Below, piece by piece: positions 1 through 64,000 of a stretch of 64,000 nt of DNA; position 1 is the first letter of the stretch; every line of letters starts with the position of its first letter. The notes beneath the pieces are model-generated. The model was not told where the DNA came from. It was given only the letters and a program-made list of their open reading frames with translations, and did no database searches. The translations under genes were made by a program, and so were the position numbers. Origin of the DNA: Nocardia arthritidis (GTDB taxonomy: Bacteria; Actinomycetota; Actinomycetes; Mycobacteriales; Mycobacteriaceae); assembly GCF_011801145.1 (NCBI RefSeq), contig NZ_CP046172.1, positions 5,642,001 through 5,706,000 on the forward strand, written 5' to 3'.

Positions 1-45
1 GACGATATCGAAAAACAGTACGTCGTCGCTCAAACCACCACGCAC
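1..45 (-). CDS. LysR-family regulator, N-terminal fragment (partial)
   Basis: Only the first 15 codons are inside the window; the gene runs off the left edge. A GTG at 43-45 (minus strand) is preceded by a perfect AGGAGG at 51-56 with 5 nt spacing. The translation is M-RGGLSDDVLFFDIV, which fits the first helix of LysR-type winged-helix domains (a D-x-L-x-F-x-x-V pattern). It is divergent from a tartrate/D-malate dehydrogenase operon, the usual position of a DmlR- or TtuA-like LysR activator. The family call rests on 15 residues plus context and is tentative; that a gene starts here is better supported by the ribosome-binding site. Confidence 0.45.
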   Translation of the reverse strand, partial: MRGGLSDDVLFFDIV

Positions 46-129
46 GCGATCCTCCTGTCGATTGTTTCCGCTCGGGAAAGAGTCTCTTGCGCTCTCGGTA
101 CTATCGCCCGCCGGCTATCGGAGCCTACC

Positions 130-149
130 GTTGTGGGCCAGCCGACAAC
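130..149. promoter_or_regulatory. Palindromic candidate operator in the divergent promoter region
   Basis: The 20 bp here form an imperfect palindrome, GTTGT-n-GGC-nn-GCC-n-ACAAC, with 16 of 20 positions symmetric. It lies between the partial LysR-like gene and the tartrate dehydrogenase start. LysR proteins usually bind such dyads in the shared intergenic region, so it is a reasonable operator candidate. Function is inferred from symmetry and position only. Confidence 0.4.
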
Positions 150-185
150 AAAGCACGCGGCTCGTCAGCAAGGAGGTCCGCAACG

Positions 186-1265
186 ATGGGGACGATGCAT
201 CGAATCGCCGTCATTCCCGGTGACGGTATCGGGAAAGAGGTTGTCCCGGAGGGAATCCGGATATTGCGGGCCGCCGCGGCGGCCTACGATTTCACCGTCG
301 ATCTCGAATATTTCGACTATGCCTGCGCCGACTACTACACCGCGCACGGAAAAATGCTGCCGGACGGCTGGTTCGACGAATTGAAGCGGTTCGACGCGAT
401 CTTCTTCGGCGCCGTCGGCTGGCCCGAGGTCGTGCCGGACCACATCTCGCTGTGGGGCAGCCTGCTGCAGTTCCGGCGGCATTTCGACCAGTACGCGAAC
501 CTGCGCCCGGTGCGGCTGCTGCCCGGCGTCGCAGGCCCGCTGGCCGGGCGCGCGCCCGGCGATATCGATTTCTATGTGGTGCGGGAGAATACGGAGGGCG
601 AATACTCCAGCATCGGCGGGCGCATCTTCGAGGGCACCGAACGCGAAACCGTCCTACAGGAAACGGTGATGACCAGAACCGGGGTCGACCGCATCCTGAA
701 GTATGCCTTCGAATTGGCGGCCCGCCGCCCGCGCAGACATCTCACCTCGGCGACGAAGAGCAATGGGATTTCCATCTCCATGCCCTACTGGGACGAGCGG
801 GTGACCGAAATGTCCGCGGCCTATCCGGATATCACGGTGGACAAATACCACATCGATATCCTGACCGCGAATTTCGTCCTGCACCCGGACTGGTTCGACG
901 TGGTGGTGGCCAGCAACCTCTTCGGCGATATCCTCTCCGATCTCGGGCCCGCGTGCACGGGCACGATCGGTATCGCGCCGAGCGGAAATATCAACCCGGA
1001 ACGCCGCTTTCCCAGCCTGTTCGAACCGGTGCACGGTTCGGCCCCCGATATCGCGGGCCGCGGCATCGCCAACCCGATCGGCCAGATTTGGAGCGCGTCG
1101 ATGATGCTCGATCATCTCGGCGAGCACACCGCGGCCGCCGCCGTCCTCGCCGCGATCGAATCCGTGCTCGCCCAGGGCGGTAGCGCGCTCACCCCCGATA
1201 TGGGCGGCACCGGCACCACCGAATCGCTCGGCAAGGCGATCCGGGCCGCGCTCGAAATCCGGTGA
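186..1265 (+). CDS. Tartrate dehydrogenase/decarboxylase or D-malate dehydrogenase
   Basis: The 359-aa product belongs to the isopropylmalate/isocitrate dehydrogenase fold, TtuC/DmlA subgroup (E. coli DmlA is about the same length). Visible hallmarks are IAVIPGDGIG at the N-terminus, NLRPVRL and RENTEGEYS of the substrate and NAD sites, the catalytic-lysine region ATKSNGIS, the metal-binding aspartates in NLFGDILSDLGP, and EPVHGSAPDIAG. Family members oxidise D-malate or tartrate with NAD and Mn/Mg; with meso-tartrate they oxidise and decarboxylate to D-glycerate. The start at 186 is chosen for AAGGAGGT at 170-177; an upstream in-frame ATG at 87 lacks a ribosome-binding site. The transporter and glycerate kinase that follow favour tartrate, but D-malate cannot be excluded. 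Confidence 0.85.
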   Translation: MGTMHRIAVIPGDGIGKEVVPEGIRILRAAAAAYDFTVDLEYFDYACADYYTAHGKMLPDGWFDELKRFDAIFFGAVGWPEVVPDHISLWGSLLQFRRHFDQYANLRPVRLLPGVAGPLAGRAPGDIDFYVVRENTEGEYSSIGGRIFEGTERETVLQETVMTRTGVDRILKYAFELAARRPRRHLTSATKSNGISISMPYWDERVTEMSAAYPDITVDKYHIDILTANFVLHPDWFDVVVASNLFGDILSDLGPACTGTIGIAPSGNINPERRFPSLFEPVHGSAPDIAGRGIANPIGQIWSASMMLDHLGEHTAAAAVLAAIESVLAQGGSALTPDMGGTGTTESLGKAIRAALEIR

Positions 1266-1271
1266 GCCGAT

Positions 1272-2570
1272 ATGAGTTCCACGGACGAGACCGAGCGCAC
1301 CGCCCGGCACTGGATGCTCGACGGCGTTCCGCTGCTCGTGCCCGTCCTGCTCACCGCGCTGGTGCTGTTGGCCGGGCTGCGACATGCGGTGCCGGAGAAT
1401 ATGATCGGCGGGCTCGCGGTGATTGTCGGGCTCGGCGTGCTGCTCGGTCCGCTCGGCAACCGGCTGCCGGGCATCGCCAAAATCGGTGGCGGGGCACTGG
1501 TCTGCCTCATGGTGCCGTCGATCCTGGTGTACCTGCGGATATTCGACACCAGTACGGTGCGGGCCGTGACCATGCTGATGAAGCAGGCCAACTTCCTGTA
1601 CTTCGTGATCGCCACCCTGGTGGTCGGCAGCATCCTCGGCATGAATCGCAGGCTGATGGTCGGCGGGCTCATCCGGATCTTTCCGCCGCTGCTCACCGGA
1701 ACGGCCGTCGCCGTCGCGGTGGGTGTCGGTGTCGCGATGGCCTTCGGCTACGGATTCCATCGCTCGCTGTTCTATATCGTGGTGCCGATCATCGGCGGCG
1801 GCATCGGCGAGGGCGTGATACCGCTCTCCTCGGCGTATGCCTCCGCGCTCGGTGGAGAAGCGGGAAGCTATGTGGCGGAACTGGTTCCGGCCGCGATCAT
1901 CGGGAATATCGTCGCGATCGTCAGCGCCGGCGTGCTGCGCAGGCTCGGCGACCGGCGGCCGCGGCTCGACGGCGGCGGGCGGCTCGTGCGCGATCCCGCG
2001 CGTGAACCACTTGTGCCACAGGTTCATTCGCCATCCGTCGACCGGGAACCGAACTACGCGTTCGGCGTGCTCACCATCACCGCCCTCTTCGTCTGCGCCA
2101 CGCTGCTGGAGCAGCTGATACATCTGCCCGCGCCAGTGCTGGTGATCATTCTGTCGGTGCTGTGCAAACTGTTCGACATCGTGCCGGCGGCGGTCGAGGC
2201 CGACGTGCGGGCCGTATACGCGATCATCGCCCGCCACTTCATCTTTCCGACGATGATCGGGCTCGGCATGGTCTATCTGCCACTGAACAACGTGCTCGGT
2301 GTGCTGTCGCCCGGTTACGTGATCGCCTGCGCCGCGGTGGTCGTCGCCATGGCGCTCACCGGATTCCTCGTCGGCCGCGCCATCGCCATGTACCCGGTCG
2401 ACGCGGCACTGGTCACGGTATGTCACAGCGGTCTGGGCGGAACCGGCGACGTGGCAATCCTTTCCGCGTCGAACCGGATGAATCTCATGCCGTTCGCGCA
2501 GATCTCGACCCGGATCGGCGGTGTCGCGACGGTGCTCACCGCCACCTGGCTGATCCGCGTCCTCGACTGA
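1272..2570 (+). CDS. 2-hydroxycarboxylate transporter family (citrate/malate symporter-like)
   Basis: A 432-aa integral membrane protein with about 11 hydrophobic segments. The two glycine-rich re-entrant motifs typical of the 2HCT family (CitS, MaeN, CimH) are present: GGGIGEG in the first half and GLGGTGD in the second, in the expected inverted-repeat arrangement. Such transporters carry 2-hydroxydicarboxylates with Na+ or H+. It starts 6 nt after the dehydrogenase stop, so the two are co-transcribed and the dehydrogenase substrate is probably its cargo (tartrate or malate). A central hydrophilic loop separates the halves. Confidence 0.85.
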   Translation: MSSTDETERTARHWMLDGVPLLVPVLLTALVLLAGLRHAVPENMIGGLAVIVGLGVLLGPLGNRLPGIAKIGGGALVCLMVPSILVYLRIFDTSTVRAVTMLMKQANFLYFVIATLVVGSILGMNRRLMVGGLIRIFPPLLTGTAVAVAVGVGVAMAFGYGFHRSLFYIVVPIIGGGIGEGVIPLSSAYASALGGEAGSYVAELVPAAIIGNIVAIVSAGVLRRLGDRRPRLDGGGRLVRDPAREPLVPQVHSPSVDREPNYAFGVLTITALFVCATLLEQLIHLPAPVLVIILSVLCKLFDIVPAAVEADVRAVYAIIARHFIFPTMIGLGMVYLPLNNVLGVLSPGYVIACAAVVVAMALTGFLVGRAIAMYPVDAALVTVCHSGLGGTGDVAILSASNRMNLMPFAQISTRIGGVATVLTATWLIRVLD

Positions 2571-2642
2571 GCTGTGCGGTGCTGTTCGGTGCGGCTTCGC
2601 CGCAGGCCGTGGGCAGGAAAGGTGTCCCACCTTCGTGAGAAC

Positions 2643-2675
2643 TGTCCACGGCGACTTCGCAATTCGCCGTGGACA
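2643..2675 (+). terminator. Strong stem-loop between transporter and glycerate kinase
   Basis: A 12-bp perfect stem (TGTCCACGGCGA with its complement) closes a 9-nt loop. Two smaller perfect hairpins precede it, at 2590-2604 (TGCGGC stem, TTC loop) and 2619-2633 (AAGGTG stem, TCC loop). No U-tract follows, which is common in high-GC actinomycetes. It could terminate, attenuate, or stabilise the upstream message. Confidence 0.55.
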
Positions 2676-2709
2676 CCGCCCAATATTCGTGAGATCAGGA
2701 GAGTCGGTC

Positions 2710-3849
2710 ATGCGGGTGCTCGTCGCACCGGACAAGTTCAAGGGCAGCCTGCCCGCCGCGGCCGTCGCGCGGTGCCTGGCGCGCGGGCTCGCCGCGGGCG
2801 GGGCGCATCCGGTCGAACTGCCGCTCGCCGACGGCGGCGACGGCAGTGTCGCCGCGGCCGTCGCGGCCGGGTACACCGCGCACCCCGTGACCGTCGCGGG
2901 CGCGACCGGCCTGCCGCATCGCGGCCGGATCGCCGTCCGGGGCCGGACCGCGCTGGTGGAGGTCGCCGACACCTGCGGGCTTTCGACACTGCCGGGCGGG
3001 CGGCCGCGCCCGCTCGACGCGTCGAGTCTCGGATTCGGGCAGGTGGTCCGGCACAACCCGAATCGGCTCGTGCTCGCCCTCGGCGGCAGCGCGAGCACCG
3101 ACGGCGGGCTCGGCCTGCTCACCGCGCTCGGCGTGCGCTGCCTCGACGACGCCGGACACCCGGTCTACCCGCGCGGGCGGGCGCTGCACACGGTGGCGCG
3201 GATCAATATGGGGTCGGCGGTCACGCTGTCGGGTGTCGACCTGGTGGTGGCCTCCGATGTCACCAACCCGTTGACCGGTCCGAACGGGGCGGCGGCGGTT
3301 TTCGGTCCGCAGAAGGGCGCGTCGGCCGCGCAGGTGCACCGGCTGGATCGCGGGCTCACCCACCTCGTCGACGTTCTCACCGACTCCGGCTACCCGCGGG
3401 CTCGGGTGCTCGCGGCGGCAGCGGGTGCGGGCAGCGCGGGCGGGATCGGCTTCGCCGCGGCCCTGCTCGGCGCCCGCATAGTCTCCGGCGCCGAATTCTT
3501 CTTGGATCTACTGGATTTCGACGCCCACCTGGCCGCAGCCGACCTCGTGATCACCGGCGAGGGCTGCCTCGACGAACAGTCCACCCAGGGCAAACTGCCC
3601 ACCGCGGTGGCCCGCCGCGCGGCCCCGACCCCGGTGATCGCCGTCGCCGGGCGGCGTACCCTTTCTCGAAGCGACTGGGCTACATCGGGTTTCGCCGACG
3701 TCCATACACTTGCCGAGTACACGTCTGCCGATACGAGCCGGGATCCCGCGCTCACCGAGCAGCTGCTCAGCCGCATCGGCGAACGCATCGCCTCGTCCGT
3801 CCGCGCCGCCCCGAAACCCGTCGCGCCACAGGGATTTCCGACCGCATGA
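2710..3849 (+). CDS. Glycerate 2-kinase (GlxK/GarK family)
   Basis: A 379-aa protein, the usual length for family-I bacterial glycerate kinases. Motifs in order: APDKFKGS (residues 6-13), PLADGGDG, GGSASTDGG, DVTNPLTG followed by GAAAVFGPQKGAS, then GEGCLDEQSTQGK near the C-terminus. It phosphorylates D-glycerate with ATP to 2-phosphoglycerate, which enters glycolysis. The ATG at 2710 has AGGAGAG at 2697-2703; an upstream in-frame GTG extends into hairpin sequence and is less likely. It completes a tartrate to D-glycerate to 2-phosphoglycerate route with the two genes upstream, although hairpins separate it from them. Confidence 0.9.
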   Translation: MRVLVAPDKFKGSLPAAAVARCLARGLAAGGAHPVELPLADGGDGSVAAAVAAGYTAHPVTVAGATGLPHRGRIAVRGRTALVEVADTCGLSTLPGGRPRPLDASSLGFGQVVRHNPNRLVLALGGSASTDGGLGLLTALGVRCLDDAGHPVYPRGRALHTVARINMGSAVTLSGVDLVVASDVTNPLTGPNGAAAVFGPQKGASAAQVHRLDRGLTHLVDVLTDSGYPRARVLAAAAGAGSAGGIGFAAALLGARIVSGAEFFLDLLDFDAHLAAADLVITGEGCLDEQSTQGKLPTAVARRAAPTPVIAVAGRRTLSRSDWATSGFADVHTLAEYTSADTSRDPALTEQLLSRIGERIASSVRAAPKPVAPQGFPTA

Positions 3850-3863
3850 CCGAGCGGCGGTCA
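3847..3863. terminator. Hairpin built from two convergent stop codons
   Basis: TGACCG-AGCGG-CGGTCA forms a perfect 6-bp stem with a 5-nt loop. The left arm holds the glycerate kinase TGA and the right arm the TGA of the convergent minus-strand gene. The stem is short, so a terminator role is only possible. Confidence 0.35.
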
Positions 3864-4646
3864 CAGCTTGCGAGCGATCGCTTTACTCAGCGCGGCAATA
3901 TTTTTCGGGGTGATGCGGAACCAGAACGCGAGATAGCAACCGTTGGTGCGGAAGTCGGGGTTCTTGGCGATATAAACCCGCGCGGCTGGCTTTTCGAAGA
4001 AGGAATCCGGGTACTGGGCCAGCGTTTCCGGCGTCGTGTAGATGTCGACGAAGAACAGTCCCGTCTCGGGCCGGAACTCGTAGTGGTTGCGTTCGGCCCA
4101 GGCGAGCACCGCATCGCGGATAGCGCCCGCGTCGCCGGTCGTGCGTGCCGGATCGAACAGTTCGTACTCGGCGATCGCCCCGGTGAGCGAGACGAACCCG
4201 AACAGGCTCGCCAGCGAGGCCCGATAGTAGCGGGTGCGCGGATGCCGAATCCGGTGTTGCAGCAGGAAGATCAGCCCCGAGACCAGATGCAGTCCCCGGT
4301 TCCGGAACGCCGGATCCATCCGCAGTTTGCCGCCGGTGATGATGCGGCCGCCGGGTCGGGACGCAGGCATTGATCCCCAGAACTGGAAGCCGACGATCTC
4401 CCCCGTATCGGCCCGCCGGAAAACATGCACCACCTCGTTCGTCCGCGCATGCACCGCGAAGTGATCGAACTCCTCGGCCGCCAATCGGTTTGCCATCGCA
4501 TGCAATTCGCGCAGCCGCTGCTCGGTGAACTCGGAACGCCGCACCGACTCCATCCGCACCCGCACCCCACGCCTCGACGCGGCGAGCAGACCGGTGGCGA
4601 ACAGTTCGGCGGGACGGATGCGTATCGAACTCGGCATACCGACCAT
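3861..4646 (-). CDS. Uncharacterised protein, possible GNAT-like fold
   Basis: A 261-aa soluble protein I do not recognise firmly. Residues 30-130 have an alternating pattern reminiscent of GNAT acetyltransferases: a beta-strand FRRADTGEIVGFQFWG, then GKLRMDPAFRNRGLHL, which resembles the R/Q-x-x-G-x-G/A acetyl-CoA loop. The C-terminal half has many aromatic residues and no known catalytic motif. No signal peptide or membrane segment is seen. An alternative start lies at 4637. It is in the same orientation as the next gene upstream (4715-5440), with a 68-nt gap. Confidence 0.6.
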   Translation of the reverse strand: MVGMPSSIRIRPAELFATGLLAASRRGVRVRMESVRRSEFTEQRLRELHAMANRLAAEEFDHFAVHARTNEVVHVFRRADTGEIVGFQFWGSMPASRPGGRIITGGKLRMDPAFRNRGLHLVSGLIFLLQHRIRHPRTRYYRASLASLFGFVSLTGAIAEYELFDPARTTGDAGAIRDAVLAWAERNHYEFRPETGLFFVDIYTTPETLAQYPDSFFEKPAARVYIAKNPDFRTNGCYLAFWFRITPKNIAALSKAIARKL

Positions 4647-4714
4647 GATCGCCCGGCCGTTCGACGGATACGCTCCATTTCGGGGAACAACCTACGCGCA
4701 CAAGGCCCGTGGGG

Positions 4715-5440
4715 TCATACCGAATCCGAGGCAGCCGAATCATGCTGTCGCGATACCGATTCCAGTGCCGGATCGGCCGAATCTCCCAGCGCCGCCGAAT
4801 CTCCCAGCGCCGCCCGCTCGACGGCGCGCCGGGCGTTGGCGATCACGACCCGGCCGAGCGCCCGGTTGCCGACGCCGCCGATGATCGCGCCGAGTCCGGC
4901 GGGCAGCACCCGGCCGAAGATCAGCACACCGCGTTTGGCCAGGAACTGCACGAGGTAGCGCTTGGCGAACGAATCGTCCATCCGGCGCAGGCCCGGAATG
5001 CGGTCGGCCAGCCAGCCGGACCAGTTGCGCGCCGAACCCGCCGCATTCGTCTCGGCCAGCCTCATGCCGCCTTCGCCGAGCACCACGCCGAGCACCAGCT
5101 CGCGCCGATGCCGCTTATCCGGCGCGACGCCGTACGCGGCGGCCGTCGCGATCGTGAACAGCGCCGACACATCGAGGAAGAACGCGGCCTCGATACCCGT
5201 CGCCACCAGCCCGGCCAGCGTGCCGACACCGGGCACCGCCGCGATGACGCCGACCGCGACGCCGCTGGCGGTCACGGTCCACAGATAGCGGCGTTCCAGC
5301 CGACGCACCAACCGGTCCGCAGTGTCCGCAGGGTACATGCGGCGCAGCCGATCCACATATCGCGCCGCCATCGGCGACTGCCATCGGGCGGCGCGGTCCA
5401 GCAGCGCGATCGCCGACTTCTGTCCGACACCTTCGAACAT
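4715..5440 (-). CDS. Conserved membrane-associated hypothetical protein
   Basis: A 241-aa protein with a glycine/alanine-rich hydrophobic region at about residues 52-100, starting at WTVTASGVAVGVIAAVPGVG, and a second near residues 170-190 rich in Gly (GLGAIIGGVGNRALG). The layout recalls EcsC-like proteins, but I cannot make a firm family call. The C-terminus contains a tandem AALGDS hexapeptide encoded by an 18-bp direct repeat. No catalytic motif is visible. The ATG at 5440 has a weak AGGA upstream. Confidence 0.6.
   Translation of the reverse strand: MFEGVGQKSAIALLDRAARWQSPMAARYVDRLRRMYPADTADRLVRRLERRYLWTVTASGVAVGVIAAVPGVGTLAGLVATGIEAAFFLDVSALFTIATAAAYGVAPDKRHRRELVLGVVLGEGGMRLAETNAAGSARNWSGWLADRIPGLRRMDDSFAKRYLVQFLAKRGVLIFGRVLPAGLGAIIGGVGNRALGRVVIANARRAVERAALGDSAALGDSADPALESVSRQHDSAASDSV
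4781..4816. repeat. 18-bp tandem duplication inside a coding region
   Basis: Two near-identical 18-bp units, ATCTCCCAGCGCCGCCGA at 4781-4798 and a copy at 4799-4816 differing at the end, encode the duplicated AALGDS in the C-terminal tail of the preceding gene. It is in frame and looks like a recent slippage duplication. Confidence 0.7.
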
Positions 5441-5660
5441 CTGACCGTCCTATCGTCGAAACGAGCAATGATTGCTCCAAGTTTGCACAAATCGCTGCGG
5501 CATGACGAGCGCCACGATCAGAACATCGCACCGAATCCCCCGTGAACCGCCGACCGGGCGATACCCGGGCGGCGCGCCGGTAAACCCGCCCGCACCTCGC
5601 GGCTCGAGCGATTCCACGAGGTGGGTAGCGCTAGTGAACTGACCCGGCTACCCTTCATCC

Positions 5661-7910
5661 ATGACGGAATGGCAGCCGACGGCCTGCATCCTCTGCGAGT
5701 GCAATTGCGGGATCCAGGTCCTGCTCGGCCCCGACGGCAGATCCTTCGAGAAGATCCGCGGCGACAAACTGCATCCGGCCTCGGCCGGCTACACCTGCAA
5801 CAAGGCACTGCGGCTCGATCACTATCAGAACGGACGCACCGGCAGGATCACCGCACCGCTGCGCCGCCGTGCGGACGGCACATTCGAGGAAATCGACTGG
5901 GACACAGCCATTTCCGAGGTGACGGCGCGGTTGCTAGAGATCGGCGAGCGGCACGGCGGCGCATCGGTGTTCTATTACGGCGGCGGCGGGCAGGGCAATC
6001 ATCTCGGGGGCGCGTACGCCACCGCCACCATGGCCGCCTTCGGGATTCGCTACCGCTCCAGCGCACTGGCCCAGGAGAAGACCGGCGATTTCTGGGTCGG
6101 TGCGCGAATGGCCGGGCATCCGGTGCGCGCCGATGTCGAACATGCCGAGGTCGCGCTGTTCGTCGGCAAGAATCCCTATCAGTCGCACGGCTTTCCGCGT
6201 GCCCGCACGGTGCTGAAGGAGATCGCCCGCGACCCGGCACGGTCGATGGTGGTGCTGGATCCGGTGCGCACCGAAACCGCCGAACTGGCCGACTATCATC
6301 TGCAGCTGCGGCCGGGCACCGATGTGTACCTGCTCACCGCCATGGCGGCAATCCTGGTGCGCGACAACCTGATCGACACGCAATGGCTGGCCGAACACGC
6401 CGACGGCGTCGCCGAGGTACTCGCGGTGCTGCGTGCGGTGCCGATCGAAAAGTACTGCGCCATCGCCGATGTCGAGCTGGACCTGGTCACCGCGGCGACG
6501 CACCGGATCGGCCGCGCCGCCTCCGTCGCCGCGCTGGAAGATCTCGGCGTGCAGATGAACCGGTACTCGACGGTGGTGAGCTACGTCGAGAAACTGGTGT
6601 GGCTGCTCACCGGCAATCTGGCCAAACCCGGCACCCAATACGCGTTCACCGGACTGTCGAATATCGGTTTCGACCGCGGCCATCCGGCGGGCGCCGGCCC
6701 GAAGAGCCCGGTGGTGGGCGCGCCGATCGTCAGCGGGCTGGTGCCGTGCAATGTGATCAGCGAGGAGATACTCACCGATCACCCCGACCGGTATCGCGCG
6801 ATGTTCGTCGAGAGCGCCAATCCCGCGCATTCCCTTGCCGATTCGGCACGGATGCGGGCGGCGCTCGCGGAACTGGAGCTGCTGGTCGTCGTCGACGTGG
6901 CCATGACGGAGACCGCGCGGCTGGCCCACTACGTGTTGCCCGCTCCGACGCAGTTCGAGAAGTACGAGGCCACTTTCTTCAATTTCGACTTCCCGCGCAA
7001 CATCTTCCATCTGCGCCATCCCGTGCTGCCCGCGCCCGAGAGCGTGCTGCCGGAGCCGGAGATCCATGCCCGACTGGTCGAGGCGGCGGGCGCGCTGTCC
7101 GAGGACGATTACGCTCCCCTGCGTGCCGCGCTCGAACAGGGACGGGAGGCCTTCGCCATGGCGTTCCTCGGCATCATGGCCGACCGGAACAAGGCGAAAT
7201 ACGCTCCGGTGCTGCTGTATCGGACGCTCGGGCCGACACTGCCAGACGATGCCGCCGCGGCCGCACTGCTGTGGCTCGCCGCGTACAACTGTGTGCGCAA
7301 ATTCCCGCACAGCGTCGAACGCGCGGGCTACGGCACCGGCCTCACCGCCGGTGAGCGCCTGTTCGAGGCGATACTCACCGGCTCGCACGGCGTGGTGATC
7401 ACCGAGGACGACTACGACGAGACGTGGAACAGGCTGCGTGACAACAGGGTTCAGCTGAATATTCCGGAGCTGCTCGATGTCGTCGCGAATCTGCCCGAGC
7501 CGCTGGGCGATTCCGGCGAATGGCCGTTCGTGCTCGCCGCCGGTGAGCGCCGCGCGTTCACCGCGAACACCATCATCCGGGATCCCGAGTGGCGCAAGCG
7601 CGACGACGGCGGCGCGTTGCGCATCAGCGCCGCCGATGCGCAGCGCCTCGGCCTGTCCGCGGGCGACCGGGTGCGGCTGACCACCGGCCGCGGCAGCACG
7701 GAGGTCAGCGTCGAGCCCACCGACCGGATGCGCGCCGGACATCTGTCCCTGCCGAACGGCTTGGGGCTCACCGTCGTCGCCGCCGACGGCAGCGCCGTGA
7801 CCACCGGTGTCGCGCCGAACGAGCTGACCGCGGCGGACTCCCGCGACGAATGGGTCGGCACCCCGTGGCACAAGTACGTGCCCGCCAGGCTGGAGGCCAT
7901 CGACGCATGA
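5661..7910 (+). CDS. Molybdopterin-dependent oxidoreductase (formate dehydrogenase-like)
   Basis: A 749-aa DMSO-reductase-family enzyme. The N-terminal [4Fe-4S] ligands are C9, C12, C16 and C46, followed by K48. The central region (about 60-520) is the molybdopterin oxidoreductase domain, and residues from about 590 form the molydopterin-dinucleotide-binding beta-barrel (LSAGDRVRLTTGRG, then LSLPNGLG). There is no twin-arginine signal, so it is cytoplasmic. Substrate cannot be read from sequence; family members oxidise formate or reduce nitrate, DMSO and others. No iron-sulfur or membrane subunit is adjacent. Its stop overlaps the start of an HxlR regulator (ATGA), so the two are translationally coupled. 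It starts 20 codons after an in-frame shadow region and has a weak Shine-Dalgarno. Confidence 0.85.
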   Translation: MTEWQPTACILCECNCGIQVLLGPDGRSFEKIRGDKLHPASAGYTCNKALRLDHYQNGRTGRITAPLRRRADGTFEEIDWDTAISEVTARLLEIGERHGGASVFYYGGGGQGNHLGGAYATATMAAFGIRYRSSALAQEKTGDFWVGARMAGHPVRADVEHAEVALFVGKNPYQSHGFPRARTVLKEIARDPARSMVVLDPVRTETAELADYHLQLRPGTDVYLLTAMAAILVRDNLIDTQWLAEHADGVAEVLAVLRAVPIEKYCAIADVELDLVTAATHRIGRAASVAALEDLGVQMNRYSTVVSYVEKLVWLLTGNLAKPGTQYAFTGLSNIGFDRGHPAGAGPKSPVVGAPIVSGLVPCNVISEEILTDHPDRYRAMFVESANPAHSLADSARMRAALAELELLVVVDVAMTETARLAHYVLPAPTQFEKYEATFFNFDFPRNIFHLRHPVLPAPESVLPEPEIHARLVEAAGALSEDDYAPLRAALEQGREAFAMAFLGIMADRNKAKYAPVLLYRTLGPTLPDDAAAAALLWLAAYNCVRKFPHSVERAGYGTGLTAGERLFEAILTGSHGVVITEDDYDETWNRLRDNRVQLNIPELLDVVANLPEPLGDSGEWPFVLAAGERRAFTANTIIRDPEWRKRDDGGALRISAADAQRLGLSAGDRVRLTTGRGSTEVSVEPTDRMRAGHLSLPNGLGLTVVAADGSAVTTGVAPNELTAADSRDEWVGTPWHKYVPARLEAIDA

Positions 7911-8410
7911 AACGCACGACCTTCGCGAACTGGCCGTGTTCGGTGGCCCGCACCGTCGACCTGCTCGGCGACTGGTGGACGCCACTGATTCTGCGCGAAT
8001 CATTTTACGGCACAACACGTTTCGATGACTTCGAAAAGGTGCTCGGGCTGAGCAGGAATATACTCACCCAGCGGCTGGCGCGCCTGGTCGACGAGCAGAT
8101 GCTCGAACGGGTGCCGTATCAGCAGCGTCCGGTGCGCTACGAATACCGGCTCACCGACAAGGGCCGCGACTTCTTCCCCGTCCTCACCGCCATGATGCGG
8201 TGGGGCGACCGCTGGCTGGCCCCGGCGGGAGCGCCGATCACCCTGCACCACAACGCCTGTGACCACGACACCCATGCCGAGGTGGTGTGCGCACACTGCC
8301 GCGAACCGCTGCGCCACGGCGAGATGTCGGCACGGTTGGGTCCGGGCTTCCCGGACCGCCTCCGCGAAAAGACAACGACTATGGGTCGTTTCGCTGACGG
8401 AGATCGGTGA
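7907..8410 (+). CDS. HxlR-family transcriptional regulator
   Basis: A 167-aa protein with the HxlR winged-helix domain at about residues 8-100: CSVARTVDLLGDWWTPLILRE, then FDDFEKVLGLSRNILTQRL, LVDEQMLERV, and YRLTDKGRDFFPVL. A short C-terminal tail has H/C residues (HNACDH, then VCAHCREPL) that could bind a metal. HxlR proteins bind as dimers and respond to thiols, aldehydes or metabolites. The start is the ATG overlapping the oxidoreductase stop by 4 bp; it probably regulates its own operon. It is convergent with the next gene, with stops 1 nt apart. Confidence 0.85.
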   Translation: MKRTTFANWPCSVARTVDLLGDWWTPLILRESFYGTTRFDDFEKVLGLSRNILTQRLARLVDEQMLERVPYQQRPVRYEYRLTDKGRDFFPVLTAMMRWGDRWLAPAGAPITLHHNACDHDTHAEVVCAHCREPLRHGEMSARLGPGFPDRLREKTTTMGRFADGDR

Positions 8411-8411
8411 T

Positions 8412-9977
8412 TCACCGCGCCAGAATCTCTTTGGCGACGATGTACCCGGAGCTACCGGATATACCCGCGCCCGGCCAGGTTCCCGCGCCGACGACATGCA
8501 GATTCGGTATGAACGTGCGGTGACCGGGCGCGGCCGCCATCGGGCGCAGGAGGAAACTCTGCGCGAGATCCTGTGCGCCGCTGTACGGATCGCCGTGACC
8601 GCTGTTGGGGTTGTACGCGGCGAGGGTGGCCGGGGTGACGGTCGCCCTGGCGAGCACCGAGTCGGTCAGCCCGGGCAGGTGCCGTTCGGCGACCCCGAGC
8701 ACCCGATCGGCGAAATGGTTTGTCACATCGGCATTCCAGGTGCCGTCGGTATCGATCCGGCCCGCGGCGTCACCGCGCGGCCGCGGCGGCACATCGGTGA
8801 CCTGGAGGCGGACCACGGAGGTGCCGACAGGCGCCCTGGTCGGATCGTGCGCGGTCGGGCAGTCGATGGTCATCGTCGGCGATGCGGGCAGCAGACCCGC
8901 CCGCGCCTGCGCGACGTGCAGCGATAATCCGTCGAGCGAATCGGTGAGGAAGGGTTGGCCGATCCGCTCGAACCGCTTGTCCGGCCATGGCAGCGGTCCC
9001 GCCACGGCCAGATGCAGCTGAAAGATGCCGCTGCCGTAGCGATATCGCCGTGCCTGCGCCCGGATACGTTCGGGCACCTCGGTTTCCGCGAGCAGCCACT
9101 CGTACAACTGGTCCGGATTCACCGAGGCGATCACGCCGAGCCGGGCTCGGTACCCGGTGCCGTCGGACAATTCGGCGCCGACCGCGCGCCCGCCCTCGAC
9201 CCGGATCCGGGTGACGGTCGCGCCGGTGTGCAAGGTACCGCCCTTGGACGTGACGAGCCCGCCGAGCGCGTCGGCGAGCCTGCCGACGCCGCCCTGCGGA
9301 ATCGGCATACCCGATACGGCGAATCCGGCGGGGAAGAGCGTGGTCCACAGCGCGCCGCCCGCATCGTCCGGGCCTTTGCTCCCATGCGCCGGCCACGAGC
9401 CGAAAAGGCTTCGCATGGCCGGGGATCCGAGTTCGGCGACGGCCGAGCGGGCCGTGTCGAGGGCGAGCGCGGCCAGCTCGGACCAGCCGTCGCCGTCGCG
9501 CACCAGCCGCGCGATGGTGGCGCGGGCCTGCGCGGAGGTCAGATCCTGACACATCAACCCGAGCACGTCGCCGGTCGCCGGACCGAGCGCCGACATGATC
9601 GCGGCCACGGCCGCCCCGTCGCCCGGATGCAGGCGCTCGGCCTCCTCGGTGAGCACGGCGGAATCCTGCGGGAAGATCGCGGTGGTGCCGTCCTCCAGCG
9701 AGATGCCGGTGGGATGTTCGGTGTGCAGGATCACCAGCCCCTGCTTCTCCAACTCGGCGCCGAGGTCCGGCCACACCGGGCCGCCGACGAACAGCGGCAC
9801 CGCCGAGGCGAACGGGTCGTACACCACCCCGGGCGCGAGCTCCGCGCTGTGCACATATCCGCCGACCCGGTCGTTGCGCTCGACGACCACGACCTCGTAC
9901 CCGGCTCGACTCAGGTAGGCCGCCGCGACCAGCGCATTGTGTCCACCGCCAACGATGACGTAATCGAATACCCGCAT
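8412..9977 (-). CDS. FAD-dependent oxidoreductase, phytoene desaturase/PYROXD2-like
   Basis: A 521-aa protein with an N-terminal Rossmann dinucleotide motif (VIVGGGHNALVAAAYL, residues 7-22) and the R-x-GG motif VERNDRVGGY that follows in amine oxidase and phytoene desaturase flavoproteins. The C-terminus has GAGTWPGAGISGSSGY, the second FAD-contact region. It resembles the NAD(P)/FAD-dependent oxidoreductases related to human PYROXD2 rather than carotenoid enzymes, since no carotenoid genes are nearby. Substrate unknown. It ends back-to-back with the HxlR gene. Confidence 0.8.
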   Translation of the reverse strand: MRVFDYVIVGGGHNALVAAAYLSRAGYEVVVVERNDRVGGYVHSAELAPGVVYDPFASAVPLFVGGPVWPDLGAELEKQGLVILHTEHPTGISLEDGTTAIFPQDSAVLTEEAERLHPGDGAAVAAIMSALGPATGDVLGLMCQDLTSAQARATIARLVRDGDGWSELAALALDTARSAVAELGSPAMRSLFGSWPAHGSKGPDDAGGALWTTLFPAGFAVSGMPIPQGGVGRLADALGGLVTSKGGTLHTGATVTRIRVEGGRAVGAELSDGTGYRARLGVIASVNPDQLYEWLLAETEVPERIRAQARRYRYGSGIFQLHLAVAGPLPWPDKRFERIGQPFLTDSLDGLSLHVAQARAGLLPASPTMTIDCPTAHDPTRAPVGTSVVRLQVTDVPPRPRGDAAGRIDTDGTWNADVTNHFADRVLGVAERHLPGLTDSVLARATVTPATLAAYNPNSGHGDPYSGAQDLAQSFLLRPMAAAPGHRTFIPNLHVVGAGTWPGAGISGSSGYIVAKEILAR

Positions 9978-10055
9978 ATCGTCCAGTTGACCATGGTCGC
10001 GCGCGAGCGTCTATATCCAGTTCGCTCAACAGAATTCGGCCGTGCGATAGTGGCG

Positions 10056-11216
10056 CTACCGCGCGGGCCCGTCCAGCCAGGCCCGCACATCGGCGGAGTC
10101 GGCGCCCAGTAGCGGTGGTCTGCTGCGATAGCGAATCGGATTGCGCGACAACGTGATCGGATCGGCGACCACCGAAACCGCCGGATCGGACTCCACCTTC
10201 GCGCGCGGTCCGAGACCGAGGCGGTCGGCGAGTTCGAAGGCGCCCGCCAGATCGTTGACGGGCCCGCACGGCACGCCGAGCGGGGTCAGCAATGCATCCC
10301 AGTGCGCGGCGGGCCGGGTGACCAGGATGGCACCGAGCCGGTCGGCGAGTTCGTCGGCGTAGCGCACCCGGGAAGTGTTGTCCGCGAACCGATCATCGGT
10401 CGCCAGTTCCGCCACGCCGAGCGCGCGGCACAGGGCGGCGAACTGACCGTCGTTGCCCACGGCGAGCGCGAGCGGCCGGTCGGCGGTATCGAACACCTGA
10501 TACGGCGCGATCGACGGATGCCGGTTGCCGAGGATGCCGGGCACCACCCCGGCCAGCGCGTATCCGGCGCTCTGATTCACCATGCCGGACAACAGACTCG
10601 ACAGCAGGTTCACCTCCACCAGCTGACCGGCGCCGGTGCGGTCCCGCTCGCGCAGCGCGGCGAGCACGCCGACGGTCGCGTGCAGCCCGGCGAGCACATC
10701 CACAAGCGCCACACCGGTTTTCGTCGGTGCGCCCGGTTCCGGCCCGGTGACGCTCATCAACCCGCCCACCGCCTGCACCAGCAGGTCGTATCCAGGACGG
10801 TCCGCGCCCGCGCCCGGACCGAACGCCGAGACCGAGCAATAGACCAGGCGCGGGTTCAGCTCCCTGGCCCGCGGATAGTCCAGCCCGTACTTCGCCATCG
10901 TGCCGGGCCGGAAGTTCTCGAACAGCACATCGGCGCGCCGCACCAACTCCCGCGCGTAACGCAGATCGGCCGGGTCGCGCAGATCCAGGGTGACCGATTT
11001 CTTGTTCCGGTTCACCGAGAGGTAATAGGTGGCCGCGCCGTCGGCGAACGGCGGACCCCACGCGCGGGTGTCGTCCCCGGTTCCCGGTCGCTCGACCTTG
11101 ATCACCTCCGCGCCGAGATCGGCCAGCAGCATGGTCGCGTAGGGCGCCGCGAGCACCCGGCCGAAATCGGCGACGACGATGCCGGACAGCGCGCCGGAAC
11201 TGTGTTCATCTGCCAT
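10056..11216 (-). CDS. CaiB/BaiF family III CoA-transferase
   Basis: A 386-aa protein. Family III hallmarks: GIVVADFGRVLAAPYATMLLADLGAEVIKVE at the N-terminus, GDDTRAWGPPF, NRNKKSVTLDLR, and FENFRPGTMAKYGLDYP; the catalytic aspartate is expected in this block (after LDLR). These enzymes move CoA between carboxylic acids through an acyl-enzyme anhydride. The start at 11216 has AAAGGTGA upstream; a longer in-frame reading to 11306 lacks a good signal. The CoA donor and acceptor are not predictable, and no acyl-CoA pathway genes adjoin. Confidence 0.85.
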   Translation of the reverse strand: MADEHSSGALSGIVVADFGRVLAAPYATMLLADLGAEVIKVERPGTGDDTRAWGPPFADGAATYYLSVNRNKKSVTLDLRDPADLRYARELVRRADVLFENFRPGTMAKYGLDYPRARELNPRLVYCSVSAFGPGAGADRPGYDLLVQAVGGLMSVTGPEPGAPTKTGVALVDVLAGLHATVGVLAALRERDRTGAGQLVEVNLLSSLLSGMVNQSAGYALAGVVPGILGNRHPSIAPYQVFDTADRPLALAVGNDGQFAALCRALGVAELATDDRFADNTSRVRYADELADRLGAILVTRPAAHWDALLTPLGVPCGPVNDLAGAFELADRLGLGPRAKVESDPAVSVVADPITLSRNPIRYRSRPPLLGADSADVRAWLDGPAR

Positions 11217-11326
11217 GTCGTTCACCTTTCCCGAACCAGGGCGAACCGGCCGCTCCGGGGTCGGTTCGCCCTGCCCCCACTTACCGCGTATACACGCGCT
11301 GTTCATACCGTATTTACGATGTACCG

Positions 11327-12670
11327 ATGCTTGTGGACGGGATGCCGGGGAGATCGACTTCAGCGGCCGATGATGCGGATGTCGACGGTTCGCGAAGTGA
11401 TCGGTTCCGGCCGATCGCCGTCTGGGGTGGGCTGGCCGCCGCGCTGATCGCGCTGGTCGGCGGCGAGCTCATGGCCGCGCACATCCAAGCGCTCGGCCCG
11501 CTGACCAGCCTTTTGCGCGATTACGCCGGGGTGCCCAAATCGGCGACGACACCGTGGGCCGGATTCCTGCTCGCGCTGGTCGGGGTCACCGCAAGGGCCC
11601 GGATCGGCGCACTCGCCGCCGCGGTGGCCATCGATCTGATCTTCGTGCTCATCCGGACGTTCGAGGGCAGGCCGTTCACCGTCGGCAACGGCCCGACCAT
11701 CGCGCTCACCGCGCTCGTGCTGATCGCCGTATTCCGGTGGGATGGGGTGCGGCGGCGAACCGCGCTGCGCACCATCGCCTTCGGCGCGCTGCTGATCTTC
11801 GCGACGAAGGTGAGCGAGATCTGGCTCGATATCACGGCGTGGGCCTGCCCACAGGTGCTCGACCCCTATGTGCAACTCACCGACCGCGCGCTCGGCAACC
11901 CGTCGTGGTTGGTCGGACAGGCGCTGGACGCGGCGGGACCGGTGGCGACGGGGGTGGTGCGCTGGGTCTATTTCGAGCTGCCGATGGCGGCGATCGTCGT
12001 CGCGGCCTGGCAGCTGCGCAATGTCACCAAGGCGCGCTGGCCGCGGCACTACCTGGTGCGCACCTTCCTCACCCTGGGCCTGATCGGGCCGATCTTCTAC
12101 GTCGTCTTCCCGGTGGTGGGGCCGATTCTCGCGTACGGGACGCTCGGCAACGGTTTCGAGATCGCCGACGCCTGGCCGGATGTGGTTCCGGCGCAGCCGG
12201 ATTCGCTCGGCCCGCTGCTGTTCGACGCGATAACGCCGCGCAACTGCATGCCGTCACTGCATACGGCATGGGCGCTTTCGCTGTTCATCCATTCCCGGCG
12301 CGGTCCGCTGTGGTTGCGCTGGGGCGGCGCGTTCTGGCTGGTGTGCACGCTGATCGCGACGCTAGGGCTCGGCGCGCACTACGGCATCGACCTCGTCGTC
12401 GGCGCGACGCTGTGCCTGACCGTCGAATCCGCGCTGCGCGATCCGGATCGCGGCTGGGACCGGGCGCGGATGCGGATCGTCGCGGCGGGCGCCGCGGTGT
12501 TCGGCTGCCTGCTGCTGTGCATCCGCTTCCTCGCCGAAACGCTTGCGGCACATCCGGTTCCGTCCGGTGCGGCGATCCTCGGCGCGCTGGCCGCGCTGGT
12601 GGCGCTGTTCTACCGCACCTGGTTCGCGAATGCGCCCGAGCGCGAAACGGCGGCCGCCGCAACGCGATAG
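11327..12670 (+). CDS. PAP2-family membrane protein (inositol phosphorylceramide synthase-type)
   Basis: A 447-aa polytopic membrane protein with about ten hydrophobic segments. The C-terminal half carries PAP2 motifs: PRNCMPSLHTAWAL (motif 2, His base) and GAHYGIDLVVG (motif 3, His nucleophile and Asp). This places it in the PAP2_3/AUR1-like group, which includes phospholipid and inositol-phosphate head-group transferases. In actinomycetes such proteins have been linked to phosphatidylinositol-type lipids, but substrate is unproven here. It is divergent from the CoA-transferase; a small dyad, CGCGT-ATAC-ACGCG, sits at 11285-11298 in the shared promoter region. An alternative start is the ATG at 11342. 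Confidence 0.75.
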   Translation: MLVDGMPGRSTSAADDADVDGSRSDRFRPIAVWGGLAAALIALVGGELMAAHIQALGPLTSLLRDYAGVPKSATTPWAGFLLALVGVTARARIGALAAAVAIDLIFVLIRTFEGRPFTVGNGPTIALTALVLIAVFRWDGVRRRTALRTIAFGALLIFATKVSEIWLDITAWACPQVLDPYVQLTDRALGNPSWLVGQALDAAGPVATGVVRWVYFELPMAAIVVAAWQLRNVTKARWPRHYLVRTFLTLGLIGPIFYVVFPVVGPILAYGTLGNGFEIADAWPDVVPAQPDSLGPLLFDAITPRNCMPSLHTAWALSLFIHSRRGPLWLRWGGAFWLVCTLIATLGLGAHYGIDLVVGATLCLTVESALRDPDRGWDRARMRIVAAGAAVFGCLLLCIRFLAETLAAHPVPSGAAILGALAALVALFYRTWFANAPERETAAAATR

Positions 12671-12712
12671 AAACCGCCGTACCACGAATGGCCGAGCGCG
12701 ACCGCCTGATAT

Positions 12713-13381
12713 CTATCCCACGGTTGCGGCGGTAATGGTGACCGGCTCGGCGGGCAGCCCGTCGCGCGGACCGCGTTCGGTCGGGACGATGCCTGCCGCC
12801 ACCATGCGGTCCAAGACGTCCATCCCGCTGACGACCGTGCCGAGTACCGAATAGTTCGCCGGGATATGCGCGAACGAGTGCACGATGAAGAATTCGCTGC
12901 CGTTGGTGCCCGGCCCCTGATTGCCCATCGCGACGGTGCCGCGCTCATAGGTTTCGGTGCCGTCCACCTCGTCCGGGAATTTGTAGCCGGGCCCGCCCTT
13001 CTCCACCTCGTGGATATCGCCGCACTGCAGTACGCCGAGCCGGGCGCTGTCGGTCAGCCGCCAGCACCGGCTCTGATCGTAGAAGTGTTGCAGCACAAGG
13101 CTGGTCATATTCTGCACGGCGCAGGGCGCGGCGCCGGCGCGGTTCAGTCGCACCGTGACGGGTCCGCCGTCGAATCGGAAGGTGATGTCGATGGCGCCGA
13201 TGGTCGGCGCGACCGGCGGCGGCGCGAGCACCGGGCGCGCCGCCGGATTGTCCGGGGTGGGCGCGAAATCGCACCACACGACGGGTGCGGAGGGCGTCGC
13301 CGACGCGGAACCCGCGCCCGCGACGAGACCGGATAGGAGGGCAACGGCGGCGCCGATCGCGGCGCCCGAGCGCGACTTCAT
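12713..13381 (-). CDS. Secreted cyclophilin-type peptidyl-prolyl isomerase
   Basis: A 222-aa protein with a Sec signal peptide (KSR, a hydrophobic Ala/Leu/Gly core, then SASA cleavage near residue 26). The mature part is a cyclophilin: a degenerate HFYDQSRCWRL segment, GGPGYKFPDE, VAMGNQGPGTNGSEFFI (the active-site core), and SVLGTVVSGMDVLDRM. The usual FHR/FHRV arginine region is altered to CWRL. Four cysteines could form disulfides outside the membrane. It would assist folding of exported proteins. Start choice: the second Met (13381) precedes the basic signal-peptide head; the first (13390) adds three residues. Confidence 0.85.
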   Translation of the reverse strand: MKSRSGAAIGAAVALLSGLVAGAGSASATPSAPVVWCDFAPTPDNPAARPVLAPPPVAPTIGAIDITFRFDGGPVTVRLNRAGAAPCAVQNMTSLVLQHFYDQSRCWRLTDSARLGVLQCGDIHEVEKGGPGYKFPDEVDGTETYERGTVAMGNQGPGTNGSEFFIVHSFAHIPANYSVLGTVVSGMDVLDRMVAAGIVPTERGPRDGLPAEPVTITAATVG

Positions 13382-13423
13382 GGTCTGCAAATTAGCCGAC
13401 GCCGTCGGAACTTGTTCAGCGAA

Positions 13424-14011
13424 TCACTCGTCGAGCAGAAAATCCTTGGCGGCGGCCAGGATTCGCTCGGAGACCGGATCACCGGCGCTGGCCCGCGCCA
13501 GCATCAGCGCACCGGCCAGCACCGAAACCTCCACCAGCACCTCGTGTTCGAGTTCGGCGCCGTCGGCGGGGCGATCGCCGAATTCGCCGAGTTTGCCGAT
13601 CATGTTCCGGATGCCGTCGCGGTAGGCCCGGCGCAGCGCGCTGTCGGATTCGGCGCGCGCCACATCCCCGGCGAGCGCGGCGATTCCGCAGCCGCGGGAC
13701 GCGGTGTCGCGGTGTTCGACGGACAAATATCGTTCGATGAAGGTCCGGCGCGCCGCCGCCGCGTCGGGGGCGGCCGCGATGATTCGCTCCATCTCCCCGA
13801 TCTTCTCGACGTACGCGGCGGTGCACGCCTGCGCGATCAGGTCGTCCTTGGAGCGGAAGTGCCGGTAGAAACCGCCGTGTGTGAGTCCGGCGGCGGCCAT
13901 CACCTCCGGCACCGTCACCCCGTTCGCACCGCGGGCCCGCACCTGCGCCGCGGCCGCGTCGACGACCTCCCTGCGATGCGATTGCGCCTCGGCCTTCGAA
14001 GCTCGCGCCAT
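13424..14011 (-). CDS. TetR-family repressor
   Basis: A 195-aa TetR protein. The N-terminal helix-turn-helix reads VTVPEVMAAAGLTHGGFYRHF, with the FYRHF signature typical of TetR proteins, followed by KDDLIAQA. The C-terminal helical domain would bind the inducer. The start at 14011 has GGAAGGAG just upstream. It is divergent from an SDR and a tautomerase gene, and a high-quality palindrome lies between them at 14076-14099, so it most likely represses both itself and the SDR operon. Confidence 0.9.
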   Translation of the reverse strand: MARASKAEAQSHRREVVDAAAAQVRARGANGVTVPEVMAAAGLTHGGFYRHFRSKDDLIAQACTAAYVEKIGEMERIIAAAPDAAAARRTFIERYLSVEHRDTASRGCGIAALAGDVARAESDSALRRAYRDGIRNMIGKLGEFGDRPADGAELEHEVLVEVSVLAGALMLARASAGDPVSERILAAAKDFLLDE

Positions 14012-14075
14012 GTGGACTCCTTCCGTCGGATCGCGCGCCGGGGTGCGGGCGATCGGGTCCAGTCTTGCGCAATTC

Positions 14076-14099
14076 TTTAGATGATGAGCATAATCTAAA
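14076..14099. promoter_or_regulatory. Palindromic TetR operator candidate
   Basis: A 24-bp dyad with arms TTTAGAT and ATCTAAA and an inner ATG/CAT pair; 20 of 24 positions are symmetric. It stands out as AT-rich in GC-rich surroundings, 65 bp upstream of the TetR start and about 100 bp upstream of the SDR start. Size and placement are typical of a TetR dimer site. Confidence 0.65.
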
Positions 14100-14102
14100 A
14101 GT

Positions 14103-14186
14103 CCCCGGGGCGGCAGCCCCACCCCTACATCCCGGGGCGGCAGCCCCCACCCCTACATCCCAGGGCGGCAGCCCCCACCCCTACGA
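14103..14186. repeat. Three tandem 28-bp GC-rich repeats in the SDR leader
   Basis: Units at 14103-14130, 14131-14158 and 14159-14186 share the core GGCGGCAGCCCC followed by ACCCCTAC and differ at only a few positions. The first two units contain GGGGC-GGCA-GCCCC, able to form a 5-bp hairpin; the third has AGGGC in the left arm, so its stem is imperfect. They sit between the TetR operator and the SDR start codon, so they would be transcribed or lie in the promoter. Possible roles are attenuator hairpins or repeated protein sites; no function can be assigned. Confidence 0.8.
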
Positions 14187-14200
14187 ATGATTGGGCAGTC

Positions 14201-14902
14201 ATGACCACCATCGATGGCACGATCGCGCTGGTGACCGGCGGGCAGCGCGGTCTCGGACGGGCATTCGTCGCGGAACTGCTGCGCCGCGGCGCGACCAAGG
14301 TCTATGCCACCGCGCGCGCACCGGAACCGAGTGACGACCCGCGCGTCGTACCGCTGGCGCTCGAGGTCACCGACCCGGATTCCGTCGCGGCCGTCGCGGC
14401 ACAGGCCGCAGACGTCGCCGTCATCGTCAACAATGCGGGCGTGCTGCGCCCGGCACCGTTGCTGGAGGCCGAAATGGCCGATGTGGTGGCCACTTTCGAG
14501 ACGAATGTCTTCGGCCCGCTGCGCATCGCCCAGGCCTTCGCGCCGATATTGGCGGCCAATGGCGGTGGCGCGCTGGTGGATATCCATTCGGTGCTGTCGT
14601 GGAGTGCGGGCGCGGCGGCATACGGCGCCTCGAAGGCGGCGTTCTGGTCGCTCACCAATTCACTGCGTATCGAATTGGCGGAGCAGCGAACCCAGGTGGT
14701 CGGGGTGCACCTCGGCTTCGCCGACACCGACATGGTCAAGGCGCTCGCGGTGGCGAAGATCGATCCTGCGCAGGTCGCCGCCACGGTATTCGACGGCGTC
14801 GAGGCGGGCGCGCAGGAGGTGCTCGTCGACGAGCTCACCCGGCGGGTCAAGGCGGCGCTGTCCGGCCCGGTCGCCGATCTGGCGCTGCCCGTCCGGCGCT
14901 GA
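14201..14902 (+). CDS. Short-chain dehydrogenase/reductase (SDR)
   Basis: A 233-aa classical SDR. Cofactor motif TGGQRGLG (TGxxxGxG) near residue 12, DVAVIVNNAGVL with the NNAG motif, catalytic Ser in DIHSVLSWS, and YGASK as the Y-x-x-x-K pair. An arginine after the second strand (ATARAPEP) suggests NADP(H), which is a weak indicator. Substrate unknown. It is the first gene of a TetR-controlled pair with a tautomerase, an arrangement often seen for carbonyl detoxification. Confidence 0.85.
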   Translation: MTTIDGTIALVTGGQRGLGRAFVAELLRRGATKVYATARAPEPSDDPRVVPLALEVTDPDSVAAVAAQAADVAVIVNNAGVLRPAPLLEAEMADVVATFETNVFGPLRIAQAFAPILAANGGGALVDIHSVLSWSAGAAAYGASKAAFWSLTNSLRIELAEQRTQVVGVHLGFADTDMVKALAVAKIDPAQVAATVFDGVEAGAQEVLVDELTRRVKAALSGPVADLALPVRR

Positions 14903-14954
14903 GCCACCGCACTTTTCACTCCCGGCAGTCCCTGACAAGAGAGAAGGCGAACCG

Positions 14955-15377
14955 ATGCCACTATGGCATATCTACCACCCCGCGAATGTCTACTCCGACA
15001 GCGACAAACAAGCTTTCGCGCGCGACATCACGGATCTGTACACGAGTTTCGGCCTGCCGGCGTTCTACGTCGTCGTGCTGTTCCAGGAGATCCCGGAATC
15101 CGGCTTCTTCGTCGGCGGTGAGCGGTCGGGCGACACCGTGCGCGTCGTCGTCGAGCACCTGGCCCGCCATCTGGACGACCCGGACATGCGCAGGCGTTCC
15201 ACCGACCGACTCGATTCGATCATGGTGCCCTACACCCGGGATCGCGGACTGCACTGGGAATTCCACACCTACGAGTCGCCGAGGGACCTGTGGAAGATCG
15301 CCGGGCTGTGGCCGCCCGGCGCGGGCACCGAGGCCGAGCGGGCCTGGGCCGAGGCGAACAAACCGATCCCGTACTGA
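14955..15377 (+). CDS. Tautomerase-family protein (cis-CaaD/oxalocrotonate tautomerase-like)
   Basis: A 140-aa protein of the large tautomerase superfamily group (Tautomerase_3, cis-3-chloroacrylic acid dehalogenase-like). After Met removal the N-terminal residue would be Pro, the catalytic base of the superfamily (M-PLWHIYHP). Arginines and the glutamate in VLFQEIPE are plausible active-site partners, as is YESPRDLWKIAG near the end. The start is supported by GAGAAGG upstream. It follows the SDR by 52 nt and is probably co-transcribed under the TetR regulator. Actual substrate unknown. Confidence 0.8.
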   Translation: MPLWHIYHPANVYSDSDKQAFARDITDLYTSFGLPAFYVVVLFQEIPESGFFVGGERSGDTVRVVVEHLARHLDDPDMRRRSTDRLDSIMVPYTRDRGLHWEFHTYESPRDLWKIAGLWPPGAGTEAERAWAEANKPIPY

Positions 15378-15381
15378 TCGC

Positions 15382-15409
15382 GATGCCCCTGGCCGCCGCC
15401 AGGGGCATC
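15382..15409. terminator. Strong bidirectional intrinsic terminator
   Basis: A perfect 12-bp stem (GATGCCCCTGGC and its complement) with a CGCC loop lies between the convergent stops of the tautomerase and the NlpC/P60 gene. It is the clearest terminator in the left half of the window. Confidence 0.8.
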
Positions 15410-15419
15410 CGTCCGGGTT

Positions 15420-16208
15420 TCAGAACCGGCGCACACCCGCGATCGGCATCGAGAACAGCGGTGACTCGATCACGCCGACACCCTCGGTCGAGGCATGGAT
15501 CACCCGCCCGTTACCGGCGTAGATCGCCGAATGACTGCCGCCGTAGTAGGACACCATGTCGCCCGGCAATATCTCGTCGACCGGCACGCCGTCGCCCGCG
15601 TAGCGCTGTTCGTAGCTGGTGCGCGGAATATCGACTCCCGCTTGCCGATACGCCCACTGCACCAGGCCCGAGCAATCGAAGGCGTCGGGACCCGTCGCGC
15701 CGTAGACGTAATCCGAACCGATCTTCTGGTGCGCGACCTCGTAGGCGATCTCCCGAGCGGATTTGACCACCGGGGCCGGTGGCGGACCCGGCGGCAGCAG
15801 TTCCGGCGGCGGGACCGGCAACCCGATGGGCGGCCCGGGCGGCAATCCGGGCGGCAATCCGGGTGGCGGCCCGGGCGGCAGCGCCGGAAAACCCGGTGGC
15901 GGCCCCGGCGGCGGCAACGGCATCGCCGCGGGCGGTGGAAAGTCGAAGTGCGGCAACTCGATTCCGAATGGCAGCTGCAGCCACGGCGGCAGCTGTGGCG
16001 GCCCGCCCGGTGGCGGAGCGGATATATCCGGCTCCGCGGGTGCACCGCCCGCCGAAATCGAGGTCCCCGCGACCGGGATGTCGTCGGCGTGCCGAGGTGA
16101 CGCGAATTCGGCCCCGATGACCAGTGCGCCGACGGCGATCGCCAGCGGGACCGCCCGGCGCATATATCGGCGCCGACGCCCCGGACGCACACCGGTGAAG
16201 AATTCCAT
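15420..16208 (-). CDS. NlpC/P60 peptidoglycan endopeptidase with proline-rich linker
   Basis: A 262-aa protein. Residues 1-35 hold a basic head and one hydrophobic segment (signal or anchor). Residues 60-148 are a long Pro/Gly-rich linker with PPGLPPGLPPG-type repeats, and residues 150-262 form the NlpC/P60 domain with catalytic C179 (FDCSGLVQWAYR), H226 (HSAIY) and a third residue at H238 (VIHAST). It resembles mycobacterial RipA/RipB-type hydrolases that cut stem peptides during growth or division. The start at 16208 is supported by GGAGGA; an upstream Met at 16292 has no signal. A palindrome covers the Shine-Dalgarno. The linker is a low-complexity GC-rich repeat at DNA level. Confidence 0.85.
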   Translation of the reverse strand: MEFFTGVRPGRRRRYMRRAVPLAIAVGALVIGAEFASPRHADDIPVAGTSISAGGAPAEPDISAPPPGGPPQLPPWLQLPFGIELPHFDFPPPAAMPLPPPGPPPGFPALPPGPPPGLPPGLPPGPPIGLPVPPPELLPPGPPPAPVVKSAREIAYEVAHQKIGSDYVYGATGPDAFDCSGLVQWAYRQAGVDIPRTSYEQRYAGDGVPVDEILPGDMVSYYGGSHSAIYAGNGRVIHASTEGVGVIESPLFSMPIAGVRRF

Positions 16209-16219
16209 GATGCCGTCCT

Positions 16220-16235
16220 CCGATATCCATATCGG
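16220..16235. promoter_or_regulatory. Perfect 16-bp palindrome over the NlpC/P60 ribosome-binding site
   Basis: CCGATAT-CC-ATATCGG has perfect 7-bp arms. It begins at the GGAGGA ribosome-binding site (minus strand 16215-16220) of the NlpC/P60 gene. A two-base centre favours a DNA-binding-protein site over an RNA hairpin. No specific regulator is suggested. Confidence 0.4.
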
Positions 16236-16395
16236 CGACCGCGGTGCGTCGAACGGGTATCGCACCTCGGCCACCAGTTGATTCGAGAACAATCACGGTC
16301 TGCCCAGCGGATCCGGGCGTCCATATTTCACCACCGGAACCCGAATGCGAAGCGCAACACGCATCGAACAGGTAACGAACTGGCAAATGCCGATA

Positions 16396-17337
16396 TCAAT
16401 GCCCGAGGTGATAAACGATTACGGTCTCTCCGCAGCGCTCGCCTTCTCTTATCGGATATACCGTGCGGCGCGCTCGCCGCCCGGAGAATACTGATTCGAT
16501 TGTGCGCAAATCTGTGGCATCCAGATAATCCACATGAAAGGCGGCACCGAAATCGGGTCCGTTGTCGGTGAACCAGGACGGGCGCATGCCGTAATTGGCG
16601 ATCGCGTCGATCGCCGCGGTCAACAGCCGGTACAGCCGCCGCGGGCGGCGCGGATCATCCCGGTCGGCGAAATCCCCCTGCTCGACCAGCACGAAATGCC
16701 CACCGTCGGCCAGGCCGGACAGGCATGCGGTGAGCGGCGCCCAGCGCTGGGCGGGTTCGACGTGATGCAACACCCAGCGCGCCGTCACCAGGTCCAGGTC
16801 GTCGGAGAGTCGATTCAGCTGGGCCGCATCGAGATCGATGATGTCCGCGCGCGGCGGCGCATACCGATCGAAGCGGTGGATCCGGTGGCCGGACGCACCG
16901 TGCACGCGGGCGATATCGTATTCGAATTCGCTGGAGTCAGCGCCATAACCCAAGATGCGCAACGGTTCTCGGGACGGCGCGCAGCCGGACAACGCGGCGT
17001 CGACGGTCGCGGTCACCGCGCGAGCGCCCGGCTGGAGTTCGGCGCGGCAGCGCACCGGATCGAGCGCACCCGCGTATTCCGGCAGGCATCCGATGAACAT
17101 GCGGACGATATCGGCGAAGCGAACGTCACCGGCCAGATAGCCCGTCACGGCCGCACGCCGGTCCGTCGCGAATCCGGAGACGGTGCGGCAGAACGCATCC
17201 CGCAACCGACCGTCCGGCGCCGCCCAGACGGTGCGCGCCCAGTACCGGCCCAACCGGCCGATATCGGTCAGCTCGGCCGCCGACCCGCCGCCGAGACCCG
17301 CCGCGCCCAATGCCGTTGCCGCATAGTCGAGTTCCAT
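16396..17337 (-). CDS. Class I SAM-dependent methyltransferase
   Basis: A 313-aa protein. The second half has a methyltransferase fold: motif I is degenerate (LRILGYGADSSEFEYDIA), motif II has an acidic strand end (ADIIDLDAAQL), and the post-I region reads LDLVTARWVLHHVEP, then LADGGHFVLVEQGD. The first 110 residues are helical, as in small-molecule methyltransferases that carry a dimerisation domain. The normal GxGxG is only GYGAD, so cofactor binding should be treated with caution. It starts 72 nt after a SARP regulator in the same direction, with GGGAGGA before the ATG, suggesting one operon. Confidence 0.7.
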   Translation of the reverse strand: MELDYAATALGAAGLGGGSAAELTDIGRLGRYWARTVWAAPDGRLRDAFCRTVSGFATDRRAAVTGYLAGDVRFADIVRMFIGCLPEYAGALDPVRCRAELQPGARAVTATVDAALSGCAPSREPLRILGYGADSSEFEYDIARVHGASGHRIHRFDRYAPPRADIIDLDAAQLNRLSDDLDLVTARWVLHHVEPAQRWAPLTACLSGLADGGHFVLVEQGDFADRDDPRRPRRLYRLLTAAIDAIANYGMRPSWFTDNGPDFGAAFHVDYLDATDLRTIESVFSGRRARRTVYPIREGERCGETVIVYHLGH

Positions 17338-17409
17338 CGTCCTCCCGAAGTCCCTTCGATCCTCCCCCAGGGCGGGACGACGCGGCCACCCCGGGCGAGT
17401 GATCCGGCG

Positions 17410-18291
17410 TTACCGGACGGCGGTGCCGACGGGCGGACGCAATCCCCGCTGCCGCACCGACGCCCGCCCGGGGTGCCCCCGGCCCAGCCTGATGATGGGA
17501 ACCACTGCGCGAGAAGCCTTTTCGTCCGGCGAACGCAGTGTCGGATCGTGCCGCAGGATGCGCAACTCCAGTTCGCCGGTCTCCGGCGCCGGCTCCACCC
17601 CGAACTGTTCGGTGAGCCCGCGCCGCAGCGCACGCAACCGGTCGAGCGCGTCGAGCTGGCTGCCCGCCCGGTAGAGCGCCGCGGCATGCAACCGGGCCAG
17701 CGGCTCGTGCAATGGATGCTCACCGGCCAAAATCCCGAACTCCCTGAGCAATTCGGATCCGGACCCGAGGCACAGCGCGGCCTCCAGCCCGGCGACCGCC
17801 AACTCCAACCGCCACTGCGCCAACCGATCTGCCTCCGCCGCCGCGAACGGCGCCCACAGCAGATCGGCCAGCGCGGGCCCGCGCCAGAGCCGCAGCGCCG
17901 CATCGGCTGCGGCACGGACCACCGCGGGCTGTCCGGCTCGCCGCGCCGCGTACATCCGCTCGGCCGCCGTCTCCGCAGCACGCAGATCGCCCACCGGAAG
18001 CGTGGTGCGGTACCCGGCCTGCGTCCGCTGCACCGCACCCCGATGCGGGCCGAGCGCGGATCGCAACCGGGACACCAGCACACGCAGACGCTCGATGGGG
18101 CGGTTGAGTTCACCATCGCCCCACAGGTCGGCGGCCAGCCGCCGGTCCGGTACCGGCGCACCGCCCGCCAGCGTCAGCCGCACCAGCACCGCGCGCTCCA
18201 ACGGCCGGTCGACGGCGCTGCCGGCCCCGATGATCAGCACCGGCCCGAGGATATTCACTTGTGGAACCGAAATTGCCTGTGGCACAGACAT
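17410..18291 (-). CDS. SARP-family (AfsR/BTAD) transcriptional regulator
   Basis: A 293-aa small SARP. Residues about 12-95 form the OmpR-like winged helix (LERAVLVRLTLAGGAPV, LAADLWGDGE, IERLRVLVSRLRSALG, QRTQAGYRTTLP) and 96-250 the bacterial transcriptional activator domain (LWRGPALADLLW, HPLHEPLARLHAAAL). There is no ATPase domain. SARPs activate secondary-metabolite genes. The ATG at 18291 is preceded at 5-6 nt by GAGGGG; a GTG at 18297 would overlap the cupin stop but leaves no spacing for the Shine-Dalgarno. Translationally linked to the cupin gene upstream. The C-terminal tail is basic and unrelated to known domains. Confidence 0.8.
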   Translation of the reverse strand: MSVPQAISVPQVNILGPVLIIGAGSAVDRPLERAVLVRLTLAGGAPVPDRRLAADLWGDGELNRPIERLRVLVSRLRSALGPHRGAVQRTQAGYRTTLPVGDLRAAETAAERMYAARRAGQPAVVRAAADAALRLWRGPALADLLWAPFAAAEADRLAQWRLELAVAGLEAALCLGSGSELLREFGILAGEHPLHEPLARLHAAALYRAGSQLDALDRLRALRRGLTEQFGVEPAPETGELELRILRHDPTLRSPDEKASRAVVPIIRLGRGHPGRASVRQRGLRPPVGTAVR

Positions 18292-18293
18292 AT

Positions 18294-18782
18294 TCACCCC
18301 TCAGATCGATCCGCATCGAGCACCGTCACACCGTATCGCGCGAATTCGGCCGCCACCTCGGCCGCGGCGGGCGCGGCCAGCCACGCCGGCGGCAGCGCCC
18401 GGTCGGTCGCCGCCGTCCCGAACGCCCGCAGCGCCTTCTCCACACCCGCCGGGGTGTACAACCGCAGCATCCGCACCGTCGCGCCGCGCACCGCGAACCC
18501 GTGCGGAATCCCGCGTGGCAACCACACCGACGTGCCCGGCCCGGCGTCGAACCAGGCCGGGCCGCGGCGAACGGTCACCGCGCCGTCCAGGATGTAGCAC
18601 ATTTCGTCCTCCCTCGAATGCACATGTACCGGCGGCTCACCGCCTTTCGGCATCAGCACCTCCGCCGCGGCCAGCATCCCGCCCGTGGTCTCGGCGAGCT
18701 GATGCCAGACCATCAGGCAGCCGAACGCCCACTCCGCGATCGGCGGATACTGCCCCAACTCGCTGCGGCGTTCTCGGTGCAC
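18294..18782 (-). CDS. Cupin-domain protein
   Basis: A 162-aa single-domain cupin. The metal-binding motif 1 is PPVHVHSREDEMCYILDG (H-x-H, then E, G) and motif 2 is WLPRGIPHGF. It may be a dioxygenase, isomerase or sensor; substrate unknown. The GTG start at 18782 was chosen because GGAGG at 18790-18794 is correctly spaced; a longer reading to 18908 overlaps the promoter region. Its stop abuts the SARP start, so it may sense a ligand or act in the pathway the SARP controls. Divergent from a LysR regulator. Confidence 0.75.
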   Translation of the reverse strand: MHRERRSELGQYPPIAEWAFGCLMVWHQLAETTGGMLAAAEVLMPKGGEPPVHVHSREDEMCYILDGAVTVRRGPAWFDAGPGTSVWLPRGIPHGFAVRGATVRMLRLYTPAGVEKALRAFGTAATDRALPPAWLAAPAAAEVAAEFARYGVTVLDADRSEG

Positions 18783-18796
18783 CGTATGGCCTCCAC

Positions 18797-18814
18797 TATC
18801 CGAACCAGCGGATA
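18797..18814. promoter_or_regulatory. LysR-type operator candidate
   Basis: A perfect dyad TATCCG-N6-CGGATA lies just upstream of the cupin ribosome-binding site, in the region shared with the divergent LysR gene. A second wider pair, ACCGTAT at 18781-18787 and ATACGGT at 18812-18818, overlaps it. Position and symmetry fit a LysR binding site. Confidence 0.4.
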
Positions 18815-18974
18815 CGGTCCGCCTCGCACCGATGCCGCCGCCGCACTGTTCACCCCCCACACCGACGTGCTCGCGAGGCTGTTCCCGCGATCCGAAACCC
18901 GCCGGCATCCATGGTCTGCGCAGTGTGAACAGAACGGAAACACCGATCCGCTGTCGGATCTACAATCCGCAGTT

Positions 18975-19880
18975 GTGGACGTGGAACTGCGGCATCTGCG
19001 TGCCTTCCATGTGCTGGCGACCGAGCTGAATTTCACCAGGGCCGCCGCGCGACTGCACCTGAGCCAGCAGGCGCTGAGCAATCAGATCAAACAGCTCGAA
19101 ACCCGAATCGGCGCAACGCTTTTCCTGCGCAACACCCGGCAGGTGACGCTCACCGAGGCCGGGCGGACGCTGCTGAACCGGGTGCCCGCGATCCTCGAAA
19201 CGGTCGGCGCGGCGATCTCCGACACCAGGGAGACCGAATCCGGTCAGCGCGTCGAATTCGTCATCGGCGTACGCGGTATCACCGGATTGGATATCACCCC
19301 GCGTGTGCTTCGCGCGTTCTCCGCCGAGCATCCGCACGTCGCGGTCACCGTCGGCCGCGTCGAATTCGACGACTGGAGCGCGGGCCTGATCTCCGGCGCG
19401 GCCGATGCCGGATTGCTGTGGCTGCCCGCACCCGACGGCGTCGAGGTGACGCCGCTGCTCACCGAGGAGCGCATCGCGCTGCTGCCCGCCGATCATCCCT
19501 TGGCGGCGCTGCCCGCCGTCCCGCCCGCGGAATTGGCCAAGGAGCCGTTCGCCTGGTGGGTGGGCAACCGGGACCAGGCCACCCGTGACTACAGCACCCT
19601 CGCCGAATATCGCGACGGCCCACCGACGATCGGCGCACAGGTCGCAACGGCCGAGGATCTGCTGGCCGCGGTGGGCAACGGCAATGCCGTCGCGGTCTCG
19701 GTCGCCTCGATTTCCCGCTTCTTCCCCTGGGCGGGCGTCGTTACCCGTCCGCTGCTCGATGTCGCACCCTCGGTGCTCGCGGTGGCCTGCCGCACCGGAG
19801 ATACCCGTCCGCTGGTGGCCGCGTTCATCCGGACCGCGGTCGAGGTCGCCGCCGAGCTGATCGCCGAACTCGCGGAATGA
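18975..19880 (+). CDS. LysR-family transcriptional regulator
   Basis: A 301-aa LysR protein from a GTG start. The winged helix is at residues 3-62 (ELRHLRAFHVLATELNFTRAAARLHLSQQALS, with LFLRNTRQVTLTEAGR), and the rest is a periplasmic-binding-protein-like effector domain. It is divergent from the cupin-SARP-methyltransferase operon and probably controls it through the dyad at 18797-18814. Extending the reading frame upstream enters non-coding sequence; the internal GTG precedes the conserved helix as expected. Confidence 0.85.
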   Translation: MDVELRHLRAFHVLATELNFTRAAARLHLSQQALSNQIKQLETRIGATLFLRNTRQVTLTEAGRTLLNRVPAILETVGAAISDTRETESGQRVEFVIGVRGITGLDITPRVLRAFSAEHPHVAVTVGRVEFDDWSAGLISGAADAGLLWLPAPDGVEVTPLLTEERIALLPADHPLAALPAVPPAELAKEPFAWWVGNRDQATRDYSTLAEYRDGPPTIGAQVATAEDLLAAVGNGNAVAVSVASISRFFPWAGVVTRPLLDVAPSVLAVACRTGDTRPLVAAFIRTAVEVAAELIAELAE

Positions 19881-19889
19881 AATCGAGCA

Positions 19890-20402
19890 TCACGCGAATT
19901 CCGGGTGCGCCCAGCGGGGTTGGACCTCGGCCAGTTTCGCGTTGGCGAGACGGGCGAGGACCTGCTGCACCGGAATGCCGATGGTTCCGGCCAATTCGGC
20001 GATCACCCGCAGCGTTGTCGTGCTGTCGAGTTCGTGGACCACCAGGATCTCGTCGACGATCATGGCGCAGATCGCCTGCTCCCGAGTGAAGGCCCGCCCC
20101 GGCAGCCAGCTCAGCGCCCACCGCTCACCGCCGGCGTCGTCGGCGAGCCGCGCGGCGAACAGGCTCGACCTCGGGCTGGTGATCCGCAGTTCGGTGATCG
20201 TGAGGCAGCCGCGGTATTCGCCGATCACCGCGCGCAGCACCGGATCGGTCACGCCGCCCATACCGCGCCGTAATCGCGCGAATCCGGCCGCGACGTCATA
20301 ACGGAAAGCCGGATCGCTTTCGGCGAGATAGCTGTCCAGTTCCCGGAACACCCGGCCGATGGTGATCGTTCTCGTTGTCGCGCTAGCTGTTTCGGTGTTC
20401 AT
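19890..20402 (-). CDS. Uncharacterised protein coupled to an ECF sigma factor
   Basis: A 170-aa protein that I cannot assign. The N-terminal 60 residues are helical and charged. The middle holds beta-like segments (GCLTITELRITSPRSSLFAARLAD) and the end is helical (AGTIGIPVQQVLARLANAKLAEV). No cysteine/histidine zinc anti-sigma motif and no transmembrane segment is seen. Its start overlaps the sigma gene stop by 4 bp (ATGA), so the two proteins are made together. An anti-sigma or sigma-partner role is an inference from that coupling only. Confidence 0.6.
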   Translation of the reverse strand: MNTETASATTRTITIGRVFRELDSYLAESDPAFRYDVAAGFARLRRGMGGVTDPVLRAVIGEYRGCLTITELRITSPRSSLFAARLADDAGGERWALSWLPGRAFTREQAICAMIVDEILVVHELDSTTTLRVIAELAGTIGIPVQQVLARLANAKLAEVQPRWAHPEFA

Positions 20403-21028
20403 GCCGACACCTCTCCTCCGTTGCCCGGCTCCGTCGGCGGCTCCCCCGACCGGTCGTCATCGAATTCGATACGGTGTGTCTCGTCGTTGACGATCGCCTG
20501 AATCTTCTTGCGCGCGTTGCTCTTGTGCGAATACACCGTGGACAGGCTGCGGCCGAGGTCGCGCGCGATCTCGGCATCGGAAAGCCCGAGATCCCATGCC
20601 AGCAGGGCGATCCGGTACTCGCTCTCGGTGAGCCGGCGCATCAGGATCTGCCACAGCCGCGCCAATTCCTGTTCGGTGAGCACCCGGTCCAGCGGGTTGC
20701 CGAATTCGGCACCGCGGGCGAAGACCGGAACGGCGTCGTCGAGGTAGCGGCCGATCGGGATCGGGCGGCGCCGGTCCTGTCGCCAAACGTCTTTCACGCG
20801 GCAGTGCGCCATCCGCATGATGAGCGGGAGCACCCGATCGTCCGGCGTGCCCCGGAAGTCGCGATCGAACTGCTGCCATACGGCGAGGAAGACCTGCTGG
20901 ACGATCTCGTTCGCCATATCCGTATCGCCGCGGAAGGCGCGTAGCGCGTAGCGATAGACGGCGGGCGAATAGTCTTGGAACAGATCGCGATACCGGTCCG
21001 GCTCGCTCGGTGGCCGGTTATCTGTCAT
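20399..21028 (-). CDS. ECF-type RNA polymerase sigma factor
   Basis: A 209-aa sigma-70-family protein. Region 2 lies at about residues 18-90 (YRYALRAFRGDTDMANEIVQQVFLAVW is sigma-2.1/2.2-like, and MRMAHCRVKDVWRQDRRR is 2.3/2.4-like). Region 4 is at about 125-180 (YRIALLAWDLGLSDAEIARDLGRSLSTVYSHKSNARKKI), with the recognition helix near LSDAEIARDLGRSLSTVYSH. It directs polymerase to a specific regulon. A coupled downstream partner of unknown type replaces the usual membrane anti-sigma factor. Confidence 0.85.
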   Translation of the reverse strand: MTDNRPPSEPDRYRDLFQDYSPAVYRYALRAFRGDTDMANEIVQQVFLAVWQQFDRDFRGTPDDRVLPLIMRMAHCRVKDVWRQDRRRPIPIGRYLDDAVPVFARGAEFGNPLDRVLTEQELARLWQILMRRLTESEYRIALLAWDLGLSDAEIARDLGRSLSTVYSHKSNARKKIQAIVNDETHRIEFDDDRSGEPPTEPGNGGEVSA

Positions 21029-21151
21029 CGCGACGGAACCTGCTTCGGGGTCATGCCATGTATTCGCCGATCCCCCATGGAATCTCGAGATCGGAGCCTA
21101 CATCTTCGGCGATTGCGGCCGAATTCGGTGCACAACGGCCGTATCGCGCCG

Positions 21152-21177
21152 GACCGTTCCTGGTTTACTGGACGGTC
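21152..21177 (-). terminator. Hairpin downstream of the PAP2-kinase gene
   Basis: GACCGT-(T)-CC pairs with GG-ACGGTC around a 9-nt loop, giving an 8-bp stem with one bulge. It lies about 40 nt past the stop of the minus-strand PAP2-diacylglycerol kinase gene, where a terminator would be expected. Confidence 0.4.
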
Positions 21178-21214
21178 GCTTTAGATCGCCTCGGTGCCCG
21201 GGTGCGCCCGAACC

Positions 21215-22780
21215 TCACACGGCACCACGCCGCCATGGTCCGCGCCGATTGTGCGGCCGGTCGCGGCCCGCCCAGCGCGGATTGGTTTCGTCGCGACGGT
21301 AGACGGTGATCCGGCCCGCCCCGCCGAAACGCAGGCGGGTGGCCTTGCCCGCGACCTCGCCGTCGGTGGCCACCGCCTCCGGCGCGGGCAGCTCGACGAA
21401 CAGCTCGCCGAGTTGCCGCTCGCCGTACACCCTGCTGCGGCCGATCGCCGCGAGCAGCAGGGCCAGCACCGCACGGATGCGGGACCAGCGCAGATCGGCG
21501 CGCAGCCAGCGCACGTCGAGCATGCCCGCGTCGAGCCGGTCCCGGAAGGCCGGTATCGCGCCGCGCGGGTGATACATACCGTTGCCGACGAACAGGAACC
21601 ACACGGTGCGCCACCGCCCGTCCACCCGGATCCGGATCGGTTCGGTCCGCCGCAGCGTCACGACGAGCGCGGCGACGAAGGCGGGCCACTTACCCCAGCG
21701 CGCCTGCCACCGCTCGCGCAGCCGCACCAGCTCCGGATATGCGCCGAGGCTTGCGGTATTTATCAAATATCTTGTGCGCGAGCCTGTTTCGTCGTCCAGC
21801 TCGACGCGAGCGATATCGACCGCCACCGCCTCGCCCGCACCCGTCGCATCGATCACCTCGCGCAGATCGTATACGCCGAGGTCGCGGGCGAAATGGTTCA
21901 GCGTGCCCGCGGGGATGACCGCGAGCGGCAGCCCGTGCCGCAGCGCCACCGCGGCCACCGCCGCGACAGTGCCGTCGCCGCCCGCCGCGCCGACCGCCCG
22001 CACCGGTTCGGTCGCGCGGGCCAGCGCATGCTCCAACTGTTCGGCGGCGTCGCGATCCGGCTCGGTGCGCAGCACGGCGGCCGCGGGCAGCGCGGCGGCG
22101 ATCTCGGCGGTCGGGTCGTGGCCAGGATCACCCGCGGCCGGATTCACCAGCACCACAAGGCCTTTGCCGTCCACCAGCGACGGCGCGCCGGGGACGGGCG
22201 CCGCCTGGGCCTCATCCGATTCACGGATTGGCCACCAACGCCTGGTGGCCAACGCGATGCCCGAGCCGATCGCCGCGCCGACGAGCACATCCGAGCTCCA
22301 GTGCACGCCGGTATGCACCCGTGAATAGGCGACGGTGGCCGCCAGCGGCGCGACAATCATTGCGGCGCGCGGACTTTCGAGCGCGACGGCGGTCGCGAAC
22401 GCCGCCGAGCACGCGCTGTGCCCCGACGGGAACGACGACGAGGACGGCGCCGGAACCAGCCGTCGATGCATCGGCAGCGGATCCGCGGCCGGACGGCGGC
22501 GGCCGACAAGCGTTTTCAGCCCGACGTTGACGGTGAGGCTCGCCGCGGCGAGCGAGACCACGCCGCGCGCCGCGCCCCGGCGAGTGGCGCCCTCCCGCGC
22601 GGCGAGCAGCGCGGCGATCGCCAGCCAGAGCGCCCCGAAATCCGCGGAACGGGTGAGCAGCAGCAGCGCCGGATCCAGCCGGGACGCGGGCAACCTGCCG
22701 ACCGCACCCTCCACCGCACGGTCGAATCGCCCTACGTCACCGAACTTTCGGCGTAGCCAGCTGCGCACACTGTCCGACAC
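21215..22780 (-). CDS. PAP2 phosphatase - diacylglycerol kinase fusion protein
   Basis: A 521-aa two-domain protein. Residues 1-180 are a membrane PAP2 domain with KTLVGRRRP (K89, R96), FPSGHS (117-122) and SRVHTGVHWSSD (153-164), all three phosphatase motifs intact. Residues 205-500 form a diacylglycerol/sphingosine-kinase-like catalytic domain, with LVVLVNPAAG, GGDGT (267-271) and IPAGTLNHFARDLG. The two halves would catalyse opposite reactions on phospholipid intermediates: phosphatidate or prenyl-phosphate dephosphorylation and lipid phosphorylation. Fusions of this type are known in actinomycetes. GTG start with a weak ribosome-binding site. Substrate is unproven. Confidence 0.85.
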   Translation of the reverse strand: MSDSVRSWLRRKFGDVGRFDRAVEGAVGRLPASRLDPALLLLTRSADFGALWLAIAALLAAREGATRRGAARGVVSLAAASLTVNVGLKTLVGRRRPAADPLPMHRRLVPAPSSSSFPSGHSACSAAFATAVALESPRAAMIVAPLAATVAYSRVHTGVHWSSDVLVGAAIGSGIALATRRWWPIRESDEAQAAPVPGAPSLVDGKGLVVLVNPAAGDPGHDPTAEIAAALPAAAVLRTEPDRDAAEQLEHALARATEPVRAVGAAGGDGTVAAVAAVALRHGLPLAVIPAGTLNHFARDLGVYDLREVIDATGAGEAVAVDIARVELDDETGSRTRYLINTASLGAYPELVRLRERWQARWGKWPAFVAALVVTLRRTEPIRIRVDGRWRTVWFLFVGNGMYHPRGAIPAFRDRLDAGMLDVRWLRADLRWSRIRAVLALLLAAIGRSRVYGERQLGELFVELPAPEAVATDGEVAGKATRLRFGGAGRITVYRRDETNPRWAGRDRPHNRRGPWRRGAV

Positions 22781-22959
22781 TACCGATCGCCGCGGCCGGG
22801 TTCGCGCGATGCCAAGGGGTGCAGGGCATTTCGCGGGTACGACGCCTTCTCGTCGGCGGGCCGTGTGCGTGGGCCGCCGTTGGATTGGCCAGCCCGCGTT
22901 CGATCATGGTTCAATGCCGGGGAATTGCTGAGTCCGCGCATGCGGAGGGGGAGGAAATC

Positions 22960-23730
22960 GTGCGGTATTGGATCACGGCCGTCTTGTCGTGCCTGGCGTT
23001 GGTCGTCAGCGGCTGCTCGGGCGACTCGGCCGCGAAATCGGTCGACCAGGGCGACTGCGTGCAGCAGAGCGGCGACGATTTCACGAAGGTCGATTGTTCG
23101 TCGGCGCAGGCCAAATACGTCGTGCTGAAGAAGCTCAGCGGGTCCGAATACACCTGCAAGGACGTCGCGGGCGTCACATACACCTACTACAACGACTCGC
23201 GGCAGGTCTGCCTCGGCGACAAGGGCGCCGATCCGCAACAGGCCAGCAACACCGCGCGCAAGGGCGACTGCCTCACCGATTCCAGTGCGCCGCCGGTACA
23301 CAAATTCCCGTGCACCGACTCGCGGACGATCTACAAGGTTCTCGAACGCAAGGACGGCGGGTTGACCAATTTCGCCTGTGACGGCGTCGCGGGCACGGAG
23401 GTCACCTACACCTGGGAACTCAAGCAGATCGGCAACGGCACCAAACTGCCCAAGCTCGGCCCCGACCTGATCTTCTGCCTCGCGCACAAGGAGGTCGATC
23501 CGGCACGGGCGCTGGAGAACGCGAAAGCCGGTGACTGCCTGCGGGATACGACGATCAAACCCAACCTCGAGATCACCGGCTGCGGTGCGGGCGACGCGAA
23601 GTACCGGGTGCTCAAAGTGGTCGTGCAGAGCAGCCAATGCGATAACGTCCACGGCGCGACCAGCTCCTTCACCTTCACCCCCGGCGGCCTGGCCCTCCCC
23701 CGCGTGTACTGCGTCGCCAAACTGCGCTGA
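22960..23730 (+). CDS. LppU-like lipoprotein with three internal repeats
   Basis: A 256-aa exported lipoprotein. The signal sequence ends in a lipobox (VVSGC, C19). The mature part has three related segments of roughly 70-80 residues, each beginning with a GDC motif (GDCVQQ, GDCLTD, GDCLRD) and ending with a YVV/VYK/YRV-type strand and a cysteine before CLGD, CLAH or YCV. It resembles the LppU family; function unknown. The start is a GTG with GGAGG upstream. Paired cysteines suggest one disulfide per repeat. Confidence 0.75.
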   Translation: MRYWITAVLSCLALVVSGCSGDSAAKSVDQGDCVQQSGDDFTKVDCSSAQAKYVVLKKLSGSEYTCKDVAGVTYTYYNDSRQVCLGDKGADPQQASNTARKGDCLTDSSAPPVHKFPCTDSRTIYKVLERKDGGLTNFACDGVAGTEVTYTWELKQIGNGTKLPKLGPDLIFCLAHKEVDPARALENAKAGDCLRDTTIKPNLEITGCGAGDAKYRVLKVVVQSSQCDNVHGATSSFTFTPGGLALPRVYCVAKLR

Positions 23731-23744
23731 GCAGTATCAGCAGG

Positions 23745-24893
23745 TCAACGGAACACCACGCAGGTGGCGGCGGGGGTTTGCAGGGCTCCCGACGACGGAC
23801 CGGGGATGCCGGTGACGGGGTCGAGGTCGAACCAGGTGACCGAATCGGATTTCTGGTTGGCGGCGTAGAGGCGGCGGGCGCCGGGGTCCAACGTCAAGTG
23901 GCGCGGGAACTTTCCGCCGCAGGGGGTGGTGGTCAGCAGGACCGGGGCGACGCCGAGAAGGGTGAAGGTCGCGATATTGTCGTGGCCGCGGTTGGCCAGG
24001 TACAGGAAACGCCCGTCGGGCGAGATGACCGGCTCGGACGGATAATTGCGGTCGCCGCCGGCGTCCGGGTCGGCGGCCACCGAATCGCCCGGACGCAGCT
24101 CACCGGTTTCCGGTGACCAATCACAAACGGTGACAGTCGAATTCAGTTCGTTGGCGAGGTAGGCGCGGCGGCCGTCCGGATGGAACGCCAGATGCCGGGG
24201 GCCGCTGCCGGGCGTCATGGCGACCTGCGCGTGCCGGGCCAGTTTGCCGTCGGTGAGCCGGTAGACGTAGACCGAATCGACGCCGAGGTCGACGGCGAGC
24301 ACCCAACGCCCGGACGGATCCACCAACACCTGATGCGCGTGCGGCCCCTCCTGGCGCTCCGGATCCGGGCCGCTGCCACTGTGTTGCGCGACATCGGTGA
24401 CCGCGCCGAGCCGCCCGTCCCCCGCCACCGCGAGCACGCTGACGCTGCCGGAGTCGTAGTTGGCGGTGAGCACCCAGCGACCGTCCGGTGTCACGCACAG
24501 GTGCGTCGGCCCGTTGCCCTGCACCGCAACGGTATTCAGTACCGTCGGGCGGTCGGTGTCCAGGCAGATCGCGGTTGCCCTTCCCGCACCGGCACTTTCG
24601 TCGACCGCGTAGAGGTATCGGCCGTCCGGCGAGAGGGCGAGGAAGGACGGGTCCGCGACCCCGTCGACGGTGTCCTCGATGGCCAATCCGCCGGTCGCCG
24701 GATCCACTGCGGCGACGCCGATCCCGCGGCCGCCCGCGCCCGCCGACGTGTAACAGCCCAGATAGGCCCGCATTCCGTCGACCGCACGGGCCGGCGGCGG
24801 TGTGAGCACGCCCGCGGCGACGCCCGCCCCGACACTCAGTGCCCCGCCGAGTATTCCGAGGAACTGCCGCCGCCCAATTTCACCGTTCCGCAC
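23745..24893 (-). CDS. Tat-exported lactonase-type beta-propeller protein
   Basis: A 382-aa protein with an N-terminal twin-arginine signal (GRRQFLG, followed by a hydrophobic stretch, and cleavage after ARA near residue 37). The rest is a seven-bladed propeller of the 6-phosphogluconolactonase (YbhE/Pgl) family, with repeated SPDGRYLYAVDE, TPDGRWVLTANY, DPSGRWVLAVDLG, HPDGRRAYLANEL and SPDGRFLYLANRG blades. Export argues against cytosolic phosphogluconate metabolism; such secreted relatives hydrolyse lactones or related esters. GTG start with GGAAGGA upstream. It is divergent from a transporter-like operon. Confidence 0.85.
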   Translation of the reverse strand: MRNGEIGRRQFLGILGGALSVGAGVAAGVLTPPPARAVDGMRAYLGCYTSAGAGGRGIGVAAVDPATGGLAIEDTVDGVADPSFLALSPDGRYLYAVDESAGAGRATAICLDTDRPTVLNTVAVQGNGPTHLCVTPDGRWVLTANYDSGSVSVLAVAGDGRLGAVTDVAQHSGSGPDPERQEGPHAHQVLVDPSGRWVLAVDLGVDSVYVYRLTDGKLARHAQVAMTPGSGPRHLAFHPDGRRAYLANELNSTVTVCDWSPETGELRPGDSVAADPDAGGDRNYPSEPVISPDGRFLYLANRGHDNIATFTLLGVAPVLLTTTPCGGKFPRHLTLDPGARRLYAANQKSDSVTWFDLDPVTGIPGPSSGALQTPAATCVVFR

Positions 24894-25177
24894 GGCCTGT
24901 CCTTCCGCCCAATCGAATATTGCGCGTCAGAATGACCCAAGTCACAACATCTTAGCAAGGGGTGCAACTCAGATTGCGTAAAATGCAACACAATTCGAGG
25001 GGTCGGGCCACGGATATGAGCTGATAAACGCCCGCGCACCCGCATTCGACCGCGGCGAACTGGGGACCGTCTGGGTAACGCAGCGAACTGAACGGTTTTA
25101 CGGTTAACCCGACACGCCCACGGGTACACTCCCCAGCACCGGTGATGGCTTAGCGCACAAACCTTTTCGGGGGAGCC
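24894..25177. other. Divergent intergenic region
   Basis: No gene or ORF with coding character is supported in these 284 bp. It carries the promoters of the lactonase (minus) and the solute-binding-lipoprotein operon (plus). The sequence is AT-richer than its surroundings, with GGTTTT and GTTAAC-rich stretches near 25080-25110, and GGGGGAG provides the ribosome-binding site for the GTG at 25178. Confidence 0.6.
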
Positions 25178-26512
25178 GTGGTTCCACGGAGAGCTCTGTT
25201 ACAGGCGGGTCTGGTCCTGCCGCTGGCCTCCGCGTGTGGATCCGGTCTGCTCACCGGCGAGCCGGGGATGGTGCGAATCGCGGTGCCGTGGAGCGGTTAC
25301 GAGCTCGCGGCCTTCCGTAAGGTACTGCGGGACAGGCGGATCGACGGCGCCGTCGAGGTGCTGCCGCTCGGCGACGATATCGATCTCGCGCTCGACGCCC
25401 GCGGCAGCTCGGCGCCGGATATCGTACTGCTGCCCGAGGCGGGCCGGATCCGCCAACTCGCCGACAGCGTGCTGCGCCCCGTCGACGAGCAGCTGTGGCT
25501 GGACACCGACGGCTGGCGATACGCCGATGAATGGCGGAACCTGCTGTGGCACAACGGTAAACCTTACGGCGTACCGTTCAAGGCCGCGAACAAATCCTTG
25601 GTCTGGTACGACCGCTACGCCTTCGGCCGCGAACCGTCCGACGAACCGCGCGGCTGGACGCTCGCGGATTGGCCGCGGCGGATGGAGGAGGATTTCTCCG
25701 CCCGCGGCAAACCCCGGCTACTCGCCCTCGGCGCCGCCGACGGCTGGGTGCTGGCGAATATGTTCTCGAACGTGCTGTTCGACGTCTCGCTGACGTTGAA
25801 CGGATCGCCATGGGACTACGAGGATCTGGCCGGACCTGGCCGGGGACCGTGGGCGCGCACCTGGGATCGCGGCTCGGTGCGGGCCACCCTGGCCATGCTC
25901 GGCCGGATCTGGAGCAATAAGTACGCCTTTCCCGGCGGCGTCGCCCAAACGCTGACCCGCCAATTCCCGGACGCGATCCGCGATGTCTTCGAGCTGCGCC
26001 GGGCCGCGCTGGTGGTCGCGCCCGACTTCGCCGAACCGGTGGTGCGCCGCTGTCTACAGCGCACCGGGCGACCGGCGGACTGCGTCGGCGTCATGCAATT
26101 CCCGCCGGTCGCATCGGGTTTCCACCGTCCACTGATCGCGGGCGGCGACGTCATCACGGTCACCGCCGCCGCACGGGAGGAGGCGGGGCGGGTGGTGGCC
26201 GCGCTCGCCGATCCGCTGGCCCCGCTGCCGTGGCTGAAGGACGAAGGCGGCTTCCTGGCCCCGAATCGGCGCACGCCGATCCGGGTTTCGAGCATGGTCG
26301 CGGCACTGGAGCCCGAGATGCTCACCTGGCTGGACTCCTGGACCGAATTCGATCTCGCCGACCTGGTCGGCACCGTCGGCAGACGAAACGGACTGTGGCG
26401 CATCCTCACCCAATTCCTGATCGAGATCGGCGACGGACAGGTCGACCGGCTGCCCGACCAGATCGACTGGGCCATCGACGAACTCGACCGGTTCGAACGG
26501 AGTTCCGCATGA
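25178..26512 (+). CDS. ABC-importer-type solute-binding lipoprotein
   Basis: A 444-aa lipoprotein. Signal peptide with lipobox LASAC (C20). The mature sequence has the pattern of family-1 sugar-binding proteins: PDIVLLPEAGRIRQLAD, NGKPYGVPFKAANKSLVWYDR, and a C-terminal helical domain ending in LPDQIDWAIDELDR. GTG start with GGGGGAG. Its stop overlaps the next gene (ATGA), so it is coupled to the fused permease. Together with the third gene it forms a compact operon. The ligand is unknown. Confidence 0.8.
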   Translation: MVPRRALLQAGLVLPLASACGSGLLTGEPGMVRIAVPWSGYELAAFRKVLRDRRIDGAVEVLPLGDDIDLALDARGSSAPDIVLLPEAGRIRQLADSVLRPVDEQLWLDTDGWRYADEWRNLLWHNGKPYGVPFKAANKSLVWYDRYAFGREPSDEPRGWTLADWPRRMEEDFSARGKPRLLALGAADGWVLANMFSNVLFDVSLTLNGSPWDYEDLAGPGRGPWARTWDRGSVRATLAMLGRIWSNKYAFPGGVAQTLTRQFPDAIRDVFELRRAALVVAPDFAEPVVRRCLQRTGRPADCVGVMQFPPVASGFHRPLIAGGDVITVTAAAREEAGRVVAALADPLAPLPWLKDEGGFLAPNRRTPIRVSSMVAALEPEMLTWLDSWTEFDLADLVGTVGRRNGLWRILTQFLIEIGDGQVDRLPDQIDWAIDELDRFERSSA

Positions 26513-28386
26513 CGGCGGGCGAATTCGATGCCAACGGACTGACCGTCGAGCTGGCGCCACGGCGGATGGCAGGCCCGCTGGTGCCGGGCTGGAATCTGTG
26601 GGACCGGCTGGCCTGGATCATGCTGCTGCCCGCCGCGGCGCTCACCGTGGTGCTGGTGATCCCGCTCGGCGCGACGGTGCTCGACGCGGCGCACGCCCGC
26701 TGGGCGGTGGTCCTCTGGTGTGTGGTGATAGTCGTTGTCGCCGTTGCGATCAGGACGGCATGGCGGCGTTATCTGCCCGCCGCGCTCTCGCGCTGGAACA
26801 GGCCGCGGCGGGTGGCCGCGGGTACGGCGGGCGGGCTGGGGGCCGCCGTCGCGATCTGGCTGCTCGAGCTGGTGCTCGGCGCGGACGGATTCCTGGCCTA
26901 CGCCAGAACCACGGCGGGTGTGGTCGTCGCGATGGTCATCCTGGGGCTTGCGCTGCTCGCCGCGCGCCGGTTCCGGCGGACGTGGATTCCGTGGTGGCCG
27001 TTGATCGTTCCGTTCGGGATCGCGGCCTTCGTGGCCGGGCTGGCCTTCCGCCTGATCTTCGCGGTACCGGTGGATCTGGTGAATGTCCTTGTCACGCAGA
27101 CGATGCGGGTGCAGGCGCAGTGGCTCCTGTACGCCGTGCTGCTCGGCGCCGCGTTCGGGTGGACCTGGGCCGGTGCGCTTTTCGTGCTCTTCCGGTCGGC
27201 GATCACCGCGATCGAGGCCGATCCGGTACAGGCCGCGTACGTCAGGGGCCCGGACGGCACGCCGACCATCCGTGGTCTCTATCAGCTGCTGCGGCCGATG
27301 CTGTGGGTATTCGGGTTGGTCGTCGGGGTGGCCGCGGCGCGCATCTTCGACGTCGTGCTGGTCGCGGTGCCGGGCTCCCGGCAGTATTCGCTGGACAGCG
27401 CGACGGTGCACTGGTGGCGGCTCACCACCGACGGCTCCGATCCCGGTGCGGCCGCGGCGTTTTCGCTACCGCTCGCGGTGCTCATCGGGCTGGCGGCCTG
27501 GCTCTCGCAGTCGCACGGGCCGCAGGGCGTGCGACCGCGGCCGCTGGCCGCCGCGGTTCCGGTGCAGGTCCGGCTCAGCCCGGGGATATCCCGCACGAAG
27601 CGGTTCCTCCAGGGCGCCCGGCCGCTGCTGCGGGTGACGGCCATCGCGGTATTCTTCCTCGCGCCGGTCCTGGTGCTGATCGTGATCGGCTGGGCCGGGC
27701 TCGACGGACCCGCGTTCACCGGTGACGCCAGCATCTGGCACGACCGCGAGATGTGGCGGTCGCTGCGCAAGACCGCGCTCGTGGCCGGGGTGGCGACCTG
27801 CCTGCTGGTGACCGCGGCGGTGCCCGCCGCCTACTACGCCGCCTCCCTCGATCCGGATCGACGGCGGTCGCGAATCGTGGTGGCCGCCTTGGTCGTACTG
27901 ACCGTGATGCCCGCGCAGGTGTATGTCGGGCCCATCCGCGGCGCCATCGAACACCTCGGGCTCACCGGCACCTCGCTGCCGCTCATCGTCACGCACGCCG
28001 CGATCGGCCTGCCGATCTCCACGCTCATCCTGCGCACCGCGCTGCTCGCGCCCGCCGACGCCCCCGACCCCGACGCGCTGCGCGGGCGCACCGTTCCGGC
28101 CATGGTGTTCCAGCGGATCCGGACCACCGCGGGGCGGGCGCTCGGTGCGGTGGCGGTACTCGAGCTGGTCCAGGTGTGGAACGATTTCTTCGTCGGGCTG
28201 CTGGTGAGCGGGGCCGATATCAGCCCGTGGTCGCTGCTGCTGTGGGGCGAGGCGCGCCAATTCAACGAGGGCGCGGCGCATTTGGCGGCCGGGGCGCTGC
28301 TCAGCGCCATCCCGCCGGTGGTGCTGGTGCTGCTCACCTGGCGTCGCTTCCTGGTACCCGGTCTGACCGGAGGTGTGCTGCGATGA
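26509..28386 (+). CDS. Double-length ABC permease (MalF-MalG-type fusion)
   Basis: A 625-aa polytopic protein with two permease-like halves. The first half has about seven membrane segments and an EAA-like loop (IEADPVQAAYVRG, then YQLLRPMLWVFG). The second half starts near residue 365 and ends with a degenerate EAA loop (RGRTVPAMVFQRIRTTAG) and the MalG-type signature VWNDFFVGLL. In standard sugar importers these are two polypeptides; here they are one chain. The EAA region of the second half lacks most consensus residues, so ATPase docking may be altered. No ATPase gene is in this operon or nearby. Coupled by ATGA overlaps on both sides. Confidence 0.8.
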   Translation: MTAGEFDANGLTVELAPRRMAGPLVPGWNLWDRLAWIMLLPAAALTVVLVIPLGATVLDAAHARWAVVLWCVVIVVVAVAIRTAWRRYLPAALSRWNRPRRVAAGTAGGLGAAVAIWLLELVLGADGFLAYARTTAGVVVAMVILGLALLAARRFRRTWIPWWPLIVPFGIAAFVAGLAFRLIFAVPVDLVNVLVTQTMRVQAQWLLYAVLLGAAFGWTWAGALFVLFRSAITAIEADPVQAAYVRGPDGTPTIRGLYQLLRPMLWVFGLVVGVAAARIFDVVLVAVPGSRQYSLDSATVHWWRLTTDGSDPGAAAAFSLPLAVLIGLAAWLSQSHGPQGVRPRPLAAAVPVQVRLSPGISRTKRFLQGARPLLRVTAIAVFFLAPVLVLIVIGWAGLDGPAFTGDASIWHDREMWRSLRKTALVAGVATCLLVTAAVPAAYYAASLDPDRRRSRIVVAALVVLTVMPAQVYVGPIRGAIEHLGLTGTSLPLIVTHAAIGLPISTLILRTALLAPADAPDPDALRGRTVPAMVFQRIRTTAGRALGAVAVLELVQVWNDFFVGLLVSGADISPWSLLLWGEARQFNEGAAHLAAGALLSAIPPVVLVLLTWRRFLVPGLTGGVLR

Positions 28387-30083
28387 ACGGCCCTGAGCCG
28401 CCGCGCGATCCGCGTCCGCCCTCACCCGAGTCCGCGGCCTCGGTACTGGCGAAATCGTCGGTCTGGCAGGGCTTTCTGGGTATCGCGTGGGTGATCTCCA
28501 CCTCGATGATCCTGGAGATCGGGTCGAAGCTGCTCGAGGGCTGGGTGGGCGCGAGCCATCTGCTGGCCCCGGTCGCGGGCTGGCTGAGCGGGGTGGCCGT
28601 ATTCCTCATCGTCTTCGGCGCCGCGTACGCGCTGTGGGTGAAGGTGACCGAACTGCGGCGGCGCGCGGAACTGCTGCGCATCACCAACACCACCGCCGAT
28701 CTGGTGCAACCGGGCCTGCTCGTGCGCGCCCGCGCCGCGCAGTTCGAACCCGAAGCGCCGGAGCTGGATCCGGATCTGCCGTACAACCTGATCGCGGCGA
28801 TCCTGCGGGATCTGGGATTTCGCACATTCGAAACGGCCGCGCTGTACGAGGTGGTCGCGGCGGCGCTGGCCGCGCCGGCCCGGGTGCCCGACGCGCCCAT
28901 CGACGACCGGACACCGGGAACGGTGCTCACCGATCTGGTCGAGCGCGGCATCCTGGTGCGCGGCGTGCAGGATCAGGTGCGGCTGGCCCGCGTGCCCCTA
29001 CTCCCGGATTCCGCGGAGGTGCAAGCGGATCCGGCGTGGGCGGCCGCCCTGCCGACCCTGGTCCGCCACTACGCGGACCGGGCGACGCAATGGTCGGTCG
29101 CGCTGGATTCCACCGCGCTGAGCCCCGGCGCGCAGCGGTGGTTCGACACCGAGGGGCCCGGCCTGTGCGAACTCGTACTGGCCTGCGCCGGAATGGATCC
29201 CGAAATCGCCCGGCTATTGGTCCCCGAATTGTCCAGGATCGCCGACGCATTGGATACGTGGTTCGCCCGCAAGGGCTGGGATGAGGCGGAATACGGTGTA
29301 GCGCAGACACTTTCGCGTCTCGCCGCCGAAACCGGATGTGCCGTCGAGCGGGAACTCGCCGAGATACGCAACGGCACGGCCGAGGTGAAATCGCTCGTCT
29401 CGCCACTGCACCGGTACTCGGTCGCGCTGCGCGCCCGCCGGGCGCTGCGGTCCGCACTGCGCGAACTCGCCGAACCGTCTCCGGAACTGGTTGTCGCGCA
29501 ACGGTATCTGGATACGGCGTGGCGGCAGGTGCCACACACCGACATCCCGGGCCGGGTGTGCGTGCTGATCGACCTCGCCGAGGTGCACTTACGGCAGTGG
29601 CAGCTCGACACCGCACAGCATTGCCTGCAGTTGGCGGAATCGCTCACCTCGGACGGCCGCGATCCGGCGGGGCGGGCGCAGGTGCACGAGACGCTCGGCG
29701 TGCTGCTGTGGGCGCGCGGCGAACCGCGCCGGGGGCTGCGCTACTGGCAGTGGGCGCTGGCGGGCTACCGGGAATTGGACCATGAGCTCGGCACCGCGCG
29801 CTGTCTGCAGCACCTCGGCTCCGCGGTGGTCGTCGCCCCGCCATACGGCAGCCTCCTGCTCGGTGACGAGACCGAGGTCACCGAGGCGGAGGTGTTGCGG
29901 CAGGCCACCGGCTGGCTCGCGGAATCCATGAACCTGCGGCCGCCGCATCAGCCGCTGGCCGAGCGCTATTGGGAGGCGGCGCGCGCCAGGCTGGCCCGGC
30001 TGCGGCCGTTCGATCCGGACGAACCCGAGGCGTGGCTGCCCCTCGACCGGATCGATCGGTGGCCGCTGCCGGACGTCGCCTGA
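28383..30083 (+). CDS. Membrane-anchored helical-repeat (TPR-like) protein
   Basis: A 566-aa protein of unrecognised family. Residues 30-50 and 62-85 are two transmembrane segments (GFLGIAWVISTSMILEIG and GWLSGVAVFLIVFGAAYALWV), followed by a basic arm. Residues 90-566 are soluble, cytoplasmic by the positive-inside rule. Helical hairpins from about residue 360 onward (LIDLAEVHLRQWQLDTAQHC, HETLGVLLWARGEPRRGLRY, LGTARCLQHLGSAV) resemble tetratricopeptide repeats. No enzyme motif. Its start overlaps the permease stop by 4 bp, so it is part of the same unit, possibly a scaffold or cytoplasmic partner in place of the ATPase. Confidence 0.65.
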   Translation: MNGPEPPRDPRPPSPESAASVLAKSSVWQGFLGIAWVISTSMILEIGSKLLEGWVGASHLLAPVAGWLSGVAVFLIVFGAAYALWVKVTELRRRAELLRITNTTADLVQPGLLVRARAAQFEPEAPELDPDLPYNLIAAILRDLGFRTFETAALYEVVAAALAAPARVPDAPIDDRTPGTVLTDLVERGILVRGVQDQVRLARVPLLPDSAEVQADPAWAAALPTLVRHYADRATQWSVALDSTALSPGAQRWFDTEGPGLCELVLACAGMDPEIARLLVPELSRIADALDTWFARKGWDEAEYGVAQTLSRLAAETGCAVERELAEIRNGTAEVKSLVSPLHRYSVALRARRALRSALRELAEPSPELVVAQRYLDTAWRQVPHTDIPGRVCVLIDLAEVHLRQWQLDTAQHCLQLAESLTSDGRDPAGRAQVHETLGVLLWARGEPRRGLRYWQWALAGYRELDHELGTARCLQHLGSAVVVAPPYGSLLLGDETEVTEAEVLRQATGWLAESMNLRPPHQPLAERYWEAARARLARLRPFDPDEPEAWLPLDRIDRWPLPDVA

Positions 30084-30177
30084 GCTACCTCAGCGACCCT
30101 GATGGATCTGTTTCATCGGCGCACCGGCTGTGAGCAACCGGCCTCCGGGATATCCCGCGGCCGATATGCTGGACGCC

Positions 30178-30948
30178 ATGACTGCTGTCGGGGTGCTGTT
30201 GGCCTCGGTCGCCGACGGATCGACCGAGATCGTCGACCTCACGGCGCCACTGCACCGCCACACCCCAATTATTCAACTGCCGCAGCCGTTTTCGAACACC
30301 ATCCCGTTCGATCTGGAACGGATCAGCGCCTACGACGCGCCGGGGCCCGCCTGGTACTGGAACAATATCCACACCGGTGAACACACCGGGACCCACCTCG
30401 ACGCGCCGGTGCACTGGATCACCGGGCGCGACGGCGTCGACGCGGCCAATGTGCCACTGCGCGCATTGTTCGCCCCGGCGGTGGTGGTCGATGTCAGCGA
30501 GCGGGTCGCGGACAATCCGGACTTTCTGCTCGAGGTGGACGACCTGCGATCTTGGCAGGATCGGCACGGCCCGCTGCCCTCGGGCGGCTGGCTGCTGCTG
30601 CGCACCGGATGGGCCGAGCGCGCCGACGATCCGGTCTCCTTCCTCAACACCGACGAATCCGGCTCGCACACACCGGGAATCTCGGTGGCATGCGCCGAAT
30701 GGCTGGCTGCACAAGCAATTTGCGGAATGGGAGTGGAGACGGTCGGCACCGATGCCGGTGCCGCGGCCGGATTCGACCCACCCTTCCCCTGCCACCATTT
30801 CCTGCTCGGCGCGGGCAAATTCGGGCTGACCCAGCTGCGCAACCTGGATCGCCTACCGACGACCGGGGCCGGTTTGATCGTCTGCCCGCTGCCGATCGTC
30901 GGCGGATCCGGCAGTCCCGCACGGGTTCTCGCGCTGGTCGGCCGGTAG
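30178..30948 (+). CDS. Cyclase-family metal-dependent hydrolase (kynurenine formamidase-like)
   Basis: A protein of about 256 aa. The family motif HTGTHLDAPVHWI (H-x-G-T-H-x-D-x-P) supplies the metal ligands, and a distant HHFLLGAGKFGLTQLRNLDRLP block completes the fold. Related enzymes hydrolyse N-formylkynurenine, cyclic amides or isatin. The start is uncertain: GTG at 30130, ATG at 30166 or ATG at 30178; 30178 is chosen because the family fold begins just after it, but no site has a convincing ribosome-binding site. It is followed after 2 nt by a thiamine-diphosphate enzyme, suggesting a shared catabolic step. Confidence 0.75.
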   Translation: MTAVGVLLASVADGSTEIVDLTAPLHRHTPIIQLPQPFSNTIPFDLERISAYDAPGPAWYWNNIHTGEHTGTHLDAPVHWITGRDGVDAANVPLRALFAPAVVVDVSERVADNPDFLLEVDDLRSWQDRHGPLPSGGWLLLRTGWAERADDPVSFLNTDESGSHTPGISVACAEWLAAQAICGMGVETVGTDAGAAAGFDPPFPCHHFLLGAGKFGLTQLRNLDRLPTTGAGLIVCPLPIVGGSGSPARVLALVGR

Positions 30949-30950
30949 CC

Positions 30951-32573
30951 GTGCCGACGGTCGCCGAAGTGGTCGGGGCGGCATTGGCCGACCTCGGGCT
31001 CGCACGGGCGTTCGGCGTGGTCGGCAGCGGCAATTTCGCCGTGACGAACGCGTTACGGGCCAACGGTGTTCGGTATATCGCCGCGCGCCACGAATGCGGC
31101 GCGACCACCATGGCCGACGCGTACGCGCGGATGAGCGGGACGGTCGCGGCCGTATCGCTGCACCAGGGCCCCGGATTCACCAACGCGCTCACCGGAATCG
31201 CCGAGGCCGCCAAGAGCCGGACCCCGCTGCTCGTCCTCGCCGCCGACACCCCGGATGCGGCCGCCCTGTCGAATTTCCGGATCGATCAGGACGCCGCGGC
31301 CAGGGCGGTCGGCGCGGTCACCGAACGCGTCCACCATGCGGACAGCGCCGTCGCCGACACCGTCCGCGCCTACCGCACCGCCCGCGACGAACGCCGTTGC
31401 GTGGTGCTGCGATTGCCGCTGGACGTGCAGGCGGCCCCGGCCGCGCCGCCACACCCGATTCGGTTACCCGAACCGCCGCCGCCGATGCGGCCCACCGCCG
31501 CGGCGGTCGTGGAATTGGCCGCGCTGCTCGCCGATTCGCGGCGGCCGGTCTTCCTCGCCGGACGCGGCGCCCTGCCGTACCCGGCCGAGCTGCGCGCACT
31601 CGCCGAGGCCGCGGGTGCGCTGCTCGCCACCTCCGCTGTCGCGCACGGACTTTTTCACGACGATCGGTGGAACCTCGGCATATCCGGTGGATTCGCCTCC
31701 GCGACCGCCGCCGAGCTGATCGGAAACGCCGACCTGATCGTCGGCTGGGGTTGCGCGCTCACCAGGTGGACCACCAGGAACGGCCGCCTCATCGGACCGG
31801 AAACCCGGGTGGTCCAAGTGGATTCGGATCCGGCGGCGCTCGGCGCGCATCGGCCGGTGCACCTCGGCGTGCCCGGCGATGTCGGTGCGACCGCGCGAGA
31901 TGTGTTGGGCGAGTGCGCGCCTCGCACCGGCTACCGCACGCCCGAGGTGGCCGCGCTGCTCGCGCGGGGTCAGCGCGGTGTGCCGTATACGGATCTGTCC
32001 ACCGCCGACCGGATCGACCCGCGCACGCTCACCGCCGCATTGAACGAGCTGTTGCCCGCCGAACGCGTCGTCGCGGTCGATTCCGGCAATTTCATGGGCT
32101 ATCCGAGCGCCTACCTCGACGTGCCGGACCACTTCGGCTTCTGCTTCACCCAAGGGTTCCAATCGATCGGCCTCGGCCTGGCGACCGCGATCGGGGCGGC
32201 GCTGGCCCGGCCCGACCGGCTGGCCGTCGCGGCATTGGGCGACGGCGGCGCGCTCATGAGCGCCGCCGAACTGGAAACCGTTGTGCGCCTCGGCATTCCA
32301 CTGCTAGCCGTGGTGTACAACGATCACGCCTACGGTGCGGAGGTGCACCACTTCACCGACGCCGACCTGGACACGGTCACCTTCCCGGATACCGATATCG
32401 CGGCGCTGGCCCGCGGCGCCGGATTCGACGCGGCGACCGTCCGCACCGTCACCGATCTCGGCATCGTCCCGGAATGGCTTGCCGGACAGCGTGATCGGCC
32501 GCTACTGCTGGATGCGAAAATCGCGAGCGACGGCGGGGCCTGGTGGTTGAGCGAGGCGTTCGGCGGACGCTGA
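30951..32573 (+). CDS. Thiamine-diphosphate-dependent enzyme (acetolactate synthase-like)
   Basis: A 540-aa ThDP enzyme with the typical three domains. The catalytic glutamate lies in HECGATTMADAYARMSG (E48), a central transhydrogenase-like domain spans about 190-320, and the C-terminal ThDP-Mg motif is GDGGALM followed by VVYNDHAYGA. It resembles acetolactate synthase large subunits and benzoylformate or oxalyl-CoA decarboxylase relatives, but the FAD site is not obvious. No small subunit is nearby. GTG start directly after the cyclase. Together the pair may turn a ring- or amide-opened 2-oxo acid into an aldehyde or acyloin. Confidence 0.8.
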   Translation: MPTVAEVVGAALADLGLARAFGVVGSGNFAVTNALRANGVRYIAARHECGATTMADAYARMSGTVAAVSLHQGPGFTNALTGIAEAAKSRTPLLVLAADTPDAAALSNFRIDQDAAARAVGAVTERVHHADSAVADTVRAYRTARDERRCVVLRLPLDVQAAPAAPPHPIRLPEPPPPMRPTAAAVVELAALLADSRRPVFLAGRGALPYPAELRALAEAAGALLATSAVAHGLFHDDRWNLGISGGFASATAAELIGNADLIVGWGCALTRWTTRNGRLIGPETRVVQVDSDPAALGAHRPVHLGVPGDVGATARDVLGECAPRTGYRTPEVAALLARGQRGVPYTDLSTADRIDPRTLTAALNELLPAERVVAVDSGNFMGYPSAYLDVPDHFGFCFTQGFQSIGLGLATAIGAALARPDRLAVAALGDGGALMSAAELETVVRLGIPLLAVVYNDHAYGAEVHHFTDADLDTVTFPDTDIAALARGAGFDAATVRTVTDLGIVPEWLAGQRDRPLLLDAKIASDGGAWWLSEAFGGR

Positions 32574-32590
32574 TTTTCCCGGGGTGATCC

Positions 32591-33277
32591 TCATTCCGCG
32601 CGGCGGTCCAATTCCGCACGCAGCGCGGCATTTTCGGCGCGCAACCGCTCGATCTCGGCGGCCTGCTCGGCCGCGGCGGCTCGCTCCAGCGCGACGGCCT
32701 CGTCGAGCCGCTGCTTGTCGTAGCGGGGGTGAATATGCCTGCTGCAATTCCAGTCGTAGCCCTCGACCGTCACCAGGATAGAACGCTCCGCCCTGCTCCG
32801 AATGGTCGAGGAGCCGATGGTGAGCAGGCGTCGCAGCAGGTCCGGATCCTCGTCGCGTTCCACCACCCGGGCCAGCCCGAACAGCTTCAGCCGTTGGCGC
32901 AGCGGATAATCCACGAAGAACAGCGCGACCCGAGGATTGTCGGCCAGGTTGCCGACGGTGACGTACTGCTGGTTGCCGGTGAGGTCGGCGAATCCGATCG
33001 TCGACGAATCCAGCACCTGCGCAAAGCCTTTCGGACCACCGCGATGCTGGATATAGGGCCAGCCGCCGGGTGTCGCGGTGGCGAGGAAGAACGAGTCGGC
33101 GGCGCGCACGAAACCGGCGCGGCGGGTGTCGAGCGGGATGTCCCGCTCCGCGATCCGGCCCGGCTCCAGTTGCGCGCCGTAATCCACGTAGCTGCCGGTG
33201 CGTCGCTGGTGCTCCATGGCGGCCGGGCCGAAGGCGATCTCGGGGTAGCGGTTCGCGGCTCTCACATAGCCCGACAT
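32591..33277 (-). CDS. Pyridoxamine 5'-phosphate oxidase-like flavin-binding protein with coiled coil
   Basis: A 228-aa protein. Residues 40-185 form a split beta-barrel typical of PNPOx-like FMN/F420-binding proteins (FFLATATPGGWPYIQHRGGPKGF, GNLADNPRVALFFVDYP). The last 40 residues (RLDEAVALERAAAAEQAAEIERLRAENAALRAEL) make a coiled coil, often a dimerisation tail. Substrate unknown; family members oxidise pyridoxamine phosphate or reduce small molecules. Convergent with the thiamine-diphosphate enzyme gene. Confidence 0.8.
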   Translation of the reverse strand: MSGYVRAANRYPEIAFGPAAMEHQRRTGSYVDYGAQLEPGRIAERDIPLDTRRAGFVRAADSFFLATATPGGWPYIQHRGGPKGFAQVLDSSTIGFADLTGNQQYVTVGNLADNPRVALFFVDYPLRQRLKLFGLARVVERDEDPDLLRRLLTIGSSTIRSRAERSILVTVEGYDWNCSRHIHPRYDKQRLDEAVALERAAAAEQAAEIERLRAENAALRAELDRRAE

Positions 33278-33315
33278 TAGCGGCCGGGTGCGTTATTCGT
33301 GAATGCCGTTTACGG

Positions 33316-33336
33316 TGCGCCTATGCCGTAGGCGCA
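33316..33336. terminator. Hairpin downstream of the serine hydrolase
   Basis: TGCGCCTA-TGCCG-TAGGCGCA has a perfect 8-bp stem and a 5-nt loop. It lies just past the stop of the minus-strand serine hydrolase and upstream of the PNPOx-like gene, so it may end one transcript or act as an operator for the other. Confidence 0.5.
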
Positions 33337-33371
33337 TAGATCGCGGCCGGTTGCCCCAACAATGTCCGGCA

Positions 33372-34625
33372 TCACACCACGAAACGGCGCGCGGCCGGGT
33401 CCAGCGGCGGGAAGGCCGTGGAGATCTGGGCGCACAGCCGCCACGGCCGGTCGCCATCGATCGTCGCCTTACCGCTGGTCAGGATCGCGCCGGACAGCTC
33501 GCGGGCCGGGTCGGCCCAGCCGTACTGGGTGGTCAGACCGCTTCGGCCGAAATGGTTTTCGGTGTGTGCGCCGAATTTGGAACGGCGCCCGCCCAATTCG
33601 TATCCGGCGCGGCTGACCCGTCCGGCCAGGCCGGGCATCCGGTCGGCGGGTTCGATCGCGCGGCGCAGCGTCGCCGCGCTCATCATCCGCACCCCGTCGA
33701 GTTCGCCGCCGCGGCACAGGATTTCGTAGAAGCGGGACAGTTCGTTCGCGGTGGTGACGAGATTGCCCGACGGAAGCTCGGCGGTGAGGAATGCCTTGGT
33801 GGCATCGGCATCCGTCCTGCTGTCCATTCGCCCGCCCAAAGCCTTGCGCGCCAACAGCGCCGACAGCCGCGAGGGGCGCGGCCCGGTCTTCACGCTCGGC
33901 ACCACCAGATCCACGTCGCCGGGGCTGACACCGAAATTCGTCCAGCGGAAGCCGAGTGGGTCGAGCACCCGTTCCCGCAGATGGTCCCGCATGGCCCGGC
34001 CGGTGGCCCGCTTGACCAGCAGCCGCTGGATCAGGCCGCTGGTGAGCGCGTGATAGACCCGGAAACGGCCGGGCCCCCAACTCGGCTTCAGATCGGCGAG
34101 GGCCCGCACCGCGAGCTCCTCGTCCACCACCACGTCGAATCCACGGTGCGGCGCGGTGAGGAACGGCACACCCGCCGAATGCGACAACACGTCGCCGATG
34201 GTGATCGCCGCCTTGCCGTTGGCGGCGAATTCCGGAATGTAGCGGCACACCGGCTCATCCGGCGCGAACGCACCGTCCTCGATCAGCATGTACAGCACCG
34301 CCGCCGCGACGCCCTTGGCCGTCGAGAATCCGCACAGCGGCATATCCGGCGTCAGCGGGACGCGTTCGGCGTCGGGTCCGTCGGTGGGCGCATTGCCCCA
34401 GCCGTGCCCGATCGCCCGGTTCAGCACCACATTTCCGCTGCGCCGCAGGCACACCTGGATGGCGGGCGTGGTACCCATCCGGTACCAGTCCTGTACCGAG
34501 GCCCACACCGCCGCCACCGCACCGGGATCGAGTCCGGCCGCCGCCGGATCGTCCTCGTACCCGACGGTGGTCACCGAGTCGAGATCGGCCGCCACCGTCA
34601 CCAACGAACTCGTAGGCACGCTCAC
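33372..34625 (-). CDS. Beta-lactamase-fold serine hydrolase/esterase
   Basis: A 417-aa protein of the class C beta-lactamase/carboxylesterase (EstB, LipL) group. The catalytic Ser-Lys motif is STAK (S101-K104) in GFSTAKGVAAAVLYML, and a Tyr is found in FRVYHALTSGL. The third usual motif (K/H-T-G) appears only in variant form near ENHFGRSGLTTQ. There is no signal peptide, so it is likely cytoplasmic. Probable ester or lactone hydrolysis; substrate unknown. GTG start. Confidence 0.8.
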   Translation of the reverse strand: MSVPTSSLVTVAADLDSVTTVGYEDDPAAAGLDPGAVAAVWASVQDWYRMGTTPAIQVCLRRSGNVVLNRAIGHGWGNAPTDGPDAERVPLTPDMPLCGFSTAKGVAAAVLYMLIEDGAFAPDEPVCRYIPEFAANGKAAITIGDVLSHSAGVPFLTAPHRGFDVVVDEELAVRALADLKPSWGPGRFRVYHALTSGLIQRLLVKRATGRAMRDHLRERVLDPLGFRWTNFGVSPGDVDLVVPSVKTGPRPSRLSALLARKALGGRMDSRTDADATKAFLTAELPSGNLVTTANELSRFYEILCRGGELDGVRMMSAATLRRAIEPADRMPGLAGRVSRAGYELGGRRSKFGAHTENHFGRSGLTTQYGWADPARELSGAILTSGKATIDGDRPWRLCAQISTAFPPLDPAARRFVV

Positions 34626-34676
34626 CCGACCATGGTAGGCAGGTTTTCGATCATGCCCAGACAGGGCAACACCAGC

Positions 34677-36908
34677 TCAGCCAGTGCGGCTGGGGCGGCC
34701 GTTCTCCAAGTGGCCGGTGAAGCGGCGACGCCAGTTGGGGCGGGCGGGCAATGTCAGGGTGACGTCGTACCAGCCGTCGGTATCGGCGACGGTGTGGTCG
34801 GCGGCGTCGCCCGGTGCGACGGTCACACTGACGCCCGCGATCGTGATATCGATCGGCTTCTGGCCCGAATTACGCATCGTCACAGTGAAATTCGGGTTCG
34901 ATGCGGTTCCGCCGACGGCCGCGGATACGGTGAGGTCCGCCGCCGAATTATCTCCCGCGGCCTCGAACAGGAATCCGTTCGGGCCGTGCACCGCGACGTC
35001 GTACGCGTCGGTGAACGGGATGCGCGCGGTCGCGGTACCGCCCGCGGTGGCCAGCACCTGGCGGACCGGTGCGTCGACGCCGGGATGGTATGCGTAGCAC
35101 TGGAATTGGAGCGCCGCCGCACCCTGGTTGGCAAGCATCAGGCTGAGCGGGGCGGCGGTGGTGTCGGCCCACGCCACCGGCTGATACGGCAGCGGGCGGG
35201 CCTTGGCGGTACCCGGCTCGGGTACCGGCATCTCCTGGTCGTCCGGCGCGGGCGGCACCGGTTTGGGCAGCGACGACTGGGTTCGATCCGCCTCCGCGCG
35301 CAGCGCGGCCGTATCGGGCAGCAGCGGAATGGTGGTGTCGGTGGTGCGGAAGTCGAAGCAGCTGGTCAGGTCGCCGCAGACGGCGCGGCGCCAATCCGAG
35401 ATATTGGGTTCGCGCACGCCGGTCCACGCCTCGAGGAAGCGCAGCACCGAAGTGTGGTCGAACACTTGGGAATTCACCCAGCCGCCCCGGCTCCACGGGG
35501 AGATCACCAGCAGCGGAACCCGCGGGCCGAGTCCGATCGGCGTCGGCCGACCCCACGCCGGTCTCAATTCGGCGGAACCGGTTTTGCCGACCAATTCCGT
35601 TACCCCGCTTGCCGCCAGCTGCGGCAGCTCGGTGCCGCCGCCGGGTTGGTTGGCGGGCAGGAATTCACCCGGTGTGCCGGGCGGCGGCGTCGGTGGGACG
35701 AGATGGTCGAACAGACCGTCGTTTTCGTCGTAGTTGATCAGTACGACGGTCGACTCCCACAGTTTCGGGTTGTCCCACAACGCTTTCAGCATCCGCTGCA
35801 CATATACCGCGCCGTCCACCGGACGAGCCGCCGGATGCTCGGTGTATCCCATCGGCGCGACCACCCACGACACCTGCGGCAGCGTATTCGTGGCGCACGC
35901 CGAAATGAACTGTTCCAGAACGTAATCCACATTTTTGCCGTCGGCGCCGTCGGCCGGTTTCCAGGTACCGGTGACGTTTGCGCGCTCGGCCAGCTGGCGC
36001 ACCGCCGGATCAGTCGAGGCCAGCGCGTCGTGATAGGCCTGGAACAGCCACAGCGGATTGTCGCCGTAGTCGCCGAGGAATATCGCGTCGGTATCGCCCG
36101 CGCGGTCGTTGGCGAACACCTGCCAGGAGATGCCGGCCTGCTGCAACCGCTCCGGATAGGTCGTCCACCGGTACACGGGCTTGTAGTCGGCCGGGTTGAA
36201 AGTCGCCGGGCCGCCGAGGGTTCCGCCGGGATCGATCGTTCCGGTCCAGTGGTACAACCGGTTCGGCGTCGTCGGGCCCTGGATCGAACAGAAATAGTTG
36301 TCGCACAACGTGAACGCTTGGGCGAGCGCACGATGGAACGGGATATCGGCCTCGGTGAAATAACCCATCGTCATCTCCGACTTGGCCGCGATCCACGAGT
36401 GGTACGCGCCGTCGGCCCACGCCTGATGGGTGGTGTTCCAGTCGTGCGGGAGATCGCCCGCGTCCTGGGCGTCGAAGCGTGTGGTGTCCAGATGGAACGG
36501 CAGCAGATAGCCCGCGCCGAGCGAGTCCGGCTGCGCGAACACGTCGCCGCGCACCGAACCGCTACTGCCCGTCGGCAATCCGCTGACGCCGGTGCCCGGC
36601 TGCCTGCCGTTGGACGCGGCCGCGACGCCCTCGGCCACCGCCTGACTCGCCGGATCGGCGCCGCCGGGCAGCAACCGCAGCGCGGTCGGGTCCCCGAAAC
36701 CCCTGGCGCCGGCCATGGTCCCGTAGTAGTGATCGAACGAACGGTTCTCCTGCATCAGGATCACGACATGTCGCACGTCGTCGAGGCTGCCGCGCCGCGG
36801 CGCCGCACCGGCCCGCTGCGCGCGCAGGCCGAGTCCGGCCACACCCGCGGCGGCGAACAGCCCGCCGAGTGCGGTACGCCGTTTGATCCTGCCAAATCTG
36901 TACGCCAT
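34677..36908 (-). CDS. Tat-exported phospholipase C, phosphocholine-specific type
   Basis: A 743-aa phosphoesterase of the acid-phosphatase/PLC family (PlcABC group of mycobacteria). N-terminal twin-arginine signal (KRRTALGG then a hydrophobic core, cleavage near AGA at residue 36). The catalytic region starts with HVVILMQENRSFDHYYG (E54, N55, H60), and further conserved blocks are GPTTPNRLYHWTG, WVVAPMGYTEHPA, NYDENDGLFDHLVPP and SPWSRGGWVNSQVFDHTSVLRF. Residues from about 560 hold the two C-terminal DUF756-like beta domains. It would hydrolyse phosphatidylcholine or sphingomyelin outside the cell. Confidence 0.9.
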   Translation of the reverse strand: MAYRFGRIKRRTALGGLFAAAGVAGLGLRAQRAGAAPRRGSLDDVRHVVILMQENRSFDHYYGTMAGARGFGDPTALRLLPGGADPASQAVAEGVAAASNGRQPGTGVSGLPTGSSGSVRGDVFAQPDSLGAGYLLPFHLDTTRFDAQDAGDLPHDWNTTHQAWADGAYHSWIAAKSEMTMGYFTEADIPFHRALAQAFTLCDNYFCSIQGPTTPNRLYHWTGTIDPGGTLGGPATFNPADYKPVYRWTTYPERLQQAGISWQVFANDRAGDTDAIFLGDYGDNPLWLFQAYHDALASTDPAVRQLAERANVTGTWKPADGADGKNVDYVLEQFISACATNTLPQVSWVVAPMGYTEHPAARPVDGAVYVQRMLKALWDNPKLWESTVVLINYDENDGLFDHLVPPTPPPGTPGEFLPANQPGGGTELPQLAASGVTELVGKTGSAELRPAWGRPTPIGLGPRVPLLVISPWSRGGWVNSQVFDHTSVLRFLEAWTGVREPNISDWRRAVCGDLTSCFDFRTTDTTIPLLPDTAALRAEADRTQSSLPKPVPPAPDDQEMPVPEPGTAKARPLPYQPVAWADTTAAPLSLMLANQGAAALQFQCYAYHPGVDAPVRQVLATAGGTATARIPFTDAYDVAVHGPNGFLFEAAGDNSAADLTVSAAVGGTASNPNFTVTMRNSGQKPIDITIAGVSVTVAPGDAADHTVADTDGWYDVTLTLPARPNWRRRFTGHLENGRPSRTG

Positions 36909-37013
36909 CGGTCTCCGATCAGAGGGTGGTGTCCAGCGGATCCACGGCCCATGCTCACGGATGTGCGGGCGCGTTTCAACTGGATCAAGATCCCCAGCCG
37001 AACCGGGACCGGC

Positions 37014-37466
37014 TCAACTCAGCGCCCGGATCGCGGCAGCGTGCCGCGGATGCAGCCGCGTCAGCTCGGCGGCGTCGGCGGTGCGGACGATATCCGGGCG
37101 GAACGGCGGCGCGACGACGACGCTGGCGAGGGTGTATTCGCCCGTCGGGTCGGCGGCCTGCCAAACACCAGGTGGGACGATCAGATGTGGGTGATGGCCT
37201 GCGGCCGGATCGGGGCCGAGCAGGGCCTCGGTCAGTTCCCCGTTCGGATACAGCAGCGTGAAACGCAGTGGTGTGCCCGCGTGATAGGTGTACACCTCCG
37301 GATATTCGGCGCTGTGCAGACCCGCGCGATGGGTGGCGGGCATGAGCCAGTAGATGACGGTCGAATGGTCGTCGCGCCAGGTCTCCCGGAAATAGCCGTT
37401 GCAGACGGGCAGCGGAGCGAGCTCCAGGCGATCGATGATCGACTGTGTGGTCGAGCTGAGGGTCAT
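37014..37466 (-). CDS. DUF985-type cupin protein
   Basis: A 150-aa single-domain protein. The pattern TTQSIIDRLELAPLP, CNGYFRETWRD, STVIYWLMPATHR, FTLLYPNGE and IVPPGVWQAADPTGEYTLASVVVAPPF matches the RmlC-like DUF985 family of uncharacterised cupins. The ATG at 37466 is chosen over an upstream extension into non-coding sequence. No substrate can be assigned. Divergent from a CYTH gene. Confidence 0.8.
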   Translation of the reverse strand: MTLSSTTQSIIDRLELAPLPVCNGYFRETWRDDHSTVIYWLMPATHRAGLHSAEYPEVYTYHAGTPLRFTLLYPNGELTEALLGPDPAAGHHPHLIVPPGVWQAADPTGEYTLASVVVAPPFRPDIVRTADAAELTRLHPRHAAAIRALS

Positions 37467-37517
37467 GCTGCGAGTTTCCCCTGTACGAAAGAGACAAGCC
37501 ATCCGGAAAGGGAACTG

Positions 37518-38069
37518 GTGATCGAAGCGGAATTCAAGGCGAAGCTCACCGATCCCGGTGCGGTTCGCGCAAGATTGGAGCAGCGAGCGCGCCCCGAACA
37601 GGCGACCTATCGGGACACCTATTTCGATACCGCGAATCACGCACTCGCACAAGCGGATCGCGAACTCCGACTGCGAACTGTCATCACGGGGAACGAAACC
37701 CGCGAACTGCTGACGTTCAAGGACGCCGCCGTCGACGCGGCGACCGGTTCCAAACCCGAATTCGAGGTCATGGTCGGCGAGCGCGAACCGATGGCGCGGA
37801 TCATCGCCGGGCTCGGCTACGAACCGGCGATCGAGTTGACGAAGCGGTGCGAGAACTTCCGGTTCGTGGCGGCCGGGCGCGAATTACTCGCATCGCTCGT
37901 CACGGTTCCCGAAATCGACGGTGTATTCCTCGAATTGGAGACGCACGCCGCCGAACAGGACCTCCGGGCGGCGCTCGACGATCTGCGGACCGTGCTGTCC
38001 GAACTGGGTGTGTCCGAGGATCAGTTGACCACCGAGCTTTACACCGATGCCGTGGCCCGGCATCGATAA
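37518..38069 (+). CDS. CYTH-domain protein (class IV adenylate cyclase/thiamine triphosphatase-like)
   Basis: A 183-aa CYTH protein. The signature ExExK is present at the N-terminus (EAEFK, residues 3-7), followed by YRDTYFDT, RELRLRTV and LTFKDAAVD as the phosphate-binding barrel strands, and ELTKRCENFRF and VFLELETH. CYTH enzymes bind triphosphates with divalent metals and act as polyphosphatases, ThTPases or adenylate cyclases; which applies cannot be told. GTG start at 37518 with an upstream GGAAAGGGAA. Its stop abuts the convergent methyltransferase stop. Confidence 0.85.
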   Translation: MIEAEFKAKLTDPGAVRARLEQRARPEQATYRDTYFDTANHALAQADRELRLRTVITGNETRELLTFKDAAVDAATGSKPEFEVMVGEREPMARIIAGLGYEPAIELTKRCENFRFVAAGRELLASLVTVPEIDGVFLELETHAAEQDLRAALDDLRTVLSELGVSEDQLTTELYTDAVARHR

Positions 38070-38070
38070 C

Positions 38071-38763
38071 TCACCGCTCGGTGCGGGCCGAGGTGCCGAC
38101 CGGAATATCCGCGTGCACCGGACGGCACAACCGGTGCACCCGGGCGGGCGGCAGATTCAACCACGCGGTGCGGCATCCGAGCGCGTAGCGCCGCCGATAT
38201 CCGTCGAGCACCGCCTCGACGCGGCGATGACGCAGCGCCTCGCTCCGGCTGGACAGCAGGCCGCGGGCCGTCGCGGTGCCGCGATAGGCGAAGTAGGTGA
38301 GCACGCCGCCGGGCCGGAGCAGCTCGAAATAGCGGCCCATAATCGAATCCACCTGGTGCGGTTCGAAATTGGTGAACGGCAGACCAGAGACGATCACATC
38401 GTAGCGTTGGCTGGTTTCCAGTTGCTCCACCAGAGTCTGATGCAGCCGCACCCGAGGACCCGCCGCGTCGGCGAGTTCGCGCAACAGTTCGGCGAACCGC
38501 GGATTGGCCTCGACGATATCGAGCTCGCTGTCGGCGCGCAGCAGCGGGAGCAGTACGCGAGTCACCGCGCCGGTGCCGGCGCCCACCTCGAGTATGCGCA
38601 GCGGACGATCCTGTTCGGCCCGTACGGGTTCGGTCAGCAATCGGGCGAGCGCCCGGCCGCTCGGCGCGACCGCACCGGTGGCGCGCGAGTCGAGGATCGC
38701 CTCGGCGATGAATTCCAGATGTTCGGAAAAGCGGTGCCTGCGTGGATATTTCGAGGTAGTCAC
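38071..38763 (-). CDS. Phospholipid N-methyltransferase-like SAM methyltransferase
   Basis: A 230-aa protein. Motif I is LEVGAGTGAVTRVLLP (59-66), and the catalytic-region variant SGLPFTNF is the one found in PmtA-type phosphatidylethanolamine N-methyltransferases and rRNA dimethylases (NPPF/NLPY position). Next come YFELLRPGGVLTYFAYRG. No transmembrane segment. It could methylate a lipid head-group or another amine; the phospholipase C gene nearby is not evidence of linkage. GTG start. Confidence 0.7.
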   Translation of the reverse strand: MTTSKYPRRHRFSEHLEFIAEAILDSRATGAVAPSGRALARLLTEPVRAEQDRPLRILEVGAGTGAVTRVLLPLLRADSELDIVEANPRFAELLRELADAAGPRVRLHQTLVEQLETSQRYDVIVSGLPFTNFEPHQVDSIMGRYFELLRPGGVLTYFAYRGTATARGLLSSRSEALRHRRVEAVLDGYRRRYALGCRTAWLNLPPARVHRLCRPVHADIPVGTSARTER

Positions 38764-38896
38764 GGCATTCGACGGTAGAAATCGTTGCCGCCCTTCGAAT
38801 CCGCCATTACACGACCGCCACCCCCGACGAAAGTAGGGGTTCGGCGGGGCGGAAAGTCGGCGGCGCGCGGGCGGGGCGCCCGCCTAGAATTCCCGG

Positions 38897-40012
38897 ATGA
38901 GCTGGAACGACAGCGCAATCTGGGCTCGGTTTGGCCGCGCCGTGCTCGTTGTCACGGTGACGGCGGTCGCCGTGCACAACGGCGCCATCAACGCGCAGGG
39001 CGGCTACCTGACGCCGTTCACGGCGGCGGCCGTGCTGTGCGGTATCGCGCTGCTGTTGCGGCGACCGTGGTGGCTGCCGCTCACCGCCACCCTCGCCACG
39101 GCGGCCTTCTGGGGCGTGCCGATGCTGCCGCCGCTGCTGGTCGCCCTGTACGACGCGACATCCGCGGGCAGGCTACTCGCGGCGCTCATCGGCGCAGGAC
39201 TCACGCTCGCGGCCAATTCGCTGTGGCGGCCCGACCATTCGCTGTGGGCGATCCAGCAGTACGGCGCGACGCTCTTCCTGCTGGTCGCCGTGGCGACCGG
39301 ACTCCTGGTGAACGACCGGCGCCGCCGCGTCGCCGCGCTGGCCGCCGAGGTCGACCATCTGCGCGTCGAACGCGAGCTGCGGGAACATGCGGCGCGCAGC
39401 GCGGAACGATCGGCCGTGGCCGAGGAGATGCACGATGTGCTCGCCCACCGGCTCAGCCTGATCGCCCTGCACACCGGCGCGCTGCTGACCAGGCGCGACG
39501 ATCTGCCCGAACCGGTCGGCGAGCGGCTCGCGCTGCTGCGCACCACCGCCACCGAGGCGCTCGCCGACCTGCGCGACGTGCTCGGCGCATTGCACGACGA
39601 CGAAACTCCCGCCAAACCACCGGCACCGACGCTGCGCGCGGTGGCCGACCTGGTCGACGAGGGACGCGCGGCGGGACAGCGAATCGAATTGCACGTCGAC
39701 GGCGAACCGGAGCGGGTGCCCGCCACCCATCGCCTCGCCGTCGCGCGGCTCGTGCAGGAGGCGATGACCAACGTCCGCAAACATGCGCCGGAGGCCACCG
39801 CCGCGGTCCGCATCACCTACGGCCCGCCGACTACCGTTGTCGAGGTGAGCAACAGCGCGAGCGCCCGCCCAGCGACAACAGTGCCATCGGGTTACGGCCT
39901 GATCGGCCTGCGCGCGCGGGTCGCCGCACTCGGCGGCGAATTACAGGCCGGGCCGACGGATTCGGCCGCATGGCTGCTCAGCGCCCGGATACCGCACCCG
40001 GATATCGCATGA
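38897..40012 (+). CDS. NarL-type sensor histidine kinase
   Basis: A 371-aa two-component sensor. Four to five hydrophobic segments cover residues 12-135. The dimerisation/phosphoacceptor domain HisKA_3 has H179 in EEMHDVLAHRLSLIALH, and the ATPase domain has RLVQEAMTNVRKHAPEA (N-box) and a G-box, GYGLIGLRARVAALGG. It phosphorylates the response regulator encoded downstream, with a 4-bp overlap (ATGA). Its signal is unknown; no extracytoplasmic loop of length is visible, so it may sense a membrane or small hydrophobic cue. Confidence 0.9.
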   Translation: MSWNDSAIWARFGRAVLVVTVTAVAVHNGAINAQGGYLTPFTAAAVLCGIALLLRRPWWLPLTATLATAAFWGVPMLPPLLVALYDATSAGRLLAALIGAGLTLAANSLWRPDHSLWAIQQYGATLFLLVAVATGLLVNDRRRRVAALAAEVDHLRVERELREHAARSAERSAVAEEMHDVLAHRLSLIALHTGALLTRRDDLPEPVGERLALLRTTATEALADLRDVLGALHDDETPAKPPAPTLRAVADLVDEGRAAGQRIELHVDGEPERVPATHRLAVARLVQEAMTNVRKHAPEATAAVRITYGPPTTVVEVSNSASARPATTVPSGYGLIGLRARVAALGGELQAGPTDSAAWLLSARIPHPDIA

Positions 40013-40659
40013 TTCGCGCCATGATCGTCGACGACGACGCGCTCGTCCGGCTGGGCCTCACCGATCTGCTGGCCGCGGACCCGCGGATCGAGGTCGTCGC
40101 GGAGGCCGCCGACGGGCTCGCCGCCGTGGAACGGGCCGCCGCACAGCGCGTCGACGTCGCACTGGTCGATGTCCGCATGCCGCGGATGGACGGCATCACC
40201 GCGATCGGACGCCTGCGCGCACTGCCCACGCCGCCCCGGATCATCACCCTCACCACCTTCGACCTCGACGAATACGTCTACGACGCACTCGCCGCCGGTG
40301 CCGACGGCTTCCTACTCAAAGACACCGATCCCGCCGAAATCCTGCGCGCCGTCCACCTCGTCGCCGACGGATCCGCCATGCTGCATCCGGCCGCCGCGCG
40401 CCGGGTGATCGACCGATTCCACCGCACCGACCAACCCAGAACCGCGGCGGCCCGTTCCCGGATCGCGGCCCTCACCCCGCGCGAACGAGATGTCCTGACC
40501 CTGCTCGGCGCCGGTGCCACCAACGCCGAGATCGCCACCGATTTGCGCATGCGCGAGAGCACGGTGAAGGCGCACGTCAGCCGAATCCTGCTCGGGCTGG
40601 AGGTGACCAACCGGGTGCAGGCCGCGTTACTCGCCCGGGATGCGGGTCTTACGAACTGA
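40009..40659 (+). CDS. NarL/LuxR-type response regulator
   Basis: A 216-aa regulator. The receiver domain has acidic residues D8, D9, D10, phosphoacceptor D54 (ALVDVRMPRMDG), the Thr in TLTTF and K104 (FLLKDT). The C-terminal LuxR helix-turn-helix (ALTPRERDVLTLLGAGATNAEIATDLRMRESTVKAHVSRIL) is complete. It pairs with the histidine kinase. Target genes are not obvious in this window. Confidence 0.9.
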   Translation: MIRAMIVDDDALVRLGLTDLLAADPRIEVVAEAADGLAAVERAAAQRVDVALVDVRMPRMDGITAIGRLRALPTPPRIITLTTFDLDEYVYDALAAGADGFLLKDTDPAEILRAVHLVADGSAMLHPAAARRVIDRFHRTDQPRTAAARSRIAALTPRERDVLTLLGAGATNAEIATDLRMRESTVKAHVSRILLGLEVTNRVQAALLARDAGLTN

Positions 40660-40704
40660 CGCAGCGGATTTCACGTCGCCGGACGGATACGAGCCGGCGC
40701 CGGA

Positions 40705-41523
40705 TCAGGCGACCACGGCCAGCAATGTCATTGCCGCGTCGGACAATTCGGGGTCGCCATCCCGCTCGGTGCGCCGACGCGCCTCATCGACGGTGAGCCC
40801 GCGGCTGGCCAGCCGCCAGAGCGTGTCCTGGTCCATCCGCACCGACGCGGCGGGCCGAGGCGCCGGTGTCGAGCCGAGATCCCAACCGGCGCCATCGGAT
40901 ACGGCCGTCCATTGGCCGCCTGCCGGACCGGTCACCTCGAACCGCACCACGGTCCCCGCCGGGCGAACTCGATCGCGCAGCGCGAACGGCAGGGCATGCA
41001 GGAATGTGATGAGCACCGGACGCATCATCAGCACGTCGTCGGCGCCCGGACGCGACACCGCATCGCGGATCTGCTGGTGATGCACCCAGAATTCGGTGTA
41101 CTCACGAGCGATATCGAGCCACGCCGGACTGCTTCCCGGGCCCGCCCACGATACGTCGAGATGCGCGGGGCCCGCGAGATCCGTTGCCGCCCAGATGAAG
41201 TCCAGCTGAGGACCCAGATGGTCCAGCAGATCGATCAACACCTGCGGACTGCACTGTCGCATCGCACGGACGAACTCGCCGTTCACCCGTGCCAGATAGG
41301 TCGGCAAGGTGTCGCCCTGCTCGAATACCGCGCCGCTGTATCCGTCCCGGGCGCCCGAGATTCGACGCAGATGGTCGTTGACGATATGCGCCGTCACATC
41401 GTGGACATCCCAGCCGGGACATGCGGTCGGCTTCGCCCAGTCGGCCGCGTCCAGCGACCGCAGGAGCTCCGATAACGCCTGCCGTTCAAGTGGAAACAAG
41501 GATCGGGTGTCAAGTGGGATCAC
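40705..41523 (-). CDS. DinB-fold, mycothiol-dependent maleylpyruvate isomerase family protein
   Basis: A 272-aa protein. The N-terminal four-helix DinB domain has the metal ligand motifs CPGWDVHDVTAHIVND (His) and REYTEFWVHHQQIRDA (Glu/His), and the C-terminal part is a sterol-carrier-like MDMPI_C domain (VVRFEVTGPAGGQWTAV, WRLASRGLT). In actinomycetes such proteins use mycothiol as a cofactor; the specific reaction is unknown. The start appears to be a GTG; no strong ribosome-binding site is visible. Confidence 0.8.
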   Translation of the reverse strand: MIPLDTRSLFPLERQALSELLRSLDAADWAKPTACPGWDVHDVTAHIVNDHLRRISGARDGYSGAVFEQGDTLPTYLARVNGEFVRAMRQCSPQVLIDLLDHLGPQLDFIWAATDLAGPAHLDVSWAGPGSSPAWLDIAREYTEFWVHHQQIRDAVSRPGADDVLMMRPVLITFLHALPFALRDRVRPAGTVVRFEVTGPAGGQWTAVSDGAGWDLGSTPAPRPAASVRMDQDTLWRLASRGLTVDEARRRTERDGDPELSDAAMTLLAVVA

Positions 41524-41585
41524 CGTGCGCAGTCAACCGCTCACGAACCGGCGATGCCACCGAATTTCCAGACTCTGGAACGCGG

Positions 41586-42041
41586 CTAGGGCCTGTCCTC
41601 GCTGACAGACGACGAGCAGGCCTCGGCGATTATCGCCGTATCCCAGTAGAAGGGCCGGACCTCGGTGATCCTCCCGTCCACCACGGTGATCGTTTGCAGG
41701 ATAGGGAAATTCAGCTCACGACCGCTGACGCGGGATCGAGCGCGCACGTGAGTCAGCACGACAAGCGGGTCGCCCTCGGACAGGAATGCCTGTTCGATCA
41801 GCTCGAAGCGCTCCCAGGTCGCGCTCATCGCTAGAAAAAACCGCTCCATACCTTCATGGCCGCGCCACGCTCCCCCGTAAGGCAGCGAATCTGCCTGCCA
41901 CAACACAACTTCCGGCGCGAAGAACGGCGCAAGCGTGCTGAACGAAGCCATGCCGGGACCGCCGGCGGCGAGATATTCGGCCTCGGCCCGATACATGCCC
42001 TCCAGCACAAGCCGGGCCGGGGATACGGAAGATACGGTCAT
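41586..42041 (-). CDS. SnoaL-like/NTF2-fold protein
   Basis: A protein of about 151 aa with the NTF2-like cone fold pattern: a helical start, FSTLAPFFAPEVVLWQADSLPYGGAWRGHEGMERFFLAM, and closing strands RELNFPILQTITVVDGRITEVRPFYWD. Family members are polyketide cyclases, isomerases or limonene-epoxide hydrolases; here substrate is unknown. A longer start at 42164 overlaps the divergent gene and lacks a signal, so the Met at 42041 was preferred. Confidence 0.7.
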   Translation of the reverse strand: MTVSSVSPARLVLEGMYRAEAEYLAAGGPGMASFSTLAPFFAPEVVLWQADSLPYGGAWRGHEGMERFFLAMSATWERFELIEQAFLSEGDPLVVLTHVRARSRVSGRELNFPILQTITVVDGRITEVRPFYWDTAIIAEACSSSVSEDRP

Positions 42042-42174
42042 ACCGGCAACTATCAGTCCTTTGCCAATGGATTGCTGGCGATTATCGGACGGCGCATTCG
42101 GACCAGTTCCAGGGATCGTTTGTACTTGGTCGGATAGTGTCTCGGGCAAAGGCATATAGGTCATGGGGGTAGCT

Positions 42175-42990
42175 ATGTCCGCGAAAGTCGGTCGGGTTCA
42201 GACGGATTCGAACCTGCTGGGACAGATTGCGCAGGCTGCGTCGCAGGCGGGGCTGGGGCAGCATCGTTCGGCGCATCTCGCTGGTCCGTCGCCGCATCGG
42301 AAGAGTTTGCGCAATGCCAGCCTGGGCGTGGCGATACTGGTGCCGGTGGCGCTGGTCGGCGTGGCGACAAGAGCCCCGTGGGCGATGTTCGCGGCAATCG
42401 GTGCGACGATATTCGGGCTGGCCTTGCTCATTGTTGCCCTACAAAGCAGGCCCTATCTTGTCGCGGATCGTTGCCTGCGGATCGATCTGTACGAGCGTGG
42501 TCTGGTGGCGGTGCAACGCAGGGGCCTGCGGGCGGTGCGTTACGAGAACACCTCGGTGCGGCAGTCGATCACCACGTTCGAACGCACCGGGCGTACCGAA
42601 TACCGCTACCGAATCACCGATGTCACCGGTGTGCAGCTCGAGCTTCGCGGGAACCTCGAGCACCCGCAGGACTGGGGACCGGCGATCCAGAGCGGAGTCG
42701 CCGACGCCCAGCTGCCGCTGATGTGGTCCGCGGTGCAGGCCGGGCAGCGAGTCGAATTCGGTCCGTTCTGGATCACGTTGTCGGAATTCGGTACCGCGCG
42801 GAAGTCTGTGGCGTGGAACCAGATCGAGGAGATCAAGATCTACGATGGCTCGGTTGTCGTGCAAGTAGTGGGACAGCTGTTGATCTTGGCGTCCGCCGAG
42901 GTGCGCGACATTCCGAACCTTCTCGTCTTCCGGGCCTTGGCCGATCATTTGTGCAAGATGCATGGGCGCGACGACGCCGTGCGTGCGTAG
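42175..42990 (+). CDS. DUF6585-like membrane-anchored protein
   Basis: A 271-aa protein with two hydrophobic segments (LGVAILVPVALVGVATRA, then FAAIGATIFGLALLIVAL) after a charged 40-residue head. The rest is soluble and rich in beta-strands, with LRIDLYERGLVAVQRRGLRAVRYE and WNQIEEIKIYDGSVVV, as in the uncharacterised DUF6585 group. The ATG at 42175 is supported by an upstream GGGGGT; an upstream ATG at 42163 is also possible. No function known. Confidence 0.7.
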   Translation: MSAKVGRVQTDSNLLGQIAQAASQAGLGQHRSAHLAGPSPHRKSLRNASLGVAILVPVALVGVATRAPWAMFAAIGATIFGLALLIVALQSRPYLVADRCLRIDLYERGLVAVQRRGLRAVRYENTSVRQSITTFERTGRTEYRYRITDVTGVQLELRGNLEHPQDWGPAIQSGVADAQLPLMWSAVQAGQRVEFGPFWITLSEFGTARKSVAWNQIEEIKIYDGSVVVQVVGQLLILASAEVRDIPNLLVFRALADHLCKMHGRDDAVRA

Positions 42991-43051
42991 CCGGATACCC
43001 ACCAAGACCGTCGGAAAATAACGCCACGGATAGCCGCCGACACGACCTGTG

Positions 43052-43076
43052 CCCGCACACCCTGGGGATGTGCGGG
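43052..43076. terminator. Bidirectional hairpin terminator
   Basis: CCCGCACA and its perfect complement TGTGCGGG flank a 9-nt loop that can pair further (CC/GG). It lies between the convergent stops of the DUF6585-like gene and the HNH gene. Confidence 0.7.
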
Positions 43077-44564
43077 TCAGTCCGAATCAGTTGGTGGCTG
43101 TTGGTCTTTCAGCCACTCACCGTGCCGTGACAGGTCACGGTGGTTGCGGTGGTGGATACGAGACAGCGCCCGCGCCAGCAGCTCACCCGGATGGTGGCGA
43201 TGGTTCACTCGCGGTGTCCCAGTGGGGTCGATATGCGGCGGCGCGATCCACCCGGTCCGCCCCGGATACCGTGAATCCTCGCCAAGGACAACGGTTTTCC
43301 AGCTGTTCGGGCCATCATTGATCAGCGCATGACAGTGATCGCAGGCCAGGGTCAGATTTCCCACATCCGTCGCGGCGCCCGCACTCCACCCCGTGACATG
43401 ATGCACCGCACACATACTCGCGGGTGCATCACACCCCGGACGGGTACAGCCACGCAGCGCCGCGGTCAACGCCATCCGCTGCGCAGCCGAGGCCAAACGG
43501 CGTTTGCGCGCGAAATGCAGTGGCAGACCTTGTTTGTCGAACACCATCAGGTATGGGTCGGCATGTTCGGCCAACCGCAGGACTTCGCTGATCGGGATCA
43601 TGCCACCGGTCGCGGTCGTCGCGACACCGGTCTTGCGTTCCAGATCCTCCACGCTGACGGTCATGATCATCGACACCGGCAACCCCCGGTGCTCACCCAA
43701 CGCATCAACCCGCGTTTGCGGATGCAGCAAGGCGAGCAAAGCATCATGCTGACGTTGGGCCACGGTGCGGGTATCCCGGATCGCGGCCGCCACCATGGCC
43801 TCACGGTCCACGAAATCACAGGCCCCATGCGGAGAATCGGGATCATCAGGGTTGTTCAGGCCCGGGCGCGCGTATTTGGCTATGAACGCATCCCATAAGG
43901 CCCGCAACGTCGGAGAAAGCTCACCGCGAATCGCCGACATACCATCGGCACGCTGCGGACCCACGGTGATCCCCCGCATCCGCGCCCGATCCTTGTCGTC
44001 GGTGATGCGGCCGTCCGGATCGAGGTAGGCCAAGATCTTCTCCCCGACGACAGTGATATCGCGCGGGCTCAGCGTGCGCGCGTGCTCCGCGAGCAGCTTC
44101 TCGACGGCCTCGAACTCAGGGTTGTCCACCGACCCGGGCACCCGCTTCATCACCGCCGAAATCCGTTGCGCATGCTCCGCCGTGATCGCACCCTCGGCCT
44201 GGGCGGCCGCCGTCGCAGGCAACAACGGCGGATGCACCTCACCCGCCATATCGATTCGAGGACCGAGCTCCTCGGCGGCTTTGGCCCGCGCCGCGGCCTC
44301 GGACTGCGAAATATTCAGCGTCTCAACCAAAAACCGCGACACGCCCGCCGCGCCCACCCGCGCCGGAATCGACCGCTGAGACACCTGCGCCAACACCTGA
44401 TGCCCGAACCCCGCCAACCGCCGCACCACACACTCGACATCCCGCACCAACTGGATCAGATCCTCATCCAACAATGGTGTCAACGGAGTGTCCACCAGCC
44501 GATCCACGCTCGCGAGCAACGAGTCGGCGACTCGTTGCCGTACCGCAGGATCGTCCGGTGTCAT
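43077..44564 (-). CDS. HNH endonuclease-domain protein, DUF222/13E12 family
   Basis: A 495-aa protein. The N-terminal 350 residues are the DUF222 helical domain found in mycobacterial 13E12 repeat proteins. Counted from the GTG at 44570, residues 375-420 form an HNH domain with zinc-binding cysteines C375, C380, C410, C413 and the HNH core HHVTGW, then N405 and H414 (LTLACDHCHALIN). Such proteins are common as multiple copies in mycobacteria and nocardiae, often near mobile sequences, but their function is not settled. The ATG at 44564 is preferred to the GTG at 44570. Confidence 0.85.
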   Translation of the reverse strand: MTPDDPAVRQRVADSLLASVDRLVDTPLTPLLDEDLIQLVRDVECVVRRLAGFGHQVLAQVSQRSIPARVGAAGVSRFLVETLNISQSEAAARAKAAEELGPRIDMAGEVHPPLLPATAAAQAEGAITAEHAQRISAVMKRVPGSVDNPEFEAVEKLLAEHARTLSPRDITVVGEKILAYLDPDGRITDDKDRARMRGITVGPQRADGMSAIRGELSPTLRALWDAFIAKYARPGLNNPDDPDSPHGACDFVDREAMVAAAIRDTRTVAQRQHDALLALLHPQTRVDALGEHRGLPVSMIMTVSVEDLERKTGVATTATGGMIPISEVLRLAEHADPYLMVFDKQGLPLHFARKRRLASAAQRMALTAALRGCTRPGCDAPASMCAVHHVTGWSAGAATDVGNLTLACDHCHALINDGPNSWKTVVLGEDSRYPGRTGWIAPPHIDPTGTPRVNHRHHPGELLARALSRIHHRNHRDLSRHGEWLKDQQPPTDSD

Positions 44565-44570
44565 ACCCAC

Positions 44571-45043
44571 ACCCTATCGAACCAACATTCGATTGTCACG
44601 AAAAAACGATGACCACAAAGGTAAAATACCGCTGCTCACAATCACGCCAAACCCTTTGCAGGGCAATAGAAAAGAGCGATCCAGCGACACCACGCTACAT
44701 TCAAGCCCAGCCCGGCGCTTTCGACGTCGAGCGCTATCGCAAGCATGCGAACCTCGTTACGAGGCAGGACCTCAGCACTCATGAGCAACCGACTCGCCTC
44801 CGCAATCGCCCTTCACGACGAGCCGTCGAAAGGAATGCGAAGCCGACCTCACCTGCCGACACGAATCCGGCACCTTGCAACCGGCGTTCACTGCCCGCCG
44901 GACTGAGGATCGGCTGAAGATGGCGGCCATCGGCTGGGCGAGGAACAGCGGGCGGGGTTGAATCGGCTGTGTGATCGGCTGAGCGGCGCGCGAGCCTGAC
45001 CGAGATCACCTGGTACACAATCTCTTTCGAAAAGGTGAGTGAT
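44571..45043. other. Intergenic region with repeated motifs, no supported gene
   Basis: A 473-bp stretch without a convincing ORF. It is AT-richer in the first 120 bp (near 44580-44650), next to the HNH gene start. It contains a perfect 13-bp palindrome CCTCGTTACGAGG at 44752-44764 and, nearer the small secreted gene, four copies of ATCGGCTG within 73 bp (44909-44981). Both look regulatory. The AAGGTGA before 45044 is the ribosome-binding site for the secreted protein. Confidence 0.6.
44909..44981 (+). repeat. Four spaced direct repeats of ATCGGCTG
   Basis: Copies begin at 44909, 44929, 44962 and 44974, spaced 20, 33 and 12 bp apart. They lie 63-135 bp upstream of the secreted protein start. 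The even motif and clustering suggest sites for a repeating-array DNA-binding activator; this is inferred. Confidence 0.5.
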
Positions 45044-45307
45044 ATGACGAACGGAGCGCGACGGGGTCGAGCCGTCCGGGTCGCTGTTGTGGCGGCGGTG
45101 ATTGCCACGCCATTGCTGGCCACGGCGGGAGTAGCCGCCGCCGATCCCGGGCCGAGCGGCGGGGCCGCTCAGCCGACGGTTCGGCTGGTCGATTATGACG
45201 ATTGGTATCACTGGCACTGCCAGGTCCAGCACGAGTGGTGGCGGCCGCACTGCCACGACCACGACTGGGATCGGCCCGATCCGCCTGCGACCGGCAGCGC
45301 GGTATAG
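45044..45307 (+). CDS. Small secreted His/Trp/Cys-rich protein
   Basis: An 87-aa protein I do not recognise. Sec signal peptide: basic head (NGARRGRAVR), hydrophobic core, cleavage after AAA-D near residue 32. The mature part, about 55 residues, starts with DPGPSGGAAQPTVRL and then has an unusual dense cluster of aromatics, histidines and two cysteines (YDDWYHWHCQVQHEWW and RPHCHDHDWDRP). Two cysteines and five or six histidines could bind metal or haem. Start: ATG 45044 with AAGGTGA; an upstream GTG at 45035 is less well spaced. It has its own strong terminator. Confidence 0.65.
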   Translation: MTNGARRGRAVRVAVVAAVIATPLLATAGVAAADPGPSGGAAQPTVRLVDYDDWYHWHCQVQHEWWRPHCHDHDWDRPDPPATGSAV

Positions 45308-45314
45308 GTCCGGT

Positions 45315-45357
45315 CCGAACGGATGTGGCGCCGCCGAGCGATGCCACATCCGTTCGG
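45315..45357. terminator. Strong hairpin terminator after the small secreted gene
   Basis: A perfect 15-bp stem (CCGAACGGATGTGGC with its complement) encloses a 13-nt loop, directly after the secreted-protein stop. It is one of the two strongest terminators in the window and separates this gene from the biosynthetic cluster, whose last gene ends at 45511 on the other strand. Confidence 0.85.
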
Positions 45358-45510
45358 GCACAACTGAATTAGCTTCCGGCGACAGGAGTCGACGTAGGAG
45401 GCCCGGACGAATCCGCCTGCGCACGAAGCTATCTCGCGACTTGGGCAAGTTTGACGGTCCCCGGCACGATCAGGGGCCTCCTGGGCACAGCGCGTCGGAC
45501 AGGCGCAGCA

Positions 45511-47328
45511 TCAACGCACTGAGGCCGGGGTGCACCGGTATGCGGTAACCGCGCCCTTGCCGAGCAGCCGCCCGCAGTGGTGCCGGATCCAGCCGACCCG
45601 TTCGTCATCGGATTCGGTGACCAGCACCAACCCGATATCGCCCGCCGCCACCCGGTCGGCGATCTGATCGACGGTCGGTGCGGGAGCGGTACCGGTGAAC
45701 CCGCCGATGGACGGGATCTGTTTACCGGAGACCAGAATGAACGGCGCGGCCACCACCGAGGTGTAGGTGGTGACCGGATACCGGGAGCTGTACGAATTAC
45801 CAACGAACGCAAGTAGTTCCGTCGCCTGATGCACTGCATCCCTGGAGTACCGCTGGGTGACGACGGTCGCCGCCAGCGGTTCGAACGGGGTATCGACGGG
45901 CCCGAAGCGATCGGCCGTCACAGCGACAGATGCCGCCGCGGGCGCGGCCAGCGCACCGATGAGCAGCGCGATCAGCCATCGGCCGCCGAGTAGCCCCAGC
46001 GCGACGCACAGCAGCGCGAAACAGACTATCCCCCACCGCACTTCACGAGGCGCGGGCGCGAGTAACAACCAACCATAGCCGACAGTGGCGATCACCGCCG
46101 CGATCCCAGCCCAACGCACCGCGGGCCGAGCCGCCAGCTCCCGGAATCCCACCGCCCCCATACCGATCAGCGCCGCGATCGAAGGGGTAAGCGACGCAAG
46201 GTAATACGGCGATACCGTACCGATGGCCTGGAATACCACCAGATGCACCAGCAGCGAGCCGCCCCACAGCACAAGCGCCGCCGTCTGCGGCTGTGTCCGC
46301 CGCCCTCGGGACCGAAAGGCCAAGCCCACCAGGCAGATCAGCGCGAGCGGCACCAGCCAGCCGATAGCCCGCCCGCCCCCGCCCGCGAAAATATGCTCCA
46401 TCCGCTGATCCGGACCGAATACCAGGATGTTCCGGTACCCGACCCCGCTGTCACCGACCGCGATATTTCCCGCACCGACACCGAACGAATCGTTCGCCCG
46501 GTTCGCCGCATTGAACAGAAAGACCTGCTCGAAGAGCGAATTATGCTGGCTCCCATCGACATACGGCCGCGAGCCGACCGGTATCGCCGAAACCACCGCC
46601 ATCCACAGCAGCGACACCGCGACGGCGCTACCGGCGAACCAGGCGGTGCCGGTGATCCGCTGCCGCAGTTCGGCTTTCGGTGCGGTGCACAGCACGGCCG
46701 CCACGACGGCGGGTACCACCAGCCACGCCTGCACCATCTTCGCGTTGAAGGCCAGGCCGACGAGGATCCCGGCATATCCGAGATTGCGCAGGCGACCCGT
46801 GGTGAGCGCAACGGCGACCCGGTCGAATGCCAGCACCAGCAGCAGGATCAGCAGCGAATCCGGGACGTTGCCGCGGTTCAGCGCGACCGTCGCGGGTGTC
46901 ACCGCCAGTACGAGCGCCGCGATCAGACCCGCGGCCGGGCCCGAAATCCGTTGCACGGCGCGGAAAAGCACCAGCACGGTGAGCACGCCCTCCACCACCT
47001 GCGGCAGGATGTAGGCCCAGTCGTGCGGGCCGAACACCCGCACCGAGAGCGCCTGCACCCAGAACGCGGCGGGAAGTTTGTCGATGCTGATCGTGGCATC
47101 CGGGTCGAAGGCGGCGAAGAAGAAGTTGTGCCAGCTCATGGACATCGACCGCGCGGCGGCGGCATAGAACATGACCGGCGGCTGGGTCCGGATGCCCCAG
47201 GCATAGCTCGTCGCGGCCAAGGCCGCGATCAGCAGCAGCGCGGGGCGCACCCAGCGTGCACCGTCGCGCCGCGGCAATGATGTTCGGTCGGTTTGGGTTT
47301 CGGGATATGCGATGGTTGTCGCGGTCAT
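45511..47328 (-). CDS. GT39-type membrane glycosyltransferase
   Basis: A 605-aa polytopic protein with about ten to twelve membrane segments. The N-terminal periplasmic loop contains the acidic pair typical of GT39/ArnT/PMT-like enzymes (FDPDATISIDKLPAAFWVQAL), and the C-terminus has a soluble domain. They transfer sugars from polyprenyl-phosphate donors to lipids or proteins outside the membrane. Its ATG overlaps the ABC permease stop (TGATG), so it is the last gene of the PKS-NRPS run. It may glycosylate the product or its precursor, or be a co-transcribed envelope gene. Confidence 0.8.
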   Translation of the reverse strand: MTATTIAYPETQTDRTSLPRRDGARWVRPALLLIAALAATSYAWGIRTQPPVMFYAAAARSMSMSWHNFFFAAFDPDATISIDKLPAAFWVQALSVRVFGPHDWAYILPQVVEGVLTVLVLFRAVQRISGPAAGLIAALVLAVTPATVALNRGNVPDSLLILLLVLAFDRVAVALTTGRLRNLGYAGILVGLAFNAKMVQAWLVVPAVVAAVLCTAPKAELRQRITGTAWFAGSAVAVSLLWMAVVSAIPVGSRPYVDGSQHNSLFEQVFLFNAANRANDSFGVGAGNIAVGDSGVGYRNILVFGPDQRMEHIFAGGGGRAIGWLVPLALICLVGLAFRSRGRRTQPQTAALVLWGGSLLVHLVVFQAIGTVSPYYLASLTPSIAALIGMGAVGFRELAARPAVRWAGIAAVIATVGYGWLLLAPAPREVRWGIVCFALLCVALGLLGGRWLIALLIGALAAPAAASVAVTADRFGPVDTPFEPLAATVVTQRYSRDAVHQATELLAFVGNSYSSRYPVTTYTSVVAAPFILVSGKQIPSIGGFTGTAPAPTVDQIADRVAAGDIGLVLVTESDDERVGWIRHHCGRLLGKGAVTAYRCTPASVR

Positions 47329-48116
47329 CAACTCCGGCCAATCTTGGTGTGCCGCAATCGGAATCGAAATGCGGCCAGAAGCGCGCCGACCAAGCCGACG
47401 CCGAGCAGAACCAGGCAGGGCGTCACGACGGCGCCGAAGCCCTCGCCGCGCAGGATGACATCCTGATAGCCCTTCAAAGCCCAGTACTGCGGTGTGTACG
47501 GCGAGAGCGCCCGCGCCCATCCGGGCAGGGTGGCCCTCGGTGTGATGGTGCCCGCCAGTCCGCCGAGGGCGAGCGACCCGAGCTGCGCCATGATCGACAG
47601 CTGATCGATGGTGCGGCACAGCGAAACAAGCGCGATGCCGAACCCCCAGGTCGCGACGGCGAGGGCGGCGGTGAGCACCGCGATCGGTCCGATCGACCCC
47701 TTGCTGTGCAGATCGAACACCCGGAAGGCGACCACCCACAGGATGGTCAGCTGCACCGCCGAGAAAAGCAGTGTGGGCAAGGACTTTCCGACGATGATCT
47801 CGGCCGCGCGCACCGGCGCCGCACGCAGCCGGTCCCAGGTACCCCACTCGTGTTCGCGGAAGAACGAGGCGCCGAGCAGTGTGGTGATGAAAAAGGCGAA
47901 CAGCACGATGGTGCCCGGTCCGGACTGTTCGGCGCCGTTGGCGTTGAAGTAGCCCGAGAAGCGCAGCTGCGCCTTGTTCGCCGGGGTCAGGAAGGCCATC
48001 ATGCCGATGGGCAGCACGGTGATGACCATCAGCTGGGCCGGATCGTTGCGGATGCGCCGCAGATCCGCCCAGGACAGCGCGCGCACCCTGGCGAGCGCGG
48101 AATCATGCAGCAACAT
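47328..48116 (-). CDS. ABC-2-type exporter permease
   Basis: A 262-aa permease with six membrane segments and the ABC2_membrane layout: cytosolic N-terminus (LLHDSALARVRALSWADLRRI), then MVITVLPIGMMAFL, long loops, and a C-terminal helix. DrrB-like proteins of this type export lipids or antibiotics together with a single ATPase. The start at 48116 has AAGGAA and overlaps the ATPase stop by 14 nt. It pairs with the ATPase encoded upstream. Confidence 0.85.
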   Translation of the reverse strand: MLLHDSALARVRALSWADLRRIRNDPAQLMVITVLPIGMMAFLTPANKAQLRFSGYFNANGAEQSGPGTIVLFAFFITTLLGASFFREHEWGTWDRLRAAPVRAAEIIVGKSLPTLLFSAVQLTILWVVAFRVFDLHSKGSIGPIAVLTAALAVATWGFGIALVSLCRTIDQLSIMAQLGSLALGGLAGTITPRATLPGWARALSPYTPQYWALKGYQDVILRGEGFGAVVTPCLVLLGVGLVGALLAAFRFRLRHTKIGRS

Positions 48117-49062
48117 GTTCGGTTCCTTCTGTGACAACGGTTTTCGCCGGACCCGCCGCCGCGGCCATGATGGCCGTGTACGCGTTCTCCAGGTCCGGGT
48201 GGTGCACCTCGGCCGAGAGCAGCCGCTCGGTGTCGCCGTTGAGGACGGTGAACAGGTGCGCCAGCAGCTGACCGGGCGTTCCGGTCGGAATGGTCAGCCG
48301 GGTTCCGCCGGCGGCCGCGCCGTCGATTTGCCGGAAGCTGTTCAGGCAGTTCGGTATCGCATCCGAGAATTCCAGGCTGACAGCGGCTTTCGCGTATTTT
48401 TCGACCAGCTCGGTGACGCTGCCCTGCGCCAGGATCCGGCCCTGGTGCAATATCACCACCCGCGCGTCGAGCGCCTCCAGTTCCGGCAGGTAGTGCGTCG
48501 CGTAGACCACCGCCGCGCCGCGGTCGGCCAGGCTGCGCACCTCGGCGAGCAGATCGCGGCGGGCGTTGACGTCGGCGCCGACGGTCGGCTCGTCCAGCCA
48601 CAGCACCTCGGGCTCGTGCAGCAGCGCCATCGCGGTGTGCAGCCTGCGCTGCTGACCACCCGAGAGGTGTTCGGCCTTGATATCGAGAAATGCGTTCACG
48701 CCGAGACTTTCGGCCACCGCCGCGACGCGTGGGCCGAGATCCGCACGCCCGACGCCCATCAACCGTCCGAAGAAGATCAGGTTCTCCCGCGCGGTGAGCG
48801 TCGGGTAGACGCCGAGTTCCTGTGGCGCCAAACCCAATTTGCGCCGCGCCTGCCGGGGCCGCTCGCGCACGTCGATGCCCGAGATCCGCACCGTGCCCCC
48901 ATCCGCCGGGGTCAGTCCGGCGACGATCGATGCCGTTGTGGTCTTGCCCGCGCCGTTGGGCCCGAGCAGTCCCAGCACCTCGCCGGGGGCCACCTCGATA
49001 TCTATGCCGCCGAGCACCTTTCGCTCACCATACGACTTGACGAGCCCGCAGATCTCCAGCAT
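48103..49062 (-). CDS. ABC exporter ATP-binding protein (DrrA-like)
   Basis: A 319-aa ATPase. Walker A GPNGAGKTTT (residues 34-43), signature LSGGQQ (133-138), Walker B VLWLDEPT (D157, E158), a switch His in VVYATHYLPE. The C-terminal 90 residues resemble the DrrA regulatory extension. GAGGAGGT precedes the ATG at 49062, inside the end of the MaoC-SDR gene (38-nt overlap). With the downstream permease it likely exports the product of the cluster or gives self-resistance. Confidence 0.9.
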   Translation of the reverse strand: MLEICGLVKSYGERKVLGGIDIEVAPGEVLGLLGPNGAGKTTTASIVAGLTPADGGTVRISGIDVRERPRQARRKLGLAPQELGVYPTLTARENLIFFGRLMGVGRADLGPRVAAVAESLGVNAFLDIKAEHLSGGQQRRLHTAMALLHEPEVLWLDEPTVGADVNARRDLLAEVRSLADRGAAVVYATHYLPELEALDARVVILHQGRILAQGSVTELVEKYAKAAVSLEFSDAIPNCLNSFRQIDGAAAGGTRLTIPTGTPGQLLAHLFTVLNGDTERLLSAEVHHPDLENAYTAIMAAAAGPAKTVVTEGTEHVAA

Positions 49063-50563
49063 CTCGCACCTCCTCAGCGACCGACGGCCAGGGCTGGGTA
49101 TCCGGCCCGATTATCGAAACTTCTCCCGTGCCCGCGTCTTCCGATCGGAACGCGGTGACGATCTCGGCGGCGACCGGCGCGATCGGATGACTGGCGGCCC
49201 GCCCGCCCGGCGTATTCGTCAGGTCGGTCCACAGCCGGGGCGGACGCGCCACCACCACATTCCAGTGATGGTGGTGCGCAAGGTATTTCGCCAGGCCCTC
49301 CAGCGCGGCCTTGGCCGCGACGTAATGCGGCCACCAGCGCGGCGGTTCGACGACGGCCTCGGACGACACCAGCACCACCGTCGCGCCGGGCCGCAGCCGA
49401 GGAGCGCACACCGACAGCGGCCCGAAGACCAATCTGGTGCTCGCGGCCATGAATTGGGCCGCGGGCTCGATGGCGTCGGGCGCCAGCGAGAGGTTCGGGA
49501 TGGCGGGTGCAGCCAGCAGTACGACACCGTCGAGCGGGGTGTCCGGCAGCGCGGTCTGCAGCGCCCAGCCGTCGCTCACGTCGGCGAGCACCGGCACCAG
49601 CCGACCCGTATACCGGCTCGCCGCCTCCATCAGCGGATGCGAGACGCGGGTGCAGCTCACCAGAACTCGCGCGCCCTGGCTCGCCAGCCCGATCGAGACC
49701 GCCGCGCCGAGCCCCCGGCTGCCGCCGACCACGAGAATGGTCCGCCCGGCCAGGTCCTGCGACGGCGGCAGCACCGCCGCCAGCTCGGCCGGGTCCGGTC
49801 CCGGAACCGGTTCGCGGATAAGGCTTTCCACGGTGATGTCGGCGGCGGCGCCGCGCGTGCTGCGCGCCCGCACGGTCACCAGTCCGGAGCCTCGGTCGGC
49901 CTCCGGTTCCTGTGTCTCGAATTTTATTGCGCCGCAGCCCGATCCGCGTAGCCGCATGGTCAACGCGACGAGCAGCGCGTCCCGACCCGGCGTGCACATC
50001 CCGGTCCAGTAGCTGGCCCAGCCGAGCACCGTCGCCAGATGTTCGGGTATCCAGCCGCCGATCACCCTGGCCACCAGTCCGGACACCTGCCGGTAATCGA
50101 TGGCGTACGAACCACGTTCGCGGCCGGGTCCACCCGATGGGCTGATCAGGTGGCCCAGTCCGAGCACCCGCGGCTCGGTGCGCAGCTCCGCGCCGACGGC
50201 GGCCGGACCGCACCACGGCAGCGCTGCGCCGAGCACGCACCGGATATCGACGACCTCGATATCGCCGAACCGCACCCGGCCGCGCGCCCGCCCGTCCGAG
50301 ACCGTCCAGTCGATCTCGTAGCGGCGGCCCGGCAGCGTCGGCTGCCGGAAGATCACCCGGATCTCGTGCACCGTACGCGGATCCAGCAATTCGGCGAGCG
50401 CGCCGAGTGCGAGCGTCACCACCAGCGCGCCGTGCGCGACCGGCCTGCCGTAGGGCGAGCGCCTGCCGAATTCGCCGTCGACGTGCAGCGGGTTGCGATC
50501 GCCCACCGCGCTGGCATACGCGGCGATATCGTTGTCGACGAGCCGGAAAACCCTTGTGGTCAT
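49025..50563 (-). CDS. MaoC-like dehydratase/hydratase - SDR fusion protein
   Basis: A 512-aa two-part enzyme. Residues 5-110 contain the hot-dog R-hydratase motif (AVGDRNPLHVD, with D22 and H27), and residues 110-260 appear to be a second hot-dog-like half. Residues 272-495 form an SDR domain: VVGGSRGLG (cofactor), Ser400 and the Y414-x-x-x-K418 pair (YVAAK). Together the two halves could convert 3-ketoacyl- or 3-hydroxyacyl- to enoyl-thioesters on the ACP encoded just upstream. Overlaps the ACP gene by 4 bp. Fusion of these two activities in one chain in this context is uncommon. Confidence 0.8.
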   Translation of the reverse strand: MTTRVFRLVDNDIAAYASAVGDRNPLHVDGEFGRRSPYGRPVAHGALVVTLALGALAELLDPRTVHEIRVIFRQPTLPGRRYEIDWTVSDGRARGRVRFGDIEVVDIRCVLGAALPWCGPAAVGAELRTEPRVLGLGHLISPSGGPGRERGSYAIDYRQVSGLVARVIGGWIPEHLATVLGWASYWTGMCTPGRDALLVALTMRLRGSGCGAIKFETQEPEADRGSGLVTVRARSTRGAAADITVESLIREPVPGPDPAELAAVLPPSQDLAGRTILVVGGSRGLGAAVSIGLASQGARVLVSCTRVSHPLMEAASRYTGRLVPVLADVSDGWALQTALPDTPLDGVVLLAAPAIPNLSLAPDAIEPAAQFMAASTRLVFGPLSVCAPRLRPGATVVLVSSEAVVEPPRWWPHYVAAKAALEGLAKYLAHHHHWNVVVARPPRLWTDLTNTPGGRAASHPIAPVAAEIVTAFRSEDAGTGEVSIIGPDTQPWPSVAEEVRDAGDLRARQVVW

Positions 50564-50811
50564 GACACATCCGCCTCCCGCGCGGCGGATATGGCGGCGG
50601 CCACCTCGGCGAGCGATACCTCGGAGGTGAGCAGGTTCCCTGGCAACTCGACGCCGAAATGTCGCTCCACCGCGTACACCAGCCGCACCTGGGCCAGCGA
50701 ATCCCAGACGTCCATATCGCCGCGCACGGTGTCGATTCCGTGTACGGCCGGATCGCCGACCACATCGGCGAACAGGGTGAGCAGATCCTCGATCACGCGT
50801 TCAGTGCTCAT
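50560..50811 (-). CDS. Free-standing acyl carrier protein
   Basis: An 83-aa ACP. The phosphopantetheine serine is S38 in DVWDSLAQ, surrounded by the usual four-helix pattern (VIEDLLTLFADVVGD, LVYAVERHFGVELP, SLAEVAAAI). The FkbH-like gene upstream and the MaoC-SDR gene downstream both overlap it, so it probably carries the acyl group that those enzymes build or process. It resembles FkbJ-like discrete carriers. Confidence 0.9.
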   Translation of the reverse strand: MSTERVIEDLLTLFADVVGDPAVHGIDTVRGDMDVWDSLAQVRLVYAVERHFGVELPGNLLTSEVSLAEVAAAISAAREADVS

Positions 50812-52555
50812 GTTGTAGCTGCGCCTCTCGTATATGGGGACTCGCGGGCACGGGGCCGCCGGTGAGGTCGTATCCGAATACCGACACCTCGGGCGTTCGC
50901 CGTTCGGTGTCGAAACCCAGCCGGGGGTACAGATCGGCGACGAGCGCGTTGCGCACGGTCGGCACGTAGCGGCCGGTCAGCTGCCGCGCTCCCCGCTCTA
51001 TCGCCCAATGCGACACGGCGGCAAGCAGATTCGACTCGGCTGTGCGCCCGATGACCCGGCAGCTCAACAGCAGCGTGTCGATCTCGACGCCGTCGCCGAT
51101 ATGTTCGGCGAGCAGCACCCCGACGATGCCGTGGTCGGCGAAGCGGTCGCGCAGCCGCAGCGTCGCGGTGAACCATCGCTCGTCCGTGCGCAATTGGCCC
51201 ACCTCGGCCTGGGTGTGCCTGCGGGTGGTCAGGTTGAACTGGTTGGTCTTCGCGATCAGCTGTGCGGCGCGGTCCAGGGTGCGGGCATCGATCGGTTCGA
51301 TCACCGCGGTCATCTCCAGACCGTCCAGGAATTCGTCGAGGGAATTGCCGACCGACAGCTCCTCCGCGGCGGCCAGCGCCTGGTAGGAGCGTTGCCGAGC
51401 GAAATCCTCCGCCGAGAGCGTGCCCGGCTGCAACCACGGCACCGCGGCCAGCGCGGCCGGGAATTTCGACGGCGCGACCGGCAGGCAGATGGCACGCACC
51501 TGCGGATGCGCCGCCACCACCTGCTCACATTCGGCCCGGTTGTCGTCGACGAAGACCATACTGGCCAGACCGAGTCGCAGCTTGTTCGAAATCTCCTTCA
51601 GCTGTTCGGATTTCGGCCGCCAGTCGGCGACTACGCAGGCGAAGTCCGACGGGCGCAACACCATTCCCGGCGTCTCGGCGAGCGCCTCCAGCGCGAGCTC
51701 GCGATCGTTCTTGCTGGCCACCGCGAGCAGCACACCGCGCTCGGTGAGCCCGCGCAGGTATCGCTGGAAGTCGGCGAACGCCTCACCTTCCGCGCCGACG
51801 CCGACGCGGACACCGGTGATGCCGTCGTCGCCGAGCACGCCGCCCCACAGCGTCCCGTCCAGATCGACGACCACGCACCGGGCCGACAGCCCGCGATCGG
51901 CGGCGATCGTGTCCGCGATCGCGGTGGCCAGCCATGGCAGGCTGTCGGCCGCGAACGGTTGGCGCATCGCGTACCAACCGCGCCCATCCTCCCAGTTGCG
52001 CAGCCCGACCTGGGCGGCGAGCTGTTCGACATCGACGAAAAGCACACGGCCCGCGGCATATTCGGCCAGCTGCCGGTTCACCTCACGCACCAGCGCGGAA
52101 CGCGACCGCGGGGTGCGCAGCGCCGCGCCCCGATACGGGTCGAGCACCGGCGGCGCGAAACCCAGCTGCACCACCCGCACGCCGAGCCTGGCCGCGGCCT
52201 CCCACAGACCGACCCAGCGGCGCACACTGTCCTCCACGGTATCGACGAGATCGTGGTGACTGCCCGCGAGCACCACGTAATCGCCCTCGCGCAAATCGTT
52301 TTCGCCGTCGAACAGCACCTGTTCCAGCTGGCCGAAGGGGAAGGTGCGCAGCTGCGCGGACAATCCGGCGCGGGCCGCCGCCAGCGGCAGCAGATCGGCC
52401 AGGAATTCCGCGGCGAAGGTGGCCAGCAGCGCGATCCGCACCGGTGGCCGCCCGGCCGCGTCCGGATCCGGTTGCCGCTCGAAGGCTTTCGCGCGTTCGG
52501 CCCAGGCCGGATAGCCCGCGTCGGCGCGTAGCTCAGTGGCCAAGCGGGAGTGCAT
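50801..52555 (-). CDS. FkbH-like HAD phosphatase/acyltransferase (glyceryl-ACP formation)
   Basis: A 584-aa protein with the HAD-IIIC/FkbH layout. The N-terminal 220 residues are a helical lobe. The HAD catalytic motif DLDGTLWGG is at residues 231-239 (nucleophile D231, D233), followed by AVASKNDRELA and VFVDDNRAECE. The C-terminal 170 residues contain a GNAT-like fold (FTATLRLRDRFADHGIVGVLLAEHI). In FK520-type pathways FkbH takes 1,3-bisphosphoglycerate, removes one phosphate and loads glyceryl on an ACP. The start at 52555 is chosen within a longer frame; it overlaps the BtrH-like gene by 23 nt. The coupled ACP supports the same role. Confidence 0.85.
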   Translation of the reverse strand: MHSRLATELRADAGYPAWAERAKAFERQPDPDAAGRPPVRIALLATFAAEFLADLLPLAAARAGLSAQLRTFPFGQLEQVLFDGENDLREGDYVVLAGSHHDLVDTVEDSVRRWVGLWEAAARLGVRVVQLGFAPPVLDPYRGAALRTPRSRSALVREVNRQLAEYAAGRVLFVDVEQLAAQVGLRNWEDGRGWYAMRQPFAADSLPWLATAIADTIAADRGLSARCVVVDLDGTLWGGVLGDDGITGVRVGVGAEGEAFADFQRYLRGLTERGVLLAVASKNDRELALEALAETPGMVLRPSDFACVVADWRPKSEQLKEISNKLRLGLASMVFVDDNRAECEQVVAAHPQVRAICLPVAPSKFPAALAAVPWLQPGTLSAEDFARQRSYQALAAAEELSVGNSLDEFLDGLEMTAVIEPIDARTLDRAAQLIAKTNQFNLTTRRHTQAEVGQLRTDERWFTATLRLRDRFADHGIVGVLLAEHIGDGVEIDTLLLSCRVIGRTAESNLLAAVSHWAIERGARQLTGRYVPTVRNALVADLYPRLGFDTERRTPEVSVFGYDLTGGPVPASPHIREAQLQHEH

Positions 52556-53519
52556 GATGTCCCATCTCCTCCGGTCGGTCGGCGAACGCCTGATGCCTTC
52601 CCTCGAATTCGGCCAGGGCCGTGAGTGTTTCGACGATGCGGCCGGTATCGACCGTGCCGCCCGACGCGGCCCGCATGCGCGCGTGCAATAGCAGCGGCGG
52701 CAGTTTGCGCCATTCGTCGGTGGCCCGCTGCCAGTGCTCGCGACCCGCCGCGTCCAGCACCGCGTCGTCGATACCCGCCGCCCAGACCAGCAGTTCGCGC
52801 TGGCGCAGCGCCTGCCACAGATCGTCCACCTGCGCGAAATCCGCCGTGGTGCGGGCGAATCGGAAGCGGGCGGCCAGCGCGGTGAGCGCATCGGGGCCGA
52901 CGAGGCGATCCGGGTCCGGCGCGGGCGCGACGGTATCCGGGACCGCCTCCAGCCAGCGGTAGCGGCACTCCGAGTAGATCTCCGCCGTGCCCGCGGCGGA
53001 CTGCTCCCGCAGCCGCGAAACGGTATCCGCCCGTTCGATGCTCACCGCCCACTCACGCAGGTCGGCGGGGGTCGGCACGGGTACCCGGGTACCGAGTTGC
53101 GGCCCCAATTCGGTTGTCATGCTCAGCGGGTCGTCCAGTACCAGGATCTGCCCGTTGTCCACCACCGAAAGCCAGTGCGGCGCATGCCATTTGCCGTGCG
53201 CTCGCTGCCACGGCAGATGGTGGATGTCGGCGAGCAGCACGGCGGCGCCGTAGCTGTCCACCTGCTCGCTGATCGCCGGGTAGGCGATATCCCAGTCGTC
53301 CGAGCCCGCGATTCGGAAGCCGAGCGCGGGCAGCGGCGGCACCGCGTGATGCTCGAACAGCAGCAGGTCCTCCTCGGCCGGGCGCACCGCGAGCACCGGG
53401 CCGTCCACGAGCAGCGGCCGCCACCAACGGGTTTCGCCGCTCGCGACCAGGGCGCTGGCCAGCGCCGCGGTGAAGCAGGTGAGTTTGTCGCCGTGTTCGG
53501 CGGGACTCGTACCGTTCAT
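52533..53519 (-). CDS. BtrH-like cysteine acyltransferase
   Basis: A 328-aa protein with the BtrH N-terminal-domain pattern: a cysteine after LT (C15, KLTCFTAALASALVASG), GAAVLLADIHHLPWQ, and HWLSVVDNGQILVLDDP (H115 and D129/130 as possible triad members, C39-peptidase-like). BtrH of butirosin biosynthesis transfers an acyl chain from an ACP to an amino sugar. Here an acyl group from the free ACP or a megasynthase carrier may be moved to an amine or hydroxyl. Triad assignment is inference. Overlaps neighbours on both sides. Confidence 0.7.
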   Translation of the reverse strand: MNGTSPAEHGDKLTCFTAALASALVASGETRWWRPLLVDGPVLAVRPAEEDLLLFEHHAVPPLPALGFRIAGSDDWDIAYPAISEQVDSYGAAVLLADIHHLPWQRAHGKWHAPHWLSVVDNGQILVLDDPLSMTTELGPQLGTRVPVPTPADLREWAVSIERADTVSRLREQSAAGTAEIYSECRYRWLEAVPDTVAPAPDPDRLVGPDALTALAARFRFARTTADFAQVDDLWQALRQRELLVWAAGIDDAVLDAAGREHWQRATDEWRKLPPLLLHARMRAASGGTVDTGRIVETLTALAEFEGRHQAFADRPEEMGHHALPLGH

Positions 53520-55246
53520 CGCGCCCTCGCATTCCGCAACGTGCCGTCGAGGTAGGCGGTGCGCGACGCGGACCGCTGGATCTTGCCGCTGGAGGTGCGC
53601 GGAATGGCGCCGGGTGCGAGCAGCACCACCTCGTGCACGCTCACCGCGTGCGTGTCGAAGATGGCCTGCCGCACCGAATCACGCAGTTGCGCCGCCGCGT
53701 CCTCGGCGGATTTGCCGCGCTGGGTTTCCACCAGCACCACCACCTTCTCCTGCGCGTCCTGTTCGATCGAGAAGATCGAGCAGCGTCCGGGCAGCACCTG
53801 CGGATGCGCCTGCTCGGCCGTGGTTTCCAGATCCGGCGGGTACAGGTTGCGGCCGTCGACGATGATCAGATCCTTCAGCCTGCTCGTCGGATACAGCTCG
53901 CCGTCGTGCAGGAAACCGAGATCGCCGGTGCGCATATAGCGTTTGCCATCGGGCGGCGTGAGCTCGGCGTGGAAGGTCTGCGCCGTTTCCGCGGGCCGAT
54001 TGAAATACCCTGCGGCGACAGCGGGTCCGTGCACCCACACCTCGCCGATCCGGTCCTCCGGCAAACGCTCGTGGGTGGCCGGATCGACGATCAGCATGTC
54101 GGTATCGGGCACGACCGATCCGGCGCCGACCACCTCCACACCGCTGACGGCCTCGGTGGCAATGCCTTTCGCGAGCGCGTCCCGGTCGACGGTGCGGATG
54201 CGGATCCCGGATTCGGTGCGCCAGTTCGCCGAGACGATCAACGTCGCCTCGGCCAGCCCGTATCCGGCGATCACCGTCGAGGCGGGCAGACCGTTTCCGG
54301 CGAACATCTCCTGGAATCGGCGAATCGTGCTCGCGCGCACCGGTTCCGCTCCACACAGGCCGAATCGCCAGCGACTCAGGTCGACGCCGTCGAGCTGATC
54401 CGGCTTGATCCGCTGCGTGCACAGCTCGTAGGCCATATTCGGCGCCGCCGACATGGTCTGCTCGGGGCGGCCGCCGATAGCGCGCAGCCACCGTTCCGGC
54501 CTGCGCAGGAACGACATCGGCGACATCTGCAGCACCGGATCGCCGCCGACGGCGGGCAGCGTCACCCCGACCATCAGGCCCATATCGTGGAACAGCGGCA
54601 GCCAGCTGACGAAGGTGAGCGGCTCGTCCGCCGAAATGCCGACGCTGTCGAACATTTCATAGATCTGCCTGCCGTTGGCCAGCAGCCCGCGGTGCGGCAC
54701 CATCACCCCCGCGGGCGTGCGGGTGGAGCCGGAGGTGTACTGCAGCAGGGCGATATCGTCCGCGCCGAGTTCGGGCCGGGCCCACGAGTCGGCGAATCCG
54801 GGATCGACCTCGGCGATATTCAGCACCAGCCGGGTGATCTCGGCGGGCGCGTCGTCCAGCCACGCGGTGACCGTCGGCAGGTCGGCGTCGGCGGTGATCA
54901 GGCAGATCGGGTCGGAGTCGAGACATACCGCGTCGAGCCGATCATTGCTCTGGTGCGCGCTCGGCGGAAAGAGCGGCACGGCAACGACTCCGGCGTACAG
55001 GCAGCCGAAGAACGCGGTGACGTACTCCAGTCCGGGCGGCAGCAGCAGCACCGCCCGATCCCCCGGCCGGGCGAGCTGGCTCAGCGTCACGGCGAACGCC
55101 CGTGCGGCACGGTCGGTTTCGGCGAAGGTCAGCGAATCGACCTGTCCGTGCATATCGCGCGAATCCGGATAGCTCACGAAGCTGTACGCCTCGCCGCCCG
55201 GATTCCGCTCGCAGCGCTCGCGCAGCGCGTCGACCAGGGTTGTCAT
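53516..55246 (-). CDS. Fatty-acyl-AMP ligase (FAAL)
   Basis: A 576-aa adenylate-forming enzyme of the FadD32/FAAL class. The P-loop is LQYTSGSTRTPAGVMVPHRG, A5-like block GYGLAEATL, A7 YMRTGDLGFLHDGELY, and A8 region LKDLIIVDGRNLYPPDLETTAEQAHP, typical of FAALs. The C-terminal lysine is in TSSGKIQRSASR. FAALs activate free fatty acids as acyl-AMP and load them on a carrier protein rather than CoA. ATG with AGGAGGT. In this cluster it probably supplies a fatty-acyl starter or side chain to the ACP or the upstream megasynthase. Confidence 0.9.
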   Translation of the reverse strand: MTTLVDALRERCERNPGGEAYSFVSYPDSRDMHGQVDSLTFAETDRAARAFAVTLSQLARPGDRAVLLLPPGLEYVTAFFGCLYAGVVAVPLFPPSAHQSNDRLDAVCLDSDPICLITADADLPTVTAWLDDAPAEITRLVLNIAEVDPGFADSWARPELGADDIALLQYTSGSTRTPAGVMVPHRGLLANGRQIYEMFDSVGISADEPLTFVSWLPLFHDMGLMVGVTLPAVGGDPVLQMSPMSFLRRPERWLRAIGGRPEQTMSAAPNMAYELCTQRIKPDQLDGVDLSRWRFGLCGAEPVRASTIRRFQEMFAGNGLPASTVIAGYGLAEATLIVSANWRTESGIRIRTVDRDALAKGIATEAVSGVEVVGAGSVVPDTDMLIVDPATHERLPEDRIGEVWVHGPAVAAGYFNRPAETAQTFHAELTPPDGKRYMRTGDLGFLHDGELYPTSRLKDLIIVDGRNLYPPDLETTAEQAHPQVLPGRCSIFSIEQDAQEKVVVLVETQRGKSAEDAAAQLRDSVRQAIFDTHAVSVHEVVLLAPGAIPRTSSGKIQRSASRTAYLDGTLRNARAR

Positions 55247-58200
55247 GCCTCGACCTCCTGTCGGGCCGGCTCCGCGAGAAACCCGATCTTGCGGAAGTAA
55301 CTCAGGTAGCGTTCGAACAGCTCTCGCGACACGGGCGGGCACGCCACATCGAGCCGGGCCAGCGCCGGATCGGGCGCGAATCGCAGTGCGGGCGCGAGGC
55401 CGTCGTGCCCGCCGAGCAGGCTCAGCACCCGGTGCGCGGCCGAATCCGGTGCGGTGGCGGCGTATTCGGTGATCGCCGCGCGCCATTCCGGAATATCGGC
55501 GGTGCGCAGCTCCCAGCCCGCACCGCGCAGCCACTCGACCGCCTCGGCGAACGCACCCGGCGCGTGGTTGCGGATGTGGTAGATGTTTGCGCCCGGCCCG
55601 GTTTCGCGGGCCAGCTCCACCATGGCGGCGGCGGCGAAATCGGCCGGGGCCAGATCGACGACGAAGTCGACGTCCGGCGCCAGCCCGGCCTCCTGGCTCG
55701 CCTTCACAAGCAGCCAGAAGAAATCGCTGGTCTGGCAGGCGCCGGTGACGCTGTCCCCGGCGATCCGGCCGAGCCGGAAGACGTTCACCGGCAGCCCGCG
55801 CTCCCCTGCCGCGCACACCAGGCGTTCGGCCACCCACTTCGTCTGCAGATAGCCGAGCGCCAGCCGGGACGGATCGCGGGCGAGCGCGGGCGCGCCGATC
55901 TCGCCCGCCGCCGCGTCGCCGGGGCCGAGCACGTACAGCGAGGACACGAAATGCAGTGGGGTGCCCGCGATCCGGGCCAGCGCGATGATCTCCTGCGTAC
56001 CCGCGACATTGGCCGCGGCCAGCGAATCGTATGGCAGCGCGAAGTTCACCTGCGCGCCGTTGTGGTAGATACCGTCCACGCGACGGCCGAGCAGCAGGAA
56101 TTCCTTCTCGGACAGGCCGAATCGCGGTGCGCCGAGCTCGCCGAGCACCGGGATGACCCGGTCCAGGCCGTCGGTGGGCAGTTCGTATGCCTCGAAGGCC
56201 GCGACAAGCCGCGCCAGCGCCGCGTCCGCGGTCTGCGCGCGCACCAGGCAGTGCACCCGGGAATCGGTGCGCCGCAACAGCTCACGCAGCAGGAACGCGC
56301 CGACGAAGCCGGTCGCGCCGGTGAGCAGCACCTCGCCCGTCCGTGGCCGGGCGGCCGGGATCGGGACGTCCGGCCAGGCCGCGATTCCGGCGCGCACCTG
56401 CGCCGCCAGATCGATGGCGGCGGCCTCCTCCGCTGTTCCGGACAGCAGCGCGACCACGCCGGCGACGGTCGGCCGCGCGAACACCGATCCGAGCGGAATA
56501 TCCTCGGCGAACGTCTCTTTCAGCCGCAGGATCAACTGGGCCGCCAACAATGAATGCCCGCCCAGATCGAAGAAGTTGTCCGTGCGCCCGACCCGGGGCA
56601 CGCCGAGCACCTGTGCGAAGACACCGGCCACCCGCTGCTCCAGCGGGGTGCGCGGCGGTTCGTACTCCAGCGTCGTGCGCCGCACCGTGGGCGCGGGCAG
56701 CGCGCGCCGGTCCAGTTTTCCGTTGGGGGTCAACGGGAAACCGTCGAGAACGACGACGGCCGACGGCACCATGTGCTGGGGCAGTCGCCGGGCCAGCCGG
56801 GCCCGCACCGCGACCGCCAGATCGGCACGCGCCTTGACCCGCAACGGATCCGAGACCACCGGCTCGTGCAGCCAGTCCGTATCCCGCCGCGGGATCGCCA
56901 CCGGTCCGCTGTCGGCACGCGCGGCGACGACGTCGTAGCGGCCACCGGGACGGCGCAGCGCCTCCACCCGATACGGCAGCCGATCGGCCAGCCGCAGATA
57001 GTCTTCCGGATTCCGGCCGCCGGATTCGGCCAGCACGGCGCGGATCCGGGCGGCGTTGATCCGGCCGCGGCCGAATTCCTCGACCAGCGCGACGGGTCCG
57101 GCCACCCGGCCGTCCGTCACGTCCGGAACGATCACCGCCGCCGGGGCCTCCCGCTCCAGCAGTTCGGCGAGCAGCTCCGGGCTGGTGCCCGCGTTCAGCG
57201 CCTGCGGCCGCACCGGCAACCGCCCGAGGTCGGCGTGCAGCACCGCGTCGTAGCGGAAACGCGACATCTCGTTGAGGTGCACACCGCGCTTGAGCCGGAT
57301 CCGGCAGCAGGCGAACCGGCTGTGTGCCGCGGCGAAATCGTGGAAGTACTTGGGCGACAACACCAATTCCGCGTCATTCTCGACACCGGCCTTGGTCGCG
57401 GCCGCCAATTCGGCGGAGTGCGCGTTCGGGGCGGCGGCCGCCGCCACCGAGGCGTGGAAGGCCGCGTTCAGCGTCAGGTCCCGCACATCGCCGACATACA
57501 GCACGCCGCCGGGCGCGAGCAGGTCGGCCGCGGATTCCAGTACGCGGGTGAGATATTCGGCGCTCGGGAAGTACTGCACCACCGAATTGATCAGCACCAG
57601 GTCGTAATGAGCGCCCAGGTCGGGCAGTTCGTCCGCGGCGCACTGGAACAGACGGACGTGGCCGAGCCCATCGGGTTCGACGATCTTCGTCCGCACCTGT
57701 TCGACCGCCGATGCGGACAGATCGGTGGCGTCGTAGTGCTCCGCGTCCGGGGCCAGCCGGGAGAGCAGCAGGCCGGTGCCGCAGCCGATTTCGAGGATCC
57801 GGCGGGGCGCGCGGGCGTCCGGCGGCGCGAAGCCGCGCACGGCGGCCACGGTCGCCTCCACCCATTCCCGCATATGTTCTTCCGGGATCTCGGCGTTGGT
57901 GTAGGAGCTGTTCCAGCCGGTGATGTTGAAATCGGCGGCCAGTTCGGCGCGTTCCTGTCCGTAGGTGCTGTCGAAGACGGCGGCCCAGTCGGCGACCTGA
58001 TCTGCCTCCGGCGCGGCCTCCGACGCCGCGTCGGGCGTGAGATACGCGGTGAGCGCGACATTGCCGCCCTCGGTGCGGGCGATCACCACCGCCTCGCCGA
58101 CACCCGGCTGCGCCGCGATGGCGGCCTCGATCTCGCCGAGTTCGATCCGGAAACCGCGCACCTTCACCTGCTGATCGATCCGGCCCAGGTATTCGAGTTC

Positions 58201-60849
58201 GCCGTCGGCGCGGCGACGGGCGAGATCACCGGTCCGGTACACCCGCCGACCGTCCAATACCGGGCTGGGCAGGAATCTTTCGGCCGTCAGCTCGTCGCGG
58301 CCGAGATAGCCGCGGCCGACACCGGCGCCGCACACGTACATTTCGCCCGCGACACCGTCGGGCACCGGATTGCCGGCCGAATCCAGCAGCAGCACACCGA
58401 GATCCGGCAGCTGCGCGCCGATCACGCTGCCGACGCCCTCGGCCACCTCCGCTCGGGTGAGCTCGCGATAGGTGACGTGCACCGTGGTTTCGGTGATGCC
58501 GTACATATTCACCAGCCGGGCGCGGTCGCCGTAGCGGTCGAACCATGGCCGCAGGGTCGCCGGGTCCAGCGCCTCGCCGCCGAAGATCACCCACCGGATC
58601 GCCGGATCCGCCGCACCGTCCAACGTCCGCAGCAGCTGGACGAAGGCCGATGGCGTCTGGTTCAGCACGGTGACCCGCTCGCGGATCAGCAGTTCGGCGA
58701 ATTGTTCGGTGGCGCGACCGATTTCGCCGGGCACCACGACCAGCTTGCCGCCGTGCAGCAGCGCACCCCACAGCTCCCAGACCGAGAAGTCGAAGGAGTA
58801 GGAGTGGAACATCGTCCACACGTCGTCCGGGCCGAAGTCGAACAGATCCGCGGTGGTCGAGAACAGCCGCACCACGTTGGCATGCTCGATGACAACGCCT
58901 TTCGGCACGCCGGTCGAGCCGGAGGTGTAGATGACGTATGCGGCGTCCGAGGGCCGAGGCAGCGAAAATTCCTGCGGTGCGACGGCTTCGTCGATTTCGT
59001 CGATCGACAGGAGCCGCGGCCCCTCCAGCGCCGAGGAGCCGTCGGTGAGGATCAGCCGGGCTCCGGAGTCGGCGATCATGAACTCGACCCGCTCCGCCGG
59101 ATACATCGGATCCAGCGGCACATATGCCGCGCCGACGCGAAGCACCGCGAGTATCGCGATCACGACATCGGCCGACCGATCGAGGTGGATGCCGACGAAA
59201 TCCCCGCGCGTGACACCGTTTTCGGCCAGCACTCCGGCGAGCCGGGCCGCCGCGGCGTCGAGTTCGGCGTAGCTGAAGTCCCGGTCGCGATCCGTGAGGG
59301 CGATCGCATCGGGCGTCCGCGCCACCTGCGCCGCGAAGAGTTCGGGCAACGTCGCGGCCGGTTCCGCCGCCTCCGCGACCGGCAGCGCGGCCGCGACGGC
59401 CCGCTCCCGTTCCTCGGGCGCGAGGATGTCGAGTTGCGGCAGCGGTGTATCCGGCTCAGCCACCACGGCGGCGAGCAGCGCCTGGAAATGCCGGGCGATC
59501 CCGGTGACCGTCGACTCGTCGTAGAGGTCGACGTCGTATTCGATGCCGCCGACGAGTTCGTCGTCCACCGCCCGCAGCGTCACCAGCACGTCGAATTTCG
59601 TTGTCCCCGAATGCACGTCCAGGAATTCCGCGCGCACACCCGGCACCCGCAGCTCCGGCATTCCGGTGTTCTGCAGGACGAGCGCGGTGCGGAACAGCGG
59701 CGAGTGGCTCAGCTCGCGATCCGGCCGCACCTGCTCGACCACCAGGTCGAACGGCACCTCCTGGTGATCGAAAGCCGCCGATACCACCCGCAATTCGCGG
59801 GCGAGCAGCTCGCGGAAGGTCGGCGCGCCGGACAGATCGGTGCGCAGCGCGAGCGCGTTGACGAAGAATCCGATCAACGATTCCACCTCGGGCACGGTGC
59901 GATTCGCGATCGCGGTGCCGACGGTGATGTCCTCGGCGCCGGTGTAATACCGCAGCAGCGCCTTGAATCCGGCCAGCAGCGCGACGAACAGCGTCGCGGG
60001 CCGGTCGTCCGCCCGCACCGATCCGGCCAGCCGCACCAGATCACGGTGCAGCTCCGCCGGAATCGTGAACGGCACTCGGGCGCCGCGGTTCTCCGGTTCG
60101 GCGGCCCGGGGGCGGTCGGGATGGAAGGTCACCAGCGGCGGTTCGTCGCCGAGCACGCCGCGCCAGTACTCCAGCTCGCCCGCGAAGCGGTCGCGCTGTT
60201 CGCGTTCGCGCAGCCAGGTGGTGAAATCGCCGTACTGCACCGGCAATTCGCGCACCCTCGGGGGCCGGTCGTCGACGTAGTCGGCATATGCCGACATCAG
60301 CTCGGTGGCGAAGACGCCGAGCGACCAGCCGTCGGAGATGATGTGGTGCATGGCCACCGCGAAGTAGGCGTCGTGCTCGTCGAGGCGCACCAGCAGCGTC
60401 GCGAACAGCGGGCCGGACAGCTCGAAGACCGTGCGGCCGAATGCCTCCACCCGGGCCAGCGCATCCGCCGCCGGCCGCTCCGGATCCAGCTCGGACGGCT
60501 CGACCACCGTGAGCGGCACCGGTCCTGCCGGGTTTATCACCTGAACCGGCACGCCGTCACGCAGTTCGATGCCGGTGCGCAGCGCCTCCTGACCGCCCGC
60601 GACCAGCGTCAGCGCGCACCGGAACGCGTTGAGGTCGAGCCTGCCCTTCAGCCGCAGCGCCAGCGGCATGGTGTAGGTGGCGCGGTTCGGAAACAGCTGT
60701 TCCAGGAACCAGATCCGCTGCTGCGCCGCCGAGAGATCGGCGACCGAGCGGTCCGGGCGCTGCGGGATGGTGGGCCGGGCGATCATCCCGGTCGCCCAGC
60801 GCCGCAATAGTTCTCGGCGGGAGGCCCGCGCGTCCACGTGCTCAACCAT
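55243..60849 (-). CDS. NRPS: C-A(Thr)-nMT-T-R
   Basis: An 1868-aa single-module NRPS. Condensation domain at about 38-480 with HHIISDG (168-174). Adenylation domain 500-935, core A3 YTSGSTGVPKG (641-651), and pocket residues D687, F688, W691, N730, I755, G757, M782, V790, H791, K1378, giving DFWNIGMVHK, the known threonine code. An N-methyltransferase is inserted between A8 and A10 (about 945-1330, EIGCGTG 1020-1026, NSVVQYFPS, MSRFRYDAVLH). Carrier domain S1433 (DLGGHSLL). C-terminal thioester reductase from about 1505: GATGFVG, YxxxK pair Y1667/K1671. Release should give an aldehyde or alcohol. The 8-bp overlap with the PKS gene couples the two. Confidence 0.95.
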   Translation of the reverse strand: MVEHVDARASRRELLRRWATGMIARPTIPQRPDRSVADLSAAQQRIWFLEQLFPNRATYTMPLALRLKGRLDLNAFRCALTLVAGGQEALRTGIELRDGVPVQVINPAGPVPLTVVEPSELDPERPAADALARVEAFGRTVFELSGPLFATLLVRLDEHDAYFAVAMHHIISDGWSLGVFATELMSAYADYVDDRPPRVRELPVQYGDFTTWLREREQRDRFAGELEYWRGVLGDEPPLVTFHPDRPRAAEPENRGARVPFTIPAELHRDLVRLAGSVRADDRPATLFVALLAGFKALLRYYTGAEDITVGTAIANRTVPEVESLIGFFVNALALRTDLSGAPTFRELLARELRVVSAAFDHQEVPFDLVVEQVRPDRELSHSPLFRTALVLQNTGMPELRVPGVRAEFLDVHSGTTKFDVLVTLRAVDDELVGGIEYDVDLYDESTVTGIARHFQALLAAVVAEPDTPLPQLDILAPEERERAVAAALPVAEAAEPAATLPELFAAQVARTPDAIALTDRDRDFSYAELDAAAARLAGVLAENGVTRGDFVGIHLDRSADVVIAILAVLRVGAAYVPLDPMYPAERVEFMIADSGARLILTDGSSALEGPRLLSIDEIDEAVAPQEFSLPRPSDAAYVIYTSGSTGVPKGVVIEHANVVRLFSTTADLFDFGPDDVWTMFHSYSFDFSVWELWGALLHGGKLVVVPGEIGRATEQFAELLIRERVTVLNQTPSAFVQLLRTLDGAADPAIRWVIFGGEALDPATLRPWFDRYGDRARLVNMYGITETTVHVTYRELTRAEVAEGVGSVIGAQLPDLGVLLLDSAGNPVPDGVAGEMYVCGAGVGRGYLGRDELTAERFLPSPVLDGRRVYRTGDLARRRADGELEYLGRIDQQVKVRGFRIELGEIEAAIAAQPGVGEAVVIARTEGGNVALTAYLTPDAASEAAPEADQVADWAAVFDSTYGQERAELAADFNITGWNSSYTNAEIPEEHMREWVEATVAAVRGFAPPDARAPRRILEIGCGTGLLLSRLAPDAEHYDATDLSASAVEQVRTKIVEPDGLGHVRLFQCAADELPDLGAHYDLVLINSVVQYFPSAEYLTRVLESAADLLAPGGVLYVGDVRDLTLNAAFHASVAAAAAPNAHSAELAAATKAGVENDAELVLSPKYFHDFAAAHSRFACCRIRLKRGVHLNEMSRFRYDAVLHADLGRLPVRPQALNAGTSPELLAELLEREAPAAVIVPDVTDGRVAGPVALVEEFGRGRINAARIRAVLAESGGRNPEDYLRLADRLPYRVEALRRPGGRYDVVAARADSGPVAIPRRDTDWLHEPVVSDPLRVKARADLAVAVRARLARRLPQHMVPSAVVVLDGFPLTPNGKLDRRALPAPTVRRTTLEYEPPRTPLEQRVAGVFAQVLGVPRVGRTDNFFDLGGHSLLAAQLILRLKETFAEDIPLGSVFARPTVAGVVALLSGTAEEAAAIDLAAQVRAGIAAWPDVPIPAARPRTGEVLLTGATGFVGAFLLRELLRRTDSRVHCLVRAQTADAALARLVAAFEAYELPTDGLDRVIPVLGELGAPRFGLSEKEFLLLGRRVDGIYHNGAQVNFALPYDSLAAANVAGTQEIIALARIAGTPLHFVSSLYVLGPGDAAAGEIGAPALARDPSRLALGYLQTKWVAERLVCAAGERGLPVNVFRLGRIAGDSVTGACQTSDFFWLLVKASQEAGLAPDVDFVVDLAPADFAAAAMVELARETGPGANIYHIRNHAPGAFAEAVEWLRGAGWELRTADIPEWRAAITEYAATAPDSAAHRVLSLLGGHDGLAPALRFAPDPALARLDVACPPVSRELFERYLSYFRKIGFLAEPARQEVEA

Positions 60850-63793
60850 TGTCGTTCCGTTCCTCCGCGGGCTCGGCGAGCAGCAGCTCGACCTCGCCGT
60901 CGGACATTGCTTCCAGCCGCTGCATCAGGTGATCGCCGATGCGCTCGGTCATCGCGGCGATGGTCGGCTTGGCGAACAGCTCGCCGAGCGGCAGTTCCAG
61001 CGGGAACACGGCCCGCAACCGGGTCGCGACCTGCACGGCGAGCAGCGAATCACCGCCCGCCTCGAAGAAATTCGCGTGCTCGTCGATGTCGTTGACGCCC
61101 AACGCGGTGCGCCACACCTCGGCGACGCCGCTCCGGATCGATTCCGTCAGTTCGTCTTCCGGCGGGAAGTCGTCGAATGCCTCGGCCGCCTCGACAATCG
61201 GCTCCGGGACCGGTTCGGCGGATATCGGGCGCGGCGCGTCCGGCGGCTCGATCCAGTGCCGCTGCCGCGCGAACGGATAGGTCGGCAGGCTGACGAATCC
61301 GGCGCGCGGGCGGCCGTGTACGGCAGCGAAATCGACGTCTACCCCGCTGACCCACAGCCGTCCGGCCGCCACCACCACCGCCTCGCCGGTACCCGTGCCG
61401 CTGGCGACGGTCGTCGCCGATCGATCGGCGGTGCGCAGGAACGAGATCAGCGTCCGTCCCGGACCCACCTCGAGTCCGACGGTGGCCGACTGTCGCGCGC
61501 CGAGCGCCTCGGCGGCGGCGCGGAACCGCACCGGACCGGTCATCTGCGCGGCCCAATAGCCGGGATCGGTGGCCTGTTCGGCGGTGATCGGCGCTCCGGT
61601 GTGATTGGACCAGAACGGTATCCGCGGCGCCTGCCGGGGTACGGACGCGACGAGTTCGGCGAAGCGCGCCGCCGCATCCCGCAGATACGGGGTGTGGAAG
61701 GCGTGCCGCACCGGAAGCAGGGCCGTCGCGGCATTCTCCGCCGCCAGCTCGCCCGCCAGCCGCTGCACCGCCTCGGGCGATCCGGCGACGACGCACCTGG
61801 TGGCCGAGTTGTCCGCGGCCAACCAGACGCCTTCCGGCAGTCGGTCTTCGATATCGGCCGCGCCGAGCGACACCGTCAGCATCGCGCCGTCCTGGCTGGC
61901 CGCCATGAGCCTGCCGCGCGCCACCACCAGCCGCAGTGCGTCCGGTAGCGCGAAAACACCGGCGACCGTCGCGCAGACCAGTTCGCCCAGGCTGTGACCG
62001 AGCAATTCCTTTGGTGCGACACCGAATTCGCGCCACATGTGGGCCAGGGCGTATTCCACCGCGAACAGCGCGACCTGATCCCGCGCCGGATCGCCGCCGT
62101 CACCGATCGCCCGCGCCAGATCGAAATCCGATTCCGCGCGCAGCAATTCGGCGCATTCGCGTAGACCCGCGCCGAATGCGGGCACCGCGGTGGCCAGTTC
62201 GTTCCAGCCTGCCCCGAGCGTGATGCCCTGTCCGGGGAACAACCACACCAGTTCCGGCGCGGGCTGTGCCTGCCCCGCGATCGGTTCGGTCAATGCCTGC
62301 GCGGCCGCGGCGACCGTCGCGCCGACGGCGACCCGCCGGTGTGTGAAGCGGCGCCGGCCATAGGCCAAAGTGTCCGCGATAGACGACAATTCCTGCTTCG
62401 TATCGCGGAGGTGGGTGGCCAGGTCGGCGGCGAGCCGGTCCGCCTCGGCGGCGGTGCGGGCGGAGACGAGCAACGCCTGCGGTCCGGTCGCGTCGGCCGA
62501 ATTCGCCCGCGCGGGCGGCCGTTCCAGGATCACGTGCGCATTGGTGCCGCCGATCCCGAAGGCGCTCACCGCCGCGCGACGCCGCTCGTCGGGCCACTCC
62601 CGCAGTTCGGTATTGACGAAGAACGGGCTGTTCGCGAAGTCGATCTCCGGGTTCGGTCGGGTGAAATGCAGGCTGGCCGGGATCTTTCCGTCCCGCACGG
62701 CCAGCACCGCCTTGATGAACCCGGCCACGCCCGCCGCCGAATTGAGGTGTCCGACATTGGTTTTCACCGAGCCGATGGCGCAGAACTGCCGGGCCTCGGT
62801 GTGCTCGCGGTAGGCCGAGGTGAGCGCGGCGATCTCGATCGGGTCGCCGAGCCGGGTGCCGGTGCCGTGCGCCTCGACGTAGCCGATGCTCTCCGCCGCG
62901 ATACCCGCGACATCGAGCGCCTCCCGGATCACGTTGCGCTGCCCGGTGATCCCCGGCGCGGTATAGCCGACCTTGCGGCCGCCGTCGTTGTTCACCGCCG
63001 AACCGATGATCACCGCGTGGATGTTGTTCCCGTCGGCGAGCGCGTCGTCGAGTCGTTTCAGCACCACCGCACCGGCGCCGGAACCGAATACCGTCCCGGC
63101 AGCCGCCGCGTCGAACGCGCGGCAGTGCCCGTCCGGGGACAGGATCGAGCCTTCCTCGTAGACGTATCCCGTCTCGTGCGGCACCTGCACGCTGGCCCCG
63201 CCCGCCAGGGCGAGATCGCAGTGGAAGTCGAGCAGTGCCTGTACCGCCTGATGGATGGCGACCAGCGAGGTCGAGCAGGCGGTCTGCACCGCGACGCTCG
63301 GCCCGGTCAGGTCCAGCTTGTAGGACACCTTGCTGGCCAGGTAATCCGAGGCGTTCCCGTGCAGCACGGGCAGCTGCGTGCTCGGCGTCTCGAACAGCCC
63401 GCCGTGCCCGATGAGGTTGTTCAGCAGGTAGGTGCTGACGCCGGCGCCCGCGAAAACGCCTACGGGGGACGGATTTTCGCCGGGCACGAAGCCCGCGTCC
63501 TCGAAAGCCTCCCAGGCGCAACGCAGGAACAGCCGGTGCTGCGGATCGGTCAGCTGCGCCTCGCGCGGGCTCATCCCGAAGAAATCGGCGTCGAAGCGGT
63601 CGACATCGGACAGCGTCGCGCCGACGTGCACGTAACCGGCGGGCGTTCGGGCCGGACGGGTCTCGGCGGCCAAGGGCCGCAACGACTCCCGGCCCGCGCA
63701 CAGGTTCCGCCAGTACTCCTCGACGGTATCCGCCTCCGGGAAGTGGCAGGCCATGCCGACCACGGCGATCCGGAATGCGTGTTCGTCCGTCAT
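60842..63793 (-). CDS. Type I PKS module: KS-AT(malonyl)-ACP
   Basis: A 983-aa module. Ketosynthase at 1-430: C173 (TACSTSLVA), H309 (HGTGT), K344 and H349 (KTNVGH). Acyltransferase at 515-800: S601 in GHSLGE, substrate motif HAFH (697-700), which indicates malonyl-CoA. Carrier domain near 860-935 with S916 (EAGGDSLLA). No ketoreductase, dehydratase or enoylreductase, so a beta-keto group should be left. It extends an intermediate from the upstream megasynthase and passes it to the NRPS. AAGGGAG precedes the ATG, which overlaps the upstream stop (ATGA). Confidence 0.95.
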   Translation of the reverse strand: MTDEHAFRIAVVGMACHFPEADTVEEYWRNLCAGRESLRPLAAETRPARTPAGYVHVGATLSDVDRFDADFFGMSPREAQLTDPQHRLFLRCAWEAFEDAGFVPGENPSPVGVFAGAGVSTYLLNNLIGHGGLFETPSTQLPVLHGNASDYLASKVSYKLDLTGPSVAVQTACSTSLVAIHQAVQALLDFHCDLALAGGASVQVPHETGYVYEEGSILSPDGHCRAFDAAAAGTVFGSGAGAVVLKRLDDALADGNNIHAVIIGSAVNNDGGRKVGYTAPGITGQRNVIREALDVAGIAAESIGYVEAHGTGTRLGDPIEIAALTSAYREHTEARQFCAIGSVKTNVGHLNSAAGVAGFIKAVLAVRDGKIPASLHFTRPNPEIDFANSPFFVNTELREWPDERRRAAVSAFGIGGTNAHVILERPPARANSADATGPQALLVSARTAAEADRLAADLATHLRDTKQELSSIADTLAYGRRRFTHRRVAVGATVAAAAQALTEPIAGQAQPAPELVWLFPGQGITLGAGWNELATAVPAFGAGLRECAELLRAESDFDLARAIGDGGDPARDQVALFAVEYALAHMWREFGVAPKELLGHSLGELVCATVAGVFALPDALRLVVARGRLMAASQDGAMLTVSLGAADIEDRLPEGVWLAADNSATRCVVAGSPEAVQRLAGELAAENAATALLPVRHAFHTPYLRDAAARFAELVASVPRQAPRIPFWSNHTGAPITAEQATDPGYWAAQMTGPVRFRAAAEALGARQSATVGLEVGPGRTLISFLRTADRSATTVASGTGTGEAVVVAAGRLWVSGVDVDFAAVHGRPRAGFVSLPTYPFARQRHWIEPPDAPRPISAEPVPEPIVEAAEAFDDFPPEDELTESIRSGVAEVWRTALGVNDIDEHANFFEAGGDSLLAVQVATRLRAVFPLELPLGELFAKPTIAAMTERIGDHLMQRLEAMSDGEVELLLAEPAEERNDNG

Positions 63794-64000
63794 GGCCTGC
63801 TCCCTTCACGATCGGCCCGGCCGCGCGGACGGCGGTCGGCGGTGCGCCGGGCCATGGCGGCGCGGCGCTCGCGGCCGCGGTCGGATTCCGCGGCGGGCGC
63901 GAGCCGCCCGGACAGCAGCCGCGCGAGATCGTCGACGGTCGGCGCGGCGAACAGATCGGTCAGCGCCAGTTCGACATTCAGCCGCCGCTCCAGCAGCCCA
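63790..64000 (-). CDS. C-terminal end of an upstream PKS or NRPS (partial)
   Basis: About 69 codons of a larger gene are visible; it enters from the right edge. The translation ends in a carrier-domain C-terminal half (LLERRLNVELALTDLFAAPTVDDLARLLSGRL), followed by an Arg-rich tail of about 40 residues. Its TGA overlaps the PKS ATG by 4 bp. The pattern fits either an ACP or a peptidyl carrier protein. The domains that determine what it loads are outside the window. Confidence 0.8.
   Translation of the reverse strand, partial: GLLERRLNVELALTDLFAAPTVDDLARLLSGRLAPAAESDRGRERRAAMARRTADRRPRGRADREGSRP

Follow-up and report, generated by a model that had tools for sequence, protein, structure and literature searches.

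In the methoxymalonyl- and hydroxymalonyl-ACP pathways, an acyl-ACP dehydrogenase and a 3-hydroxyacyl dehydrogenase stand beside FkbH and ACP. Two further described systems place FkbH inside an assembly line. In the text available for vioprolide, a FAAL is followed by C-FkbH-T with formation of an ester bond (PMC8949500), and the accessible part of the corramycin paper gives the same FAAL / C-FkbH-T architecture (PMC10099666). Tetronate sets combine FkbH and FabH with a free ACP that carries glycerate, according to the passages seen of PMC4979870. A bacterial PKS-NRPS precedent for aldehyde release by an R domain with ring closure is described in the available sections of PMC12304814. Within Nocardia, we found clusters with the order FAAL-ACP-KS-AT-DH-KR-ACP-C-FkbH together with T-R, in which FkbH lies in cis.

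The window analysed here is a stretch of 64,000 nt from Nocardia arthritidis (GCF_011801145.1, NZ_CP046172.1, 5,642,001-5,706,000), in which a preliminary description had placed a candidate cluster at 45511..64000. These borders have to be redrawn. The conserved unit comprises 12 abutting genes on the minus strand, from 47328 to ~73203 in continued window numbering, and runs on past 64000. Three genes lie wholly or mostly beyond this point: PKS1, NRPS1 and the gene for an Rce1-like protein. Judged from its sequence, the unit is a hybrid PKS-NRPS biosynthetic operon (Table 1). Three listed open reading frames begin too early. The FAAL start was set at MTTLVDAL near 55246, the FkbH start at MHSRL near 52555 and not at the first start codon at 52891, and the GT39 start at ~47337.

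Table 1. Genes of the conserved operon and the adjoining GT39 gene, in window numbering continued past 64000.
Feature	Position	Strand	Evidence
PMT_2/GT39 gene, not a member of the conserved operon	45511 to ~47337		
ABC-2 type permease, last gene of operon	47328..48137	-	Pfam ABC2_membrane E 5.8e-24
ABC transporter ATPase (DrrA-like)	48103..49062	-	PF00005 E 4.2e-30
MaoC-SDR fusion, predicted dehydratase-reductase on FkbH-loaded acyl-ACP	49025..50563	-	PF01575, PF00106
Free-standing cassette ACP	50560..50811	-	PF00550 E 2.3e-5
FkbH-like protein	~50801..52555	-	TIGR01686 259.5 bits (curated cut-off 146.65)
BtrH-like protein, CcbD/CtaG/AziU3 fold, predicted carrier-protein-dependent acyltransferase	52533..53519	-	
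FAAL-type protein	~53516..55246	-	PF00501, PF23024 (DIP2-like C-terminal domain)
NRPS2 C-A(Thr)-MT-T-R	55243..60849	-	Pfam; TIGR01746 294.4 bits (cut-off 213.35)
PKS2 KS-AT-ACP	60842..63793	-	Pfam, motifs
NRPS1 C-X-T-C-A-T	63790-69159 (L012:8790-14159); only 3' end 63790..64000 in window	-	
PKS1 ACP-KS-AT-ACP	69143-72373 (L012:14143-17373)	-	
Rce1/CAAX-like protein, first gene of operon	72370-73203 (L012:17370-18203)	-	

The comparison of gene order across Nocardia that the preliminary description had proposed covered 150 genomes. In 13 of them the 12-gene set occurs with its gene order unchanged, and two more copies are broken by contig edges (15 of 150 in total). The operon is not unique to the strain of the window. 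Beside the window's own locus there are 14 syntenic loci, and in 12 of these every gene of the set has a match; in one of the 12 (G136), the Rce1-like first gene is shortened and matched over its first half only. This gene is matched in 12 of the 14 loci, the remaining two (G080 and G090) ending at contig ends. The upstream border is less firm, as the sequence past the first gene amounts to 1.0-2.6 kb in 12 loci and to nothing in G080 and G090. At the other end, the permease shares 75-80% and the ABC ATPase 71-75% identity with its counterparts in all 14 loci. Because the arrangement is syntenic in 14 other genomes, it is not a product of chance. A GT39 transferase had also been counted to the cluster. 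The gene is present and abuts the operon here, yet none of the 14 other loci has a counterpart in the 6 to 24 kb searched past the permease gene, and we rejected it as a member.

One carrier is Nocardia brasiliensis IFM 10847, whose locus covers NRPS2 to the permease. Hybrid clusters of this strain and of HUJEG-1 were counted in 2014, as the available part of PMC4035055 reports, so that the operon may already be among those counted, with no product attached to it. This raises the alternative that the operon is an ordinary one which makes a known Nocardia metabolite with a cluster already described. We consider this very improbable, as no published description of the gene set was found among the titles and abstract starts listed by a search that covered few subscription journals. 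The product, probably of lipopeptide type and without assignment so far, would be common to about 1 in 10 Nocardia genomes.

The individual parts named in the preliminary description are largely recovered by profile search. PKS2 is a predicted malonyl module, with the malonyl-type motif HAFH in its AT. Pfam detects neither KR nor DH domains in PKS1 and PKS2. NRPS2 is the predicted N-methylthreonine module. Its A-domain pocket, read by alignment to GrsA positions, is DFWNIGMVH, which upholds the Thr assignment; the sole departures among the 14 orthologues are V in place of I and, in one case, S in place of N. The terminal domain belongs to the thioester reductase release domains, and its motifs TGATGFVG and YLxxKW (NADP motif, Tyr/Lys) are kept in the orthologues. 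In the motif reading, the rows of NRPS1 and PKS1 from G080 and G090, whose genes lie off their contigs, and the NRPS1 rows of G111 were excluded as mis-assigned. The FAAL has an AMP-binding fold with a DIP2-like C-terminal domain; it scores 493.8 bits against the fatty-acid--AMP ligase model PRK05850 (cut-off 775), and none of the FAAL models shown in the NCBIfam ranking reached its cut-off. Both genes of the ABC exporter are present, the ATPase scoring 215 bits against TIGR01188 (cut-off 312). The pocket of the NRPS1 A domain, DALH[A/G]GLVA, was matched to no substrate.

NRPS1 opens with a C-T module that lacks an A domain. As a control, 3 of 75 C domains are directly followed by T in 12 other NRPS loci of the same genome, which are part of 102 matches. 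C, A and T domains beyond Pfam were annotated by BLAST with the cluster's own domains and a small T HMM, from which divergent domains may escape.

Four genes form a cassette for a BtrH-like protein, FkbH, ACP and the MaoC-SDR fusion. The FkbH-like protein and its own ACP, both claimed before, are confirmed: the former scores above the curated cut-off of the glyceryl transferase model and keeps the motifs DLDGTLWGG and SCRVIGR in 14 orthologues, and the latter has a WDSL motif in all 14. In the MaoC-SDR fusion, D22, H27 and Y414 are invariant and K418 is at least 90% conserved across 36 sequences. The pair recurs outside Nocardia. The comparison covers the 80 best of 275 confirmed loci: 13 encode the fusion in full, and FkbH lies close by in 12 of these, versus 2 of 67 for partial matches. 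In Streptomyces niveus, a single protein reads MaoC-SDR-FkbH-ACP-KS. Two loci of 9 kb (L063) and 11 kb (L064) carry FkbH and the fusion, and no PKS or NRPS domain was seen in them.

The kept catalytic residues in both halves of MaoC-SDR, together with the missing KR and DH domains, also fit an enzyme whose substrates, reached in trans, are the two beta-ketoacyl intermediates that PKS1 and PKS2 leave unreduced. FkbH, ACP and the BtrH-like protein would then add plain glycerate. We regard this as unlikely: the linkage of FkbH to the fusion extends to L063 and L064, and in S. niveus the MaoC-SDR part is gene-fused to FkbH ahead of ACP and KS.

Four other actinobacterial NRPS clusters contain FkbH and MaoC-SDR, and in three of them a carrier likewise lacks a full A domain: L062 has a C-T module with just a fragment of A, L074 begins with T-C, and L060, a cluster without BtrH, begins with T-C-A. 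The fourth, L061 from Saccharothrix, combines the cassette with a C domain that stands alone, and yielded no A-less carrier.

The BtrH-like protein scores 13.7 bits in Pfam against a gathering cut-off of 29.7 for BtrH_N (PF14399) and is not counted to this family; its assignment stands by fold. Two homologues (P0045 and P0048) do carry PF14399. The predicted model matches CcbD, CtaG and AziU3 over most of the protein at 12-18% identity and no other chain at E < 0.001, and a Cys-His-Asp set is conserved. CcbD comes from the celesticetin and CtaG from the closthioamide pathway, and AziU3 may not be an acyltransferase. BtrH and CcbD act on free small-molecule acceptors, CcbD-type enzymes transferring the acyl group to a free amine and not to a carrier. 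The structure of CcbD was solved with a PCP domain. A BtrH search in two overlapping samples, of 394 genomes at class level and 396 at phylum level, found a single match outside the window's own genome. It lies in G259, where neither FkbH nor MaoC-SDR is seen within the 40 kb read around it. In genomes reached via MaoC-SDR loci, the BtrH-like protein is found in 2 of 9. Elsewhere, FkbH lies near other acyltransferases: in L067, for instance, an AAC(3)-like enzyme and an ACP are close by, and in L069 a GNAT and a polysaccharide deacetylase.

The BtrH-like enzyme could be a tailoring enzyme that moves a C3 acyl group from the cassette ACP to the completed product, on an amine or a hydroxyl that most probably lies close to Thr. 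The A-less C-T module would then be passed through or otherwise loaded. This is possible, with a chance well below even. The fold matches and the other acyltransferases near FkbH argue for it, as does a link to Thr: wherever an A domain could be read in a cluster type with BtrH, a Thr code is present, in three types altogether, namely the Nocardia operon, L062/G111 (DFWNVGMVH) and L061/G899 (DFWSVGMVH), and the BtrH-less L060/G898 has no Thr code among the three A domains read (L074 is unreadable). However, this link comprises three clusters, and tailoring leaves the A-less module without explanation.

Does the first C domain of NRPS1 (C1) resemble ester-forming domains? In a FastTree phylogeny of 113 C domains, which includes 6 of the 14 orthologous loci but not the vioprolide C domain and contains long branches, C1 falls on a long branch with C domains of two other cassette clusters (support 0.89). 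The 12 cis C-FkbH C domains from Nocardia form their own clade (support 1.0) without C1. The tree gives no support for C1 as a C-FkbH-type ester-forming domain. Between C and T of this module lies a region of about 160 amino acids, here called X. It has no Pfam match over cut-off, and a protein search with 7990 scored candidates recovered only its own protein. The hhalign probability is 0.3% against FkbH and against the cis C-to-HAD segment, with only three, degenerate X sequences; in G131 the region contains a repeat array. By position, given the available text of PMC12304814, an FkbH remnant would be an attractive reading of X.

Our preferred reading, to which we give slightly less than an even chance, is that the operon makes an N-methylthreonine aldehyde with a lipid tail, or the ring-closed form of this aldehyde, and that the cassette supplies a C3 hydroxyacid to the A-less module. 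The order of steps follows domain order and gene order. The N-terminal ACP of PKS1 would receive a fatty acid from FAAL, and PKS1 would add one unreduced malonyl unit. FkbH would load glycerate, from glycolytic phosphoglycerate, on the free ACP. MaoC-SDR may dehydrate glyceryl-ACP to the enol of pyruvate and then reduce it to lactate. The BtrH-like cysteine acyltransferase would pass the acid to the A-less C-T module, whose C domain would join it to the chain. NRPS1 would then add one amino acid, PKS2 a second unreduced malonyl unit and NRPS2 N-methyl-Thr. The R domain would release the aldehyde, whose ring closure with the beta-keto amide could give a 3-acyl-pyrrolinone, and the ABC transporter would export the product.

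This pathway draws support from the synteny of the operon, the FkbH/MaoC-SDR linkage, the kept MaoC and SDR catalytic residues, the CcbD/CtaG/AziU3 fold with its Cys-His-Asp set, the A-less C-T module, the three of four other clusters, and the vioprolide, corramycin and R-domain precedents. Against it count the position of C1 outside the cis C-FkbH clade, region X with no detectable relation to FkbH, the Saccharothrix cluster, and the free amine acceptors of CcbD-type enzymes. A further point against is that lactate, in place of glycerate, is proposed as the unit by enzyme logic alone. Lactate starters in bryostatin are reportedly made from glycerate; no text on this was found in the literature passages on the subject. 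In the portion available of PMC4552970, a module of the described PKS OocJ with a DH domain beside FkbH was judged non-functional because the DH motifs are missing. A pathway-modelling paper, seen in part, writes the FkbH reaction as giving D-lactate-ACP (PMC7901079), although the work cited for it names glycerate starter units in its title.

A broader proposal is that FkbH, ACP and MaoC-SDR are a portable, multi-phylum set which converts glycolytic phosphoglycerate to lactyl-ACP through dehydration and renewed reduction. Swapped acyltransferases (the BtrH/CcbD fold in NRPS clusters; AAC(3)-like, GNAT or hexapeptide enzymes in other settings) would choose the acceptor, in Nocardia by delivering lactate in trans to an A-less NRPS module. 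We put this forward tentatively, as a possibility with the balance against it. If true, a recurrent tailoring set would gain a specific reaction, hydroxyacid units would become predictable in clusters where no A domain accounts for them, and lactate would have an A-domain-independent route into a peptide. The preliminary description sought the novelty of this hybrid cluster in its list of parts. The hybrid character stands; the FkbH/MaoC-SDR pair, recurring in unrelated clusters and phyla, is the better-supported point.

Compared with known systems, the operon shares FkbH and a free ACP, which would carry glycerate, with the tetronate sets. Unlike these, it has no FabH-like match among its 12 proteins, by which we rejected a tetronate pathway, and release is predicted by a reductase domain. 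A methoxymalonyl- or hydroxymalonyl-ACP pathway was rejected as well, since neither dehydrogenase has a match among the 12 proteins. The Nocardia cis clusters share genus, FAAL, PKS, C, FkbH and reductase logic with the operon. They differ in having FkbH in cis and DH-KR in the PKS (confirmed in two), and the 18-20 kb stretches read contain no BtrH or MaoC-SDR and no A domain besides FAAL. Malleicyprol BurF, known by description from part of PMC12304814, is likewise a PKS-NRPS; it has a condensation domain that forms an ester, a domain like the FkbH N-terminal extension and a terminal reductase whose aldehyde undergoes Knoevenagel-type closure. In the operon the line goes on with two NRPS elongation modules and another PKS module, and for region X no relation to an FkbH-derived domain such as that of BurF was detected. 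As far as the available texts describe vioprolide and corramycin, the resemblance is that a FAAL-activated fatty acid would meet an FkbH-supplied C3 acid at an A-less C-T module. In the operon FkbH is not found in cis between C and T, as in a vioprolide-type line: it encodes FkbH, ACP and transferase as individual proteins, has a KS-AT-ACP inserted between the FAAL-loaded ACP and C, and carries MaoC-SDR in addition.

The hybrid cluster proposed in the preliminary description is real, with corrected borders. The gene run said to end at the right edge of the window (bases 5642001-5706000 of the single-contig 10.0 Mb genome) goes on past it, as seen in the next 40 kb and the joining stretch, and the true starts of the FAAL, FkbH and GT39 frames lie later than first listed. 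Adjacent operon genes abut or overlap, which suggests that all 12 form a single transcript.

Operon genes in transcription order, the downstream neighbour and a second occurrence of the cassette
Feature	Position	Strand	Domains or context
Rce1/CAAX-like membrane protein	window 72370-73203 (numbering continued) = L012:17370-18203 (L012, stretch right of the window)	-	first operon gene
PKS1		-	ACP-KS-AT-ACP
NRPS1		-	C-X-T-C-A-T
PKS2		-	KS-AT-ACP
NRPS2		-	C-A-MT-T-R
FAAL		-	
BtrH-like		-	
FkbH		-	
ACP		-	
MaoC-SDR		-	
ABC ATPase		-	
ABC-2 permease		-	
GT39/PMT_2-type membrane glycosyltransferase	window 45511-47337		downstream of operon, abutting
BtrH/FkbH/ACP/MaoC-SDR cassette, L062/G111 (Nocardia sp. 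RYN_116)	G111:C57		different NRPS cluster

The BtrH-like protein is present in 16 of 150 Nocardia genomes, and 15 of these, the own genome counted, carry the operon. In the sixteenth, G111, the cassette sits in a different NRPS cluster. All 12 genes keep their order in 13 of the 15 operon genomes, including G136, whose first gene matches in its first half only; the copies in G080 and G090 are interrupted by contig ends. By best match, operon orthologues share 49-60% identity in the Rce1-like protein; across the genes running from NRPS2 to the permease the range is 59-80%. The KS, AT, C, R, FkbH, ACP, MaoC and SDR motifs are conserved in the readable orthologues, and five of them have HHIVCDA in place of HHIVCDG in the second NRPS1 C domain. 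The Rce1/CAAX-like gene, shortened in G136, opens every copy whose contig extends that far and possibly serves self-protection or maturation. Among the 15 copies compared, the GT39 gene adjoins the operon in the N. arthritidis strain only. Neither it nor the other tested flanking ORFs find a match in the 14 other loci, where 6-24 kb downstream and only 1.0-2.6 kb upstream were covered; GT39 may be a later arrival.

Pfam detects no KR, DH or ER in PKS1 or PKS2, so each would add one unreduced malonyl unit. The NRPS2 A domain, with the MT domain embedded in it, has the pocket DFWNIGMVH, which we take to be a threonine code; the R domain scores above the TIGR01746 cut-off and retains both the cofactor motif and Tyr/Lys. 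The NRPS1 pocket DALHAGLVA was assigned no substrate. The first module of NRPS1 is C-X-T without an A domain, and HHxxxDG of its C domain is intact. Region X is far shorter in nine orthologues and in G131 (L039 and L040) carries a tandem array of GEGAGIAGEHAGVA units within the megasynthase C-T linker; it therefore looks dispensable. Of the 75 C domains in 12 further NRPS loci of this genome, 3 lead straight into T and 65 into A. In a tree of 113 C domains, the 12 cis C-FkbH domains form one clade (support 1.0) that excludes the first C domain of NRPS1, so we do not label it vioprolide-type. This domain clusters with those of L061/G899 and L060/G898 (support 0.89, long branches).

A carrier with no A domain or an A fragment recurs in three of four comparison clusters and in the window family. 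The NRPS of L062/G111 has C and a C-terminal A fragment only, then T-C-A(Thr)-T-TE; in L074/G906 a gene begins T-C before a contig end interrupts; in L060/G898, which lacks BtrH, a gene begins T-C-A. L061/G899 combines C-A(Thr)-T with a C domain on its own and C-A-T, and no A-less carrier was seen there. Each BtrH-bearing cluster whose A domains could be read, three in all, includes a threonine code, which fits the alternative that the BtrH-like enzyme is a tailoring enzyme transferring the acyl group to threonine. In our preferred reading, the operon would couple a lactyl-type acyl supply to a CcbD-fold enzyme and the A-less module.

FkbH and MaoC-SDR are a recurrent pair, usually accompanied by a carrier. 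Of the 90 other homologues of the window MaoC-SDR protein, 35 were aligned with it, and the best 80 of 275 confirmed loci in named genomes were examined. A full fusion (match spanning at least 400 residues) occurs in 13 of these 80; FkbH lies within 12 of the 13 versus 2 of the remaining 67 (Fisher p 1.9e-11, kinship of loci ignored). In the thirteenth, L065, the contig ends just past the MaoC-SDR gene. The 12 include Nocardia, Saccharothrix, Mangrovihabitans, Streptomyces niveus, Nitrospira, Halioglobus, Magnetospirillum, Desulfarculus and one Planctomycetaceae genome. In Halioglobus an ACP and an AAC(3)-like acyltransferase come after FkbH, and in Desulfarculus a GNAT and a polysaccharide deacetylase do; a hexapeptide-repeat protein precedes FkbH in one Nitrospira locus. 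Such linkage ties MaoC-SDR to what FkbH makes, not to a PKS. In S. niveus (L066), a single MaoC-SDR-FkbH-ACP-KS protein, with an AT-bearing frame upstream, looks like a PKS loading module producing its own three-carbon starter. The predicted job of the pair, most likely, is conversion of glycerate to a lactyl-type acyl carrier.

The operon is a further orphan hybrid cluster, its product likely new and its kind not; the cassette, rather than the whole cluster, is the part that could be instructive. Our literature search found no publication combining BtrH and FkbH. FAAL-ACP-C-FkbH-T modules link a fatty acid with a unit derived from glycerate: vioprolide does so through an ester (PMC8949500), and corramycin shares the architecture (PMC10099666). 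The malleicyprol PKS-NRPS pairs a C domain that forms an ester with a domain similar to part of FkbH and with a reductase; the aldehyde from the reductase closes to a butenolide, a closure the authors liken to cytochalasin pyrrolinone formation (PMC12304814). These precedents support the logic of a fatty acyl-malonyl chain plus FkbH acid, and of reductive release. The DH next to FkbH in oocydin OocJ is considered non-functional by the authors who described it and is no help for the lactate step (PMC4552970).

Many Nocardia genomes hold a second FkbH cluster type, a giant KS-AT-...-C-FkbH protein with T-R encoded by a gene of its own just after it. Each of the 12 stretches read (L203-L214, from 11 other Nocardia genomes) has this layout, with FAAL visible in six and DH and KR confirmed in both of two scanned; the Nocardia FkbH search gave 44 matches over cut-off within open frames >2000 aa. 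These clusters resemble the reductive butenolide logic of malleicyprol (PMC12304814).
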